The notes beneath the pieces are model-generated. The model did not search any database. It was not told the DNA's origin and was given only the letters and a program-made list of their open reading frames with translations. Positions 1 through 64,000 of a stretch of 64,000 nucleotides of DNA are shown here, piece by piece. Each line of letters starts with the position of its first letter. Positions within the stretch are counted from its first letter, which is position 1. The position numbers and the translations under genes were made by a program. Origin of the DNA: Paraphaeosphaeria minitans. Its lineage: Eukaryota > Ascomycota > Dothideomycetes > Pleosporales > Didymosphaeriaceae. The DNA lies in NCBI GenBank assembly GCA_015832175.1, contig WJXW01000005.1, forward strand, positions 1,302,001 through 1,366,000. The letters are read 5' to 3'.

Positions 1-1
1 A

Positions 2-760
2 ATCGGCACGGGCGCCTTCGCAGGCGGCATCATCGGGCTTAGCGCCTTCACGGCCGAGGGCCAGCTCTTCAGGGGCATCTACCACGGCAGCTTCTCCATG
101 GTCTCGCGCGCGACAAACTACACGTCGGCGCCGCAGCTCGGGCTGCTGGGCTCCATGGCCATCGGCCTCGCGGCCTCGGCTCCCGCCGTCAAGGTCTTTG
201 GCGAGGAGAAGCTCATCTTCAACCGCGAGGCGTCCTCGGGACACAGCATGAGCGCCTACTACGTGGGCAAGATGGTGTCGGTGCTGCCCCGGCTGTTCAT
301 CGCCGCCCTGCACTTCAGCGTCGCCATGGGCATCCTCGCCACGCCCCTCATGAGCTGGGTCGACATGTTCGTCGCCAACCTGCTGTACTTTTTCTGCGTG
401 TACGGGCTCGCGTCGTGCATCGGCATGGTCGTCAAGCGGGAGGACGGGCCGCTGCTCGCCGTCATGGCCTCCCTGATCATCGGCATCTTGGGCGGTGTTG
501 CCCCGCCGCTGAGCAAGGTCAAGCAGTGGAATATCGAGTTTCTGTGGCGCATGAGCCCTGGCGTGTGGTTCACCGAGTCGTACTTCAGCCAGTGCTTGTT
601 GCCGCTGAATTATCTGTATATGCTGGATCAAGCGCAGGCGGTGACGGGCTTCAATCTGGGCAAGTTCAGCTTGGATATGGGGGTTCTCGTCGCGCTTGGC
701 GTCGTGTACCGTGTCATTGCTTTTGTGTTGCTCGTCACCGTGCAACGGAAGCGTGGTTAG
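2..760 (+). CDS. ABC transporter, C-terminal membrane domain (partial)
   Basis: The reading frame is open from base 2 of the window to a TAG at 758-760, so only the last ~252 residues are present. They contain alternating hydrophobic segments (for example around the LGLLGSMAIGLAASA stretch, the IAALHFSVAMGIL stretch, a YFFCVYGLASCIGM segment and a final VLVALGVVYRVIAFVLLV helix). This is the layout of the second half of an ABC-2 type membrane domain of ABCG/PDR-like or White-like half transporters. Such proteins are plasma-membrane or vacuolar exporters or lipid flippases driven by a cytosolic ATPase. The nucleotide-binding domain must lie to the left of the window, so the substrate cannot be judged. 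The C-terminus ends in a short basic tail (QRKRG). Family assignment is reasonably firm and the subfamily is inferred. Confidence 0.75.
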   Translation: MGTGAFAGGIIGLSAFTAEGQLFRGIYHGSFSMVSRATNYTSAPQLGLLGSMAIGLAASAPAVKVFGEEKLIFNREASSGHSMSAYYVGKMVSVLPRLFIAALHFSVAMGILATPLMSWVDMFVANLLYFFCVYGLASCIGMVVKREDGPLLAVMASLIIGILGGVAPPLSKVKQWNIEFLWRMSPGVWFTESYFSQCLLPLNYLYMLDQAQAVTGFNLGKFSLDMGVLVALGVVYRVIAFVLLVTVQRKRG

Positions 761-1170
761 ACGTCCAGGGTCTGGAATGGGCGTTAGTTTATCTGTTCAG
801 CAGAGCTGTTGCCTGTACTTGTAGCGATATACCCCATGTGTTAGTAGAGAGAATGAGCATACGGTCAACGTAACAAGAGCCTGTCGTCTGTTGCTCGATT
901 TCTGCCATGAGCTGGGCAATCTGGTTTCAATTTTCTTCCTCAGTCACTCGGGTGACTTGCCCAACTCCACATCAACTCTGCACAACTGAGGAGAAGGTCT
1001 TCGACGGCGCCAAACCAGCGTCACAGAGACAGTGCTCCACTCGACGGATTCCAGATATACCTGCATCACGTTCCATGCTGGCTCTTTACCACAGCACTCT
1101 TTCAAGACTGGTTCATCTTTTGCTCAAGTAGGTAATGTTCAAGCTGGCGGTTTCCTTCACTTGTAACACC
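761..1170. other. Intergenic, no gene seen
   Basis: About 410 bases between two convergent genes. Only short overlapping frames are present, with no recognisable domain. It probably holds the two 3' untranslated regions. Confidence 0.5.
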
Positions 1171-2176
1171 TCAATCTTGGTCGTCTTCTGTACCATTCTC
1201 CACGAGTCTCTCCTCCTTGTCGGACTTTGTCCCATTCTCGTTCCCGTCAACCGCATTCTGGGAAATCACGTCCCGCTCTGGCGCAGCTGGGTTGTTCAAC
1301 GAAGCGAGCACCACCGCAAGCGGATCCGTCAGCGCTACTCGCTCTGCCAACCTCTTTTCTTCCTCAACCAACCCCTTATCCTCTTCCGCTAACCTTTTCT
1401 TCTCTACCCTGTCTTCTCCTCCTCCTCTTCCATCCTCCTCTTCCATCCTCCTCTCCCGCCTCGCTCTCTCCTTCTCATTGACCCTTCTCAAATCCACCAA
1501 GAGCATCGCAAGATCCCGCGGACCCCCCGTAAGAACCAATCCCCTGCACTCCGCACAAGCCCCTTGCTTCTCCAGCAACCCATCCACCTCCTTCAACTAA
1601 ACGCGCGTGTCAGTCCAAATCGTCACAGAACCACAAAACCCGCTTTCTCAGCCCCATCAGGCAACTCACCACTGTAGCCGTCACCTGCTTGATCTTGAGC
1701 TTGAGCCACCACCCGTTGACGAGGTACGACACACCGGCCCACGCTACGACGACAAGTGGATGCCCGGGCACCCTGTTTGTGTAGAGAAGGCTGAGTAACG
1801 TGACGCCCGACAGGCTCGCGAAGGTGCCGTGGTGAGGCGGGGTGGGGATTGTAGGGAGGTACGCGAGAAGGGAAGTCGCCATGTCTGCCATAGTTTCCGC
1901 ACCATCCAATGGCGGGGAAGGTGGGTGTTTGTCACTCTTGCGAAGCGGATGCGGGTATGTGTTGGTTGCTGCTGCTGCTGGGTTTTTGATATGTTTGGGT
2001 CGGGGTGGGCGAGAAGACAAAGTGTCCCCATCCCTCCAGATTTTGTGAGGCGATATTGAAGAGTTTGGGTCCGTCGTGTTTGTGCTTGGGTGAGACATTG
2101 CGTTTGCTGTCGAGAAGGCGCGTGCGGGATATGGCGCTAGCCTGATCGGGTAGGGTACATGAATGCGGGAGATCAC
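1171..2176 (-). CDS. Uncharacterised membrane protein with charged C-terminal tail
   Basis: Two exons on the minus strand: 2176-1670 and 1596-1171. The intron at 1597-1669 (73 nt) starts GTGAGT and ends TTTAG, and joins KQVTATV to LKEVDGLLEKQG in frame, giving up to 310 residues. The N-terminus (MISRIHVPYPIRLAPYPARA) is basic and could be a mitochondrial presequence. A second Met at 2098 is an alternative start. The middle has hydrophobic stretches (SLSGVTLLSLLY and LVVVAWAGVSYLVNGWWL) consistent with one or two membrane segments. It is followed by a CAEC pair and then an Arg/Glu-rich coiled-coil-like region. I do not recognise the family. The splice-consistent frame and the compositional structure are the only support. 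Confidence 0.5.
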
Positions 2177-4005
2177 ATCTTACAAAGACAAAGACTTGAT
2201 CGTTCCAAACATGATCGAACTCGGTTTATTAGAACAGCCATCTGTGTTGGTCTGTTTACATAATGAAATGGTACTCGACTCGATCCCATTGACCGGAAGC
2301 TTAGGGGTCTCAAATGTTACTTTCTCGATGTATTTTACTACTCTCTGGTTCTGCTACTGTTTTGGTGCCATGAGGCTTCTTACTGCCACGCGATCTATGG
2401 TAGCGAAAATAAAAGAACGACACAGCAGTTGGTAATATGAATAAAGAGGAATCTTAAGTTTATTACGCCTGTCTCTTTTACTCGGGATAGAGACGCTTTT
2501 AACTTATAAGAACATTTTCAAACTGGCATGTCCGCTACATTTTACTAGAATAGGTAATTCTACTGATCCTTTCATGATTACTTCACCCCGACAGAATCTC
2601 TCTGCACGACGGCATCTAAAAAGGTGCACTGGCACGGTTTGTCGTCTGGGACGCGCACGGCACACACGTTTGCGGCGCTGTACCCTGAAACTGTAGGAAA
2701 GTTGATGCTGGAGATGGTAAGATTAGGTAGGTGATCAATTCGTCGGACATCCATGGCGCCTGACTGATCATGCACGCCAGCAGTCTCGCGATTCGGTGTC
2801 GCATACAGTCTCATTCGCCGACAACCAGCCTGCCACCATCGTCGACTTGGATCTCACCCCAGAAGCATTCTTCACCACCTGCAATGCTAAATAAGCTCAA
2901 GTCTACATCGTTCCAGAGCCCCAGTCCAGGACTATCGATCGACTGGTCGGCCTTCCATCGGTTCCGGTCGGCAGTGATTCTTGATTGTGGAGTGGTTTCC
3001 CCCCATTTTCGCAGTTCTTTTGCAGAAATCGAAGCTGGTGTTCCAGGCAGTGGCACGCATACTGCCACAGGGATAATCTCCTCGCCGCCGCTCGATGATA
3101 GCCGGCCATCCGAGCACGTAATAACAGGTACATGCATCGATGCGCGCCACGGGTTTTCGACCAGCATCTAGCTGCGAGGGTGAAGGCGTCACCGAACGTC
3201 GGAAGCGTAGTCTACTTGCCCAAACGAATCTTCACCGTACCGCACAGAGTGGACCATCAAGTCGGCGAATCGATTCTCAATTTCTACGTCTAAAACATCT
3301 CGGGCTTCTAGCCTGTCAGGCACGCTTCTATGCATACATCACCAAGTCCATTCCCGCTTTCTCTCGCTTCAGCAGCCAAAGGCCTACGTTCCTCGTGAGG
3401 TAGGTAACGCGGCCGATGCTTTCTGTCCACTCGACAATATGCCTGTTACGTGTGCGCGGCAGGTTTCTTCGGGGACAAAGTCACCGTAGTCGTCGACCAC
3501 GCTGCAGGGCATAGACTACCTCCGCCGGCTCGCAGGACGCGCTGTCCGGCCTGACGGGCTTCCCCAGCCTCGGCATTTTCTTCCGCTTCTTCAAGTTCGA
3601 TCGAACGCCTGCTATCGACAGCGTATCTTCCTGATCTGCCATCCTTCATTGGTCGCGGCGCAGGCTATGCTGGATTGTGGCCGGGTGATTTTGGAGACGT
3701 GAAGATTGTCCCGGAGTATCCCATGCCCGAAAAGACGGCTCCCAGTCCGCTCTCCGCGCGCGCGCATCCGATCCTCACCGGGTGTGTTGCCGAGCTCTCT
3801 GGTCGTTTTGCTTTCAATCTTCCATGAAACCGCTATCGTCAATCTCGTCTTCGATACAACCGCGCGTTGTTCCTATCATCGGGCTGTCGATAGGCTTGAG
3901 GGCTGGGTGGGAAGTTGGGCTGGTGAGACCGACAGGGACAGTTGGAATCATCGGGCTGGAGATTGTCAGTGTGTCGGTTCGCTCGTCGCATACAGTATAT
4001 CCTTA
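2177..4005. other. Long region without a confident gene; possible gene remnants
   Basis: 2177-2580 is AT-rich and featureless. Around 2580-3190 the minus strand has short frames that look protein-like. One runs 3167-2811 and contains ECFWGEIQVDDGGRLVVGE, followed after an in-frame TGA by DCMRHRIARLLACM. They are interrupted by stops and frame changes, so this may be a decayed gene of unknown family. From 3400 to 4000 both strands have frames under 110 codons with no recognised motif. I could not assemble a spliced model. Confidence 0.3.
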
Positions 4006-4794
4006 CTATAAATCATCGACCGTCTTGACAAGGTCTGTTTGGCGCTCCATGCATTCTTTCAGGATCCGGATGAGGGCTATGAGCTTCTCGGCGCGGATCT
4101 CGAACTCATCGCAGTCGCAGTATATGAGGTCCTGGCCGTGGTTAGAATCACTTCTCGAGGGCATGCCTGTGCCGACTTACATCGACCTCCTCCGGTGACA
4201 TTGCAGAGTACAATTTCTCCATGGTCTCGCTGTGCCGGCAGACAGCGAGCAGGACATTGCCGCACGTTTGGGAGAGTATCGCTGCCTTCGCTTCGGCCGC
4301 GGCAACCGCCTCATGCTTCTCTTCCTGTGCGATGTCAGTACTGCTCTGAGATGCACCGAGCATGTCCTTACCATCACCTCCTGCGCCTCGCCCAGATTCG
4401 GATTCAGATTCAGACTCAGCGCCGCCCGCCTCATTCTCTCGCCCATGGCATCCAGCTCGTCCACAATACCCACGACGCGCTCCATGTGCGCGGTGATTGT
4501 CTTGCCGGGATCCCCTCCACGCTGTTCACCCGGCGAGTCATTCCCGTCCCCGCGGCTGCGCACCTGCACGAAGCGGAAGACCTCGAGCACCACGAAGACG
4601 AACGACGGCAGCAGCACAAGCAGCGCGCACAACGTCGTCCCCGCGACCAGTGCGAAGTTGTCGACGACTTTCATGGCCGCGACCACAGGCCGCACCCGCG
4701 CAACCCGCGCCCCCACCCGGTCCAGCGTGCACTGCAGCGCGATCCACGCTCCCAGCACCTGCATCCCGAAGACGACCGCCGCCGCGAGGCCCAT
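4006..4794 (-). CDS. Uncharacterised two-helix membrane protein
   Basis: Three exons fit well: 4794-4372, 4324-4181 and 4131-4006. The introns are 4325-4371 (47 nt, GTAAGG...TACTGAC...CACAG) and 4132-4180 (49 nt, GTAAGT...CTAACC...CCAG), both phase 0. The product is 230 residues. It begins with a hydrophobic helix (GLAAAVVFGMQVLGAWIAL) and has a second strong one (FALVAGTTLCALLVLLPSFV). The remainder is a hydrophilic, probably helical C-terminal half rich in Glu, Lys and Ala, ending LVKTVDDL. The start was placed at the first Met after the pentanucleotide repeat, because the frame upstream is mostly translated repeat. The family is not recognised. It may be a small organellar or ER membrane protein, but nothing in the sequence decides this. 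Confidence 0.6.
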
Positions 4795-4865
4795 GCTGCG
4801 CTGCTGTCTGGCGTCGCTGTGCGTGCGGGCGACCGGCGCGGACAGAGTCACTCTACTCTTGCCAA

Positions 4866-4931
4866 CGGAATGGAATGGAACGGAACGGAACGAAACGAAA
4901 CGGAACGAAACGAAACGGAACGAAACGAAAC
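4866..4931. repeat. Pentanucleotide microsatellite (CGAAA/CGGAA)n
   Basis: About 13 tandem 5-base units of the type GGAAT, GGAAC, CGAAA and CGGAA. They lie just upstream of the start of the minus-strand membrane-protein gene, in its likely 5' leader or promoter. Read in reverse they give a meaningless Phe/Val/Ser/Arg repeat, which lengthens several apparent frames there. Confidence 0.85.
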
Positions 4932-5649
4932 CAAAGAAAAGGACTCGTAAACGAGAGACAAGACACACCACCGCACCGCAGGTGTCGAATGCAGGGTTCG
5001 GTGGCAGAGGAACGGTGGTGGTACAGCAGCGGGCAGTACATGTTTTGGCGGGCAGCCTGCGGGCGCCCCCGCCACCCAATTAAAAAGGCGGTGTGGTGCG
5101 ATGGGGGGGTTGCCGTCTTGCGGTGCTGCTTTGGGAGAAGCCCACTCGCGTATGCGCGGTTCGCTGTACAAGATGCGACGGGAATTGTGGAGAATGGGCC
5201 GGTGCGTCGTGGCGAGGGCGAGGGGGGGCTGAAGAACGAGCGGTTCGCCATGGGGAGCGGGACCTGGTCTGGGTTGGGGACCGGATGAGTTGCACTGTGA
5301 TATTCACTGCGAGGGTTGAATGCAATGTGATGTTTACTGCGAGGCCGAGACACTGTATCGACGAACAGTCCACGTCCCCCGGCATCGTCACCGAGACTAA
5401 CCTTGACACCAAGATCCAAACGGACAGGAATCAAAACTGCACTTACTCACAACCTCGTCGAGATACCTACTGCCCGGTGCCAGGTGAAACAACGGGATCA
5501 CGATAGCCCTGTGCGTTTGGTACCCCGAGATAGCAAAGGAAAGCCGCGCGAATGCATCAATCATGTTCATTCTCACATTGATCATCACGGTGCTCCGGAC
5601 TTGCTACAACATATGTTGATTGCTATCCAATGGAGCTAAAGCGAACGAC
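4932..5649. other. Intergenic with a small imperfect direct repeat
   Basis: No gene recognised. A 24-base sequence at 5291-5314 (TGCACTGTGATATTCACTGC then GAGG) recurs with three substitutions at 5321-5344. Otherwise only short unconvincing frames are present. Confidence 0.5.
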
Positions 5650-8194
5650 TCACGGCGGACCTTCCCAAGCGTCCAGGAAGCCCTCCGGCAAACCCTCGTC
5701 CTCTCTCTGCGGATCAAATATGTAGGCCCAAGACTTCGAACCATCGCGCGTCGCCTTCTTGTCTGTCTTCTGCTCCTCATACGCAGTCTGCTCCTCATGC
5801 GTAGTCAGCTCCTCATGCGTGCTCCGCTCCTCATGCGTGCTCCACTCTTCATGCGTGATTTGCTCTTCATGCGTGGCCTGCTCCTCATGTGCGCTCTGCT
5901 CTTTGAGTCTCTGTTCCTCCTCTCGCCGCTGTTCCTCCTCTCGCCTCTGCTTCTCCTGTCTCATCCGCTTTTTCTCTGCCTTCTCTGCCTTCTTCCGTTC
6001 AAGTCTCTCCTGCTCCTCAAGTCGTTCCTGCTCCGCAAGCCTGTTCTGCTCCTCTGCCTCTCTCTGCTGCTCCTCTTTCCTCTGCTTTTTCTCTGCCCTC
6101 TTCCTCTCCCGTTCTATCTGGATCCGATGTCGCTTCTGCTCCTGTATGCTTTGCCGACTTTGCTCCTCATGTGTGTCCTGATCTTCACGTGTGATGTGAA
6201 CCTCATGTATGCTCTGGTCCTCAAGTGTGCTCGGTTCCTCAAGTGTGCTCTGGTCCTCAAGTGTGCCTGGTTCCTCAAGACTTTCCCCAACTTCGACTCT
6301 TTCTGCCTCGTCAAGTCCTCCTGCCACTGGCTCGTCAAGCTTTTCCGGCTCCTGGAGATTTTCTGGCCCCTCAAGTCTTTTCAGATCCTCCAGTCCTTCT
6401 TGCTGCTCCTCCAATATATCGAGCTCCTCCAGTGCCTTCTGCTTCTCTTCTTTCCTCGCTTTCTTACGTTCCTTATGCCTTTCCCGGTTTTTCTGATTCT
6501 TCTGCCTCTTCCGCTCCTCTTGTCTTTTCTGTTCCTCTTCTCTCATCTGCTCCTGAGCGCTCTTTGGTTCTCCAAGTCCTCTCGGGTCCGCATATCCCAT
6601 TCGCACCAAATCATCCGCCATCATACTCATAACCTCATCACTGGATGCGATGGCTGCGACAGTAGCAGCAATTGATGCTTCTAGCTCCTGAAGCAGCTTA
6701 TGCTGCGCATCATACATCCAATGCGGAGGCGGCGAACACCACCTGCACAGCTCACACCCTCCTGGTGCGTTCCAACAAACCACGCACAGCTTTCTGGGAC
6801 CCTTGCCATAAGCGGTTCGGTCAGATAATACACCAAGGTCGGATTCTGAATTGGGTTCGGTGCTCATACCGTGAGAGGTGGTATAGGGTTGGTCATCCGA
6901 TTTGCCCAAGCAAGTCCATTTATTGAAGCAGATGAGACAAGGTCCGGCTACGTAGAGCGAGAGATGAGAGGGCAGATGCCATGGCAGGCTGGGGGGCCAA
7001 ACCTCTCGAGCGTTATGGACGGCCTTTCGTCGGATAAGATTCTTCGAGTCGTTGATGTGATTTTCAAGGTACTTGGTATCCATGGTGTCGTTCAAGCGAG
7101 GATCTTTGTTCTTGTAATACTCCTAGATAGCTTTGTTGAGTGTGGCAACATCATCAAGACACACGTTTTTCTTGTATAACGTGACATGGGTGAGTTTGAT
7201 AACGTTTTGCAGGTTTTCATTACTCTTGTTAAGAGACGTGACATCTGGCTCCATTTTGGCTGGCGATTCTTTGAATTGGGCGAGCACTCGTTGTTGATCT
7301 AGAAGACGTTGATACTCATTCATAACATGATCATCGAAACCTTGAGTAGAATCGTCGCGACGAAAGTCCGCACTTGTGATGTAATCCTCGATGGCTTTAG
7401 CATAGAGATCGAGACGAGACTTCGGATCCTCGAGATAGAAGTTGATGGCTAAGACAAGATTTGCGAGGCTTTTCGATTTTTTTGAACCGGCGACAAGCGA
7501 TGCTGCCAGTGGAAAGTTCGGGTCGGCGCATGGAGTACTCATTCCGGTACCCTGGTCAGGAGGCGTGTGATCTTGTTCCTGGGTTGTTTGCGCTTGATCC
7601 GGGCAGCAGCCTGGTGTAGGATCAGGCTTTAAAGCTTGTATAATGGGAATCTCGTTTCCGCTTGCATCCGTTCGCGGGTTAATCCCATACCAAGAAGCTG
7701 CGCAGAGGGTCTTGTCAAAGGGGAGAGACACCGTAGCAGTTGCGCGGAGGAAGAATTTTCCCATTGAAGGCAATCGCATGCATCGATACATGTTGTCCTT
7801 GGAGTCCAGAGTCCGCATACCATTTGGCAAATCGCTGATTAGCTTTGTGAGGCTGGCAAATTTTTTACCCTCTCGAGGAGCGAGGTTTCCTACAACTTGT
7901 GTTAAAAGCTTCGCCAAACCCCTCACGCTACCTAGAGCGGGAACACGTACGCGGAACAAGCATGTTGGGTCTCAGACTGCGCAGCGGTGTCCGCTGCAAT
8001 TGCCGCACAAGATCTTGTATGACTCCATCGGTCGGCAATCGGCGCGGTATTGCCTTTAGACGCGTTGGGCAGTCGGAAAAGGTGTGTTCATCTGCACCAC
8101 CTCGAAGCGAGAGCATGTTTTCCATCTCGAAGCGATAAGATGTCCGGAGTAAGAGAGCGATAATCAAAAGTAGGTATTTAAAAATTACTGACAA
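5650..8194 (-). CDS. Large secreted or anchored coiled-coil protein with THEEQ repeats
   Basis: Proposed exons: 8194-7951, 7895-7165 and 7122-5650 (815 residues). The first intron (7896-7950, GTACGT...ACAAG, 55 nt) joins two frames at RPNMLVP/LVGN. The second (7123-7164, GTGTGT...CTCAAC...TCTAG, 42 nt) removes an in-frame TAG and keeps the frame. Without it, the frame is interrupted by that stop. The N-terminus (MSVIFKYLLLIIALLLR) is a signal peptide or anchor, followed by LRGGADE. After a mixed N-terminal part there is a Cys/Trp cluster (CLICF...CVVCW...CELCRWC). Next comes a Glu/Arg/Lys-rich coiled coil with tandem six-residue units of the STHEEQ type and TLEDQS/TLEEPS units. Family unknown. 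The ATG lies 57 bases after the MSH1 stop on the same strand. Confidence 0.55.
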
Positions 8195-8251
8195 TTGCGA
8201 TAGAATAGCAAATACCGTATCTGCTGACGGGTGAGAGACGGACGGCTAGAG

Positions 8252-11200
8252 CTATGCTGTTGCAGCTTGCCGCGGCGCGAGTTCTTCGTCCACACCTGCC
8301 TCATAGTTCGTGACTTCCGGCTTCAGCTCTTGAAGCAATTGTGCCGCGACTGCTATTGCCTCTTCAGGTATGCCTGCAACTCTGGCAACCTTGAGCGCAT
8401 GGCTTTGTCGGTTCACTCCTTTTCGCAGTCGGTGCACATAAGAAAACCTCCCATCTGCCTCTTCGGCCACGTCGTTGCAATAGCATCCTAATTTTTCAAA
8501 GTCTTTCGTCATGTCGGTGAGCGCGTGAAAATGGGTCGCAAACAGAGTCCGAGACTGGTTGATGTGGTAGAGGTGGTGAAGGCAGGCGTAACCCACGGCG
8601 ATACCATCCTCTGGTGTTGTGCCCCTGCCAACCTCGTCCATGATGACGAACGAGCGAGGTGTGGCTTCTTTAAGAATCTGCGCCGTTTCGAGCATCTCCA
8701 CCATGAACGTGGATTGATCTTGGTACAAGTTATCGGCAGAACCTACACGGCTGAAGATCTTATCCACGAGTCCCACTTCGGCATATTCTGCCGGCACGAA
8801 GGACCCGGTTTGGGCAAGAATCGATATAAGTGCATTTTGTCGTAGGTAAGTACTCTTACCGGCCATATTGGGTCCTGTGATGAGCCATATCCGCTCATCC
8901 TCACCCAACAGACAGTCGTTTGATGTGAACTTTCGCCCCTGCTCGCCCAATCCCGCCTCAACAACAGGGTGGCGCCCACCAACGATTTGATGAGCAGTTC
9001 CTGCGTTGAGCAAGGGACGAACAAAGTTCTTGTCGACTGCAAGTATAGCAAAGGCGCAGGCCACATCAAGTTCATCTAGTACGGCTGCATTCCGTCGAAG
9101 TTTGACCAGATTGCGCACAACGCTCTCGCGAAGGTCGCCAAGAACGCGCTGTTCCTCGTTACGTATACGGAAACGGGTTTCGTCCATTTGAGTGCCTAAT
9201 CGTGTCCATTCAGGGACCTGGAAAGATCGTGTAGACTTGCTGCTGCTCAGGCTTTTAGGGTACTGGGCAGTGACTCGGCTAACATCTTTGCCTTTAACGT
9301 GCGCAATGTGGGCCAGATTTGGGGTCCATTTGAGACAAAGGCTCTCAGCGCCTAGTTCTTTGCGTAATCGTTGTTCCAGATTCGCTTTGCTCTCGGCCAG
9401 ACCATCGAGAGTGTTGTGCAATTTTGCTAGTGTATTGCTGGCTTTTTTCTTCATTATCCAAATGTCGTCACGGCCATCTGTTGCGCTTTTGTAGCTCGAC
9501 GCAATCATGTGCGGTTTGGGCTGGATGCGTTTGGGCAACTCCTTCAGATCTTCCTCCCCAGCTTCTCGACCGAGGACATCTTGGGCCATCTCTTCCAGTT
9601 CGGCAGCTTGGTCGTTTTGTATTCGGTGGTATTCTGATAATCCCTCCTCGTCAATGGCATCTTGGATACGCTGTGCCAGTTCAAGAGGCTGTACTAGGTC
9701 GAAGCGGTTCTGCAAAGCCGGAATGCACTGTCTCCTTCGCGTTTCCACAACTTGGTTTTCTGGATTGATCAGGATCGCATTTCTTGACGCAACATGGCCT
9801 TGGAGCATTTTGGCAAGGTCCGCTGTGGTCGCTACTGTTTTCGACAGCTCCATAAGATCGTCAGCGTCGCCGCGGCCGACTGTGAACTTTGTCACGAGGC
9901 GAAGCGAATCGAAGGTTTGGCCGAGCAATGCCATCACATCTTGCCGAAGCTGAGGATAGTCGATCATCTCCTCAACAAGATCTAGTCTCTCGTTGATCGC
10001 AGACAGAGACATTGAAGGAGCACCTTCTTGGATTAGTGCTATCAAGTGATACATGCGAGCCACTTACAAAGTCGCTGGGTAAGAAGTCGAGTTCCGCTCT
10101 TTGTCACTGTCTCTTTGAGAGAATGCAGTAAGCTGCCTTGATGAGAGCCGTCGCGTATTGTGCTTCTGATCTCGAGAGCTCTTAAGCTGTTTTTGTCAAT
10201 GCACATGTGGTCATGGGCCTGATGGCGGACTGGAGCCTGCAACCGTGTTCTCGCACCAAGTAGTTGGTGCTTCACGTAATGGAGTAGAGACCCTCCTGCA
10301 GCCACTTCCCCGGTGCTGAAGTCTTTGGGATCGAAGTCTTCGACCACGTCTTCCATCATCGGTATCCAATCAACCACACTCAAAGGTTGCGTGGCAGGCT
10401 CTTGGAATGTGATCACGTGGCCATCCTCTTTCAAGATGGACACCATCTGTGAGTTTTGCTCCTCAGCGAAGATACTATCTAGGACGATTTCACGAGGCCT
10501 TATGCGAGCAACTGCAGATGGGAGAGAAGCAATGTCGGTGCTCTGGGTGAGAAAGTCTCCGCTCGATAAGTCGATCCACGCAAGTCCGACTTCTGTACGA
10601 GGTAGATTAAGTACAGAAGAGACCTTGGAACTTCCAGGGCTGACTTTGACAGCATTTTCTTTCAGGGCTTCCGGGTTGACGTGGATACTCAACAGGTAAT
10701 TGTTTTCCCAGGGATCCATAAAATGCTCGTCAATGAGCGTTCCAGGAGTGACGATGCGGGAAACTCGCCTCGTAAACTGAGATTCGCCTTTTGCCCTGGC
10801 TGGGGCATCATTCACGAACTCGTCACATATTGCGACATGCTTGCTCAAGTCTTGCACTAAGATTTTAAGGTAGCGTTCCAGTTGGTAGGCAGGAAATCCA
10901 GCCTTTGAAGTCAGACATGTCCACGAGACAGCGCGAGGCTGCACTCACCATTGAAACGGCCGGTCGCTTGCTTCCTTTAGAAGCCTTCCTTTTCGTTCTC
11001 TTGATGTTTAGGAGTGGTGCGATTTCGTCTGCTTGCTCGAAGTACAACTTTGCGAGTCAGCTACGCTTTGAAACATGACGCGGCGCTTACTTCGTAGAAC
11101 CCACCAACTCTCGTCAACAGAACGCAATGGCTGAATTTGAGCAGGTTGTTCCGTACCTGCTGCAACAACGGTGGGTAATCGGGTTCATCATGTAGAGGCG

Positions 11201-11453
11201 GAAGCGGAGGTCCGTCGATAACGCCCTGTGGGATATCATTCACACTGACGGTGGCTTTTTTCTTGGCCCCTCGAGCCTGCGTGAGGCAATGCCATTGCAA
11301 TTGCGTGGAGCGAGCACGTGATACGTGTCGCGGTCGCGTCGAATTCAGGAAAAAGGAGGAGCTTGCACGTGTTCGCCGGGAAGAAAGGTGAGGAGAGGCT
11401 GAAAGTCTTGAGATGGTGTGACGAGCGACAACCTTCGCACTGCCTGCAAGCAT
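8252..11453 (-). CDS. MSH1: Mitochondrial DNA mismatch repair ATPase Msh1
   Basis: Four exons: 11453-11091, 11047-10949, 10902-10068 and 10023-8252, about 1,022 residues. The three very short introns (43, 46 and 44 nt) all restore conserved text: FYE/LYFEQADE, VSM/AGFPAYQLERYLKIL and LTQRLC/APSMSLSAINERLDLV. The first ~70 residues are Arg/Ser-rich, as in a matrix targeting sequence. An upstream Met at 11510 is an alternative start. Then come the MutS mismatch-binding domain with the VGGFYE motif, the connector and lever domains, and the ATPase. The ATPase has Walker A GPNMAGKST, the STFMVEM motif and Walker B VIMDEVGRGT followed by FATHFH. MutS dimers bind mismatches in mitochondrial DNA. MSH1 rather than MSH2-6 is indicated by the presequence and the LYFEQADE...PLLNIK arrangement. 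Confidence 0.93.
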
Positions 11454-11651
11454 CTTCTTTCCTCGAAAAGAAGATGAGATGGATGAACGCAGATTGAGGC
11501 TGCAATGCATCGCCGCGCGCGGTGCTTGCTGCTCGTGGTCCCTGCGAGCACAATTCCCAAAGCAGTTAGACAGCCTCGGAACGCGGAGTGCGGGGCAATC
11601 GCATTGCAGAAAGCTACATTCACCGCATTTGCCTTCCTCCATTCAGCAAAA
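11454..11651. promoter_or_regulatory. Divergent promoter between MSH1 and HEM12
   Basis: At most 198 bases separate the two divergent start codons (142 if the upstream MSH1 Met is used), so the promoters must overlap. I did not identify a specific operator. Confidence 0.6.
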
Positions 11652-11979
11652 ATGACGCTACAATTCGAGCCTCTAAAGAATGACTTGATCTTGCGGACGG
11701 CGAGAGGTAATTGCGCCATGCACCTGGAACGACATTGGTTCACCGTGAGCTAACGCAGTGCACAGGCGAGAAGGTCGAGCGCCCGCCCATGTGGGTGATG
11801 CGTCAAGGTGAGCACCGTGCCGGCTGGCATGGAAGCAATGGAGCTGATGCGCATAGCCGGACGATACCTCCCCGAGTACCACGAAGCAAAAGGCAGCCAT
11901 GACTTCTTCGATTGCTGCAGGTCGCCCGAAATCGCCTCGACGCTCACCCTCCAGCCCATCGAACGGTTTGAGGGGCTCA

Positions 11980-12013
<34 letters not shown>

Positions 12014-13045
12014 GATCCCGCAAGCAATGGGCATGGAGGTTATAATGGTGGACAAGAAGGGCCCGCACTTCCCGGAGCCACTGCAAGGCCCCGACGACAA
12101 GCAATACCAGGAAGTTATGGAGCGCGAGGTCGACGTCAAAGAGTCGCTGGACTACGTATACAAGGCCATCACGCTCACAAGGAAAAAGCTGGCGGGTCGC
12201 GTGCCTCTGATAGGCTTCTGCGGAGCTCCGTGGACGCTGTTGTGCTACATGGTGGAAGGCGGAGGAACGAAGCTGTTCATCCAGTCAAAAACATGGGTCT
12301 TCAAGCACGGCGAGGAGAGCAAGGCGCTGTTGCAGAAGATTGCAGAGCTCTGCGTCGAGTACCTAGCCTTGCAGGTTCAGGCTGGTGCGCAGGTATGATA
12401 TGGTCGCACGCACCGGACAAACATTCGCTAACACGACACAGATGCTTCAGGTCTTCGATTCGTGGGCTGGCGAGCTGTCACCTACCTCCTTCAAAAACTT
12501 CTCCCTACCCTACCTCACATACATTGCCGACAATGTACCGAAGCGGCTCGCAGAACTCGGCCTTGAATCTGTCCCGATGACAGTCTTCGCGAAAGGCGCG
12601 TGGTACGCGCTGGAAGACCTGTGCAAGACCAACTACAACACCATTGGCCTGGATTGGCTCCATGACCCGGCTGATGCATACAAGATGGCTCGCAAATACG
12701 GCAAGGTTCTACAAGGCAACGCCGATCCCGGTGTGCTGTACGGCGGACGGGAAGCCATCACGGCTGTTGTCCAGGAGATGGTCACTGGTTTCGGCGGAGG
12801 AAAGCAGGGCTGGATAGCCAACCTCGGTCACGGTATGCTGCACCATACGACACAGGCCTAGAAGCTGACAAAATGTAGGAATCACTCCCTTTGTGAAGCC
12901 TGATGACCTCAAATTCTTCTTTGAGGAGATTCACAGGCTTTCAGCGTCGAGTCACGCGACGGGGGAAGAAGCATCGGAAGAGCCTTCTGCGAGAGATCTG
13001 GCAATGCGCGGGGAACCAAGCAAGAATCTGCTCCACGGGATATAG
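11652..13045 (+). CDS. HEM12: Uroporphyrinogen decarboxylase
   Basis: Five exons: 11652-11706, 11766-11807, 11857-12392, 12442-12832 and 12879-13045. They encode 396 residues, slightly above the usual ~365. The enzyme removes the four acetate carboxyl groups of uroporphyrinogen III to give coproporphyrinogen III, in the cytosol, as a step of haem synthesis. Signature motifs are present: [15 protein letters not shown] (assembled over the second intron), [13 protein letters not shown], the catalytic-face VFDSWAGEL, the FAKGA segment, GLDW and LQGNADP, and near the end NLGHG/ITP, where the last intron splits the conserved Gly codon. Introns are 46-59 nt. The extra length is a Glu/Ser-rich C-terminal tail after the core. 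No lesion seen. Confidence 0.95.
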
Positions 13046-13388
13046 CATCGCAGTCGAAAATATAGTCATTTTTCGAGCGAATGCAATGATCATGTGCCAG
13101 TTAAGTCCAACCAAAAGCAGTGGTTCTTCAGACGTTCCCGTAGACTAGTCAATCTGGTCCTACGTGGGCAGTACGATGCCAAATTTCTGGCCAATGGGCG
13201 GATGAGGTATCTGTTTGGTCCCCGATCGGAATGAGGAGTAGATATGTGTGATGGAGGTGCTTTTTATGGCTGGATAGATATGCGTATACCCAACGGACAC
13301 GGGGATTCCAATGTGTATCTTCTCGTCCAATCGTTTTGCTTTGCTCCGGGCTTCTGCAAACTACTCTAGAAGCTGTAGTCTAACATAA
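13046..13388. other. Intergenic between convergent HEM12 and FCY1
   Basis: 343 bases, probably both 3' untranslated regions. No gene or repeat recognised. Confidence 0.5.
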
Positions 13389-13948
13389 TCAATGGTTCTC
13401 CTCCCCAATGTCCTCGTACCTGCTTCGAAGTCAGCGCCAACCCTCGGCCACATACCGTACGTACCATTCTTCAGGATGCTCGTTGATAAACTTGGTCATC
13501 AAAGTCTGCAGCTCCTCGTTGTGCAAGACCACCACCTCGATGCCCTTCGACTTCAAGTACTCTTCACCGCCGAGGAAGTTCTTGTTCTCGCCAATGACCA
13601 CGCGCTTCACCTTGTACATGACACAGGCCCCCGTGCACATGTCACAGGGTGACAGGGTGGTGTACATGGTAGCGCCATGATACACGGAGGCGGGGAGACG
13701 TCCTGCATTCTCCAAGGCGGATATCTCGGCCTGGGTAATCGTTAGGCGTGGGTGCAGCAGGACAGAGGATGGCGAGGCGACGATACGTGAAGTGTGGCAC
13801 TGCCTCTCTGCATGCGCATGTTGTGGCCTGAGCCGAGCAGTTTGCCGTCGGCGCTGACGAGAGCTGCGCCAATGGGAACACCGCCTTCTTCGGCGCCCTG
13901 GTGAGCTTCGTCGAAGGCGGCTTTGAAGCCGACGTCTGATTCGGACAT
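13389..13948 (-). CDS. FCY1: Cytosine deaminase
   Basis: Three exons: 13948-13787, 13730-13465 and 13419-13389 (152 residues; the yeast enzyme has 158). Introns are 56 nt (13731-13786) and 45 nt (13420-13464, with a GCTGAC branch site). Removing the second gives the family C-terminus EEWYEDIGEENH. The zinc-site motifs are seen: HAE, with the His and Ala-Glu joined across the first intron, and SPCDMC. GGVPIGAAL lies in the nucleotide-pocket region. The enzyme deaminates cytosine to uracil in pyrimidine salvage and also converts 5-fluorocytosine to 5-fluorouracil, so its integrity bears on flucytosine sensitivity. It is convergent with HEM12. Confidence 0.92.
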
Positions 13949-14022
13949 GTTGGGTGGGAGTGGTCGGCACAGTAGATGGTCTCCGGAAGAGGGTTTGATG
14001 ATGTCTTGTCTAGCCTAGCAGG

Positions 14023-14361
14023 ACTTGGACTGCACAATCACCAGGCCTGTCTGGAGCGTGATAAGCCCGCCTTTGAGGGGTTTGTGTCGACGACGGTTTC
14101 TGGCATGGCTTAGACTCCACAATCACCAGGCCTGTCTAGAGCGTGATAAGCCTACCTTTCAGGAGTTTGTAGTAACGATGATTCCTGGCATGACTTTGAC
14201 TCTACAATCACCAGGGCTGTCTGGAGCGTAATAAACCTACCTTTTAGGGATTTGTGTCGACGATGATACCTGGCATGGCTTAGACTCCACAATCACCAGG
14301 CCTGTCTAGAGCGTGATAAGCCTACCTTTCAGGAGTTTGTAGTAACGATGATTCCTGGCAG
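14023..14361. repeat. 85-bp tandem repeat, four copies in an A-B-A-B pattern
   Basis: A unit containing CAATCACCAGG...CTGTCT(A/G)GAGCGT recurs with exact 85-base spacing (CAATCACC at 14035, 14120, 14205 and 14290). Copies 2 and 4 are identical over almost the whole unit. Copies 1 and 3 share a different ending (TTTGTGTCGACGA). The array therefore looks like a duplicated 170-bp dimer. It carries no coding frame of note. Confidence 0.9.
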
Positions 14362-15180
14362 GGGGGACACCAAAGAGCAATGGCTACACATGCACATGTA
14401 CATTCACAGACACTGCAAACGACCAAGGATGTCGCATGAGATCACAGTCGCCTCTTCGCCAATCGGGCGGGCTATAACGGTAGCTGAGCCCTGCAGATGG
14501 CCTTGCCATAGAGCGCATGTGGCTGTCGAGGCTGGTGGCGCTAGGTGAAGCTTCCTTTGGGGGCGCATAGGAGAGCGAACAACCATTCTGGCCACGCATG
14601 TCTCGAGCCCCAGAAGCAATTTTGGATTTTGGATTGCTTGTGCGGCATTGTCGGGGCTGCAGCTTTGTTTGCAGGCACTTGCGACACTGTGAAAGGCGTG
14701 CCGGCAGCAGGATTGGTCGTGGAAAGACATGGAATCGCACCGAACCTTCTCTCGCTCGGCGCAGTCGGTGCATTTGCGAGATCCCGGTGGACTACTTTTA
14801 AATCCCAAGCCTTTCACCCTCGACACAACTATCACACTTTAGACAACACCTGTGAGGCACCTCGACTTCCTCGAGCGCTTTACCCTACTCTTCGCAGACA
14901 TCACATACTGCGAAGACCCGTTTGCGAGCTGTACGTACTGTCGCTGCAGCCTCCTCAGCCTGGCCTGGCCTGAAAGCGACGCGGCTGCTACAGCGCGCGC
15001 CCCGGCAGGCACAGAAAAGGTTGCACCTGACTGACCCACGGATTCCCGCTGACACGCTTCACTGTAGCATAGAGCACATTCTGCGTGCAGCCGTCTCCCA
15101 CCCTCGAAAACTCGAACCTCGACGGACCCCCACTAGCCCCTCCACGTCTCCGACTCGACCCCCCCCCTACAGTCGCGACC
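14362..15180. other. Intergenic upstream of YDJ1
   Basis: About 820 bases. Several overlapping frames of 60-140 codons occur on both strands but show no domain or splice-consistent model. The 100 bases before the YDJ1 ATG are C-rich and pyrimidine-rich (ACCCCCCCCTACAG), typical of a fungal 5' leader. Confidence 0.5.
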
Positions 15181-16559
15181 ATGGTCAAAGACCAGAAGTT
15201 CTACGATATCCTCGGGGTGTCGCCAGATGCCACCGAGGCACAGCTGAAGTCGGCCTACAAGAAGGGCGCCCTCAAGCACCACCCAGGTTCGTTTCCCGCC
15301 CTCACTTGACAAGCCTAGGCTTTGCTGACGCCCCCCAGACAAGAACGCACACAACCCCGACGCTGCCGAAAAGTTTAAAGACCTTTCACATGCCTATGAA
15401 ATCCTGTCCGACCCCGAAAAGCGACAAGTATACGACCAGTATGGCGAGGAGGGTCTCGAGCAGGGCGGCGGCGGCGGCGGCATGGCTGCTGAGGACCTCT
15501 TCGCCCAGTTCTTCGGCGGCGGCGGCGGCCCATTTGGCGGCATGTTCGGCGGTGGCGCGAGGGAGCAGGGCCCCAAGAAGGCGCGCACAATCTCCCACGT
15601 CCACAAGGTTTCGCTCGAGGACATTTACCGCGGCAAGGTTTCCAAGCTCGCTCTGCAGAAGTCGGTCATCTGCCCCAAGTGTGATGGCCGCGGTGGCAAG
15701 GAGGGTGCAGTCAAGAAGTGCGCCGGTTGTGATGGTCGCGGAATGAAGCATATGATGCGTCAGATGGGTCCAATGATCCAGCGCTTCCAGACCGTCTGCC
15801 CTGATTGCCAGGGTGAGGGAGAAATCATTCGCGACCGCGACCGGTGCAAGCAGTGCAACGGCAAGAAGACCATCATTGAGCGCAAGGTACTCCACGTCCA
15901 CGTCGACCGCGGTGTCAAGTCCGGCCACCGAATCGAATTCCGTGGTGAGGGTGACCAATTGCCCGGTGTCGAGCCTGGAGATGTCGTTTTCGAGATTGAG
16001 CAGAAGCCGCACCCGCGGTTCCAGCGAAAAGACGACGACCTTTTCTACCACGCCGAGGTTGACCTGCTTACTGCCCTTGCGGGTGGCAAGATCCACATTG
16101 AGCACCTTGACGAGCGGTGGTTAACCGTCGACATCATTCCCGGCGAGTGCATCACTCCTGGTACGTTTTCTCTACATGATCAGAAATTATGCGTTGAACA
16201 GCAACTAACTCCCGATAGGTGAGGTCAAGGTTATCCGCGGCCAAGGCATGCCCTCATACCGTCACCACGATTACGGGAACCTGTACATCCAGTTCGACGT
16301 AAAGTTTCCCGAGCGCCTCGGCGGCGAGGACGGCGTACCGATGACGGAAGAGCAAATCAAGGCTCTCGAGTCGGTACTGCCACCACGCACAGCAGCTGCC
16401 ACTGCACCTCCCACCGACGCCATGGTCGAGGACTTCACCCTGGAGACCGTCGACGCTGCACGGGAGGGCGGCCGCGCTCGTGGCTTGGCTGGCGGCATGG
16501 ATGACGATGACGACGAGATGCACCCCGGGGCTGAGCGCGTACAGTGCGCGTCGCAGTAA
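15181..16559 (+). CDS. YDJ1: Type I Hsp40 co-chaperone (Ydj1/Mas5), farnesylated
   Basis: Exons 15181-15286, 15339-16160 and 16219-16559 encode 422 residues (yeast Ydj1 has 409). The J domain starts at residue 1, and its HPD motif is split by the first intron (HP/D). Next come a Gly/Phe-rich linker ([16 protein letters not shown]) and four CxxCxGxG-like zinc motifs ([32 protein letters not shown]). Two C-terminal substrate-binding barrels follow. The protein ends in CASQ, a CaaX box for farnesylation, the same as in yeast Ydj1. It stimulates Hsp70 ATPase, holds unfolded clients and helps deliver precursors to mitochondria and ER. Introns are 52 and 58 nt. Intact. Confidence 0.95.
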
Positions 16560-18812
16560 ACGACTCAACGAGGTGCGGAGATGACATATAACGACGGACA
16601 TGTACGGGACGAGGATACGAAGCGTAGTCGCATTAGCATGGATGCGTGGCTCGTAGGGTAGCGGCGTCTCGAGCTCCGCAACAACGACGACGACGGAATC
16701 TGCATTCGGAGGTGTTCAGGCTCGGTCAGGTTTCTTCCCGTTTCCACGCCTTGTCTGGGCACTATCACCGGTTTTGTCTTTGGTTCGGCATGTTCGGTAT
16801 TCTGTTTTCCTCTTTTATCTCCAAGGTGTCTTTTTTCTATAGACGGGCGGACACATTTTTTTCTTCCTCGGAAGGGGCGCGGTTGCATTGTTAATGTGCG
16901 CGCTGCGAGATGGGCGGTGGACCTGAGAGGAGGTGAGGGATGTGAGAGGGGTCATGGGAAGTGGGGTTGCGTAGGCAGAGAGAAAATGGAGAGCGTAATG
17001 TTCAGCGCTGCGGCTCATCGATGGTGATGGTGATGGTGCTGGTGCTCATGATGGTGATACCTTGCTGGCCTCCGCCTGAGGCGAAGGATAGCGTTCTGGT
17101 CCACCACTCCTCCCCATACATTTACCCTTTTCCAGGGTTGCAATTACGGTGGGGAATCTATAGGTACGGTACGGACGGCCCAAAAACGACTTTGAGCAAT
17201 ACCTACCGTACGGACCGTAATACGGACCGTAATACGGACCGTTGCACGCGCTGGTTTGAGTTCGTAGTCTGCCTCTTTCCTGCTACATGGCGTATTCCAC
17301 TTCTTTCTTGGACACCTGATGCCTGAATCGGTTCTTTTTCTTGGTCGCCCTGGGGCAAACTGGACGGGTTGTGCGAAGAAGTGGGATGCTGTCACAAATC
17401 TTGTAGGTAGCTCAGAATTTGAATTAGTGTTGGATATATTGACGACTTCAAGTCGTCCCCGCATTGTGCTTAACCTACAACCATCTTTTTAAGAAACAAA
17501 TTCAAAATTATGACGGAAGTTCAAGGCCGAAGATACGGATTTTACCTCCCTTAGGAACTAATTACTGGTATGTGTATAGAGCATTCGGAGATGCGGAATT
17601 GTAGGTATCATAACTGACGAAATGCAGGACGGTCTTCTTGTATCAAGCTAGCCACAGCCACCATTACGCGTTCAGATCCTGAAGTTGAGCTTCTTCAGCT
17701 CTCTCGTGCTCCCTACTCTTCTCTCCGCTTGCGTCCGAGATTACCCTTCGAAACCTGGAGCCCAGAGAGAACCTAAGAAGAAAGTCTATTAATTCGTTAG
17801 CTTCGATCTCATGCTATGCACGGTTGGCTGCAGGCGAGACCGTTCATCGTCCTGAATGCGACGTTGTGCATACATTAGCTCGCTTCGCCTCTTTGCGGGC
17901 AAGATTTCCTTACTCGTATTTAGGTATGGCACCGCTCAGCCCTGCTTCTGCCGTGCACCATTGTTGACCGGAACAATATCTTACAGCCTTTGCACAGCTG
18001 CCTAACATCTTGCGAAAATGTCTGATGTATACCCGACTTACAAACACCATCTGAGGCATTTTCGAAGCGAGAACGGTGCACGGATGACGTGGCGCTGTGA
18101 GCTGCAATATGAAACCAGCCCCCAAACTGCGCCTCGCAGAACCGCATGTGCTTGGAAAGTAAAGACTCAACTCGATCTCTCCGACCCTCTGCCAACGCAT
18201 GCTACCCCGGTTCCACTCCTGTTCGGTACACTAACAGCACCATCTACGCGCGTTCGTCGCTTGCTGCGAGGGCTACCATAGGCACTGATGCTCATGCGAG
18301 AAATTGAATTGCGTAGACGTTCAGCTGTCTCTGACAGATTTCCTATCTCACTCTGTTCGGCACGCTAGCGAATATATCGATGCAGAATTTACCGCTTCCG
18401 TCCGCAGAAAAGTCGAAGCATGATGTGAGGGCGAACAATAGAGGTGTGGCTCCTAGCCCTGATTTGCACCGTCCCAGCGAAGAGACGATTGGCAGTTGCT
18501 TGTGTGAGGAAGGTTTGTAGCATCGACTTATACCTAAGTTCGAAGCTTTCGCTGATCGTTCAAGGATCTGCCTACGTACCAAAAATACATCGTTGCACTT
18601 AGCGGTCAAATCCTGGTCTCAAGAAACCGGATCCAAACAACGAAAAGTACCCCTTGACGGACAACAACGCTCTAGTAGTCCTACTCGAAGCACCCTCAAA
18701 TGAAAAAGTCGACTTCGAGAAAACAGAATTTCGGAGTCCTGGATAGCTCGCCAAACACTTTAAAGAAGTATCATCATCCAAGGAAACTCATGATCGGAGA
18801 CGGATATACATC
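16560..18812. other. Long gene-poor stretch with simple repeats
   Basis: No confident gene. Simple sequence includes a GGTGAT/GGTGCT run near 17020-17060 and three copies of a 12-base ACCGTAATACGG-like unit at about 17205-17242. From 17460 to 18350 the sequence is AT-rich with frames under 100 codons. From about 18602 to 18743 a frame in phase with the CorA-like gene to its right reads plausibly (KYPLTDNNALVVLLEAPSNE), and then meets a TAG at 18744-18746. Confidence 0.45.
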
Positions 18813-20129
18813 ATGGAGGGTCTAGCAAAGAAGTACATATCGATCCTGGGTGGCCCTTTCATGATGAATCCATCTTTCTTCCAGAGGCAGGAACGTACTT
18901 GTGTCTGGAGTAACGACTTTACTCCAGTGTCCGATGCCTTGCCGCATCCATCTCTCCTCGACCCCCAGAGCAGCTTCCATTTCCAGTACTGCGAATTAAG
19001 ACAATTCAATAAGGCGATTGAAAATAAGCCTTGCTTTTGTAAGCGGACCAGGCGACATAAAGAGGACTCTACAACTGGCATTCTCAGAAGAAAAGTATCT
19101 TGGTGGTCTAGGAAAACGTCAGGAGGCGGCTGGGACGGTAGGTCTATTGTCATCCTGCAGATATTTTGACTACAAAAGACTGTAGTGGTTATCCTCTGCG
19201 ATCCCCAGCTCGACGAGTTGGCTGTGCAACTCAGAGAATACCGTAATGGCACCTATAGTGATCTGAAGCCATTAGAGAAATTGAGGAACTTCCCTTTCCA
19301 GGATGGATACCTCGACTTCATACCAACTGTCTCTTCTGACGTCGCCGCTAACAAGCTAAAGCATCCACACAACTCCATGTTGCGCGATCTGGTGCATTAC
19401 TACAAGAACCACGCCGACCTGTTTCCCGACGACTGGGCCGATCCCAGCAGATCCTCCCTTTTTGTCAAGAAGATTGTAGCTGCTCGCTACCTGCAACTAA
19501 TCGACTACATCGAGGCAATGCTGCCGTCTCTTGAGCTGCGCCTGACCACTGCTTGGGTGGAGGAGCAGGAACAATGGAAGTCGCTCCAAACGATATCTCG
19601 CCGCTGCGGCAACTATCGAGACGACATCGAAGATTCACCGCTTGGTCTGGGGTACCCTGTCGATACACTAGATAGCGGACGACGCGCGGACTGGACGGAT
19701 TGCCAAAAGGATCTCCAGTACATCTACTTCCGTCTCAAGATCCTCAAAGTGCGGGCGGATACTCTTATGCAATCGATGATGGGCTTGGCTAGCATCGCCG
19801 GAAATCGGCAGAACCTTGAAGAGGCGAAGCGCGTGAAGCATCTAAACTTGCTAGCATTGTTATTCATACCGCTTGCATACACATCGAGTCTCTTCAGCAT
19901 GCAGGACAACTACGCACCGAACAGGGGAGAGTTCTGGGTTTATTGGGTCTCGGCGCTGATTGTGGTCGCGCTGACCTCCATCATCACTTGGATATTGGAC
20001 TCGGCGCTCGACGATGCTGCCCAATGGGATGTGCCCTTCCGCAGGTGGTTGCGAAGTAAGCGAAATCCAGACCAGACTTTGGAACCAGCACGGCAGGAGA
20101 GAAGAGGTACGGGGTTCTACAAGCTATGA
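18813..20129 (+). CDS. CorA-like transporter domain protein (5' end doubtful)
   Basis: Exons 18813-19094 and 19179-20129. The 84-nt intron (GTATCT...TTGACTAC...AAAAG) joins LRRK to TVVVILCDPQLDE in frame. The C-terminus has the CorA-like pair of membrane helices, with LLFIPLAYTSSLFSM before the first loop and FWVYWVSALIVVALTSIITWIL as the second. A charged cytosolic region lies upstream (LKILKVRADTLMQ... AGNRQNLEEAKRVKHLN). The usual GMN loop triplet is replaced (FSMQDN), as is common in fungal CorA-like proteins of unknown cargo. The first Met, at 18813, falls inside what looks like a longer conserved N-terminal region that is interrupted upstream by TAG at 18744. The gene may therefore be truncated or a recent pseudogene. 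Membrane location is secure and transport function is inferred. Confidence 0.55.
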
Positions 20130-20202
20130 TATAAACTGTACTCCTCGACATTATGAATAACGAGTCTCCTTGTTTACCAAAAATTAATTCCGATGGCTTT
20201 TC

Positions 20203-21464
20203 TTATACGATGTTGTCGTAGTACTGCCACTTGATCACATCCCTCAAACGTGCCATCGGCATCAGAGTTAGCTCCACCACACTCCTGTTTTACATAGCTC
20301 TTCGCAATCTTCAAATGTCACAAAACTGCCATTGGTCACTCCGTGCTGCCTTAGCACATCTGCCACTCTTTGGATGATGTTTTCGGAGTTTGTAGAAATC
20401 TCATCAGCAGCCTTCTGCAGCTTCTCCAGCCTCTCCGTATGTGCGTCGGAACCAAGGCTAACGAGACCTACATTGACTGCAGGGGGTGGCTCTTGCCAGA
20501 TCTTGTCCAGACTTCGTGGTCTCAGTATTTATTCGCCCCGTTAAAGTTTGTGAGAGGTCTACACGCACAGGGTATCATAACCGAGGAGCTTGATATTGCA
20601 GTCGTCGTCAAATTTTGCTACGTGAAAGGTGAGTGATTGCCAGCTTGCGAAGCGCAGATCTTACAGAAGTTGTCTTCCCAGCTTTTAGTCTTTTTAATGC
20701 CGAGGATTTTGCCCTGGACTTGGACGGTGACTTTGTCCTTTTGGGTACGAGTGATCGCTAGATTGTTCAGTGAACGGCTCACGCATTCAGAGTTACTTAC
20801 ATGACGAGCTAAGAAGCATGCCTATGTCAGCACTAAGTCACAATCCAGCGAGATAGTAGTCCTTATATCGCTTTTTGAATGCGTCCAACCCTTCATGTCT
20901 GAGGAAACCAACTGCCTCGGCGATCAATCGCGGTCCATTTTCCAGGTCAATACACCCATACCGACAACTTGATCGCACGGGTTACTTGATATTTTGGGCC
21001 ACTTTTGAGCCGCTTCAAGCGCCAAGCATGATCATGGTACTTACGTCCTTGTTCTCAGCAAGCTGCTTGTCGTACGCCCATTTTACGCTGACCTCGATCA
21101 CTGGAATCGCTGGCTTGATGCCCACCCCAAACCCCAGCTCAGTGTGATCATTCGACTCTTCTCTCCTGCTCCTCTCCCTTGAAACGAACGACGATGTGGT
21201 TCCCTGCTCTGGTCGAAATATCTTCGCTTGCAAAAGAAGATCTCCGAGATTGAAAGGGGTCTCGATAGCCCAGGGTTTGCGATCGCGCTCAAGTTGCAGA
21301 CTGGAGTGATAACTGGTACCTAACCTCACAGCCTAGGGATGCCAAGGTAGAATAAGAGGCATCTCTACCCTGGCGAGGCGTTGCCATCCATTCTCCTCGA
21401 GCTCGGGAAGGTTGAGAGAGCTGAAGTCAGGATCTGAGATGTGACCGAGTAGGGATGGTGCCAT
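20203..21464 (-). pseudogene. Decayed multi-exon gene of unknown family
   Basis: Read on the minus strand from ATG at 21464, coding-like exons succeed each other: MAPSLLGHISDPDFSSLN, then TSYHSSLQLERDRKPWAIE, LENGPRLIAEAVGFLRHEGL, TRTQKDKVTVQVQGKILGIK, KLLGYDTL and LEKLQKAADEISTNSENI. GT/AG borders are plausible between several of them. Two faults are visible. A TAG at 21333-21335 falls between ILPWHP and AVRLGTSYHS (a 36-nt intron could hide it, which is unusually short). An extra TG around 20275-20283 throws the last ~25 codons (VELTLMPMARLRDVIKW) out of frame. The C-terminal text resembles uncharacterised fungal proteins, but I cannot name a family. The adjacent H-lectin gene is also decayed. 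Confidence 0.5.
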
Positions 21465-22803
21465 GGTGCCGTTCAAGTATCCAGATAGTTATCAGAGTTT
21501 ATCTTCACGTCGAGCTCTGCACGCCTTTGTTGCTTTGGGAGGAGGCCACAGTCGCTTTTCCCGATGGCCGGGGGTGGTAACGCTACCTAGTCGATATTCG
21601 GCAAGCGCAGTGATGGAACGCGAGAAGACGCGTAGGTAGTAGGTATGTGAAGTTCTTCCTCCTCCTCCTCCACCTCACAACAGCTCGCAAACTTGATTAA
21701 TGAGTCGAAACGCATGCATCAATAAGCAGTCTAATGAGATTTGAAGCCACATACTTGTGCGGAGGCCTTCAGCTGCCTCCCTTTTGGCACACAGAACCTC
21801 CAGGGCTGGGCGCGCGAATCCGAACTCAACCCCCTGACAGCTGAGATCGTGCATATACTTCCTACGCCCTTAGAATGTTGTTTCAGCAAGCCATTGATCC
21901 GAAGCCCGTGGCTGCAGCCCTTCGAAAGCCTGTCGGATGACCTCCGCTCCCACTGGTCTGCCGCACGCCAAGCTCTGGCAGATCGACTTAGAGCACCCCA
22001 GGCTGCTGGCCCCGCTTTGCTCAATCAAAGAGAAGAGCGACAGGCGAAACTTGGAGGTAGGTTACCTATGAAGATTCGGCCAATTGATATAGCCATGATC
22101 AAACTCATTCTCAACGTGAGTAAGGAACCATCAGAAGTTTGGCAGCAGCGAGACGACTCTGCTATCATAAGTAATGGTATTTGAGGAAGGTTTTTTACCT
22201 CGCATCCAACGAAGCGAAGCAATGAAAATGCTTCTGGTTCTTCCTGCAAGTCCCTGTAAAGTGTGTCGGTCATTCTCCAAGCTGCAAAAGTCCAAAAGTA
22301 TACTCACCCTTCACGTGTTGTCGACATTTTTGTTGACAATAGGTAGGGCTAGAGCCCCTCATGATCGTCCTTGCCTACTCTTCAGCTTGTACATGCAGAA
22401 ACCCCGCGATCAAACACAATGGAGAACCGACTAAGGTAGTCTAGACGTGCGGTTGCTCGGTGCGCTTGTGGTTGTGGGAGATCGACACAGCTGAGGGGAC
22501 GAGCTGAAGCGGAGCCAAGGGGAGCGGTCATGAAGCAGTGATTCCAGACCTTGGAAGCTCGGAGAGATGAGAATAATAAAGCTTTTCTTTGCCCTTCGAC
22601 CTTCCCGCTGTACCTTTGCGCGATCTCAACCAATCATAACTTGCACACTTCTCGTTCAATATCTGTTCATTCTTTTCAGTATTTATTTCGCACGTACAAT
22701 TCCGACAGACTGACAACTACTTTATCGGACACTCTATCCACAGACCTTCCTGAGGTGTTTTCGGGGGAACATTTCTTCCGGGACTACTTAGCCAGTGGAC
22801 ACG
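21465..22803. other. Intergenic, no confident gene
   Basis: About 1.3 kb between two decayed genes that point away from each other. A 147-codon plus frame (21741-22184) and a 97-codon minus frame overlap, but neither has a recognised motif, and both could be chance. A short CTC repeat lies near 21658-21672. Confidence 0.45.
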
Positions 22804-25800
22804 ATGGCGTTGAAACTAGTCCCATATAGCAATGTCATGCTCTTGGGGCAAGGGTGAGTTGTTGTTTTACCCTAGACGTCGGTCGCTGACCGTGCAGGTT
22901 CAATTCGTACACCCAACAAATCTGCATCGACGACGCTGTGGTCATTGATGACCAACGTGCCGAGAATGTCATCACGAAAGATGGAACAACGATGCGTATT
23001 CTTGCAGACAAGAATGCACAGCCTAGCGTCTGGAACAGGCAGCCAGAGGTTGTGAATGATGACCGGGCGGAATCTGCACTTCAGAAGGACAGGGCTTTGC
23101 ACGCTGCAGCAGGTGCCGAGGGAAGAATTGAAGGGAAACATGACTATACCGTAGAGCTCGAATTGGATAAAGATGCCACCGCTCATGAAGAGTCGGAACA
23201 CGAAGGGACAGACTCAGAAGCTTCTGCAGTTGAACGGGAGCATAGCGAATCCGGAGCTGGCGAACACATCATGCATGAAGAGGCTCACGATCATGAAGAT
23301 ACATTCCACCACATACAGCAGATCCCTGGAGGCTTTGCTACCCCGAAACAGAGGCCTGAGCCTACCCAGATTGCTCCCAAAGCGACGACTATCAGCGGGA
23401 CTGCTACTTCCGAACACGACGCTAAGAAATCCATGACTGCAAACTTGGGATCTCCACTCACTGAAAAATAAGAAGAGACCGAACTAAAAGTCAAGACTGG
23501 GGACGAGAGCAAGAGGAAGCAAGGAACACTAGGAAAAGAAGAGCAACGCAAGAAGGAGACTGAAGAGAACCGCAAAGCTGAGCAAAGGAAAATCGATGCT
23601 CAAAGAAAATATCAAGAGGAGATTTCGAAGGAAGATCGTGATGAGGAACGCAACCGAAGGAGGGAAGATCGCGAAAAGGCTAGAAAGATGCGCGATGACA
23701 AACGGAAGCTTGCCGAGCTGAGACGCGAAGAGATGCGTACAGCGATCAGGAATGCTGCCGATCTAAAAGCCACATCTCTCGAGCAGTTGAAGAAGATTGT
23801 AGCACAGAACCAGTTTGCAGATCGTTTCACGGGTATTCTGGAACTAAAAGCTGAGTACACGTTCGACCCAAACGGACGTCGTGGCCCAAGCCAGACCGTA
23901 TCCTACACGAGCCGCTTCGTGGTCAGACTTAGTGATGTCACTGAAGATATGTGCATCTCAGGCTCTCTCTCCATAAAAGCTGGAAAGATTGGCGGTTCCG
24001 GTAAAGGTTCCTTTGTGGATTCGGACAAGCTCAAACAAAGTGACCTGAACTTCTACATTTCCGTGAAAGTCGTGAACCAAACGATCAACTTCAAGGACGC
24101 GCTGGTATGTAACCCTACCAGATCGGTATCTACAGCGGGCGATGCAACTGGGTCTAATTTTAAGAAAATCTTCGGCGACAGCTTCATCGCTTGATTCATT
24201 GAGGGTGGTGAATTCAATGCGCTTGTCAGCATGAAGATATTGAAGAAAGCCAAGAAGACCGATATCCCAGGCTGAGGCCAAGGTCGCCCTGACCGTTGGA
24301 CCTATCGATCTCGAGGCACAGGCAAATGTTGGCATCGCACGGTCCAACCTGGAGACCAACACCGAGACCACGATCCAGGTCAGCTGGTCAGGTGGCGGAC
24401 ACATTAAACCAATGGAACAGCAATGGGACATACCGAGTTTAATGCAAGCTGCAGCTCGCTTCCCTGACCTCGTCGCTGACTGTCCCCAGCGAACCTATGC
24501 TATCCTCGGCAGGTACGAGACTTTGCGCAGCTTCGTTGACAAAGCGCCTGCAGCATGCTCGCCGCTACAGTACGAGAACGCTCAGATCTACACCAACGCT
24601 CTTCTGGACTCGTTCATGAGCTACAAGGCCATGTACAAGACCATTGGAGAAAACATCTTCGCTATCCAGGGCAAGACCATGGAGATCAAGAAGCGTGAGG
24701 GCAATGGTGGCGGCAATTCGTCAGTTCGAAGCAAGTGTAGCACCACGACAGTGGAGAAGAAGGAAGGTAGCGACAGGAAGGACACGGTGACAAGGGCACC
24801 AGCAGAAAGGACGTCGGCGAAAAAACAGAGACTGGCAGCAACGACGTTACCAAAAAAGACCCCAACACAACTCTATCTGCATACGTGGAGGACCTGACTC
24901 CCTTCGAAGACTCCATCAAAAGATTGAGTGACGCTCGTATGGCTATCAGGCGACAGATGGCACGAATCGTCAAGGAGGTTGATGTCATCGAGGCAGACCC
25001 GAAGATCGCAACAGACGAAACCCATAACGAGCCATTCCAATCTCCTCTCGCCTTCGAAACACGCCTGCCGACCGTGGATCTCCCAGCCAGGCTCAAGCCT
25101 CGCCCGTATGCACTCACAGGGGCTGCCATCAGACCCCCGATGCCGCTCACGCCGGAAGAGGCCGACAGGCAGGAGCAGAAAGATCAGGAGACGCTCGATG
25201 CGACGCCTCTCGCTGGCCTGGATGTGACGCTGTCGACTGAAGAGATCAAAATGTTTGAGAACATTACGGCCACTCGTCGTGGCATCGGCAGGGTCATGCG
25301 AGTGACATCCCCTGCAGGCTCGTCCGCAAACGGAGCTGGCTTCAACAACCTTGACATACTTCAGCCTATGACCCTTCCCGAATGGGTTGTCACGAAGTTC
25401 CTTGTGCAAATCTACAAGGGGCATGTCTGCTATGTTAGCACGTCTTACGAAAATGGCTTTTTGATCGAGAAAGGAGTAGTAAGTGAACTGGGTGTAATGC
25501 ACAGCTAAAAGTTTTGACACCCTCCGTTGCCCCATGATGAGTATACTGAGTTCTGACTACATCAGAAACACGGGGATGCGACAAGTTTTCCCTTCGGACC
25601 GTTCGATGTCGGCGAAAGGATTACGTCTGCTTTTATCGAGACCGGAATTTGCGAGACCGATCATGATAAACAAGTCTGAGTGACGGCTATCGGGATGTAC
25701 ACGAATCGAGGAAGGTCGCTTGTAGCAACGGCGCGGACCGAAGCCCGTGGTTCAGGAACGTACCTCAAAGATGGTGTGACGTTTGATACCATCAAGGTGA

Positions 25801-26886
25801 CCAATGTTGAAGTTCCGCTCGAACGTGGCACTGTGAAAGGCTTCTTTGGCCGCAGCAACGATGACCAGGACGGTTGGAGACTCGGACTCGTGTGGGGCTG
25901 TCCACCGAAAGGTGCGCCCGAAGCAAAGCCTGACACAACGCAAGAGACGAAGCCTTTGGCAGCTTCATCCATCAGTTCAAAGGCCAAAGAATCTACCGGA
26001 CCCCAGGCTGGAGAGTTACACGCAGAGGAAAAAAGACTGGAAGGTAGCCCCGGACTTCATCTGGCGGAGCACCATCAAGTTCAACCCTGCCTATGTGGAG
26101 CCACCGACATTGATCAGCGGTCTTTCGCGCCTCGACACAACGAGCAAGAAGGAATGGCATGCAGACACGAGGCATATGAATGTCACAAGAGGCCAAGCCA
26201 CTGGAATATGTCGTTCAATAGGCGAGGGCCACTACTGGATGCACTCACGATGGTTGACACTCCCCAAGACCGATAAACCCATTGAGACCGGCGTCTACGA
26301 GTTTGCGGGAGACGAAGCTACATCACCGGACGATAAGATGGGAAGGCAGACCTCTATCTTTTTCTCCAAACCATTTGCCCAGACGCCCGTCGTTCTGGTC
26401 TGGCTTTGCGACCTGCTGACCGGACCAGACCTTCGTGGGCTGGGCTGCCGTGAAGAACGTAAGCACCACCAAAGAAGGCTTCACTTTCGACCTGGTCTAT
26501 GGCAGGAAAAATGCTGCACCAAACCCGGGCAGCTTCTCCGGCAGACGGGTAGGCTGGTTCGTCTATGACTCCCTCGAGTGTCCCGACATTCGCACTGGAG
26601 AGCTCACGTGCCAACTTGATGCAGGTAAGCTGGCCGCGGCGGCTAGCCTGCTTCTTTGGCGACAGAGGGGCACGCAAAGTTGGAACCGGCTCTGCCCAAG
26701 GCTCCGGTCGTGTCTGCGGCCTTGCGGTACGTGGATGCAGCGGCGACTCACAACCTTCGCGTGAACGCAGAATGGCATAAAGTTAAAGCAGATGGATTTG
26801 ACTACAAGGTAGGCGCCTGGGCCGACCCGAAGGATCATGCGTTGAACGGTTGCGCCTACACTTATATTGCAATCTCGGGTATCTGA
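22804..26886 (+). pseudogene. Broken H-type-lectin-domain protein gene
   Basis: A coding-like path runs from ATG 22804 (MALKLVPYSNVMLLGQG, then a 44-nt intron 22854-22897) to a TGA at 26884-26886. The order of parts is: acidic low-complexity region, Arg/Glu coiled coil (about 23500-23760), a globular region (FTGILELKAEYTFDPN... SVKVVNQTINFKDA), a helical region (SWSGGGHIKPMEQQW... CPQRTYAILGRYETLRSF), a linker, and near the end at least two H-type-lectin-like modules (FAQTPVVLVWLCDL and APVVSAALRYVDAA...GCAYTYIAI). Breaks: TAA 23469, TGA 24192 between FIA and FIEGGEF, frameshifts near 24270, 24785, 25980-26030 and 26430, and TGA 25677. Normal introns at 25479-25566 and about 26624-26667 survive. 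H-type lectins bind N-acetylgalactosamine-type sugars. Here the gene is almost certainly non-functional. Confidence 0.6.
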
Positions 26887-27239
26887 GCAAACTGCCTACT
26901 TACCTCTTTGGCTAGGTACCTAGGTATGGGTTCGGCTTCGGCTAGAGAATGGTTGCAAGCCCTCCTGTTACTACAGATCACCCATCCCATGATGTTATTA
27001 CTTTCGCTTCTCTTGTCCACGCGTTCCTCGTTAAGGTCCTACGGTAAGACATAATGTGTGCTTCCAAAACCTCGCGTGTTAATAGTCCTACAACAAACCG
27101 ACATTCATCTTTCTACCCCCCATGCGCATTCGGGCCACCCCCCACTATCACCTCGTAACCAAACTCCTCACCCACTCCAGCCCCCTCCTTACCCTCGTCC
27201 CAACGCTCCTACTCCCCTCCTTGTCCTGCCACCAAAATC
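26887..27239. other. Intergenic, pyrimidine-rich
   Basis: No gene seen. The last ~150 bases are strongly C/T-rich and lie beyond the 3' end of the minus-strand frame to the right. Confidence 0.45.
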
Positions 27240-27614
27240 TCACCCGACACTCCCGCCCTTCACCACTGCATCGTGTCTCGTCATCCTCCCTAATACATCC
27301 ATCGCCTCACCCTCCACCCCGAGCACAACCTTCAGCATGCCCTCCTCCTCCACAAACTCACACAGCGTCTCCCACTGCGCGCGCGTCATTGCCGTGGTCG
27401 TCAGCGTGGGTTCGCTCGCGCGGTCGTAGAGAAGGACGCATGGAATGTGCACTTCGTAGAAGCGTGTGCCGGATTCGAGGAGGACAGGGAGGTTACGGAT
27501 GGGGCCGCCGTGGGGGGAGGTGAGAAGGAGATGGGAGAGGCGGGCGTGCCGGGGCGAGGTGAGGTTGAGTGTTAGAGAGGGGATGGGCGGCGTGTTAGTA
27601 GGACGTTGCTTCAT
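27240..27614 (-). CDS. Small hypothetical protein
   Basis: A single frame of 124 codons from ATG 27614. It contains protein-like text (RFYEVHIPCVLLYDRASE, then MTRAQWETLCEFVEEEGML and VVLGVEGEAMDVLGRM) with a Gly-rich C-terminus. There is no signal peptide, membrane segment or recognised domain. It lies just left of the pirin gene on the same strand. The compact size and reasonable composition suggest a real gene, but this is uncertain. It could also be the last exon of something longer. Confidence 0.4.
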   Translation of the reverse strand: MKQRPTNTPPIPSLTLNLTSPRHARLSHLLLTSPHGGPIRNLPVLLESGTRFYEVHIPCVLLYDRASEPTLTTTAMTRAQWETLCEFVEEEGMLKVVLGVEGEAMDVLGRMTRHDAVVKGGSVG

Positions 27615-27832
27615 AGAATCAAGATGTGGATGTAGATATGCTCTGTTGTGGCATTTTGGTGTGGTAGGCGCGAGGAAATGCTCAGCGTGTTGTGTTATCA
27701 GGAACTCAGGTTTGCGCAGGGAATGAGGGAGGTATTGAAGAGGAAATTCATGTCTTAGGAAGATGCTGAGCGAGGACAGCCGAGGTATCTAAACGTTATG
27801 TACAAAAAGCAGTTTTACATCAACAAACGCGA

Positions 27833-28939
27833 TCAATGGACCATTTTCTTTCCAATCTCGGACTCCCAGTTGTAAGCGCGCTCAAAGCCATTCGAGTGCG
27901 TCTGGTAATCCGTCATAGCCTGGACGACTTCATCGCGGCTCGTGACGACGAAAGGTCCGTACTGGACGATGGGCTGGTCGAGCGGCATTCCTGCGACAAG
28001 GATGAAGCGCGATGCGGTCTCCGCGCCTTCCTCGACTGTGGCTTCGATGCTATCGCCAGTGATGCCGAAGACAACGTTGTGGTATTGCGGGACGGGCCGC
28101 GACACGCCCTCGGACGAGAAAATGGTGGTGCCGTTGAGCAGGTAGGCGAATGCGTTCCAGCCCTTGGGAAGCGCCTGCTTGACGTGGCCACCGGGCTGGA
28201 CAGTGAAGTCGAGCAGCCACACGGGGGTGTATGCCAGCTCTTTGAGCGAGTCGGTGCCGTAGGCGCGCCCACTGATGACTTTGACCTTGACTTTGCCGTT
28301 GTCGCCGGTCGCCTCGGGTATTTCGTTCGCGCGCAGGTCTCGGTATCGCGGTTCGCACGACTTCAACTCCTTGGGCAGGTCAACCCATAGTTGCATACCA
28401 ACGTTGGGCGTGCCGTCTTCGTTCTGCCGAGGCATCTCCGCGTGCACAATGCCCCGTCCGGCGGTCATGAATTGCAGATCGCCTGCTTCGATGGAGCCTG
28501 CATGGCCTGCGAAGTCTTCGTGGTCGATTGCGCCAGACAGCAGGTACGTGATGGTCTCCTGGCCGCGGTGAGGGTGGTCAGGGAAACCAGCACCTGGCGG
28601 CACCGCGAAGTGGTCCAGCATTAGGAATGGCGAGAAGTTGCGGAGCTGGGGAGTTCCAATGGATCTCCGCACTCGCGCGCCTGCACCTTCGGCCTGTTCG
28701 ATGGCGAGGAAGGACTTCTGAATCTTGCGCGGGGCAGTCGTGGTGAGGGGCTCGTCGGGGATGACAGGCAATCCCTTGAACGTAGTATTGGTTGTCATTG
28801 CGCGTGTGGTATTTGTAGTGTTCGAGACTGGCCGAATGTGCTTGGATAGCTGTGTGAAGCGTGAAAGCATGTACTCGTTGTTGTAGATTCCGATTGCAAT
28901 TGCTGCGATGGCGAAAAGTATGGAGAGGAACGTCCTCAT
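27833..28939 (-). CDS. Pirin family cupin protein
   Basis: An intronless frame of 368 codons. After an N-terminal hydrophobic segment (FLSILFAIAAIAIGIY), which looks like a signal anchor, the pirin core starts around residue 66. It has the metal-site motif FPDHPHRGQETITYLL, with two His and a Glu, and further on GRGIVHAEMP, which supplies the last His of the Fe site in the N-terminal cupin. The C-terminal cupin (LLDFTVQPGGHVKQALP... NAFAYLLNG) follows. Pirins are Fe-binding bicupins that act as transcriptional cofactors or as quercetinase-like dioxygenases. Which applies here cannot be read from sequence. The internal Met at residue 48 could give a form without the hydrophobic leader. A cluster of CACGTG boxes lies 215-310 bases upstream. 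Confidence 0.85.
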   Translation of the reverse strand: MRTFLSILFAIAAIAIGIYNNEYMLSRFTQLSKHIRPVSNTTNTTRAMTTNTTFKGLPVIPDEPLTTTAPRKIQKSFLAIEQAEGAGARVRRSIGTPQLRNFSPFLMLDHFAVPPGAGFPDHPHRGQETITYLLSGAIDHEDFAGHAGSIEAGDLQFMTAGRGIVHAEMPRQNEDGTPNVGMQLWVDLPKELKSCEPRYRDLRANEIPEATGDNGKVKVKVISGRAYGTDSLKELAYTPVWLLDFTVQPGGHVKQALPKGWNAFAYLLNGTTIFSSEGVSRPVPQYHNVVFGITGDSIEATVEEGAETASRFILVAGMPLDQPIVQYGPFVVTSRDEVVQAMTDYQTHSNGFERAYNWESEIGKKMVH

Positions 28940-29153
28940 CGATTGCGCGTCGTCTACTTATACTTGTAGCGGGGTTGGTATCGAGAAGCTTCGAAGGAGG
29001 AACTAGAGATACTCGAGGGGGTTGCGGCCATGATGGAGGCTTGTGTAAGGCGTTAGAAAGCGGGGGATGGAAAGACGCTTGGCGGCCATTTTGCTTTGAC
29101 AATCCTGACCAAGCAGCACAGACGGCATCCGGAAGCCGGTGGTAGTCTCTGGT

Positions 29154-29249
29154 CACGTGAAGATGATATCACTTGTCACGTGACAGTCGAGACTGTTCAC
29201 GTGAAAGACCTGTCGCTAGTCACGTGAAAGACCTTTCGCTAGTCACGTG
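29154..29249. promoter_or_regulatory. Five CACGTG E-boxes at 21-23 bp spacing
   Basis: CACGTG occurs at 29154, 29177, 29198, 29221 and 29244, each followed by A or extended to CACGTGA. A sixth degenerate copy (CACATG) follows near 29267. The spacers share text (GTGAAAGACC...TCGCTAGT), so the array is a short tandem duplication of a site-bearing unit. CACGTG is the core of bHLH factors such as Cbf1 and Pho4 types. The array is upstream of the pirin gene. Confidence 0.75.
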
Positions 29250-30047
29250 AGAGACTAGTCTCGGGCCACATGAGAAGCCCAGCGGAGGATTAGTTGTTGC
29301 ATGGTTTTTGGAGTTTTATACCCTGTGTCGGTTTATGGAAGGATCAGTTGGCCCACGCTTCTGTCGGAAAGATGCACCAGGTGTTGATGTGAATTGGCAT
29401 CTATCTGTTCAGCCATGCCGGTCCGGATGCCAGTATTCGTCTGCACTGTCGATCCAATAGCGACAGGCGGTCTCGAGGGAAAGTGCGAGTCTTTCATGAA
29501 GCCCAACGCTGTTCCTTTGGATCTGTCGTTACTTTCCAAAGGGTGTGATTGTGCTACTGAGCTCATGGGACAGGACGCTGGGCCCAGTGGCGTTGCGTTC
29601 GAGAGGCGGCACACCGAGGGCGGTCACTTTGCTGGCCATGAGGGACCGGAACTGCTTGTGGCAGACGCGAGGGCTTTGGTGCAAAGTGTCAGTATCTCTC
29701 CTTTGGCATCTGATGGACTACCTACCTATGTACCTACCTAGCCGAGCTATTGGCCTGAATCAATGAACGATGTACTAGGTCCACTTCTGTGCCTCCCGTC
29801 CATACCATAGCATTTCGAGGCTCGTGGTTATTGACCCGGTATCATAGTCCATGTGCAATCAAGTCTCTGTCCTAATTCCTGATGGCAGACATGTTTACAG
29901 GTGAAGGGTGGAGCTAGCCGAAGTGCTAAAAACCCCCGGCCCTTATCTCCGGGATTCCCCGCCCGATTACTCAGTACATCACGACATTGACTCTGGAACA
30001 AGCACAACCTCTCCATAGTACAGTGAAAAGTGCGGCAAGCTGTCACC
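29250..30047. other. Intergenic, no confident gene
   Basis: Overlapping frames of about 95-115 codons at 29333-29741 on both strands lack motifs. A TACCTACCTA-type simple repeat is at about 29719-29740. Confidence 0.45.
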
Positions 30048-31627
30048 ATGACCGAACTCCTTGATCTATGCTACGATGTTTTGATCAGAATTCTGGAAGA
30101 GATAGACCCCGAGGATCTCGGCCGGTGCGCGCAAACCTCCAACGCCTTTGATGATTTTATCAAGACGAACACGAGATTATATAAAGCGCAATACCTGAAA
30201 AATTTCGTATGTTTGTCTGTGTGAGAGAAAAAAACACGCTGCGGGGAGCTGATTGAGGGCAGGATGACCCCAGGAGACGGCCGATTGATCCGGAACCGGC
30301 ATGGATACCGCAACTGCAGAGGCTCGTGAGGTGCAGGAAGATGCTAGAATCTGCAAACAGTGACCTGAAGGTAGGAATCTATGCATTTGGCGGTAGACCC
30401 GTGTTGACCAGCGCAGCGCGACGAGTTCAGATTCATCGCATCAACACTGGAGACCCTCATCGCCACAGGCTCAACAGATGTCCTGGGCGACTCTCACAAT
30501 CAACAACTAGTCACCAAGCTCTTCCAGCCGATTTACCAGAACCACGATGCCTTCCTCTGCCGTTCTTCCCTCTATGACCGATGCGGCAAGGCAAGCCAGA
30601 AGCCCGCAGACAACGAAGAAGACCGCCAACTGTCCGCAAAGCTCCTCTGCCTCTTCGGCATCCCTTCTGGCAACGTCGGAGACCGCGTCCTCTCCGCGCA
30701 CCCCTACGCCCGCTCCCGTGTTTACGACCTCCGCAACTATACCGACAAAACCGGTTGGGGCCCCTTCCGCGACGACGGGAGCATGATTGTAGACTGGGAG
30801 ATGGTCGAGAGCCTGATGATCGTGCTGGGCTACAACTCCGGACTCTGCGGCCGGCAGTTCATACACCGGTTCCGCCCGCCATGGACAGCGCCCCTCGAAG
30901 GCGTGCTCCCCGCGCGCGACAGGGTCTTACCCGCGTACCCGCCGAAACTGTACGCGCAGCCTGAGATCCCGCTCACGCTGAGGGACCCGTACAACGTTTC
31001 CGGCGTGTGGTCGCGCATCGTATGCTTCCTGGACTACAATGACTTGTACCACTACAACTTCGACTCCGAGGCGATGAAGGTGCCGCCGGACCAGCCGAGA
31101 AAACCTCTCCAGACCAGAGAGGCGATCCGGCACATCGTCATGGATCTAAAGGTCACGGAAGTCCTAGCCCCAGGCCAGTTCGACAACCAGGCACTTCCCA
31201 TCGTCAAGTTCACAGGCACGTCCCGCTCGGTCGATTTGTACGGCGACCCGAACGCTAACTCGAAGCTCCGTGGATCCGTGCGGCTCACGCCTGAAGGCGA
31301 GGTGCGGTGGCGGACCATCTCGGTGTTTTACGGGTGAGTAGAGTCTGTCCCGCGCGCGTACGGTAGAGCTGAGTATTACTGACGTGTGACAGTGGAGAGG
31401 AGCGATGGCGCAGTGAAGGTGTGCAGGTCGGCGGTGTACGGTCACAGCGCGGCGTCATCGGGACGTGGTTCGACAAGGATATGGATCCGCATGGGCCTGT
31501 TGGGCCGACGGCGTTCTGGAAGATTTGCGATACGAATGAGCTTGACAGCGAGGGAAGTGAGGAGGTGGAGGTGGAGGACGAAGAGGAGGATGACGAGGAT
31601 GGGGTGTGGTTTCTGCAGGAGCTTTAG
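30048..31627 (+). CDS. F-box protein
   Basis: Four exons: 30048-30206, 30263-30370, 30417-31333 and 31393-31627 (472 residues; introns 56, 46 and 59 nt). The start is the ATG after CAAGCTGTCACC. The N-terminus (LLDLCYDVLIRILEEIDPEDLGRCAQTSNAF) is a clear F-box, the Skp1-binding helix bundle of SCF ubiquitin ligases. The remainder is a large fungal region with no leucine-rich or WD repeats, including GWGPFRDDGSMIVDWEMVE, a GVWSRIVCFLDYNDLYHYNF stretch and TGEVRWRTISVF-like text. It ends in an acidic tail (EEVEVEDEEEDDEDG). It probably recruits an unknown substrate for ubiquitylation. Splice joins are all in frame and no lesion was seen. Confidence 0.82.
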
Positions 31628-31731
31628 GGTGATATGTGCGTGGCTTGTACTTGATACATAACGCGCAAGGGGCTGGATGCTGGTTGGGATGTATGGGACA
31701 TGAATTCGAACAGTATCGATGCTACACACAT

Positions 31732-32895
31732 CTACGCGACAGCAACCCCATTCACCGGCGGCACCTCACTCGCCTTCGCAGCTGCATCCTTCTTAAACCT
31801 CTCCGCCCGCCCATAACTATCTGCGTACCCGCCCAACACGGCCTGCTCCACCGTAACAGGCGCATACTTTGCCTCTTCCCCTTCCGCCCTACAGTTGGGC
31901 AAGCACTCGACCACAAAATCCGGATTCCCCGAAAAGAACACCGGAATGCTGTACCGCTCGTGGCCGCTCTGGTTAATCACCCTGTGCGTGTTCGAAATGT
32001 ACTTGTCGTTGCTCCACCGCATCATCAAATTCCCGAGATTGACCACGAAGGCGCCGGGTGTGGGCTCGACGTCTAGCCACTCCTTGGTCTGGTTGTCCAG
32101 CACCTGCAGCCCCGCGACGTTATCCTGCAGCAGGATCGTTATGGTGCCAAAGTCCGTGTGCGCGCCGATTCCGCGCGTGAGCTTCTGGGGGCTGTCCGGG
32201 GGCTGGGACGGGTAGTGGAGCAGGCGCATGGTGGCGACGGCGCCCTCGGAGAACTCATCGAACCATGATTCCTCGAGATGCAGCGTCTGCGCGAGCACCT
32301 TTAGTATGTCCTTTGCGAGGTCGACGACCTGGTAGTAGTATGCGAGCGAAGTCTTCTGGAAGTCTTCGACATCGGGGAGGACCGTGGGGGAGGGCCACAT
32401 GTTGGGGCCTGAGTTGAGCTTCTTGTTGATGAAGTACGGGTGCGACTTTGAGATTTCGTCGCCGATGTAGAAGCCCTCCTTTAGTTCGGGCAGGGTTCCT
32501 TCTTCGAGGATTTGCGACTTGAGCAGCTCATAGCCGCGGTTCCATGTGTTTGTCGTGTCTGCGGACGCGCCGCTGTCAGCAGGGTACGTTGCGGGGGTCG
32601 AAGTAAGTTGCACCTTTGCTCACTTCCATCTTCTGCTCCAGCGACAGGTCGAAGAACTTCTTGTTCCAGTCCATGATGCCCTGCTGCAGCTCCCGTGGCA
32701 CGTTGTGTCCGGTGATCTGGAAGAAGCCATTGTGGAGGCAGCAACTGCGCACGTCGTCGACGAGCTTCTTCTTTGCCGCAGCGTCACCCCCATAGAAAGC
32801 TGCAGTCGGTGTCAACGCTGGATGCCATTGCGTCGGGCAGATGATTGCATACCTGAGAAGTCGAGGATCGGGGGTGCTTCGCCGACGCCAACCAT
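31732..32895 (-). CDS. hxnY: 2-oxoglutarate/Fe(II) dioxygenase, HxnY type
   Basis: Exons 32895-32853, 32799-32614 and 32558-31732 (351 residues). Introns are 53 nt and 55 nt. The second restores KMEVSKDTTNTWNRGYE, the conserved N-domain text. The C-terminal double-stranded beta-helix has the iron triad HTD (in IGAHTDFGTITILLQD) and the distal His of NTHRVIN, and the 2-oxoglutarate-binding Arg-x-Ser of RYSIP. This is the isopenicillin-N-synthase-like superfamily, which also includes thymine hydroxylases. The HXN regulon of A. nidulans contains one such enzyme, HxnY. I assign the symbol by family plus the other HXN genes 6-28 kb away. Substrate not determined. Alternatively it is an unrelated dioxygenase. 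Confidence 0.62.
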
Positions 32896-33668
32896 TTTGT
32901 GTGGAGTTAAGAGCGGTGATAAGAACGGCAGGTAGAGTGATGCTGAGGAGGTAGCAATGCTTGAGATGGTTTGATTGTAGGTCACAACGACTTGCTTCTG
33001 GTGAGCGGTTTTATGCACTGTACAGTCGAGTGGTATCACTTTCGTCCCCGCGACTACCCCTCCCACGCGACGTGAACAGTGGTGCACTGGTGGGGTTCGT
33101 GGTGGTATGTTGCCGGGCCTTCTCGGAGGCCAACCATAATGCACCCCCACCTTTGTCTATCGGTCGATAGTGACATGAGAAGAGGGATGCCCCAGGCCAG
33201 AATGCCTTCGGTGGGCTGTTTGCAGTCACACTCACACCACGACGAGCGCAAAGCTGATGGTCCGAAGACGATCCCCACCCATGGGAGAGGGCTACATTGC
33301 GAAACTTATTAAGGACCTTGCCACAAGCCTCCAATGAGCGTCTGATATTATACCTAGATATGGAATAGTTCCAGGCGGAAGTAAAGAAAGCAAGTTCCGA
33401 ACTGTAGCCATACAAACAGGCCGAAGCCAGTGGTCGACTATAGCCCTATTTTTGGGCAGCCAACTGCCCTGAGAACGAGGCCAAAGCCGGTAGCAATAGT
33501 TCAATCGTCACCTCGAGCAATCCCAGATCGTGCACCAAACTAAGGCGGCCCGGGTCGAAACATGCCGCTGTCGCATCCGGTCCTTGAGGCTGAAAGTCGT
33601 TGTACCGTGAGTTCGATAATGCGTTAGGGTCGATATGCATTCTTCCATCGTTGCCGGGAAGGAAAGCA
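32896..33668. other. Intergenic, no confident gene
   Basis: About 770 bases forming the upstream region of the dioxygenase gene and the 3' side of the next minus-strand gene. Short frames only. Confidence 0.45.
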
Positions 33669-34718
33669 TTACAAAGCCGCCGGCTCTGCCTGGGATCTTT
33701 CGATCTCACTCCAACTTCGCATCCTCCTCTTCTCCTGGTCCCACAGGTCTCCTTTGACCCCATGCGTCCATATCCACTGATCGCACAAGATCAGGTCCTC
33801 TTCATCGCCATAGAAACTCCTCGGAACATCAGCCTCCCATATCGTCACTTTGTCATCTGATGACCAATCCCGGGTGGACTGTGGCGTGCGGTGATTGTTG
33901 TTCACATCCACCAACACAATATCAATGTGCCTGCCATTATGCCTGTCGAAGAACTCGTCGATGTGTTTAGCGTTGAGATTTTTGGGGCGAAGAATGAATA
34001 GCTTCTCCAGAGAAGACACCATGAAGTAAAAGTCGAGGTGCGTAGGCTCCATGTCGTTCGCCGTCATGGCCAGACGCTTGAGGTTGGGCGGCGGGTATCG
34101 AAAATAGTCTGACGTGTCGTAGCTGCATACCAACTCCTCCAGGTTCGGCATGTGGAGGAAAATGTTGCGCCTGCTGCAGTGGGGCTTCAGAAGCGCCTGT
34201 TCCGAAGCAGGCACGTAGACTGGGTTGATGTCGATAACCAGCCGCTTCAAGGTTGATCCCACGGCGAGGCAAAGATCTATGACGTGAGGCAGGCGAACTC
34301 GAGGCGTCATTCCGCAGTTCTCTGTCTTTTCTGGTGACAAGAACAGAGAGACGACATGCTGCGGGATGTCGGCCTCATTGAAAATCTCTTCGTTCCGCCC
34401 GGCCTGCCCATATTCGAGGGATAACGGGTGATGGCCCAAATCCAGTCCCAGCGTTCTGCGGAAGTGATGGTGCCTCATGACATCGTTCAGGTACAAGCAA
34501 TTCGCATATAGACGTCGTGATGCGCATAGGTAGACTGTCCTCGATACCAGCGTTAAGGCGCGCAGCGCTTTTGTAGTTGAATGCGAGGGTTCGTAGGCAA
34601 CAGGCAACCGACCGTCTCGAGTGCCGACAAGTTGGTCCAAGATATTCAAGAACAGCTCCACTGGCAAGGATCCAAAAGCATTCGGTGTGCGCGTATCCGA
34701 TGCCGCGAGTGGTGGCAT
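33669..34718 (-). CDS. F-box-like fungal protein
   Basis: A single frame of 349 codons with no evident intron. The N-terminus (FGSLPVELFLNILDQL... KALRALTLVSRTVYLCASRRLY) matches the F-box helix pattern LPxELxxxIxxxL followed by LxxVSRxxYxxxxxxLY. The rest has loosely spaced Leu-rich segments (LKRLVIDINPVYV, NLEELVCSYDTSDYF, NLKRLAMTANDMEP, LEKLFILRPKNL) resembling degenerate leucine-rich repeats, as in many fungal F-box proteins. It presumably couples a substrate to Skp1-Cullin-F-box ligase. It lies between hxnY and a histidine phosphatase, with no sign of belonging to the pathway. Confidence 0.75.
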   Translation of the reverse strand: MPPLAASDTRTPNAFGSLPVELFLNILDQLVGTRDGRLPVAYEPSHSTTKALRALTLVSRTVYLCASRRLYANCLYLNDVMRHHHFRRTLGLDLGHHPLSLEYGQAGRNEEIFNEADIPQHVVSLFLSPEKTENCGMTPRVRLPHVIDLCLAVGSTLKRLVIDINPVYVPASEQALLKPHCSRRNIFLHMPNLEELVCSYDTSDYFRYPPPNLKRLAMTANDMEPTHLDFYFMVSSLEKLFILRPKNLNAKHIDEFFDRHNGRHIDIVLVDVNNNHRTPQSTRDWSSDDKVTIWEADVPRSFYGDEEDLILCDQWIWTHGVKGDLWDQEKRRMRSWSEIERSQAEPAAL

Positions 34719-35051
34719 GGTGAGTTTGCAAGATGCTGGTTGCCAAAAAGGTTGAGGTGTCGGAGAGCGGGTTAGAAAAAGAGGAAGTCCAGCCGACGCG
34801 ATACGGTAGGTACCGTACGGTAAGTCTAGGTGGAAGCGGCCTCAACGTTACCTACTCGAACGATCACGTGCCAAACGGTCGGGCCAACACTTCCCTCTTG
34901 AGCGCAACGGCCACTCTTTGCGGCTTCACGAATCGACGTACGAGAGGGCCGACAGCCATGCTTCACGTGCCAAACGAACGATTGTTGAGCGTCCATCCTC
35001 TTACTTACGTCCTCTGAGCATGTCAGGCGTGTTGAAGCTCACAGGTCTTTC
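34719..35051. other. Intergenic with palindromic GGTACCGTACGG motif
   Basis: The sequence at about 34804-34823 (GGTAGGTACCGTACGGTAAG) is similar to motifs at 17164-17175 and 17205-17215, so it is a dispersed simple motif in this genome. No gene seen. Confidence 0.45.
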
Positions 35052-36775
35052 TCACTTCGGCACAGTTCCGTCTACGTCGCGCCCGTCATTTACAACGTCG
35101 TAATCGCCAAAGCAAGCCTTTCCATAATTCGCCCGCTCTTTTGCCTTCTCCTGGGACTTGATGAAGTGCTCTAAAGGACACATTTCATCCGCACGTCCCT
35201 TGCAAGCACCTCCCCTGATCGAAGACAATGGTAGTAACCCGCCATTTAGTCTCATACGCACGAATCGATGCTTCGAGTTCTTCAACCCTTCGTCGCTCTC
35301 GTATCCGTACTGTGACGCGTAATAACGAACGCGTTCATGTTTTTCAGGCTTTGGATTGGCCGAGTCACATCCGATGACCTCTGTGACCAGCCGCGCCGTG
35401 AACGGGGCCATGTGCGCGACGCGGAACAGGCGATCCTTCTTTGGCGGGTACGTCTTGAGGTCTGGTACCTGCCTAAAATAGTCCACGCTCAGCGCGGTGA
35501 TCGCAGCCAGAATCATCTTGTCGTGAGTGAAGTCGGCGTAGAATTTCATGCCTAACGGGAACGCATCTTCGTTGTCTGTGAGACTGCTGTTGACACTGGT
35601 ATCGCTCTCCATGATGAGCTTCCCTTGTAGCCTTGCAAGCATTTCTTCCACATATCCGATGCCTTGTGATCTTGCTGTCGGATTGCCGAAAGAGTGCTTG
35701 TAGAAGAAGCGAATGTCTAGACTTTGTTCGAAGCCATCCCACTCGTCCCGAGTGAAGAGGTTGCAGAACTCAGAAACTCCGAGGAACTGAGTCTCATAGG
35801 CGCAGAGGAGCTGCATGGCGTACGTGCTCTTGATATCTAGATCAAAATGCTTCGGCGTGTATTTTGACAAACGCTTTGTGGTGTGGGGTAGATAGAGGCC
35901 TGCATAATTCCACATATGGTCATCCCCAATAGTACCGATACCGTGCGCTTCGGAGTTGTTGCAACAATGATGAGCTGGCACAATATTAGCAATAGTCTGA
36001 ACGCTTGCCATTAAGGAGCATGCTCACCTGCTAGAGTGTTATTCCATGGTACGGGATCTACCTCGGGTATTATGAGTGTGCGGAAAGCGTCTGTCCAATT
36101 CGACGAGAATTGCGCCGACTCTTGGTAGCTGGGTCCAAAGAAACCTAGAGCCCAGTTCGTCATGCTGTTGTGCATTCTGCTTTGCGATGGAGTTCGCAAC
36201 AGCGGTCTCCTATCCACATCCTCGGGTTGGTATCCGAGCTGTCCTGCCGAAGCATTGTACAGCAGTCGGCCATATACATTCCAAAATTGAACGCCGGATG
36301 CAATCTCAGCCATGGCACCAGTTCCCGTGAGATATTCGCCACCGAGAGTATTCCGCCACGAGTTCAGAAAGGCCAAAGGACCCTTGAAATGCTCACCATC
36401 TTTGGAAGCTTCCATCACCTTCTCCGTGAATCTTTCGATATTTAATCCGTCTTGCGCATCTCCTGGGTGGGGAAACCTCTCAGCGTGCCTTTGCAGCAGA
36501 TGCACCTGCTCGATCTGGCAGCCATTGGGCAGTCCGACCTTCTTCACCCCAAATAGCCCTGGCGCATTGTACTTGTACGTGGAAAGTTGTCCCCAATGAT
36601 GGGAAATGTAATCTACATCGTCGATTGTCGATTCCAAAGGCCGCAGGGGCTGTTGTGCTGCATCTTCGTGTTGTAGCGCGAACGCGTGCGCGACTGTTGC
36701 AATGAAGATGGCGCAAAAGATAGCGCGGACGGATATGCCTCGTATCAAATACATTGAAAGAAGGAAGATGACCAT
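35052..36775 (-). CDS. Secreted histidine acid phosphatase (phytase-like)
   Basis: Exons 36775-36028 and 35974-35052 (556 residues). The 53-nt intron has a GCTAAT branch site and joins NNTLA to AHHCCNNSEAH. The N-terminus (LIRGISVRAIFCAIFIATVAHAFA) contains a signal peptide. The catalytic motif is RHAERFP, where most members have RHGxRxP. The acid-base HD pair is in YADFTHDKM. The protein is Cys-rich and has N-glycosylation sequons (NNT, NAS, NWT), as expected for an extracellular enzyme. It would release phosphate from phytate or other phosphomonoesters outside the cell. Phytase as opposed to general acid phosphatase cannot be decided. The start may be internal, because MVIFLLSMYLIRG adds a second hydrophobic run before the signal core. 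Confidence 0.85.
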
Positions 36776-37223
36776 ATGTCGCTTTCTTCGACGCAGTTGA
36801 GACGTTCATCGCGAAGGGAAAAGTTGGATGTTTTCAAGTGACGTCATCTTCCATGCATCGCGGCACTTGCCTTGGATGAATGATCAATGAAACATTTCGA
36901 GTCGTTCTAGAACACCACAAAAACCTGCCAACCTTCGCTTCTTTCTATCTCAATCGCTTTAACTCCCTCAGCAGGTAGTATTCGGGAAGTTCACGGTCGC
37001 GCACAATGCTCTCAGTCGATCAAAGCCATTGGTTCTGAGCTTTGCGGCTTGCGAAATCCAGCCAATTGGGGGCCAAGATTTTATGACTTACCGAGAAGCA
37101 TAGACTGATTGAAGAAATGATGGACCATATAAGTGCATGTGTAATGTTTACTGTGTTGTAAACCCACAGCACCAGTTTCTGGGAATCACTATTGTCCCAC
37201 AGACTCCAGCATCAAAGATCATC
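36776..37223. other. Intergenic, no confident gene
   Basis: About 450 bases of promoter-like sequence for the phosphatase. No motif recognised. Confidence 0.45.
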
Positions 37224-37511
37224 ATGAGCGAATACAGACTACCGGACGTCATCAAAGTTGATGGGTTGTGGAGGAAGGCGAAGTTTTTCGTGACGATAGT
37301 GGTGGATGATGAGATGATCAAGGATGGGTATGAGAGTGTCCTCGTATTGGACAAGGAGATCAAGGCTGGAGACAAGCCGCCGTCGAAACAGCGGCTGCGC
37401 TTCCGATCTTGGTCAACTTGTGAGATTGGTAACGCTTATCACGAGAAACCGATCAATAGACTTGATCTAGAAGAAATGCGATTGAATCGTAAATACATGG
37501 TACTTCTCTAA
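37224..37511 (+). CDS. Small hypothetical protein
   Basis: A frame of 95 codons from ATG 37224 (MSEYRLPDVIKVDGLWRKAK) to TAA 37509-37511, rich in charged residues, with no signal peptide or membrane segment. The open frame extends 29 codons upstream to another ATG, but that part is not protein-like. Composition and codon use look plausible. No family recognised and no nearby partner. Confidence 0.35.
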   Translation: MSEYRLPDVIKVDGLWRKAKFFVTIVVDDEMIKDGYESVLVLDKEIKAGDKPPSKQRLRFRSWSTCEIGNAYHEKPINRLDLEEMRLNRKYMVLL

Positions 37512-37558
37512 CATTCATGGAGGACTGCACGCTACAGCATCAAGAAAGGCTCACTTAT

Positions 37559-37978
37559 TCAAGCCAGATTAAAAAAAGCAACAGATGTCCGATGGTCTGG
37601 GGAGTTGCGGGGCCGGTGTGGACTTCGTCGATCGCGGTTGCCAAAGAGAAAGGGTGGCGGGTTCAGCAGCTGTGCTGTCTGTCGAGACGATGCTTGCACA
37701 GGGGCTCTCTCGGTTGTGGAGAGCGAGCATGAACTTGATGATCCCCCCGACATGATTCTTCCTCCGTTTGCAGGTTCATCGTAGGCCAGCGCTATGCCAG
37801 CGTCGTGCCAGCTGTGGCCAGAGAAGGGCGAAATACGTACGATATATCGGTCGATCACACGACGGCTGCTGTCTCGTAGCTCCATACACTTCCCTATGAC
37901 GTACTGGGCGAGCCTGAAGAGGATGTGCTGGGGCTCGAGAAGAGTGACACCCATGGAGTAGTTTCGCTTACCGCCCAT
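37559..37978 (-). CDS. Small hypothetical protein, probably spliced
   Basis: The frame starts at ATG 37978. Its first ~45 residues (MGGKRNYSMGVTLLEPQHIL, then FRLAQYVIGKCMELRDSS) look like folded-protein sequence. The rest of the frame is Ser/Pro/Arg-rich, and a GTACGT donor lies right after RYI, so the true gene probably continues by splicing. I could not place the acceptor. No family recognised. Confidence 0.3.
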   Translation of the reverse strand: MGGKRNYSMGVTLLEPQHILFRLAQYVIGKCMELRDSSRRVIDRYIVRISPFSGHSWHDAGIALAYDEPANGGRIMSGGSSSSCSLSTTERAPVQASSRQTAQLLNPPPFLFGNRDRRSPHRPRNSPDHRTSVAFFNLA

Positions 37979-38302
37979 CTTTGTTCCCGGGAATCGAGGC
38001 CGTTGGGATTAACTTTGATGTTGTAGTATCCAAAGCAAATTATGGAAGTATAGTACAAAGGTAGTCCGCATGCATACTACTACTTCTGTAGGCTAGTATC
38101 GTGGGACCAACGTCGTTGCATTTCTCGACGCGTATCGGCGATATTGTGTCATTCACGCTCTTAGGATCATCATCAAGGATAAAGTATCTCTGTATGATAT
38201 AATCAAAATCATAAGAAGGGTGTACCCAGCAGTTAGATCAACTGTCTGTACGCCCAACGCCGTATCGTAACATCATTGCGCGTCCTCGAAAATACATTGC
38301 AC
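37979..38302. other. Intergenic, no gene seen
   Basis: AT-rich 324 bases downstream of the regulator gene. Likely 3' untranslated region. Confidence 0.4.
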
Positions 38303-41300
38303 TTACGACATCCCTCCTCCGCCCACCAACCTCCACTGCACCAGACCTCTGAGCACCATCATCCCATCATGCACAACGGCCCATCGCACCTTCCCTAGAC
38401 ACCGACTGACGACAGCAGCCAGTCCATTCGTCCCTCTCTTGCCCATACCTCCCGCAATACCTCTTTCGTAGCCAGCCTCCAAGAGCCTCTCCCCATCGCT
38501 CTTCAACACTGTCTCCAGCAAGCTCGTCATCTCCGCCTGCGGGTCCCAGATAATCTCATCCTCATCTTCATCATGAGAACCAGATGAGCCCGGAGGAGAG
38601 GGACGCGCATACCACACGCCCCAAATAGTCAGCGTACCGAGGTATACCGCCCAAGGTAGGTGCCAGAGACGGCTGCCTCCGAGGTCGCTGGACGACGAGT
38701 CGGTGTCAATGACAGAAACACCTTGCTCGACGAGCGCGGCGGCATGCCAAACTGCGTTGCCGGCTTCTTTGAGGTTTTCGGCGACCCATTTCTTGACAAC
38801 TTTCTGGCTGCGAGCGTAGTCTGCTCGTGCGACGGGGCGGCCAAGGATGTGTCTTGCGCCGGCGTAGATTTGTAGGTCGAGGAACGGGGTGTGGAGGAGG
38901 ATGTGTGCAGAGTGGTACAGAGAGGAGATGGCTGTGTGGAATGCCTGGAACTCTTTGGCAATGGCATGTGTAGGAGACGGCAGGCGCGCTACATAAGATG
39001 AGCAAAACGCTTCGAAGTCGTGCGCCCAGGACTTGTATGATACTGCCAGACGGGTTTGCCAGTTGCCGAGCGGATTTACGTCGACAACAGCGAGGGATGT
39101 CTGGTCTCGCCGTTGCATGTCCCAGGCGATGGACATCAGGCCGTGTAGAAGTAGGGCTCGCGATAGTGCGTTGAGGTTCTTGGGAACGGAAACCGAAGCG
39201 GAGGGATTGAGATACATCTTCAGGCAGGATAAGAAGAGGAGGCTTGGAGGTTGCCTTTGGCGAAGCTGATGCCAGGTCTCTGCCGAGCCGGCCTCCCAGA
39301 GCGATTGATCGCATGGCAGATTCGACCGTAGTTCGAATGCCGACATACACAGTGACTGGCAGAATAGAACAGCATGCTGTGTGTCCCACATAAAGCATAG
39401 AAAGGCCAATCTCTTCTTCTGCTCAGCTTCTACCCAAGTCCGCCAATCATCTTCGAGATCGTCCGTCGCGTCTTCTAGTGTTGGTGGGCGGACTGATTGA
39501 CAGTCACTCCGCCGGATCAGGTTGATCAAAAGGCCGTGGAACAGATGGCTCATGTCATGCTGTTTTTGGCCAGCCCTGCTTTTGCCGAAACATTCGACAA
39601 GCAAGATGGTCTGCAGCACCCAGAGGTCCGGCTTCGCGGAGAATCCAGCGTTCGCGAAGATTTGTGGTCGAACGACATCGTGGATGCAGACCTAGGCATT
39701 GTTAGTTTGCAGCCACAATTTATTGACAAGCTACATTATTCCTGAAAGCCTGGACCCCGTGTTGCAATCCGAGTTACCCCCGGATATAAAACGCAACCAA
39801 CTTTGAGTCTGAGCCGAGTAAAGTGTACTTACGGCGAGTTGATGCGCATCTTTCTCCCCGTATGTAGCTCCAAGCAGTAAGACCGAAGCCAGCAGCAATG
39901 TATCGACATTACACGGGTCGAACGTCGACATATGGATCATGGGATATGTTGTGTTGAAGCGAGTGAAGAAGAGGTCGCAGTAAGTCTGGAGGGATGAGAG
40001 CGATAGAAGTGGGTGATCGCGCATGACCAGGCTGCCATCGGGAGCCGTGGGCTGAGCAATGTCGATTAGATCCAATACTAGTTGGCGGGCTAGCTCGTCG
40101 ATGATGGGCAGGCATCTTGATGGTTGTAGTAGCGACATCGGTCGCTCGAGGTCCAGCGGGGTTTGCCAGCTGCCCGGCTGTTTTGGGAAAGGATTTGAGA
40201 AGGCTTTGGCCATATGGCTCTCTGTGGTCTCCCGTTGCTCAGAGGCTTTTCGGCTTGTTTGTATGATCTCCGTCAGTGGTGGAGTGGCGAGTGCAGCTGG
40301 CGGCGACGTCTGCTGTGGAGAATCGGTTCTGTGCGAAGGATCGGAGCCGTAGTTTGCTGCTGTAGACCGAGACTTGTTGTTGTCGTCGACGATCATATGG
40401 TCAAGTTGTAGATCAAAGCCATGAGGGGGTTGGGAACCCGTATTGTTAAACTGAAATGAAGAGAATGGGTCGTTGATCACAGGCTGCATTGACGGTTGCT
40501 CAAAGCCATCAACAGAGAACAGCCATTGATAGTTGTTCATGGTAGTGAATAGGTTGTTGAAAGAGCTTGCCGTATCCGGGTTGAAGATGTCGTCAGACGG
40601 AGCATCGTTGAATATGAGAGATGCAAGAGGTTCCGGTTCAGCTTGAGGAAGATTGGTAGACCAGAACTGCTGGTCGATAGGAGATAACGATTCGGACCCA
40701 GATATTGCGTTAACGTCCAGGGCGGTAGGATGGTAGCCGCTTGCGATGCCAGAGTCGTGGTCGTCGAACGTAGAATGGCAGAGCGAAGGGTCACATGAGA
40801 GTGGAGATATTGGGGCGCCGTGTTCGTGAGACTGGAACTGGCTGAGTTCCGAGAGTGCTTGAAGTGGGTCCTCTGGCTGTGACTCGTGGGGTGCAGAGCT
40901 GGAACGCTCCTCGCCGTCGACGGAAGAATTCAAGGTAGGTTTCTTGGTTACGATCTTTCCTTCAGCGTCCTTCCACATGCGCTTGCGTGTGTTTAGGATA
41001 CCCTGACCTTTAGCCCCAGCTTCTTCGTCTTTTTGGCGGTGTCTTGCCATGTGGCGGTCTGCATGGTGTCAGCGATGTCCAACACTGAATGCATGGGCCC
41101 TACGGCAGGTAAGGTGGGAAGGAGAACTGAGACTGCAAGTCATCCACTTTTGGAGGATGCCCAAAGTGGAAAAGTGGACGCACGTGTTGGGACGATGCCC
41201 GTTTCGGCTTCTCACTCATGATGAAAGGAGACGCGGTTCCTTACCGAGCAAATCTCTCCTCTTGAAATGAGCCCTGCATCTCGAGCAGGTGAACTCGCCC

Positions 41301-41452
41301 GTAGAATGGTTGAGCAGGTGTCTTTGCAGATGCTCGGCCCTGGTGAAACTCCTGCCACATCCATCGTTTTGACAGATAAATCTCTTCTCCCCGTTCTTGC
41401 TCAAGTCTTTTCTCCTTCGTCCTCGTGGCATTGTAGAAGCTGTCGTAGCCAT
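38303..41452 (-). CDS. hxnR: C2H2 zinc-finger/fungal_trans regulator, HxnR type
   Basis: Exons 41452-41245, 41058-39833 and 39691-38303 (940 residues). The introns are 186 nt and 141 nt, longer than usual here. Near the N-terminus are two tandem C2H2 fingers: CQNDGCGRSF...HLQRHLLNH, and CSRCRAHFKRRDLLDRHMARH, the second being assembled only after the first intron is removed. The middle is a long Ser/Pro/Gln-rich region. The C-terminal half is a fungal-specific transcription factor (fungal_trans) domain with text such as CDLFFTRFNTTYPMIH and LLLASVLLLGATYGE. This two-finger plus fungal_trans architecture is that of HxnR, the nicotinate-pathway activator of A. nidulans, and the gene sits beside hxnS. 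Symbol by architecture and context. It would act in the nucleus on the divergent promoters to its right. Confidence 0.78.
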
Positions 41453-42353
41453 TATCGATGCTCAGCGCTCGAGCACAATGTGACACCCGTCTTGATCGGA
41501 CGTTGAAGGTTGGGGGGTGCGGAGATGGTATAATGGGGGTCGGAAGGGGTCCGAGACGACCTTATCCATCGTCTAGAAGCCAGCGACATCGTCGCCACGG
41601 TACTGTACAGATAGGCGCATAAACTACTCAGACAAGCCAGCACACCAATGGTCGGTAGCGCAAAAGCGCGCATGCGGATTGCGGGGTTGCTTGAGCCAGC
41701 CGATGTTCAGTGGGTGAATGGCAGAAGTGGGGTAGGAGGAAGATAAGGAGTGGGGGCATCGCGCTGCCACAATCAGTGTAGTGTGCGCGCACCGCCGCCA
41801 GAAGGCGCATGAACTACCGGATGGATGAGGCTGATGCTTGCAGTCCCACCTGTATCGTGGCTCAAGCCAGTGCCCCTGACACATCGCCATCGGCCGGCTT
41901 ACCCATTAGTCGTTTACTGCGATTAAAATGATCCGGGTTGCAGCACAGGGAGGACATGGAAGATACGGAACATTGCCGTGATAGCAACAAAGGTGCGTCG
42001 GCATCGTCGGGTTATGCACCGACTATCAAACGATACGGAGTGACTCGTTGGAAAGAGCAGTGCATCGAGGAAGTTTAGGGCCTTAACGTAAGTAGGCGCA
42101 TTTGGGCGTACGGTCGCTGTCAGGTCATTGTATTGCGAAGCCGTCCGTCAATACGTAGCAAGCCATTATCGACACCCTCGTCAATGCTTACAAATAACCA
42201 CAATAGCGATGGGTTTCTGTCCAAATGGAAATCGGGTTGCAGTCTTGCGCATCCAAGTATATCTATCATATTATCATGTACGCTATGCACAAATCGTAGA
42301 AATGCAAAGTAACGCCGCGAGACACTGAACCACATCCGTCTCCACAAGACCAT
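41453..42353. other. Intergenic between the regulator and the hydroxylase
   Basis: About 900 bases containing the regulator's promoter and the hydroxylase's 3' end. Frames of up to 90 codons on the minus strand show no motif. Confidence 0.45.
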
Positions 42354-45300
42354 CTATGACACAGCGACAAAGAAACTTGTCTCACCCTCCTTGCGCTTTA
42401 CTTCGGCCCGCCTCACCAAGTCATCTCCCACCGCCAAGCGCAATCTCTCCGCCGTGGCAGGGCTGTCAAACTTCCAGGCATCCTTGCCTACACCCCCAAG
42501 GATGCTATGCCCATTCATCTTCCTCGCCGCTTTGACGGCTTCCCTCATCGCGAAGAAGATCGTACATCCCAAGAACAAGGGAGGCTCGCCAATGCCTTTG
42601 CTGCTTTGCACACTGCGCAGATGGTTCCACGACAGGGGATTGCCGTCACTGTCTGTCCGCAGCATGCTCACGTTGAACACCTGCGGTATATCGCTGAAGC
42701 CAGGAATCTTGTATGTGCCTGGACCGCGGGTAAAGAGCTCGCCCGACCGCGTCCAGAGCGATTCTTCCATCGTGAAGAGACCTTGGCCTTGGACGAAGGC
42801 GCCTTCGATTTGACCGTAATCGATTGCAGGGTTGATAGAGTTGCCAACATCCTGAGTGAAGTTAGCGATGTTGCATGCAAACAGCAACAGGTCTTACCAT
42901 CAACAAGTCGGTTCTCAAAACAGTGGAATCTCCAGTCAGTAAATCGACTTCGACCTCCGAACAACCCGCGCCTTGCGTGAAGTAATAGTACATGGGCTTG
43001 ACGGTGTTGATATCATAGTTGCCCCACTGGTACCCAATTCTAGGCATCTTCCAGAAGCCGTTGGCTGCCAGGTTGACTCGATCGAGGTAGGCAGCGTGGA
43101 CGATTTCCTTGAGCGGCGCATCCTTGCCTAGCTTCTCGCGATATGGCTTCAGACGTTCGTTGAGTTGATCACATGCATTCTTGACTGCCATACCATTGAG
43201 GTCGGATCCTGATGAGGCGGCTGTGGGTGAAGCGTTCGCGATCTGATATGTGGAACTGTCTTGTGTGAAGATCGCGTCGAGCGGGGTGCCCAATTCTTGT
43301 GCAGCGATCTGACACATCTTTGTGTACAAACCTTGGCCCATCTCAGTACCACCGTGATGTAACAGTACACTGCCATCGTGATAAATCTGGACGTATGCGC
43401 CAGCCTGGTTCAGATGCAAAGCTGTTGCAAAACTGAGGCCGAATTTGGTAGGCACGAGGCATATGCCGCGCTTCTTCCAGGGGTTCTTCGCGTTGAAATC
43501 TTCGACTGCCTTCTTTCGCTTCTCATAATCGGCAGACTTTGACAGCTGCTCTAGGATCATTGGAACATGCCAGTCTTCGTCGATGTGTTGTAGGAAAGGA
43601 GTATGCTCCCCGATCTTGTAGAGGTTCTTCTGGCGCAACTCGTCAATATCCATTCCTAGTCCTTCTGCGATGTTGTACATGATCGTTTCAGAGAAATATT
43701 GGCCCTGAGGCGCACCGAATCCGCGGTAAGCCGTGTTGCTGTGGATGTTTGTTTTGCAAACGTGGCCTCGAAGGAGGACATTAGGACACTCATAGGAATT
43801 ATCGAAGTGCGTGAGGCAGCGGTCCATGACAGCACCAGACATGTCTTGCGAAAAGCCCGCATTGTCGTACACATCTGCCTCCATAGCAAGCAAAGTCCCC
43901 TCTTTCGATACACCCACTTTCCAGCGTGCCTGAACAGGATGTCTCTGCCCACTGAGAAGCATGTCTTCATCGCGATTAAGCATTAATCGCATCGGGCGCT
44001 TCTCCTTCTTCGCTGCGATAGCGAGGTAGCAAGCGAAAGGAACACTGCGTGACTCTTTGCCACCGAAACCTCCACCCATACGCTTGACCCGTGCGTTGAT
44101 GCGGTTGCTCGGGACTCCGGTGACGGCAGACACGAACTCTTGAGTCTCCATAGTGTTCTGCGTTGATGACCAAACCTCCATGCAGCCGTCTTCGCCAGAA
44201 GGAATTACAAGCGCAGCATTAGTCTCGAGGTAGAAGTGTTCCTGGACTTGGTGTCAGCTACGTATAGTTGCAAATGCTGACAGATGCTTACCTGTCCGCC
44301 CATTCGGGTCTGCCCTTCGAATATTCTGTCGCACTTCGCGAAAGCTTCATCCATCTTGTCTTCAAGAGCAAGACCTTTCTTTAGAAGTTTGCCATGTGGG
44401 AAGAAGCTGTTCGCTTCAATAGCCTCGTCTATGGTCAGGATCGCAGGCAGAGGTTTGTATTCAACCTTGACTGCCTTCGCTGCAGCTTGCGCTTCCAGTG
44501 CGGTCTCAGCATATACCATTCCAATGACTTGCCCATGATGCCGAACTTCTCCGTCGGCAAAAAATGGCTCATCTTTTTTTATGGATCCCCAGATGTTCTG
44601 ATCCTTCGGAAGACAGTCTTTGTCGAGGTACCCAACTACGCCGCTCATGGCCAGAGCAGGCTCCCAATCGACGCTGAGTAGCTTTGCATGCGCTTTTGAA
44701 GAGAGAACCAAGCCGCCGTAAAGCTCACGCTCAAAGTGAGGCATGTCGTCGATGTACTCCGCCTCTCCAGTGCATTGCTTCAGTGCAGAGAGATGGGCGA
44801 TTTGTTTGCCGACGATCCGCAGCTCATATGGGTTCACATCATCGCGCACACCCGTCGAGATGGCACGGTGGATTTCGTCAATGACATTTGTATCCACGTC
44901 ACCAAGTCCAAGTTCAGCGGCAGACTCATGCCAGAAACGGAAGAACAGCGACAGAGTCAAAGTCTTGCGATAGTCGGCCATGCCACCAGGAACTGTGAAG
45001 GGAAGGTCGTAGTCTTCAAGTAGGCCGGCCAACGCGATGTCCAACGTTTCGGAGTTGAACCAACGCTTACCTAGTAATGCTGCTTGCGTCTTCGGAGATT
45101 GTTTAGTTGTTGGAGCCATGCCACCATATACGATTGAGAGTTCTTGAATATTGTCATATTCATCGAGCCTTACTCGGAAGGCGGCGGTAACAATTGCAAT
45201 ATCGTCATCCTTCCTCTTGGCTTGCTTATACGCTTTGAATACCTCGCGTACGTTGGGTGCTGGTAAAGGTATCCTGATGCGACTCAGCGCTGCATCCGGC

Positions 45301-46979
45301 GGCAAAGTCGTCGTGCGATACGCAACGAAGAACGTTTTCATTGGCAGCTCCATGATTCCTTGCGACTTATTGACAGCATCCATCGTTGCACCAGCAGCCA
45401 GGAGTACGGGATTAGCGTCTGAAATTGGTGAGGCAGTTGCAATGTTGCCAGCAAGCGATGCGACGTTCCGAATCTGTCGTCCAGCAAAATAACGAAGCTG
45501 CTTGCGTAAAGCTTCGAGTACCATTGCACGCTTTCCCAACTTCGCGTAGACCTGTTTGCAGATAGCTTCGAGCTCTGTAAGTGGAGTATTGGCAGAGATA
45601 ACAAGCTCTTTGGCCGTTTCCAATTCAGCATCGAGTGGCAGCTTTGTATGCCTCAATTCGGCGATGTCCGAGACGTACACCAACACCGCGAAGTCGGTGT
45701 TTTTGAAGCGTACTTCCACTTGCACTTCGCTCGCACCACCAACAAGCTTTGCTGAAGGGTACACATCTTTCAGTTCCAAGAGCTGATCAAGCGTCGTCGG
45801 CCTAAACCAGATCTTCTTGCCGTTGCCATAGCACAGAGGCAGTGGCTCATACTTCCAGAGGGAAGATGGGAAGATAAGCTCAGTATCTGGAACGTACTCA
45901 TTGAATTGAACGACTGGAACTCCTTTCTTTGATCTGGAAATCTCAGTCTCAAGGGATGTTGTTGTTTTTGTCTCTTTGCCCGCGTCTTCTTGTTCCTTGC
46001 TCTTCAACGGCTTCGCATACGTCGCGCCGCTGACAGCAGAATCAGTTTCCGGCTTATCTGAGATGCCAACAATCGCAGGAATGTTCTCATCTTCTGGCGA
46101 GCCTGCGGGTTCTGTGGGTGGTGTCGATGCTTCTGATTTGCTGTCGTTGGAGCTGCTATCGGAAGGAACGGTAGGCTTGTCGCGGCAGCAACCTCCTGGT
46201 CTTCCGCAGGAACCCTTTGACGGCCCACCAGAACCGTTCCTCACAAGATCAGCAACCTCCTTCTCGGCCCTACCATCGTCAGAAGTTTTGATACAGGGTT
46301 CCTCGCTGAGCTGGCCTTGGAGGTCTTCTACAATGAAAGTCTTTGCTGCATTCAGAATCGGCTTGTAGCCAGTGCATCGACATAGGTTCCCGTCCAAATG
46401 ACCTTCCATCTCGATGTCGCGTTCACTGAGCGTGAATTTCTTCGTCTCCGGATCGTACGAGTTCCTCACCATGGCGTACAGGCTCATGACTATTCCGGGT
46501 GTGCAGAATCCGCACTGGCTACCGTGCATCTTCGCAATTCTCTCCTGCAGAGGATGCGGCTTTTCCACACTGCCGATGCCTTCAACGGTAATGACATGCT
46601 TGCCATCAACTCCGACCAACGGAAACAAGCAGGCGTTGATGGCCAAATGCTTTATCCTCCTCTTCTCAGATGTGGTGTCTGGAACCTGTAACACGACTGT
46701 ACATGCACCGCACCCTCCTTCACCACATCCCAGTTTCGTGCCCTTGAGATTTGACTGGGCGCGGATGTAGTCCAACAGCGTCCAGTGTGGATTCGCATTG
46801 GAGATGGTCGTCTTCCGTCCATTGACAAAGCAGTTGATTTCGGACGATTTGTATGTCGATTCAATTAGTGGCGTGAGTGCTTCAGCGGCGGAAGCAGCGC
46901 GCGGTGGACTAGCAGCTGTCTTGGGTGGCGTTGGAAGAGCCATGGTAGGTGAGGCCCTTTGGATGAACTTGAAGCTCAA
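42354..46979 (-). CDS. hxnS: Xanthine-dehydrogenase-like molybdenum hydroxylase, nicotinate hydroxylase (HxnS type)
   Basis: Exons 46979-44292, 44241-42898 and 42851-42354 (introns 50 and 46 nt), 1,509 residues; Met at 46943 is an alternative start. The order is: 2Fe-2S domains (LGCGEGGCGACTVV and CGFCTPG...NLCRCTGY), an unusually long linker of roughly 110 residues with GSCGRPGGCCRD, the FAD domain (KLVGGASEVQVEVRF), and the molybdopterin domains with KRMGGGFGGKESRS, TAYRGFGAPQGQ and the catalytic Glu of KGIGEPPLFLG. The residues matching bovine xanthine oxidase Glu802 and Arg880 are kept. The position of Thr1010 is Ala (KFGLSFATALHLNQ), which argues for a substrate other than xanthine. HxnS hydroxylates nicotinate to 6-hydroxynicotinate. 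It could otherwise be the purine enzyme HxA, but every neighbour belongs to the HXN set. Confidence 0.85.
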
Positions 46980-47746
46980 TGCAGAGCTCGAATTGAGGAT
47001 ATCCCAAGAACTGGATGCTGGATCAAGAAGGTACCAGATGGTACATCATCAGAGACCGCCACGCACAGCCTTTCAAGACTTTCAAATGGTGAAGGGTCCT
47101 CATGCGCCTATTCAAGTCTCACGTAAAGCCCTGTACTCATTGGCCCGATTTGATGGCGCGGTGTTTCTAATCGCGTACCCCGCCGCCACCCGCAACTATG
47201 CCCACCCCACTCTTGTCCCTTGCTACATCGCGTTACACCTCATGTGCTCCACTTGGTGCACCCTCTAGATGTATGCATTGCATCTGGGCAGTGGGCGAAC
47301 AGGCTCACTGTTGAAACTACATCGATACGAGAAAACAGTTGAAACAAAGTGGTCAAAGATTGCTGACGTTCTGGACATATACTACCTAGTTCGTCCATGT
47401 TCAGAACGTTACCAAGAAAACCTACATACACAACAGAATCCAATGTAGCCTACACAAGATCTTCGGGACCATTCCTCGCTTACTACGGTGGATCCGTCCC
47501 TATGTAGCGCAATCTGGAGGGGTGAGTAAGTCCTGCGCATCCCCCATTTCTGCCACACCACTCCCGAACAAGGAAATTGGAGCGTGGGAACGGCGCAATG
47601 GCCGGAGCAAGTCAGGTACCATATAGACCCTCGGCTCGGGAACGTGAATTCTGATTTACTACGAACTTTTGTCCTCCCATTGTGTTCTTTCATTCTCCCC
47701 AGCAACCATTAACCACCTAAAGCCTACACTCGCACGAATCGCCAGA
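46980..47746. promoter_or_regulatory. Divergent hxnS-hxnT promoter region
   Basis: 767 bases between divergent start codons of two pathway genes, so it probably carries regulator sites. No gene seen. I did not define an operator. Comparison with the hxnN-hxnV interval could reveal one. Confidence 0.5.
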
Positions 47747-49091
47747 ATGCCCAAAGCAGATACCCCGCCAGGCTTCAGGCCTCTCAAGGACACGAGCCTG
47801 TTCACGCCTTTCAAGCTGGGCTCGCTCAATCTCGAGCACAGGATAGTGCAAGCGCCCTTAACCCGCATGCGCTCTACGAAGGAAAGCGAAGGCGTCACGG
47901 TGCCCAACGACTTGGTTAAAGAATACTACAGCCAGAGAGCGACAAAAGGCGGCTTGCAGCTGACTGAAGCCACCGACATCTTCAAATATGTAGGTTTTTG
48001 AATAATTCCAAGCAATGCAACAATGCTGACAACGTAGGCTGGAAACTACCCCGGTGCACCCGGATGCTTCGCAGATTCGCAGGTCGCCGCCTGGAAGAAG
48101 GTCACTGACGCTGTCCACGCAAAGGGCGGCTACATTTTCTCCCAGCTTTGGCACACGGGTCGCGCCTCACCGCCTTCCTTCCGCAACGGCGAGCAAACCG
48201 TAAGCGCAGGCACCATTCCCATGACCGGTAACTGGATCGACGGCGCTTCGTGTGAGGAGAACCCACCACGGGCATTGACCGTTGATGAGATCCACGACAT
48301 CACAAAGAAGTGGGGTGAGGCAGCGAAGAAGGCGCGCGAGGCTGGATTCGACGGCATTGAGATCCACGGCGCGAATGGATACTTGCTTGAGCAATTTTTG
48401 CACGACAATGTTAACAACAGGACTGACGAGTACGGTGGTTCTATCGACGGCCGAATTCGATTCCCTCTCGAAGTCATCAAGGAGTGCTGCAAGGCCATTG
48501 GCGCCGACCGTGTTGGCATCCGATTGTCGCCGTACAACTACTTCCAAGACACCAAGGACAGCAAGCCGAACGAGCACTGGGAGTACCTCTGCGAGAAGAT
48601 CGCTGCTCTTCCCGAAAACGAGCGACCAGCATACGTACACATGTGAGTCTCAACCGTGTCCAATCCCACTTCCATGCTGACCTGTGTCTAGGATCGAGCC
48701 CCGCTTCGACGAAGTCCTCGACGAGCAGGCCAAACTCGATGCCCTTTCCACTTACACCTCCAACCCGAACGAAGGTGTCGAAGCCGAGCTTACCATCAAG
48801 CCAAAGACCGACAACCTCTCCCGCTTCCGCCAAGTCCTTGCTAAAGGTAACGTCCGCTTCATCGCTGCCGGCAACTTCAACCGTGACAACGCGGTGCCCA
48901 AGCTCGACGCGGACGACGCCGACCTCATCATCTTTGGTCGCCACTTCATCGCCAACCCCGATCTGCCACGGAGATTGGCTGAGGGCCTCGAACTGAACCC
49001 GTACGACCGTACGACCTTCTACGGTGCAGACCCGCCGCAGAAGGGCTACACAGACTACCCTTTCTATGAGGAGACTGCTGCTTCTGCGTGA
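47747..49091 (+). CDS. hxnT: Old yellow enzyme, NADH:flavin oxidoreductase (HxnT type)
   Basis: Exons 47747-47989, 48038-48642 and 48692-49091 (415 residues; introns 48 and 49 nt). The start is the first ATG, followed by PKADTPPGF. The FMN TIM-barrel motifs are present: FTPFKLGSLNLEHRIVQAPLTRMR, LTEATDIF, FSQLWHTGRAS, the substrate/FMN segment DGIEIHGANGYLLEQFL with the paired His-x-x-Asn, NNRTDEYGGSIDGRIRFPLE, and the phosphate-binding FGRHFIANPDL. Such enzymes reduce activated C=C bonds with NAD(P)H. In the nicotinate route HxnT is placed at ring reduction after trihydroxypyridine formation. It is divergent from hxnS. Intact. Confidence 0.85.
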
Positions 49092-49293
49092 CCGAGATCG
49101 AGGATATAGGGCGCACGTACTTGTGCTTGATTGCATTGCCGACTCTGGGATAGGTCAAGACTAGCAGATATATCTACATTTGGAGAATTGTTAGAAAGAT
49201 AGAACAAATCAAAGTTTCAAGTCATGAGATCCATCATCTACCTAGCTCATCTCGTTTCATCGTTCTCAGTCAAATTCACCTGTGACGCTATAC

Positions 49294-50100
49294 CTACATA
49301 CCCATCAACTCATAATGATCCGTCACAAACGTCAACTTCTCCTCCTCCAACGCCCTCTCGGCCAAAACATCTCCCACCTTCACGCCGACCCCATTTTCCT
49401 TAGCGAACCAACCGCAACGTCCTCCCATGGAACTTGCTTATATAGCCTCTTCCTTCCCCACTTTTTCCAGTCCAGGCTCTGGAGCCCCCATAGGACACCC
49501 CGCTCATCATCTTCCACGCCGCCAAACTCAAGATACGCATCTTTTGAGTCCGTTTTTCTGCGGCTCCGTCCAGTCTCGCGTGCGATTGGCACCACAGTCT
49601 CCAGCGGGAGTGCTTGCTCCAATCTAGGCGTTGAGATCATGCAGATGACGGGCGAGGCCTTTCCACTGAATAGGACGCAGATCGTCGGTCATGGAATCGA
49701 GATGGAGGTTGCAAAGCCTCACAAATATCTCGGCTACCCTGAGAAGAAGGATTCAATCGCACGTCAACGAAAAGAGCATCGCGCTGGAACTCGATGACCA
49801 GATGGAGACGCGAAAACAGCGTGGATGCTTAGGCGGCGGCCGAAAATGGGTGGCCTACCCGTAAAAGGAGTTCCAGTTCTTGGTGTCCATGTTCATGATG
49901 TTGAAGAGCGCGTGCGGACTCGTGGCGAAGAAGCAATTTGCGTTGAGATCGTTTGCGGAGCCGAGTTGGGCGAGTATTGCTACGTCTATCATGACTACGA
50001 CTGAGGATGGGGGTACAATAGAGTATAAGTATCCAAGGAGGGCAAACGCCGCAAGCCATACGCGCCTGCGGCTCCGGAGCCATGAAATTGATGTTTCATG
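49294..50100 (-). pseudogene. Decayed gene of unknown family inside the HXN cluster
   Basis: On the minus strand, coding-like stretches succeed one another with breaks. First comes RRVWLAAFALLGYLYSIVPP (hydrophobic), then SANDLNANCFFATSPHALFN and MNMDTKNWNSFYG. After a plausible GTAGGC...TTCCAG intron, AMLFSLTCD meets TGA, and ILLLRVAEIFVRLCNLHLD runs on to a TAG. A shifted frame then gives DAYLEFGGVEDDERGVLWG and YKQVPWEDV. A further shift gives GWFAKENGVGVKVGDVLAER and ends TDHYELMGM. At least two stops and two frameshifts mean no full-length protein. It does not look like the missing short-chain dehydrogenase hxnW, as no Gly-rich nucleotide motif or YxxxK is visible, but I cannot name the family. 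Confidence 0.45.
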
Positions 50101-50458
50101 AGATAAGGGCGAGAGATGTTAGTCCGTCTGCGTAAGGCAACCAAGTGCCATCACGGAAGGTTCAAAAGGGCGCTCTTTCGGAATCAAAGGAGAGCTGTTC
50201 GTCGAGTAGCGGCTTTAGTATCTCTTTGGAAACCGTGATTGAGAATTTCAGTACGCAGAACAAGATTGCAGTGTGTGAATAGAGCGCTGCGCGTTATTCC
50301 CAGACCATAAGCGCGCTAGCTTACATAAATCAGGAACACCCCTTGAAGAGGAAGAATTGTGGTGCTTCAGATGGTAATGACGATCAAGGTTTATAGTATG
50401 TATCTAAAATTTGAACTCTGAACTATGCAAGTCTCGTACATTCACTTCAAACGACCTC
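50101..50458. other. Intergenic, no gene seen
   Basis: About 360 bases downstream of the monooxygenase gene. AT-rich, with no motif. Confidence 0.45.
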
Positions 50459-52001
50459 CTACAACTGCGCCCTTACCTCAGTGCTCGCCCTTCGTTTCGA
50501 TCCTACACTGGCAGCCTCGCCTTCCACCTCAGCCCACCGCTGTTCGACATCGGGCTCACACTGATATGGAAGCAGCCACTTGCCTACCCCGTGCCACCGC
50601 CACGGGAATGGGTCGGAATTATCCTCCAAGCCATTCTCCTGCAGCTCCTGCTCGCTTGCAGGCTTTCCTTTACCATTGAACGCTGAAAACTCCTTGAGGA
50701 GGCGGTCGCGCTCTTGCTGTTCAGGACCATCGTGCACATGATACAGATGTTGCTGTAGGTTTCCGCGCGCAACAACCTTCTCGGTGCGCTCGCGTCGACA
50801 TCGCTCGTACACCTTGAGCGCTTTCTTCTTCTCCTCGTCGGACTTTCCTGACAGGCGGCCGAGACAGAGACCTAGGACGTGGCCATCCTCGAGAGACATA
50901 CCGGCGCCAGAGGCAAGGTATGGAAGCGTGGCGTGTGCGGCGTCACCCAAGATGGTGAAGGCGCCGCTCTCGTGCGACCAGGTAGGGTTGAGGTTTGGTC
51001 GGATGCAAAGGCGCCATTTGAAGACCGAATCGCAGAGGGCAAGCAGCTTTGGGATGCGCGGGTCCCAGTCTTTGTACAAGGCGCACATTTCCTCTACGTT
51101 GCCGGCGACTGTGTTGGCACCGGCGGGCATGTCGTCGGGGACAAGCAGGACCATGTTGAAGAGCTTGCCACCTCGAAGAACGTAATTTACTGCGACGAGT
51201 TAGCAATTACGACCGATATGTGAGCGGTTTGGAGCATACCAGCATGTGCATCAGGACCCATCCAGTAGTTGACCTGCGGGTTCTCGATGAACGGCCTCAG
51301 CTCAGGATCCTTCATCATATCCTCCGTATTCAGCAGCAACCGATACGCAAGATCGCCCGTAAGAACCGGCGGATCCGGACGCCCCAGCAGAATCTCTCTG
51401 CACCTGCTGTTAATACCATCGGCGCCGACAATCAAATCGGCCTTTCTCCTACTCCCGTTCTCCAACACAGCAACTGAAATCGTCCTCCCTTCCTCCGGAT
51501 GCTCATACTCGATGTTTGCAACCTTTGAATTAGTCTCCATCGTCGCACCGAGCTCCTTCGCCCGATCTAGAAGCTCAAGATGCAGGTTTGCGCGGTGAAA
51601 GTCCCAGAACGGGGTCCCTAGCTCCTCCGCATACTCGTGGAAGTCCATGTGCGCGATCTTGCCGCCCTTCCAGTGAAGGTAGTTGCATTGCTTCGGCCGG
51701 GTAGCATGCCGGGCGAGCTGCTCTTCCATGCCCCATGAAAAGAGCACCCGAGATGAGTTGGGCAGGACTTGTATTCCTGCCCCGATCTCGCCGATTTCTG
51801 GGGCCGCTTCGAGGATGTGGACGTTGTGACCGGTGAGGGCGATTGATATGGCGGCACCGAGACCGCCGAGACCAGCGCCGATGACTATGACCTGGAATTG
51901 TTAGCTACGGCACCTCGAAATCGAAGAGAGGACATCACATCGAGCTTGCTGTCAGCATCCCTGTGCTGTTGCTGTATGACTTCAGGCTTTGATCTACCCA
52001 T
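50459..52001 (-). CDS. hxnX: FAD monooxygenase, salicylate-hydroxylase-like (HxnX type)
   Basis: Exons 52001-51939, 51891-51240 and 51189-50459 (481 residues; introns 47 and 50 nt). The first intron lies just before the dinucleotide-binding motif VIVIGAGLGGLGAAISIAL. The second FAD motif is the DG pair of LIVGADGINSRCR, and the third is FTILGDAAHATLPYLASGAGMSLEDG. This is the group A flavoprotein hydroxylase fold of salicylate and 6-hydroxynicotinate monooxygenases, which perform NADH-dependent oxidative decarboxylation and hydroxylation. In the nicotinate pathway HxnX turns 6-hydroxynicotinate into 2,5-dihydroxypyridine. The C-terminus (STEVRAQL) is not an evident peroxisomal signal. Symbol by family plus cluster context. 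Confidence 0.82.
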
Positions 52002-52672
52002 CTCTTCACAGTCGAGATACCGTCTCGAGAACAGTCAGATGATCAGGAACAAATAGGTAAGAGGCGAGCTCAAGATGAAAGTCGATTGCTAAAGCCACCA
52101 CACGTATGGAAATCAAAGGCAGTGCACCCCAAGGCCAGATGTATAAGACGTCCGCACAGCACCCCAAGAGTGAGGGTCACCACACTTGCCGCCATCCTAG
52201 GCCGATCGACCCAGCCACCCACTCAATTTACCTTACGCACCTGCAGCGCCGCCTACACGTAGCTCGTCCTACACCACGCGCCCTATCTGGTAGACGCGTG
52301 ACAAACTGCATGCACTCGAACCATTGGGACAGCCGAGGGCGGGGGAAATGGGGGACCCGAGGGCGGTATGCGTGCAGATTAGTGGGACCAGCAAAGGTGG
52401 AGGTGCATGTATGCTGCGCTGGAGAACAGGCACGCGAGGTGAAGAGTGGGGGAGGTGCGTGAAGGGCAAAGGGGTACCACAGTAGGGTGCTGTGTTATCG
52501 ATAAGAGATGGGGCTAACCCAAGTTCGGAATACCTAGTTCCGAGTTTCGGAATGGAGAGTTATGGAACATGACGAAACAGCACCAAGCAGGATTGTGCAC
52601 TTTTGAGAGGAGAGTTTGAGTATTGGTATCATTGCAATATATCATCGGGCTCAGCTATAGAATTGGATACGC
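52002..52672. other. Intergenic, no gene seen
   Basis: About 670 bases holding the hxnX promoter and the hxnM 3' side. Short frames at 52106-52469 lack motifs. Confidence 0.45.
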
Positions 52673-53729
52673 TCAGAATCCGGGGTTGTAGGCCTCGCCT
52701 GAAGCCTGCTTCTTCAGGATCTCTCCTGCTGGTGCAGGCATCTTCGCACCTTCCGGCACCTTGTTATGCGCCTTGAAATCGTCGGCCATTTGTTCCATAG
52801 TAACCCATTCGACACCCTCGTGTTTGTTGATGTGCTCGATAATTCTGGGGACGTCAGTTATTGTGCAACTTCATTGGGATTTGTTTGTCTCACCTCTCGT
52901 GCATCAGGACAACGTGTGGCCGTCCTGAGACGTCAGGATGTATGGTCATCGGGAACACAAACTCATCGTATTCCCTGTAGAAGTAGTCGAAGTGGTCCAT
53001 CCAGATCGCTTCCACGTCTCTCGGGTTGACCCATCCGTGGCTGTTCGCTGCCTTCTTCATGAACATCATCGGGGGGAGATCGTCGATGTACCAGCTGCCG
53101 GGTATTTCTACGAGGCCGGTGTCTTCGCCTCTGATGAGAGGCTTCATCCAATCCTCCGCCTTCTTCGAGTAGTCAATCTTCGTCCACGTGTCGCCTGTTC
53201 GCAGCCAGTAGCACTTGTGGTCTTCGTGCGACATTGAGTGATCGTACTCGATACCGTAACTGAGCAGCAAGTCGCAGCCCTCTTTCGACGTCTCCCACCA
53301 TGGCGTGACGCTACCGCGTGGAGGCTTGCCGCAGAACTCGGTGAGCTGCTTGTAAGTCTTGTCGAGCACATCGCGCTGCTGCTCGAAAGTCATGTCTGTG
53401 GGGTTCTCGTGTGAGTAGCCGTGTAGGCCGATTTCATGGCCTGCGTCACGGACGGCTGCGCAGTCTTCTGGGAATGTGTCAAGAGTGTGCCCTGGGATGA
53501 ACCACGTGGCCTTGATCTTGTACTTGTCGAAAAGTTTGAGAAGGCGCCGTGTGCCTTCGGTTCCTGCCCAGAGTCCTGTGCATCGTCAGGGACTGAGTAT
53601 CTGGAGGATGTCGTTCGGCTTACCTCTGCTGATGTCGCTCGTGGAATCTTCGCCTCCATATGAACCTAGCCAACCTGCAACGGCATCGATATCGACACCG
53701 TAGCACACAAGAACACGCTTCTTTCCCAT
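52673..53729 (-). CDS. hxnM: Polysaccharide-deacetylase-fold cyclic imide hydrolase (HxnM type)
   Basis: Exons 53729-53624, 53575-52894 and 52844-52673 (319 residues; introns 48 and 49 nt). The N-terminus [20 protein letters not shown] carries the first metal-site Asp. [15 protein letters not shown] gives the two His of the NodB HxxxH zinc motif, and [15 protein letters not shown] supplies the later His. There is no signal peptide, unlike true chitin or xylan deacetylases, which fits an intracellular amidohydrolase. This branch of the family includes cyclic imidases and allantoinase-like PuuE. HxnM is reported to open 3-hydroxyglutarimide to hydroxyglutaramate. It is followed on the same strand by hxnX, with the amidase gene upstream. 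Intact. Confidence 0.85.
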
Positions 53730-54326
53730 GGTGATGTGATTACAGTGCAAGTGAAACCCAGGACAATGACTGGTCTTGGATCTGAGGTCTCAACTGATGT
53801 GTCGTATGCGTAGGAAAGAAAAGCGAAGTGAAGCAATTGGAAAGTTTGGAGGGGTAAACAAGTAGCTGCGATATCAGGAGCTACCCCTCTCCTAGCGTCG
53901 TTGATACCCGTGATGCAGGGAAGGCGAGACGACTAGGTAAGGTGGGGGATCTTAGCCAGTGGAGCCTACCTGCATTAGCTACTTCACTTGTATCCGGCCA
54001 CTTACAGAGACCTTCATACAGCCTTACGTACATGACATCGCCGGCGGCTTCAATGGCCGAAGCAGCAGCACTGTGCCGATTCCATATGCATGCCTTGTCT
54101 TGGAGTGACCCAAGAGAAGCGTACCTACATCTGCTGCTAGTCTCCACTTGTCTGTTGGCTGCCCACTGACAGAGTGATAGGTAACTATTCAATAGCTTGC
54201 GTGACCGACGAGACAATCGACGCTCACGGATACGATCTCGTTCACAAGCAGCTAAGAGTGATGTACATGTAACGAAGAACTCTGAGACAATATATTCAAT
54301 CATTTCGTGGACGCTTTCGCGCCTAT
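53730..54326. other. Intergenic, no confident gene
   Basis: About 600 bases between the amidase 3' end and the hxnM start. A 150-codon minus frame at 53881-54333 has no motif and is probably chance. Confidence 0.45.
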
Positions 54327-54440
54327 AACACATCTTTCACGATTCCAACACATCTTTCACGATTCTAACCCATCCTTTACGATTCTAACCCATCCTTTAC
54401 GATTCTAACCCATCCTTCACGACTCTAACCCATCTTTCAC
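54327..54440. repeat. 20-bp tandem repeat overlapping the amidase stop codon
   Basis: 5.7 copies of a 20-base unit of the type AACCCATC(T/C)TT(C/T)ACGATTCT, at 54327, 54347, 54367, 54387, 54407 and a partial copy at 54427. The amidase stop (54417-54419) and its last codons (VKDGLES) lie inside the array. Confidence 0.9.
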
Positions 54441-56618
54441 TGAGGATATCCTCCCTTGTAAGACAACACCTGCACCCTTCAGAATCGCATCAATCACCTT
54501 CGCCGCTCCAAGTACCTTCTCTTCTTGCAGCCTCCGCGCTACGACCTGCACACCGATAGGCATGCCATTCATAGCATCCAGGTCAAATAAGTTCCAGTTC
54601 CATTCGTCCAGAGCGTTCCTCGGTTCATAAGCAGCCATGTCTGCGACCGCGGTACCATCAAGCTCTTTCGAGACCTCGCCAGCGGGTAGTACGACCGAAG
54701 GATAGTCCACGAAGTTGAAAATCTTTGTGTAGCCCACCCAGCGACATTTTCGATGGGGGACTGCGGAGTGTGGCATCACTGGGCATAACAAGATGTCGAT
54801 TGGCTTCCCCGAAGCCGAAGATTTCGTCGAGTTCCATAGATCGAGGTAGCGCTTCTGGGCGGCTAGCTTTTGTTTGTTCAGCTGCCAGTAGTCGTACACC
54901 GAAATTGGTGTCCCCCGGTTGACGAGCGCTTCTACGTGTGGAATGAATGGCTCTCCTCCAGCCGCGACGTCACGTTTGATATCTTCACCTCCATCGGCGG
55001 TGTAATATTGGTCCTGTGAGTCTGAGCGGGATTAATCTGAGTCTGAGACTTTTGGTTCATACCATGATGTCGATGCACTCTTGATGCAACATCCCTGGCT
55101 TCCATGGCACGATTTCATGGCCTGCCTGTGCAAGCTTCTGAGCCACCTCATCTAGTACTCGTGCTACCGGCGGGTGCAGTCTGACAACTCCATCGTCTTG
55201 CATGACCGCAATGACCAAGGGTCGTGTTTGAATATCTGTGAACATGTCGTCTCGCCAAGACAGTGGACAGCATTTCGGATCGTCATCCCAAGGTTTAATG
55301 TCAATGACAGCTCTAGTAACGTCAATGAGCGAATCGATGCTCCTGCTCATAGGCCCTATCACAGAGGGCACATGTTCTTGCCCTTCGGTGGAAACCGAGA
55401 CGCCTTGGTAAGGGAGCCGTGTGCTCTATACAAGTATGTCAGCGGTGAATCCAAGGCTACAATTTAGTCCCAACATGTGGAAACCAAATCCCTAAAAGCA
55501 ATCGCGGTTTATGCTCTATGGATCACGGGTCAGCTTACACTAGGCTTGAGACCATACAATCCTAGCATATGCGCAGGAATGCGTATGCTTCCACCAATGT
55601 CAGTGCCCCAGCCTACAGCTGAGCCTTGTAGGGCGAGCAGTGTGCCTTCTCCACCTGTGGAGCCTCCAGGGGTAAAATCGGTATTTCTCGGATGAGTAGT
55701 AAGACCAAATATGGGATTCTCGGTTTCGCACCACTACCGTGAGTCAACACGAGAACCAATGAGGCAAGCCACAACAAGTGCAGGGTAGAATCGGTCGCTG
55801 GAAAATGCAAGTTCACACTGCATCCACTGTGAGATACCGAGGCATTTGACTTACCATGATACTTTGCGGCAGGTTTGATTTGGCGATGATAATGGCACCC
55901 ATTCTCCGCAAGAGCGTAACCAAAACACAGTCCTGCTTTGCAGGCTTGAACGCTCGCCCAACGTACCCGAGCGTACTATCGTACCCTTGGACATCAAATT
56001 GGTCTTTCAGCGTCATGGGTACTCCATGCAGAGGCCCCACAAGGCGTCCATTTTCTTTATAAAAGCGATCCAAGTCATTGGCTTGTCTCAATGCATCGTC
56101 GAAAAAAATCTCAGTGAGGCTGGCAATTTCAGTGAATGTCCGTCAGGGGCTGTGCTGCCGCCGTCGACATACCAGTTCGTCTGTCATGATCAGCAATGTG
56201 CACGATGTTTCCGTGGTGGAGCTCGGTACTTGGTTGTGAGCTGCTACGGCTCTGCGAAAATGGCGTGAGTATGGCACCGATTCAGTCTTGGTCCGCGCAG
56301 CGACCGAGGCTCACCTTTTGATGTATGCAGTGCACAACTCGGTAGCGGTCAAAGTCCCAGCTGAAATGGCTCCAAGAACATCTCCAATGCTGTCGAAGCT
56401 CGTCTCCTGTGACGTGGCGTCGTCTACCGTGCCATTGCTCGGTCCGTCTGGGTGCAGGGTCTAAGGAGCTGTCAGTGCAGCACATCGCATAGGCCAGAGG
56501 ATAGTCCTACTCCAGATGAGGCGTCTTGGGCCTCAGAAAACCGGCTGATGGCCTCGTCACGACTATTGCGCTTCTTGTCGACTATTTGCAGCCATTGCGG
56601 CGTGGCGGAAACAGTCAT
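54417..56618 (-). CDS. hxnN: Amidase-signature hydrolase (HxnN type)
   Basis: Exons: 56618-56511, 56460-56315, an exon starting 56251 (RAVAAHNQ...), 56119-55855, 55733-55539, 55425-55063 and 55013-54417. Clean introns are 56461-56510, 56252-56314, 55734-55854, 55426-55538 and 55014-55062. The amidase signature is complete: catalytic Lys in MTLKDQFDV, the cis-Ser region GGSTGGEGTLLALQGS and the nucleophile Ser in TDIGGSIRIPA. The text between HNQ and LTEIFFDDA (56120-56230) could not be joined in frame with a good donor, so one boundary is unresolved, or a 1-nt lesion exists. HxnN hydrolyses hydroxyglutaramate to hydroxyglutarate and ammonia in the nicotinate route. It is divergent from hxnV. 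Confidence 0.78.
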
Positions 56619-57090
56619 GTTGCACGTTGAGAAGGAGGTAGGAATGACGCTGCCTGGCGACGGTGCCAGAAAAAGCCCACGACAATCACAATGCACGCGA
56701 CACCATAATGTCAACAATCAGCTAGCTGCCGTTGATCCCACGGCAAGGTTACGAGATGCTGGGACCGAAGGGGCCTGTTGGTGAGATGAACAGTGGGGGA
56801 ATACACGGGCGCACGGGACCTCGGGAGCGCGCTCTGCGCCCTGGAATTCCCACGCTTTCGTCGCGCTCCGTAGCAGTACAATGGCGCCCACGGTACCCCT
56901 GGGAGAGGTCACCCCATCTGCTGCAGAATTTCGTAAGCTCTGCATATCTAGATCAAACATGGCGCACCCCAACTCTGCAAAACCAGTGTTGCTGCCGCTG
57001 AGAATGGGCAGAGGGTCGAACGTTTGCCCCTCCACGCACCCCCATTCTACGCCCTAGGCGATCGGGCATTTGGTTCCCAAGACTTATAGG
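56619..57090. promoter_or_regulatory. Divergent hxnN-hxnV promoter region
   Basis: 472 bases between divergent pathway genes. A 105-codon minus frame (57035-56718) overlaps but has no motif. A shared operator with the hxnS-hxnT interval is expected but was not identified. Confidence 0.45.
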
Positions 57091-59178
57091 ATGGCCCCGT
57101 CAATATGGCCTTTCATGAAGCGCTCAACGTCGTCCAGTACCAGCTCTAGCTCTAGCCCTCCTGTCCATCCGAAGGCCGTCAAGATGGCACCAGGTATCAC
57201 CACAGATTCTATGCCCTCCACCTCAAGCAGCTTCGATACCCAGAGCTCGACCGGTGCCAGTGCAGCCAATGGCTGGGTAACTGGATACGAGACCTTTCTG
57301 AGCGATGTATTGGTGGTCGGTGCAGGACCAGCCGGTCTCATGCTTGCGTAGGTACATTCTCGTGGCAGGTGGAACTTGATGGCTGATCGGATGGGTAGAA
57401 ACAACCTTGTGCGATTCGGCATCAAGACGCAGATCGTCGACAACCGACCCGATCGTACCTCCACCGGCCGTGCTGACGGCCTACAACCGAAGACCATCGA
57501 GACGCTGAGGCAGATGCGCGTTGCCGAACCGTTACTGCGGAAGGGTGTCAAGGTCTTTGACATTGCCTTCTGGAAGTCGACCAGCGAGGCACCCATGCGC
57601 CGTACCGGCCGCGAAATTCACTACCCCCCAGTCGTCGACCTGCTGGACCCTTACATCCTCCTTGTACACCAGGGCATGGTGGAGGCCACCTTCATCGACG
57701 ATCTGTCCGAACGAGGCGTCGAGGTGCTCCGCAATACCGCTTTTGCCGGCTTTGAATATACACCAGACCGTGTGCGGCCACTCACGGTAAACTGCAAACA
57801 GAACGTTTCACAGAGCAGCAAGAAGCTCGCCACGCGCTACATTGTTGGCTGTGACGGGGCTCATTCGGTGGTGCGCAAATGCATTCCAGGTGCGACCCCC
57901 GTAGGAGCTTCATCGGATGCTGTCTGGGGTGTGCTCGACGGTGTGCTCGACACCGATTTTCCGGACATCTGGAGCAAGGTCGTAGTACACTCCGACGAGC
58001 TCGGTTCAGTCCTCATGATTCCTCGCGAGCGGAACATGACACGCTTGTACATTGAATTGAAGTCCAGCTCAGGCGCTACAACCCCTCCTAGAGAGCGCCA
58101 AACCCAAGAGTTCGTGCAAAAACGCGCCCAAGAGATCATGCGACCGTACCGATTAGAGTGGAAAAACGTAGAATGGTTCGGACGCTATCAGATTGGTCAG
58201 AGGGTCGCAGCTCGTTTCTCGGACGATGAGCGACGCGTCTTCATCGCCGGCGACGCCAGCCACACACATTCGCCCAAGGCTGCACAAGGAATGAACACTT
58301 CAATGCATGATGCCTGGAATTTGGCGTGGAAGATGAACTTCGCAGTCCGCAACCTGGCCAGACCCGCGTTGATCGAAACGTACGAGCAAGAGCGCAAGAA
58401 GATTGCCCAAGACCTCATAGATTTTGACTACGAGCATGCGAATGCCTTCTCTGCAGGCGATCCGAAAGCTCTCGTAGACAACTTCAACAAGAACGTTGCA
58501 TTCATTTCCGGCTATGGCGTCAACTATGAGCCGAACGTCCTCAACATGGCGTCTAAGGGATACACGCGCGGCAACCTTACTCCAGGCTTCCTCCTCCCAC
58601 CTGCCAAAGTGACTCGCTTCATCGACGCGAATCCTGTGGACATTCAGACCGATATTCCGGCTCTCGGTCAATTCAGAATCTACATTTTTGCCAGGAACCT
58701 ACATGCAGCTATGCCGTTCCTCGACGTACTGAGCAAGGCTCATCAGTCTAATTCCTCTTACGTTGGCCGCATTACCATGGCAGGAAACGCATCATACACT
58801 ATGCAACCACCTCTCGCAGCTCCACATGATCAATTTGTTTGCCCGGAGAGATACACACCTGTCAGTGGCATCTTTACATATGCGGTCGTGACGGATATGA
58901 GCCGCGCCGACATCGAAATCACACACCTACCACGCATGCTTCAAGACTCATGTTGGTCGTTCTACCTGGATGACGTTCCTCAACTGGATACCCGGAAACA
59001 GACAGTCATGGACAAGTGGCTTGATGGACTCGATGATGGTGAAGTTGTCATTGCGAACGTCCGCCCCGACGGGTATGTTGGTACTGTGAGGCGCTTTGCA
59101 GATGGTGGGTTTGAAAGTGGGATGAACGCTGTGGCATGGATGGATGAATACTATTCCCAGTTCTTGCGAGATACGTAA
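57091..59178 (+). CDS. hxnV: Phenol 2-monooxygenase-like FAD hydroxylase (HxnV type)
   Basis: Exons 57091-57347 and 57399-59178 (678 residues). The 51-nt intron falls inside the FAD motif DVLVVGAGPAGLMLA/NNLVRFG. A Ser/Thr-rich leader of about 70 residues precedes the Rossmann fold. Further signatures are ADGLQPKTIETLRQ, the DG motif YIVGCDGAHSVVRK and FIAGDASHTHSPKAAQGMN, the third flavin motif. The C-terminal thioredoxin-like domain of the phenol hydroxylase group follows (FRIYIFARNLHAAMPFLDVL to NVRPDGYVG). Family members hydroxylate phenols with NADPH and oxygen. In the nicotinate route HxnV makes trihydroxypyridine from 2,5-dihydroxypyridine. The long leader may be partly untranslated if a later Met (57109 or beyond) is used. 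Confidence 0.85.
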
Positions 59179-59880
59179 ACGCTTCCGAGATCTTGCTTTA
59201 CGTATTGCATTGTACGGGCGTTTACGGGATGTACGGAGCCATTTCTAGCTGTCAACTGGGATCATCTGTGAATAGAATCAATGACACCATTCAATAAACC
59301 ACTCATGTACTCAACACCTCCGTTGTATCGGGTATGCGACACAGTCTCCGTTCACAAATTATGGCAACCCATCGTAGTGGGTCTACACCTGGGGGTCTAG
59401 TCCAAGCATTCGAGCGGGGTACTTCTCAAGCTGTTTGCTATTCACCCACCAACGCACAACCGAAGTAGTCTATGGCAGTATCTTCGGCGATGAGGTGATA
59501 TCGATTGCTATCGCCGTGGTCCTACGCTAGCATGGCTGGGTCCACTTCTCCAGCCTACTGTTTCCCCACTCCCCACTCTTATCAAGCAACCTCCACTCCT
59601 CTAGTGACAACCCAGCAGCATCACATTACAGATTACCTTACCTGGTGCAGATACGGGCTGCGGTTGGTGCCGATGAAAGCGCTGACTCGGAGAAGCACAC
59701 GCGGTATGTTCTCGTATCTGTGATGATTGGATAGGTGGGATGAGGGAAGCACGAGGGGCCCCAAGCTGGCTTGTATATAGATGAGTAGTTGTTGTGAAAC
59801 AACACGTTGTCAATCTGCACTGCGGACTTGCACGCAAGGTTTACACAACCATTCTTCGACTTCATAGATCGGTCACCGAG
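59179..59880. other. Intergenic, no gene seen
   Basis: About 700 bases between hxnV and the permease gene, both on the plus strand. Probably the permease promoter. No motif defined. Confidence 0.45.
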
Positions 59881-61456
59881 ATGATGTCCGATGCTGCAAT
59901 GGATTCCGAGAAGTATCAGCCCTCCGAGACGATGGCCAAGGACCAGGAGATTGGAGTGACACACGCTGTTGTGGACAAAGCTGCCGAACGAGCATATGGT
60001 TCGTATCTCTTCTCTGCCTATCATCCAAGTTTAACAATGGAACAGTCCGCAAGCTCGACATCTACCTCCTGCCCTTCCTCTCTCTCATGTACTTCTTCAA
60101 CTCAGTCGACCGCAGTAATCTCGGCAATGCAAAGACAGATGGCATGGACAAAGACCTCGGGTTCACTGGCGAGGAGTACAGCTTGTTGATCCTACTGTTT
60201 TACATACCCAACGGACTGTGCGACTTGCCGTTGAACATGTTGACGAAGAAGTACAGTGGAAAGATCATGCTGCCTTCTTTGATGCTGTTCTGGGGCTCAA
60301 TGGCACTATTACAATGTGTCGCGAAGAGCTTTGGTGGCCTTCTTCCGTTGAGATTGCTCATTGGAGCTTCCGAAGCGGGTTTCTTTGCCGGAGTGGTCTT
60401 TTACCTCACCCTTTTTTACACACGTGGTGAACTTGGATTTCGCATCTCGATTTTCTTTGGAAGTGCGCTGCTTGCGGCAGCGTTCAGCGGGTTGATCTCG
60501 TACGGAGTGTTCCAAATCAAACATTCCATCCCTGGGTGGAAGTGGTTGTTCATCATCGAGGGTAATTTTCCTATTCAGACTGGAATTTCATCGAATACTG
60601 ACTTCCTACAGGTGCCATGACTGTCATCTTGGCTCTCATCGCATTCTTCTGGCTTCCAGCAAGCCCATCCAGCGCTTGGTTCCTGAACGACGCCGAAAGG
60701 CAGCTTGCCGAACGCCGCACTCTCCGCGATCTCTCGAGCACTGCGCATTCAGAGTTCAGTATCAAAGACTGCTTTCGCACCTGGAAAGACGTTAAGTTCA
60801 TCGCTTGGTGTATCATCTCATTCACCTACCCTGTCGCCTTCGCAACAGCGTCGAACTTCCTCCCGCAAATCGTCGCGCGCCTGGGTTATAGCGTGGTCAA
60901 GACGAACCTCTGGACCGTGGCACCTAACGCTGTGGGTTTCTTGTTCCTGCTCGTAGTTACGTACAGCAGCGACCACTTTCGCGAGCGCACCTACCACATC
61001 ATCTTTTCGCTATGTGTCTCGCTCATCGGTCTGATAATTCTGGCAACAATCGATGTCATAGCGAACAAAGGCGTTGCATACTTCGCATGCTTCATGCTCT
61101 GCGCTGGCGCGTACATTCCATCGTGTCTCGTTCACAGCTGGCACAACAACAACAACTTATCCGAGTCTTCTCGCGCGGCCACGACAGGCTTGCTTGTCGG
61201 TCTTGGTAACCTCGGCGGCATCATCAGCGCAGCTACGTTCAGAGTGGAATATGCGCCGAAGTATGTGCCCACTCTGGCTGCCACGGCGGCGTGTAACGTC
61301 GTGTGCATCATGACGACTGCTGCCTTGGGCATATGGATGAAGATGGAGAACCGGGCTCGGGACAGAGAACAAGGCGTCAAGATTAGGCCAGAGGAGGTTC
61401 CGACGGAGATGCTTGGTGATGGAGAGAAAAGCGAGATGTGGAGGTTCTTCACTTAG
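59881..61456 (+). CDS. MFS permease, anion:cation symporter family (HxnP type)
   Basis: Exons 59881-59998, 60046-60561 and 60612-61456 (492 residues; introns 47 and 50 nt). The hydrophilic N-terminus is followed by RKLDIYLLPFLSLMYFFNSVDRSNLGNAK, a hallmark first-helix region of the Dal5/Tna1 allantoate and nicotinate permease family. SLLILLFYIPNGLCDLPLN (helix 2) follows, then GASEAGFFAGVVFYLTLFYTRGELG. About twelve hydrophobic segments are visible, ending in a cytosolic basic tail. Tna1 is the yeast high-affinity nicotinic acid transporter. In the HXN regulon the corresponding gene is hxnP (a second permease, hxnZ, exists). I leave the symbol blank because the two are not separable by eye. 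It probably imports nicotinate or a hydroxylated derivative. Confidence 0.8.
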
Positions 61457-62081
61457 GCGAAGGGTATAATATGTTGGTGCAGATTAGGCAGGAGGTCTAG
61501 ATCCATGGCTCGATACGGTACATACACGATGGATTGCATATTGGTGTGGAAGCACAAGTCGAATTTCTCGTATTCAAACCATCACTTCGATTGCAGTTGC
61601 ATAAACGTGGCATAAAACCAAACCAAATTTACAGGCATGCGAATGCGAGAGGCTGCAGGCAACATTTTAGAAATGCCAGGCTTCAATTGCTCCCCATGTG
61701 AGCAATCTTTGGACATAGTAGATATTCGCGATTGCTATTTCGTCGATTTTCTGACTTGCACCGGCTATTTTTGCATCCATGCTCACGCCGATATTGCATT
61801 CGACATTTTGCATCATCATCGCTCTATCCCACGTCCGTTGCCCCGGCTACGCCAGCGCACACCCATGTTCCCTAAGCATCTTGCATCTTGCCGCGCGTCG
61901 TCCCATGCCCTTGTTCATTTACTCCATAGTGGAGGTACGACATCGAACGCGGTCTCGTTCGGTCAGGTGCGGGCCGACGCCAGATACATAACGTTGCCGA
62001 GCCTCGTAACCCTTTTCGGGCCTTCATTTGTCTCTCGCGATTTGAATGGAGGCTTCGCCGTGAAACTAGAGTTCCACCAAG
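61457..62081. other. Intergenic, no confident gene
   Basis: About 625 bases. An ATG at 61779 opens a hydrophobic, signal-like frame (MLTPILHSTFCIIIALSHVR) that could be an extra first exon of the Spherulin-4 gene, but I could not join it convincingly. Confidence 0.4.
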
Positions 62082-62960
62082 ATGTCGATACTTGTTCCAC
62101 TTTACGTCTACCCGTGGGCTGGAGCATGGGATCCCCTATTTTCGGCGTGAGTGAATGTTTCATATTCTCGATAGATTCAGACTTACTCTTAGTCAGGGCA
62201 AAGCGACATCCAGATGTTGACTTCACAGTGATCTTGAACCCTTGTTCAGGTCCCTGTGTCGGCTCACTTCCCGACCAATACTACCTCGACGCGATTCCCA
62301 AGCTGAGATCCTACGACAACATACGGCCATTGGGATATGTAGCGACGAACTACACCACCAAGCCGCTCGACGATGTTCTGAAGGAGATCGACACATATGC
62401 CTCGTGGCCGAAGACCTCAAACAATACTAAGCTAAGAGTCGACGGCATCTTTTTTGACGAAACTCCAAGCACATACGACGCTTTCAAATACAACTATCTC
62501 AGCCGCGCCGGTCAAGCAGTCAAGAATAGCACTCGATTCCGCGATAGATTCGTTGGTATGTCATTTTCTACCTCGCATCCCTACTTCGCTGACCCAGAAT
62601 CAAGTCCACAACCCCGGCCTCATTGCCCCCTCGCTTCTCACCTCTCCCACTTTCTCGCAGCAATCCTATATGAATCTATCCGACATCACCGTGATATTTG
62701 AAGAAACCTTTGACAAATGGCTCAATCGATCTACCTTCGACGCACTGCAAGCACATCGAATTCGAAAGTCGAAATTTGCTGTCATATTACACAGTTTGCC
62801 GGACTTGAGCAAGAGAGTGCTGGATTTCGTCGTAGAGCAAGTACAAGACGCGGCCGACTGGGTGTTTTTGACGGACATCAGGGCCAAAGACGAGTACTAT
62901 CACTCGTTCAGTAGTATCTTTGAGGATTTGGTGAAAAGCGTGGATGGCGGGGCGGAGTAG
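62082..62960 (+). CDS. Spherulin-4 family protein
   Basis: Exons 62082-62146, 62197-62555 and 62605-62960 (259 residues; introns 50 and 49 nt). The start ATG gives MSILVPLYVYPWAGAWDPLFSA, the family N-terminal strand and loop. Then come FTVILNPCSGPC, NIRPLGYVATNYTTKPLDDV, DGIFFDETPSTYD and VVHNPG (assembled across the last intron). The C-terminus has FAVILHSLPD and DAADWVFLTDI. Spherulation-specific family 4 proteins have a TIM-barrel resembling glycoside hydrolases (GH135/114-type) and may act on galactosaminogalactan-like polymers. The activity here is inferred. A secretory leader would need an additional upstream exon. It lies next to the pathway permease but has no obvious role in nicotinate use. 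Confidence 0.8.
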
Positions 62961-62974
62961 TATAGAAGACCGGT

Positions 62975-64000
62975 TTAGACGAGGATATGTATACCAGGAA
63001 ACAATAGGAGAGAGCATATTTGGGAGCTTTGCAACGAATTTCTCGCGTTCTTGTTTTTATGTGCCACCTCTCCTATAAAAGCTTTGAAATGTGGTAGCCG
63101 AACGATGGACTCCAAGGCCTGCTTCTCACACATGTCAACCTGCTGCTGAGTTACCGACGCAGCATCAACTCCATCAATGTCCATCATCTTCCCTTTCTTG
63201 ATCGCCTCCAGGTCTGGACCATCCGAGTGCTTCTCACCGTCGAACATCTTGTCCGCCTCTTCTAAAGTCAGTCCCAGGTTTCTACCCAGAACACAAGCAC
63301 GAACAGCACCATTAGAATATCGACTGAGGTATTGATGATGTAGACTTTCCAGCCGATAGCGGCAAGCCCGAATGGGACTACCAGAGTAATAAACAAGCCA
63401 CAAAGCTTGGTAGTAAAGGTATAGATGCCCATGCCAACGGCACGAATATCGTAAGAAAGTACCTCAGGTGGTTACAAAACCGTCAGCGGTGTAATACATA
63501 CCCCATGCATATGACACATTATAGAAGAATATCATAGCGATTGTTCCATACACACCGGGTGCATAGCTCGAAGTACCGTACTTGGCTATTAATCCGGACA
63601 GGGCATAAAGCGTGACGATTCCAACTGTGAGAGAGGCCGCGCACAAAGTTCTGCGGCCCAGCTTGTCCGCGAAGAAACATGCAGTGACAGCAACTACAAG
63701 CGTCCACAATGTGAGGATGACATTGATCTGCAATTGGGTCGTTAGATCGCTAATACCAGCACTAGAGAGCATGTCGCCGAAGTGGAAGGTAACGATATTA
63801 GTTCCAGGAAGCACGACTATAATAGAAAGGTTCGAGGTGATCAAGAGGCGTTTTTTTGTTGGCAGGTTAGGTCAGTGCCTTCATCATAGACAGCTCGCGC
63901 TCCCTCTCCCATCGGAGCGTGTCTTCAATTTCCTTAAACTGGACGCACGATAGGGGAGGCGACATCGCCGCCTGTATTAGTGATGGCAAGGACCTCAGAG
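62975..64000 (-). pseudogene. Broken MFS sugar transporter (runs off the right edge)
   Basis: Minus-strand text is clearly a fungal sugar porter. It has FKEIEDTLRWERERE of the central loop, NLSIIVVLPGTNIVTFHFG and ILTLWTLVVAVTACFFADKLGRRTL, then PPEVLSYDIRAVGMGIYTF, FGLAAIGWKVYI and LGLTLEEADKMFDGE at the C-terminus. These pieces sit in different frames. Faults from N to C: a frameshift near 63932-63942, a TAA at 63867-63869 after KALT, a shift in a run of seven T (63851-63857), a stop/frameshift near 63470-63490 before PPEVLSY, and another near 63283 before LGLTLEE. No intron explains them. The N-terminal half lies outside the window. Confidence 0.75.

What the first reader, a model, noticed from the sequence alone, without database searches (positions are those of the whole stretch)
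31732..61456. A nicotinate-degradation (HXN-type) gene cluster
Nine genes in 30 kb match one by one the families of the Aspergillus nidulans HXN regulon: 2OG dioxygenase (hxnY), C2H2/fungal_trans regulator (hxnR), XDH-like hydroxylase (hxnS), old yellow enzyme (hxnT), salicylate-hydroxylase-like (hxnX) and phenol-hydroxylase-like (hxnV) monooxygenases, deacetylase-fold imidase (hxnM), amidase (hxnN) and a Tna1/Dal5-like permease. Any one could be coincidence; the full set side by side is not. The families and the two-finger regulator are seen in sequence, the pathway order is from published work on A. nidulans, and the assignment is inference. The arrangement (R-S-T...X-M-N-V-P contiguous, Y detached) differs from a simple copy of the Aspergillus layout.
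Basis: partly seen in the sequence, partly recalled or inferred. Interest (0 to 1): 0.9.

Follow-up and report, generated by a model that had tools for sequence, protein, structure and literature searches.

The report
Fungal nicotinate-degradation (hxn) gene cluster
This stretch of a fungal chromosome carries nine of the eleven genes that let Aspergillus nidulans use nicotinic acid (vitamin B3) as a nitrogen source; it is a new example of a known gene cluster, with one pathway gene and one transporter gene not found beside it.

Summary
The observation and the reading hold. Nine intact genes at 31732-61456 correspond to A. nidulans hxnY, R, S, T, X, M, N, V and P. The XDH-like protein carries the published HxnS signature (FATALH; the genome's other XDH has FTALF). 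The regulator has two C2H2 fingers and a Fungal_trans domain. Relatives of X and R lie on one contig in 50 of the 54 species found in both capped hit lists; a few Y and R relatives are already named as hxn genes. The predicted HxnR site GHGGGG is about threefold enriched upstream of the cluster genes and absent upstream of the two ORF genes that separate hxnY. The host is Paraphaeosphaeria minitans or a near relative (Pleosporales). Corrections: the set is 9 of 11. hxnW (the step between HxnT and HxnM) was not found in 114 kb around the locus; hxnZ was not seen. hxnY is split off by only two or three genes. Side finding: HxnX relatives mostly end in R-[ASP]-x-L, usually not a canonical PTS1 peroxisome signal. 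New member of a known kind; modest interest.

The parts
31732..32895 (-). hxnY, 2-oxoglutarate/Fe(II) dioxygenase, 351 aa, 3 exons (32895-32853, 32799-32614, 32558-31732)
   Evidence: Gene model; PF03171; 62.5-63.7% identical to three relatives, two of them named hxnY
32896..33668 (.). hxnY upstream region with 5 GHGGGG sites
38303..41452 (-). hxnR, two C2H2 fingers plus Fungal_trans, 940 aa, 3 exons (41452-41245, 41058-39833, 39691-38303)
   Evidence: Pfam; 99.8% over 868 aa to a Paraphaeosphaeria minitans protein
41453..42353 (.). hxnR upstream region with 3 GHGGGG and 7 HGATAR sites
42354..46943 (-). hxnS, XDH-type nicotinate hydroxylase, 1497 aa, 3 exons
   Evidence: Pfam; FATALH and Ser-Gly signatures against the genome's other XDH
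46944..47746 (.). shared hxnS-hxnT divergent promoter
   Evidence: orientation; 3 GHGGGG sites, no HGATAR
47747..49091 (+). hxnT, old yellow enzyme, 415 aa, 3 exons
   Evidence: PF00724; PDB relatives OPR/OYE
50459..52001 (-). hxnX, FAD 6-hydroxynicotinate monooxygenase, 481 aa, 3 exons; C-terminus RAQL
   Evidence: active-site spacing; relatives; PDB
52673..53729 (-). hxnM, cyclic imide hydrolase, 319 aa, 3 exons
   Evidence: HpPgdA 3qbu E 6.4e-129
54417..56618 (-). hxnN, amidase, 567 aa, 8 exons including an 8-nt exon (56180-56173)
   Evidence: PF01425 at 77-537, E 3.8e-105
56619..57090 (.). shared hxnN-hxnV divergent promoter
   Evidence: orientation; 2 GHGGGG sites, no HGATAR
57091..59178 (+). 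hxnV, phenol-hydroxylase-like monooxygenase, 678 aa, 2 exons
   Evidence: PF01494 and PF07976; PDB 8r2u, 1pn0, 2dkh
59881..61456 (+). hxnP, MFS transporter, 492 aa, 3 exons
   Evidence: PF07690 at 51-417

Best explanation
This is the hxn cluster of a Pleosporales fungus (Paraphaeosphaeria minitans or a near relative) and works as in A. nidulans. HxnP takes up nicotinate or 6-hydroxynicotinate; HxnS hydroxylates nicotinate; HxnX makes 2,5-dihydroxypyridine; HxnV hydroxylates that; HxnT reduces the ring; an enzyme doing the HxnW oxidation, coded elsewhere, makes the cyclic imide; HxnM opens it; HxnN releases ammonium. HxnR switches the set on, probably through GHGGGG sites. Shown here: gene content, intact frames, HxnS-type signature, linkage of X, R and Y across fungi, site enrichment. 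Inferred from the A. nidulans work: substrates, order, induction. Unknown: which enzyme is, or replaces, HxnW.
For: Families and intact models. HxnS signature against the genome's other XDH. HxnX has 7 of 8 active-site residues reported for A. nidulans HxnX at the same spacing; 110 of the 120 listed relatives hold that pattern. HxnV has 4 of 6 published residues at exact spacing. Two Y relatives named hxnY and one R relative named 'nicotinate catabolism cluster-specific transcription factor'. Same-contig linkage among species in both capped lists: X-R 50 of 54, X-Y 14 of 25, R-Y 17 of 30, all three 10 of 17. GHGGGG 22 sites in 5009 bp; 8.6 expected and 0 of 500 shuffles reach it; 6.8 in resampled non-coding DNA and 0 of 2000 reach it. 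The S-T and N-V divergent pairs match couples described as conserved (PMC8478523, section 2 read).
Against: hxnW not found at the locus and hxnZ not seen. The published couples hxnM-hxnW and hxnP-hxnY are not kept. AreA sites (HGATAR) are not enriched: 17 found, 12.1 by shuffles (42 of 500 reach it) and 15.8 by resampling (829 of 2000), none in the S-T or N-V promoters. HxnX ends in AQL, not a canonical PTS1, although PMC9304392 says PTS1 is conserved. At exact spacing the HxnX Gln59 position holds Leu (a GAGIQ Gln lies two residues off), HxnV Asp65 is one residue off, HxnV Ile126 holds Leu, and the HxnT Tyr372 position holds Glu. Y linkage is lost in 11 of 25 and 13 of 30 species. Most relatives bear generic names, some point elsewhere (encD for Y, OpS4 and salicylate hydroxylase for X). 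No tree and no expression data.
Confidence: 0.94

Rival explanations
1. A related but different N-heterocycle or aromatic-acid degradation cluster, whose XDH, salicylate-hydroxylase-like and phenol-hydroxylase-like enzymes act on another substrate.
For: The best PDB hits of X by sequence are 8gsm (named 4-hydroxybenzoate decarboxylase), 8x38 (decarboxylative vanillate 1-hydroxylase), 8r2t (unnamed FAD protein) and 8rqh (tropone 2-monooxygenase), ahead of the 6-hydroxynicotinate monooxygenases 8uiq and 5eow. hxnW was not found.
Against: HxnS-only active-site signature. 8gsm, 8x38 and 8r2t differ from X at 2, 2 and 3 of the seven active-site positions at which X agrees with A. nidulans HxnX (alignments, read by eye). 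Two Y relatives and one R relative are named after the hxn or nicotinate genes.
Confidence: 0.04
2. A partial or decaying hxn cluster: without hxnW the pathway stops at 5,6-dihydroxypiperidin-2-one, so the fungus cannot draw nitrogen from nicotinate this way and the genes persist for detoxification.
For: No short-chain dehydrogenase found in 114 kb around the locus. In two genome searches with all candidates scored, one shows a single C5 match, about 519 kb away (C5:783085), the other none on C5.
Against: All nine genes are intact, including hxnM and hxnN, which act after HxnW. Many other dehydrogenases of this family exist in the genome, several with the Ser-Tyr spacing of HxnW (by eye).
Confidence: 0.12
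3. The real hxnY is not the gene at 31732 but the second 2OG dioxygenase just beyond the window (C5:1367453-1368449), about 4 kb past hxnP, since hxnP-hxnY is a published couple and HxnY's nearest structure is thymine-7-hydroxylase.
For: The outside gene hits thymine dioxygenase 5c3p best (3e-47); the window gene hits it only in the eighth row (1.8e-34).
Against: P0184 and P0208, named hxnY, and A. mulundensis P0185 (named encD) are 62.5-63.7% identical to the window gene and 30-31% to the outside one. Length 351 against 349 aa in A. nidulans. 5 GHGGGG sites upstream. Y relatives share a contig with X in 14 of 25 and with R in 17 of 30 species.
Confidence: 0.03

Closest known systems
hxn regulon of Aspergillus nidulans (clusters 1/VI, 2/VI, 3/I)
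   Same: Equivalents of S, T, R, P, Y, X, V, M, N; two-finger regulator; HxnS signature; divergent hxnS-hxnT pair
   Different: Here nine genes lie in one 30-kb locus with hxnM and hxnN inside it; hxnW and hxnZ were not found in it; hxnY is not beside hxnP; HxnX ends in AQL instead of SRL
Eleven-gene hxn clusters of Cyphellophora europaea and Hymenoscyphus repandus (PMC8478523, text only)
   Same: hxnM and hxnN inside the main cluster; hxnN-hxnV divergent (C. europaea); hxnS-hxnT divergent
   Different: Those have all 11 genes and keep hxnM-hxnW; here hxnW and hxnZ were not found and the gene order differs
hxn loci of other Dothideomycetes (Massarina, Diplodia, Karstenula, Kalmusia and others)
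   Same: X, R and Y relatives on one contig in Massarina and both Diplodia; R and Y in Karstenula and Kalmusia. In Kalmusia the Y and R tags are N0V90_012075 and _012079, so three tags lie between, much as here
   Different: Their full layouts were not seen; in several (Lentithecium, Lojkania, Melanomma and others) Y lies on another contig

Membership tests
HXN nicotinate cluster | XDH paralogue of HxnS type: FATAL with Ala insertion, His instead of Phe, Ser-Gly instead of Ala-Ser | tested here: met
   FATALH and TAASSGSD in the window protein; FTALF and TAASASSD in the genome's other XDH. Residues from PMC5746545 section 2.2 (read)
HXN nicotinate cluster | HxnS Pro in place of HxA His985 | tested here: inconclusive
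   THF against TPF by eye; the pairwise alignment places gaps there differently
HXN nicotinate cluster | HxnR: two C2H2 fingers and Fungal_trans, related to a named HxnR | tested here: met
   Two zf-C2H2 stretches, weak (E 2e-4, under Pfam's cut-off, as also weak in A. nidulans), and Fungal_trans 8.9e-48; 44% and 60% identical in two pieces to a Colletotrichum protein named as the nicotinate cluster factor
HXN nicotinate cluster | Clustering of hxn genes with each other | tested here: met
   Window layout; X-R on one contig in 50 of 54 species
HXN nicotinate cluster | HxnX active-site residues and monooxygenase family | tested here: met
   7 of 8 published residues at the same spacing; Gln59 only by the GAGIQ motif, two residues off
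HXN nicotinate cluster | HxnX canonical PTS1 | tested here: not met
   Ends in AQL, which fits only the relaxed formulas quoted in PMC12316961; canonical in 3 of 120 relatives. Weakens this one published trait, not the gene identity
HXN nicotinate cluster | HxnW short-chain dehydrogenase within the cluster | tested here: not met
   None found in the window plus 50 kb of flanks. In A. nidulans too hxnW lies apart from cluster 1, so this does not exclude membership; presence elsewhere in the genome not decided
HXN nicotinate cluster | HxnZ second MFS transporter | tested here: inconclusive
   Only hxnP gave an MFS match among the 40 of 76 window ORFs scanned; an HxnP query found no second transporter near it on C5 (87 of 141 candidates scored), but HxnZ may be too distant for that query
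HXN nicotinate cluster | HxnR-dependent induction by a nicotinate derivative | not testable with these tools
   Only site enrichment was seen
HXN nicotinate cluster | Reciprocal best hits with the A. nidulans proteins | not tested
   No A. nidulans Hxn sequence appeared in the hit lists shown

The most novel reading that the evidence does not exclude
Outside Aspergillus, HxnX enters the peroxisome by a conserved non-canonical C-terminal tetrapeptide, Arg-[Ala/Ser/Pro]-x-Leu. It often has Val at position -2, which no PTS1 formula quoted in PMC12316961 allows, so the receptor must read the Arg at -4. In these fungi the HxnW step is also run by an unlinked dehydrogenase.
Probability: 0.3. Interest if true: 0.5.

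Novelty: new member of a known kind. Interest (0 to 1): 0.32.

Why it matters
It adds a Pleosporales member, in a species that (recalled) is a mycoparasite used in biological control, to the eukaryotic nicotinate pathway that PMC9304392 says has been studied by experiment only in A. nidulans. It gives an independent genome in which the predicted HxnR site GHGGGG is enriched, and marks two testable points: which enzyme does the HxnW step when hxnW is not in the cluster, and how HxnX reaches the peroxisome, if it does, without a canonical signal.

Tried and rejected
1) The gene at C5:1367453-1368449 as the true hxnY: rejected. 2) Finding hxnW: Pfam searches PF13561 and PF00106 scored only 18 of 207 and 19 of 227 candidates; protein queries scored 48 of 48 and 92 of 92. 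Dehydrogenases with the HxnW Ser-Tyr spacing were seen by eye on C1, C4, C13 and C16. None could be shown to fit the published length and position of TG(X)3GXG as well (three partial or whole models, the rest by eye), so none is named. The dehydrogenase beside the hxnM paralogue on C13 has Ser-Tyr spacing 13, not 15 (spliced by eye), so it is not put forward. 3) AreA sites as support: not enriched. 4) NCBIfam gave only general families for Y, M, N and P. 5) One of the HxnX patterns run matched 0 of 120 because I miscounted its gap; it is not used. 6) Literature: (coniothyrium minitans + nicotinic acid) gave 2 papers and (paraphaeosphaeria + nicotinate) 1 paper; listings only, none on this subject by title or abstract start. 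The main text of PMC8478523 does not contain Pleosporales, Paraphaeosphaeria or Coniothyrium, but its supplementary cluster maps could not be read, so a Dothideomycetes example may already be drawn there.
Full report
WHAT IS THERE. The window lies at C5:1302001-1366000 of a 47.45-Mb fungal genome in 30 contigs. Nine genes between 31732 and 61456 can be spliced by hand with GT-AG introns into intact proteins: hxnY 351 aa, hxnR 940, hxnS 1497, hxnT 415, hxnX 481, hxnM 319, hxnN 567, hxnV 678 and hxnP 492. Published A. nidulans lengths are 349, 865, 1396, 388, 461, 307, 543, 620 and 491 (PMC8478523 table 1; HxnR from PMC5746545 section 2.4; both read). Domain positions agree closely for HxnP (MFS_1 51-417 here, 49-417 there) and HxnN (Amidase 77-537 here, 78-531 there). 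HxnS-HxnT and HxnN-HxnV are divergent pairs with shared promoters, two of the couples described as conserved in PMC8478523.

WHICH FUNGUS. HxnR is 99.8% identical over 868 residues to a protein of Paraphaeosphaeria minitans. HxnY is 96% identical to a cluster representative from P. sporulosa, and HxnX is 94% identical to one from Didymosphaeria variabile. The host is therefore P. minitans or a near relative: Didymosphaeriaceae, Pleosporales. The public HxnR model starts at residue 73 of mine and lacks the finger exon; the exon with the first finger and most of the second is intact here (41452-41245), the second finger being completed in exon 2.

IS THE XDH-LIKE PROTEIN HxnS? PMC5746545 section 2.2 gives features that separate HxnS from purine HxA. 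The window protein has FATALH where the only other MoCoBD_1 locus of this genome, on C3, has FTALF, and TAASSGSD where that one has TAASASSD. The His-to-Pro change is seen by eye but the alignment is ambiguous there. The two proteins are 56.3% identical over 1205 aligned positions.

ARE X, Y AND R THE HXN ONES? The searches listed the best 120 of 2674, 720 and 301 relatives of X, Y and R. Two Y relatives carry the name hxnY and one R relative is named nicotinate catabolism cluster-specific transcription factor; most others bear generic names, and a few other names (encD for Y; OpS4 and salicylate hydroxylase for X). One R relative (P0357) is an annotated protein with both an old-yellow-enzyme and a Fungal_trans domain, as a fused model of neighbours hxnT and hxnR would give. 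HxnX keeps seven published A. nidulans active-site residues at the same spacing (Val -9, His, Val +2, Tyr +4, Val-Leu-Leu +15 to +17), and 110 of 120 relatives do too. The eighth, Gln59, is met only by the GAGIQ motif two residues off. The three best solved structures differ at 2, 2 and 3 of the seven positions (by eye). For HxnV, four of six published residues sit at exact spacing; the Asp is one residue off and Ile126 is Leu at that spacing. HxnT keeps His and Asn of the OYE pocket; the Tyr is not at the published spacing. HxnM matches HpPgdA 3qbu at 6.4e-129, the structure the authors also found closest (PMC9304392).

REGULATION. The HxnR site predicted in PMC8478523, GHGGGG, occurs 22 times in the 5009 bp upstream of or between the nine genes. 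Dinucleotide shuffles give 8.6 and none of 500 reaches 22; resampled non-coding stretches of the window and flanks give 6.8 and none of 2000 reaches 22. The hxnY upstream region has five; the upstream regions of the two ORF genes between hxnY and hxnR have none in 328 and 472 bp. This argues that hxnY remains in the regulon and the inserted genes do not join it. The site is itself a prediction, so this is support, not proof. AreA sites are not enriched: 17 against 12.1 and 15.8.

WHAT IS MISSING. In A. nidulans the step between HxnT and HxnM is done by HxnW, a short-chain dehydrogenase (PMC9304392, results section read). None was found in the window or the 50 kb fetched around it: six dehydrogenase queries find each other's loci at E 5.3e-8 or better, but their best match in the 114 kb has E 0.89. 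Of two genome searches with all candidates scored, one has a single match on C5, about 519 kb away (48 of 48), the other none on C5 (92 of 92). In other fungi hxnM and hxnW form a divergent couple; here hxnN stands upstream of hxnM instead. Several unlinked dehydrogenases have HxnW-like Ser-Tyr spacing by eye, but none could be called HxnW. hxnZ was not seen among the 40 of 76 window ORFs scanned. The most likely reading is that both are elsewhere in the genome.

HOW IT WORKS. By A. nidulans (PMC9304392): nicotinate to 6-hydroxynicotinate (HxnS), to 2,5-dihydroxypyridine (HxnX), to 2,3,6-trihydroxypyridine (HxnV), to 5,6-dihydroxypiperidin-2-one (HxnT), to 3-hydroxypiperidine-2,6-dione (HxnW), to alpha-hydroxyglutaramate (HxnM), to alpha-hydroxyglutarate and ammonium (HxnN). 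Everything after the gene identities is inference from that work.

A SIDE FINDING. PMC9304392 states that the PTS1 of HxnX is conserved in other Pezizomycotina. The protein here ends in RAQL. Of the best 120 relatives, 90 end in R-[ASP]-x-L, 3 fit the canonical PTS1 [AS][KR][ILM], 43 the relaxed formula and 57 the plant formula quoted in PMC12316961 (passages seen); 48 have Val at -2 before a final Leu, Ile or Met, outside all of these. Columns -4 to -1 hold 3.1, 2.4, 1.5 and 3.0 bits and column -5 holds 1.7, while columns -6 to -20 hold 0.3 to 1.0. Part of that contrast comes from right-aligning a tail that varies in length; the sequences are related, and some hits are partial models. It suggests a selected, unusual signal and is testable with GFP fusions. 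One search lists three papers that hold HxnX and peroxisome terms; in the parts of them that I saw, this tail is not described.

VERDICT. A well-supported member of a known cluster type, with two open details. Interest is modest.

Noticed in passing
HxnX C-terminus, window 50462-50473, and relatives P0001-P0120: C-terminal R-[ASP]-x-L in 90 of 120 relatives, mostly not a canonical PTS1.
   Followed up: partly
HxnY C-terminus, window 31735-31746, and relatives P0121-P0240: C-terminal tail of small hydrophobic residues, VAVA in 35 of 120 relatives, with the last four columns more conserved than those before. Meaning unknown.
   Followed up: no
G000:C13:1225503-1233626 (L041, L042): Unlinked group holding an HxnM paralogue (59-84% identical in pieces), an amidase-like gene, a zinc alcohol dehydrogenase-like gene, a short-chain dehydrogenase and a C2H2-finger gene; may be another imide- or amide-degradation cluster (families other than HxnM read by eye, no Pfam run).
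   Followed up: partly
G000:C5:1367453-1368449 (L003:1453-2449): Second 2OG dioxygenase about 4 kb past hxnP, nearest to thymine-7-hydroxylase.
   Followed up: yes
54326-54440: 20-bp tandem repeat, 5.8 copies, that overlaps the last codons of hxnN and runs into its 3' flank.
   Followed up: no
56180-56173: Eight-nucleotide exon in hxnN, needed in my model to keep the frame through HNQTNCLTEI.
   Followed up: no
41452-41245: First exon of hxnR, with the zinc fingers, is missing from the public P. minitans model P0241.
   Followed up: yes
8252-10944, 12367-12861, 15329-16222, 27833-28957, 35052-36805, 61616-62960: Other genes: MutS, uroporphyrinogen decarboxylase, DnaJ, pirin, histidine phosphatase and spherulin-4 families.
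   Followed up: no
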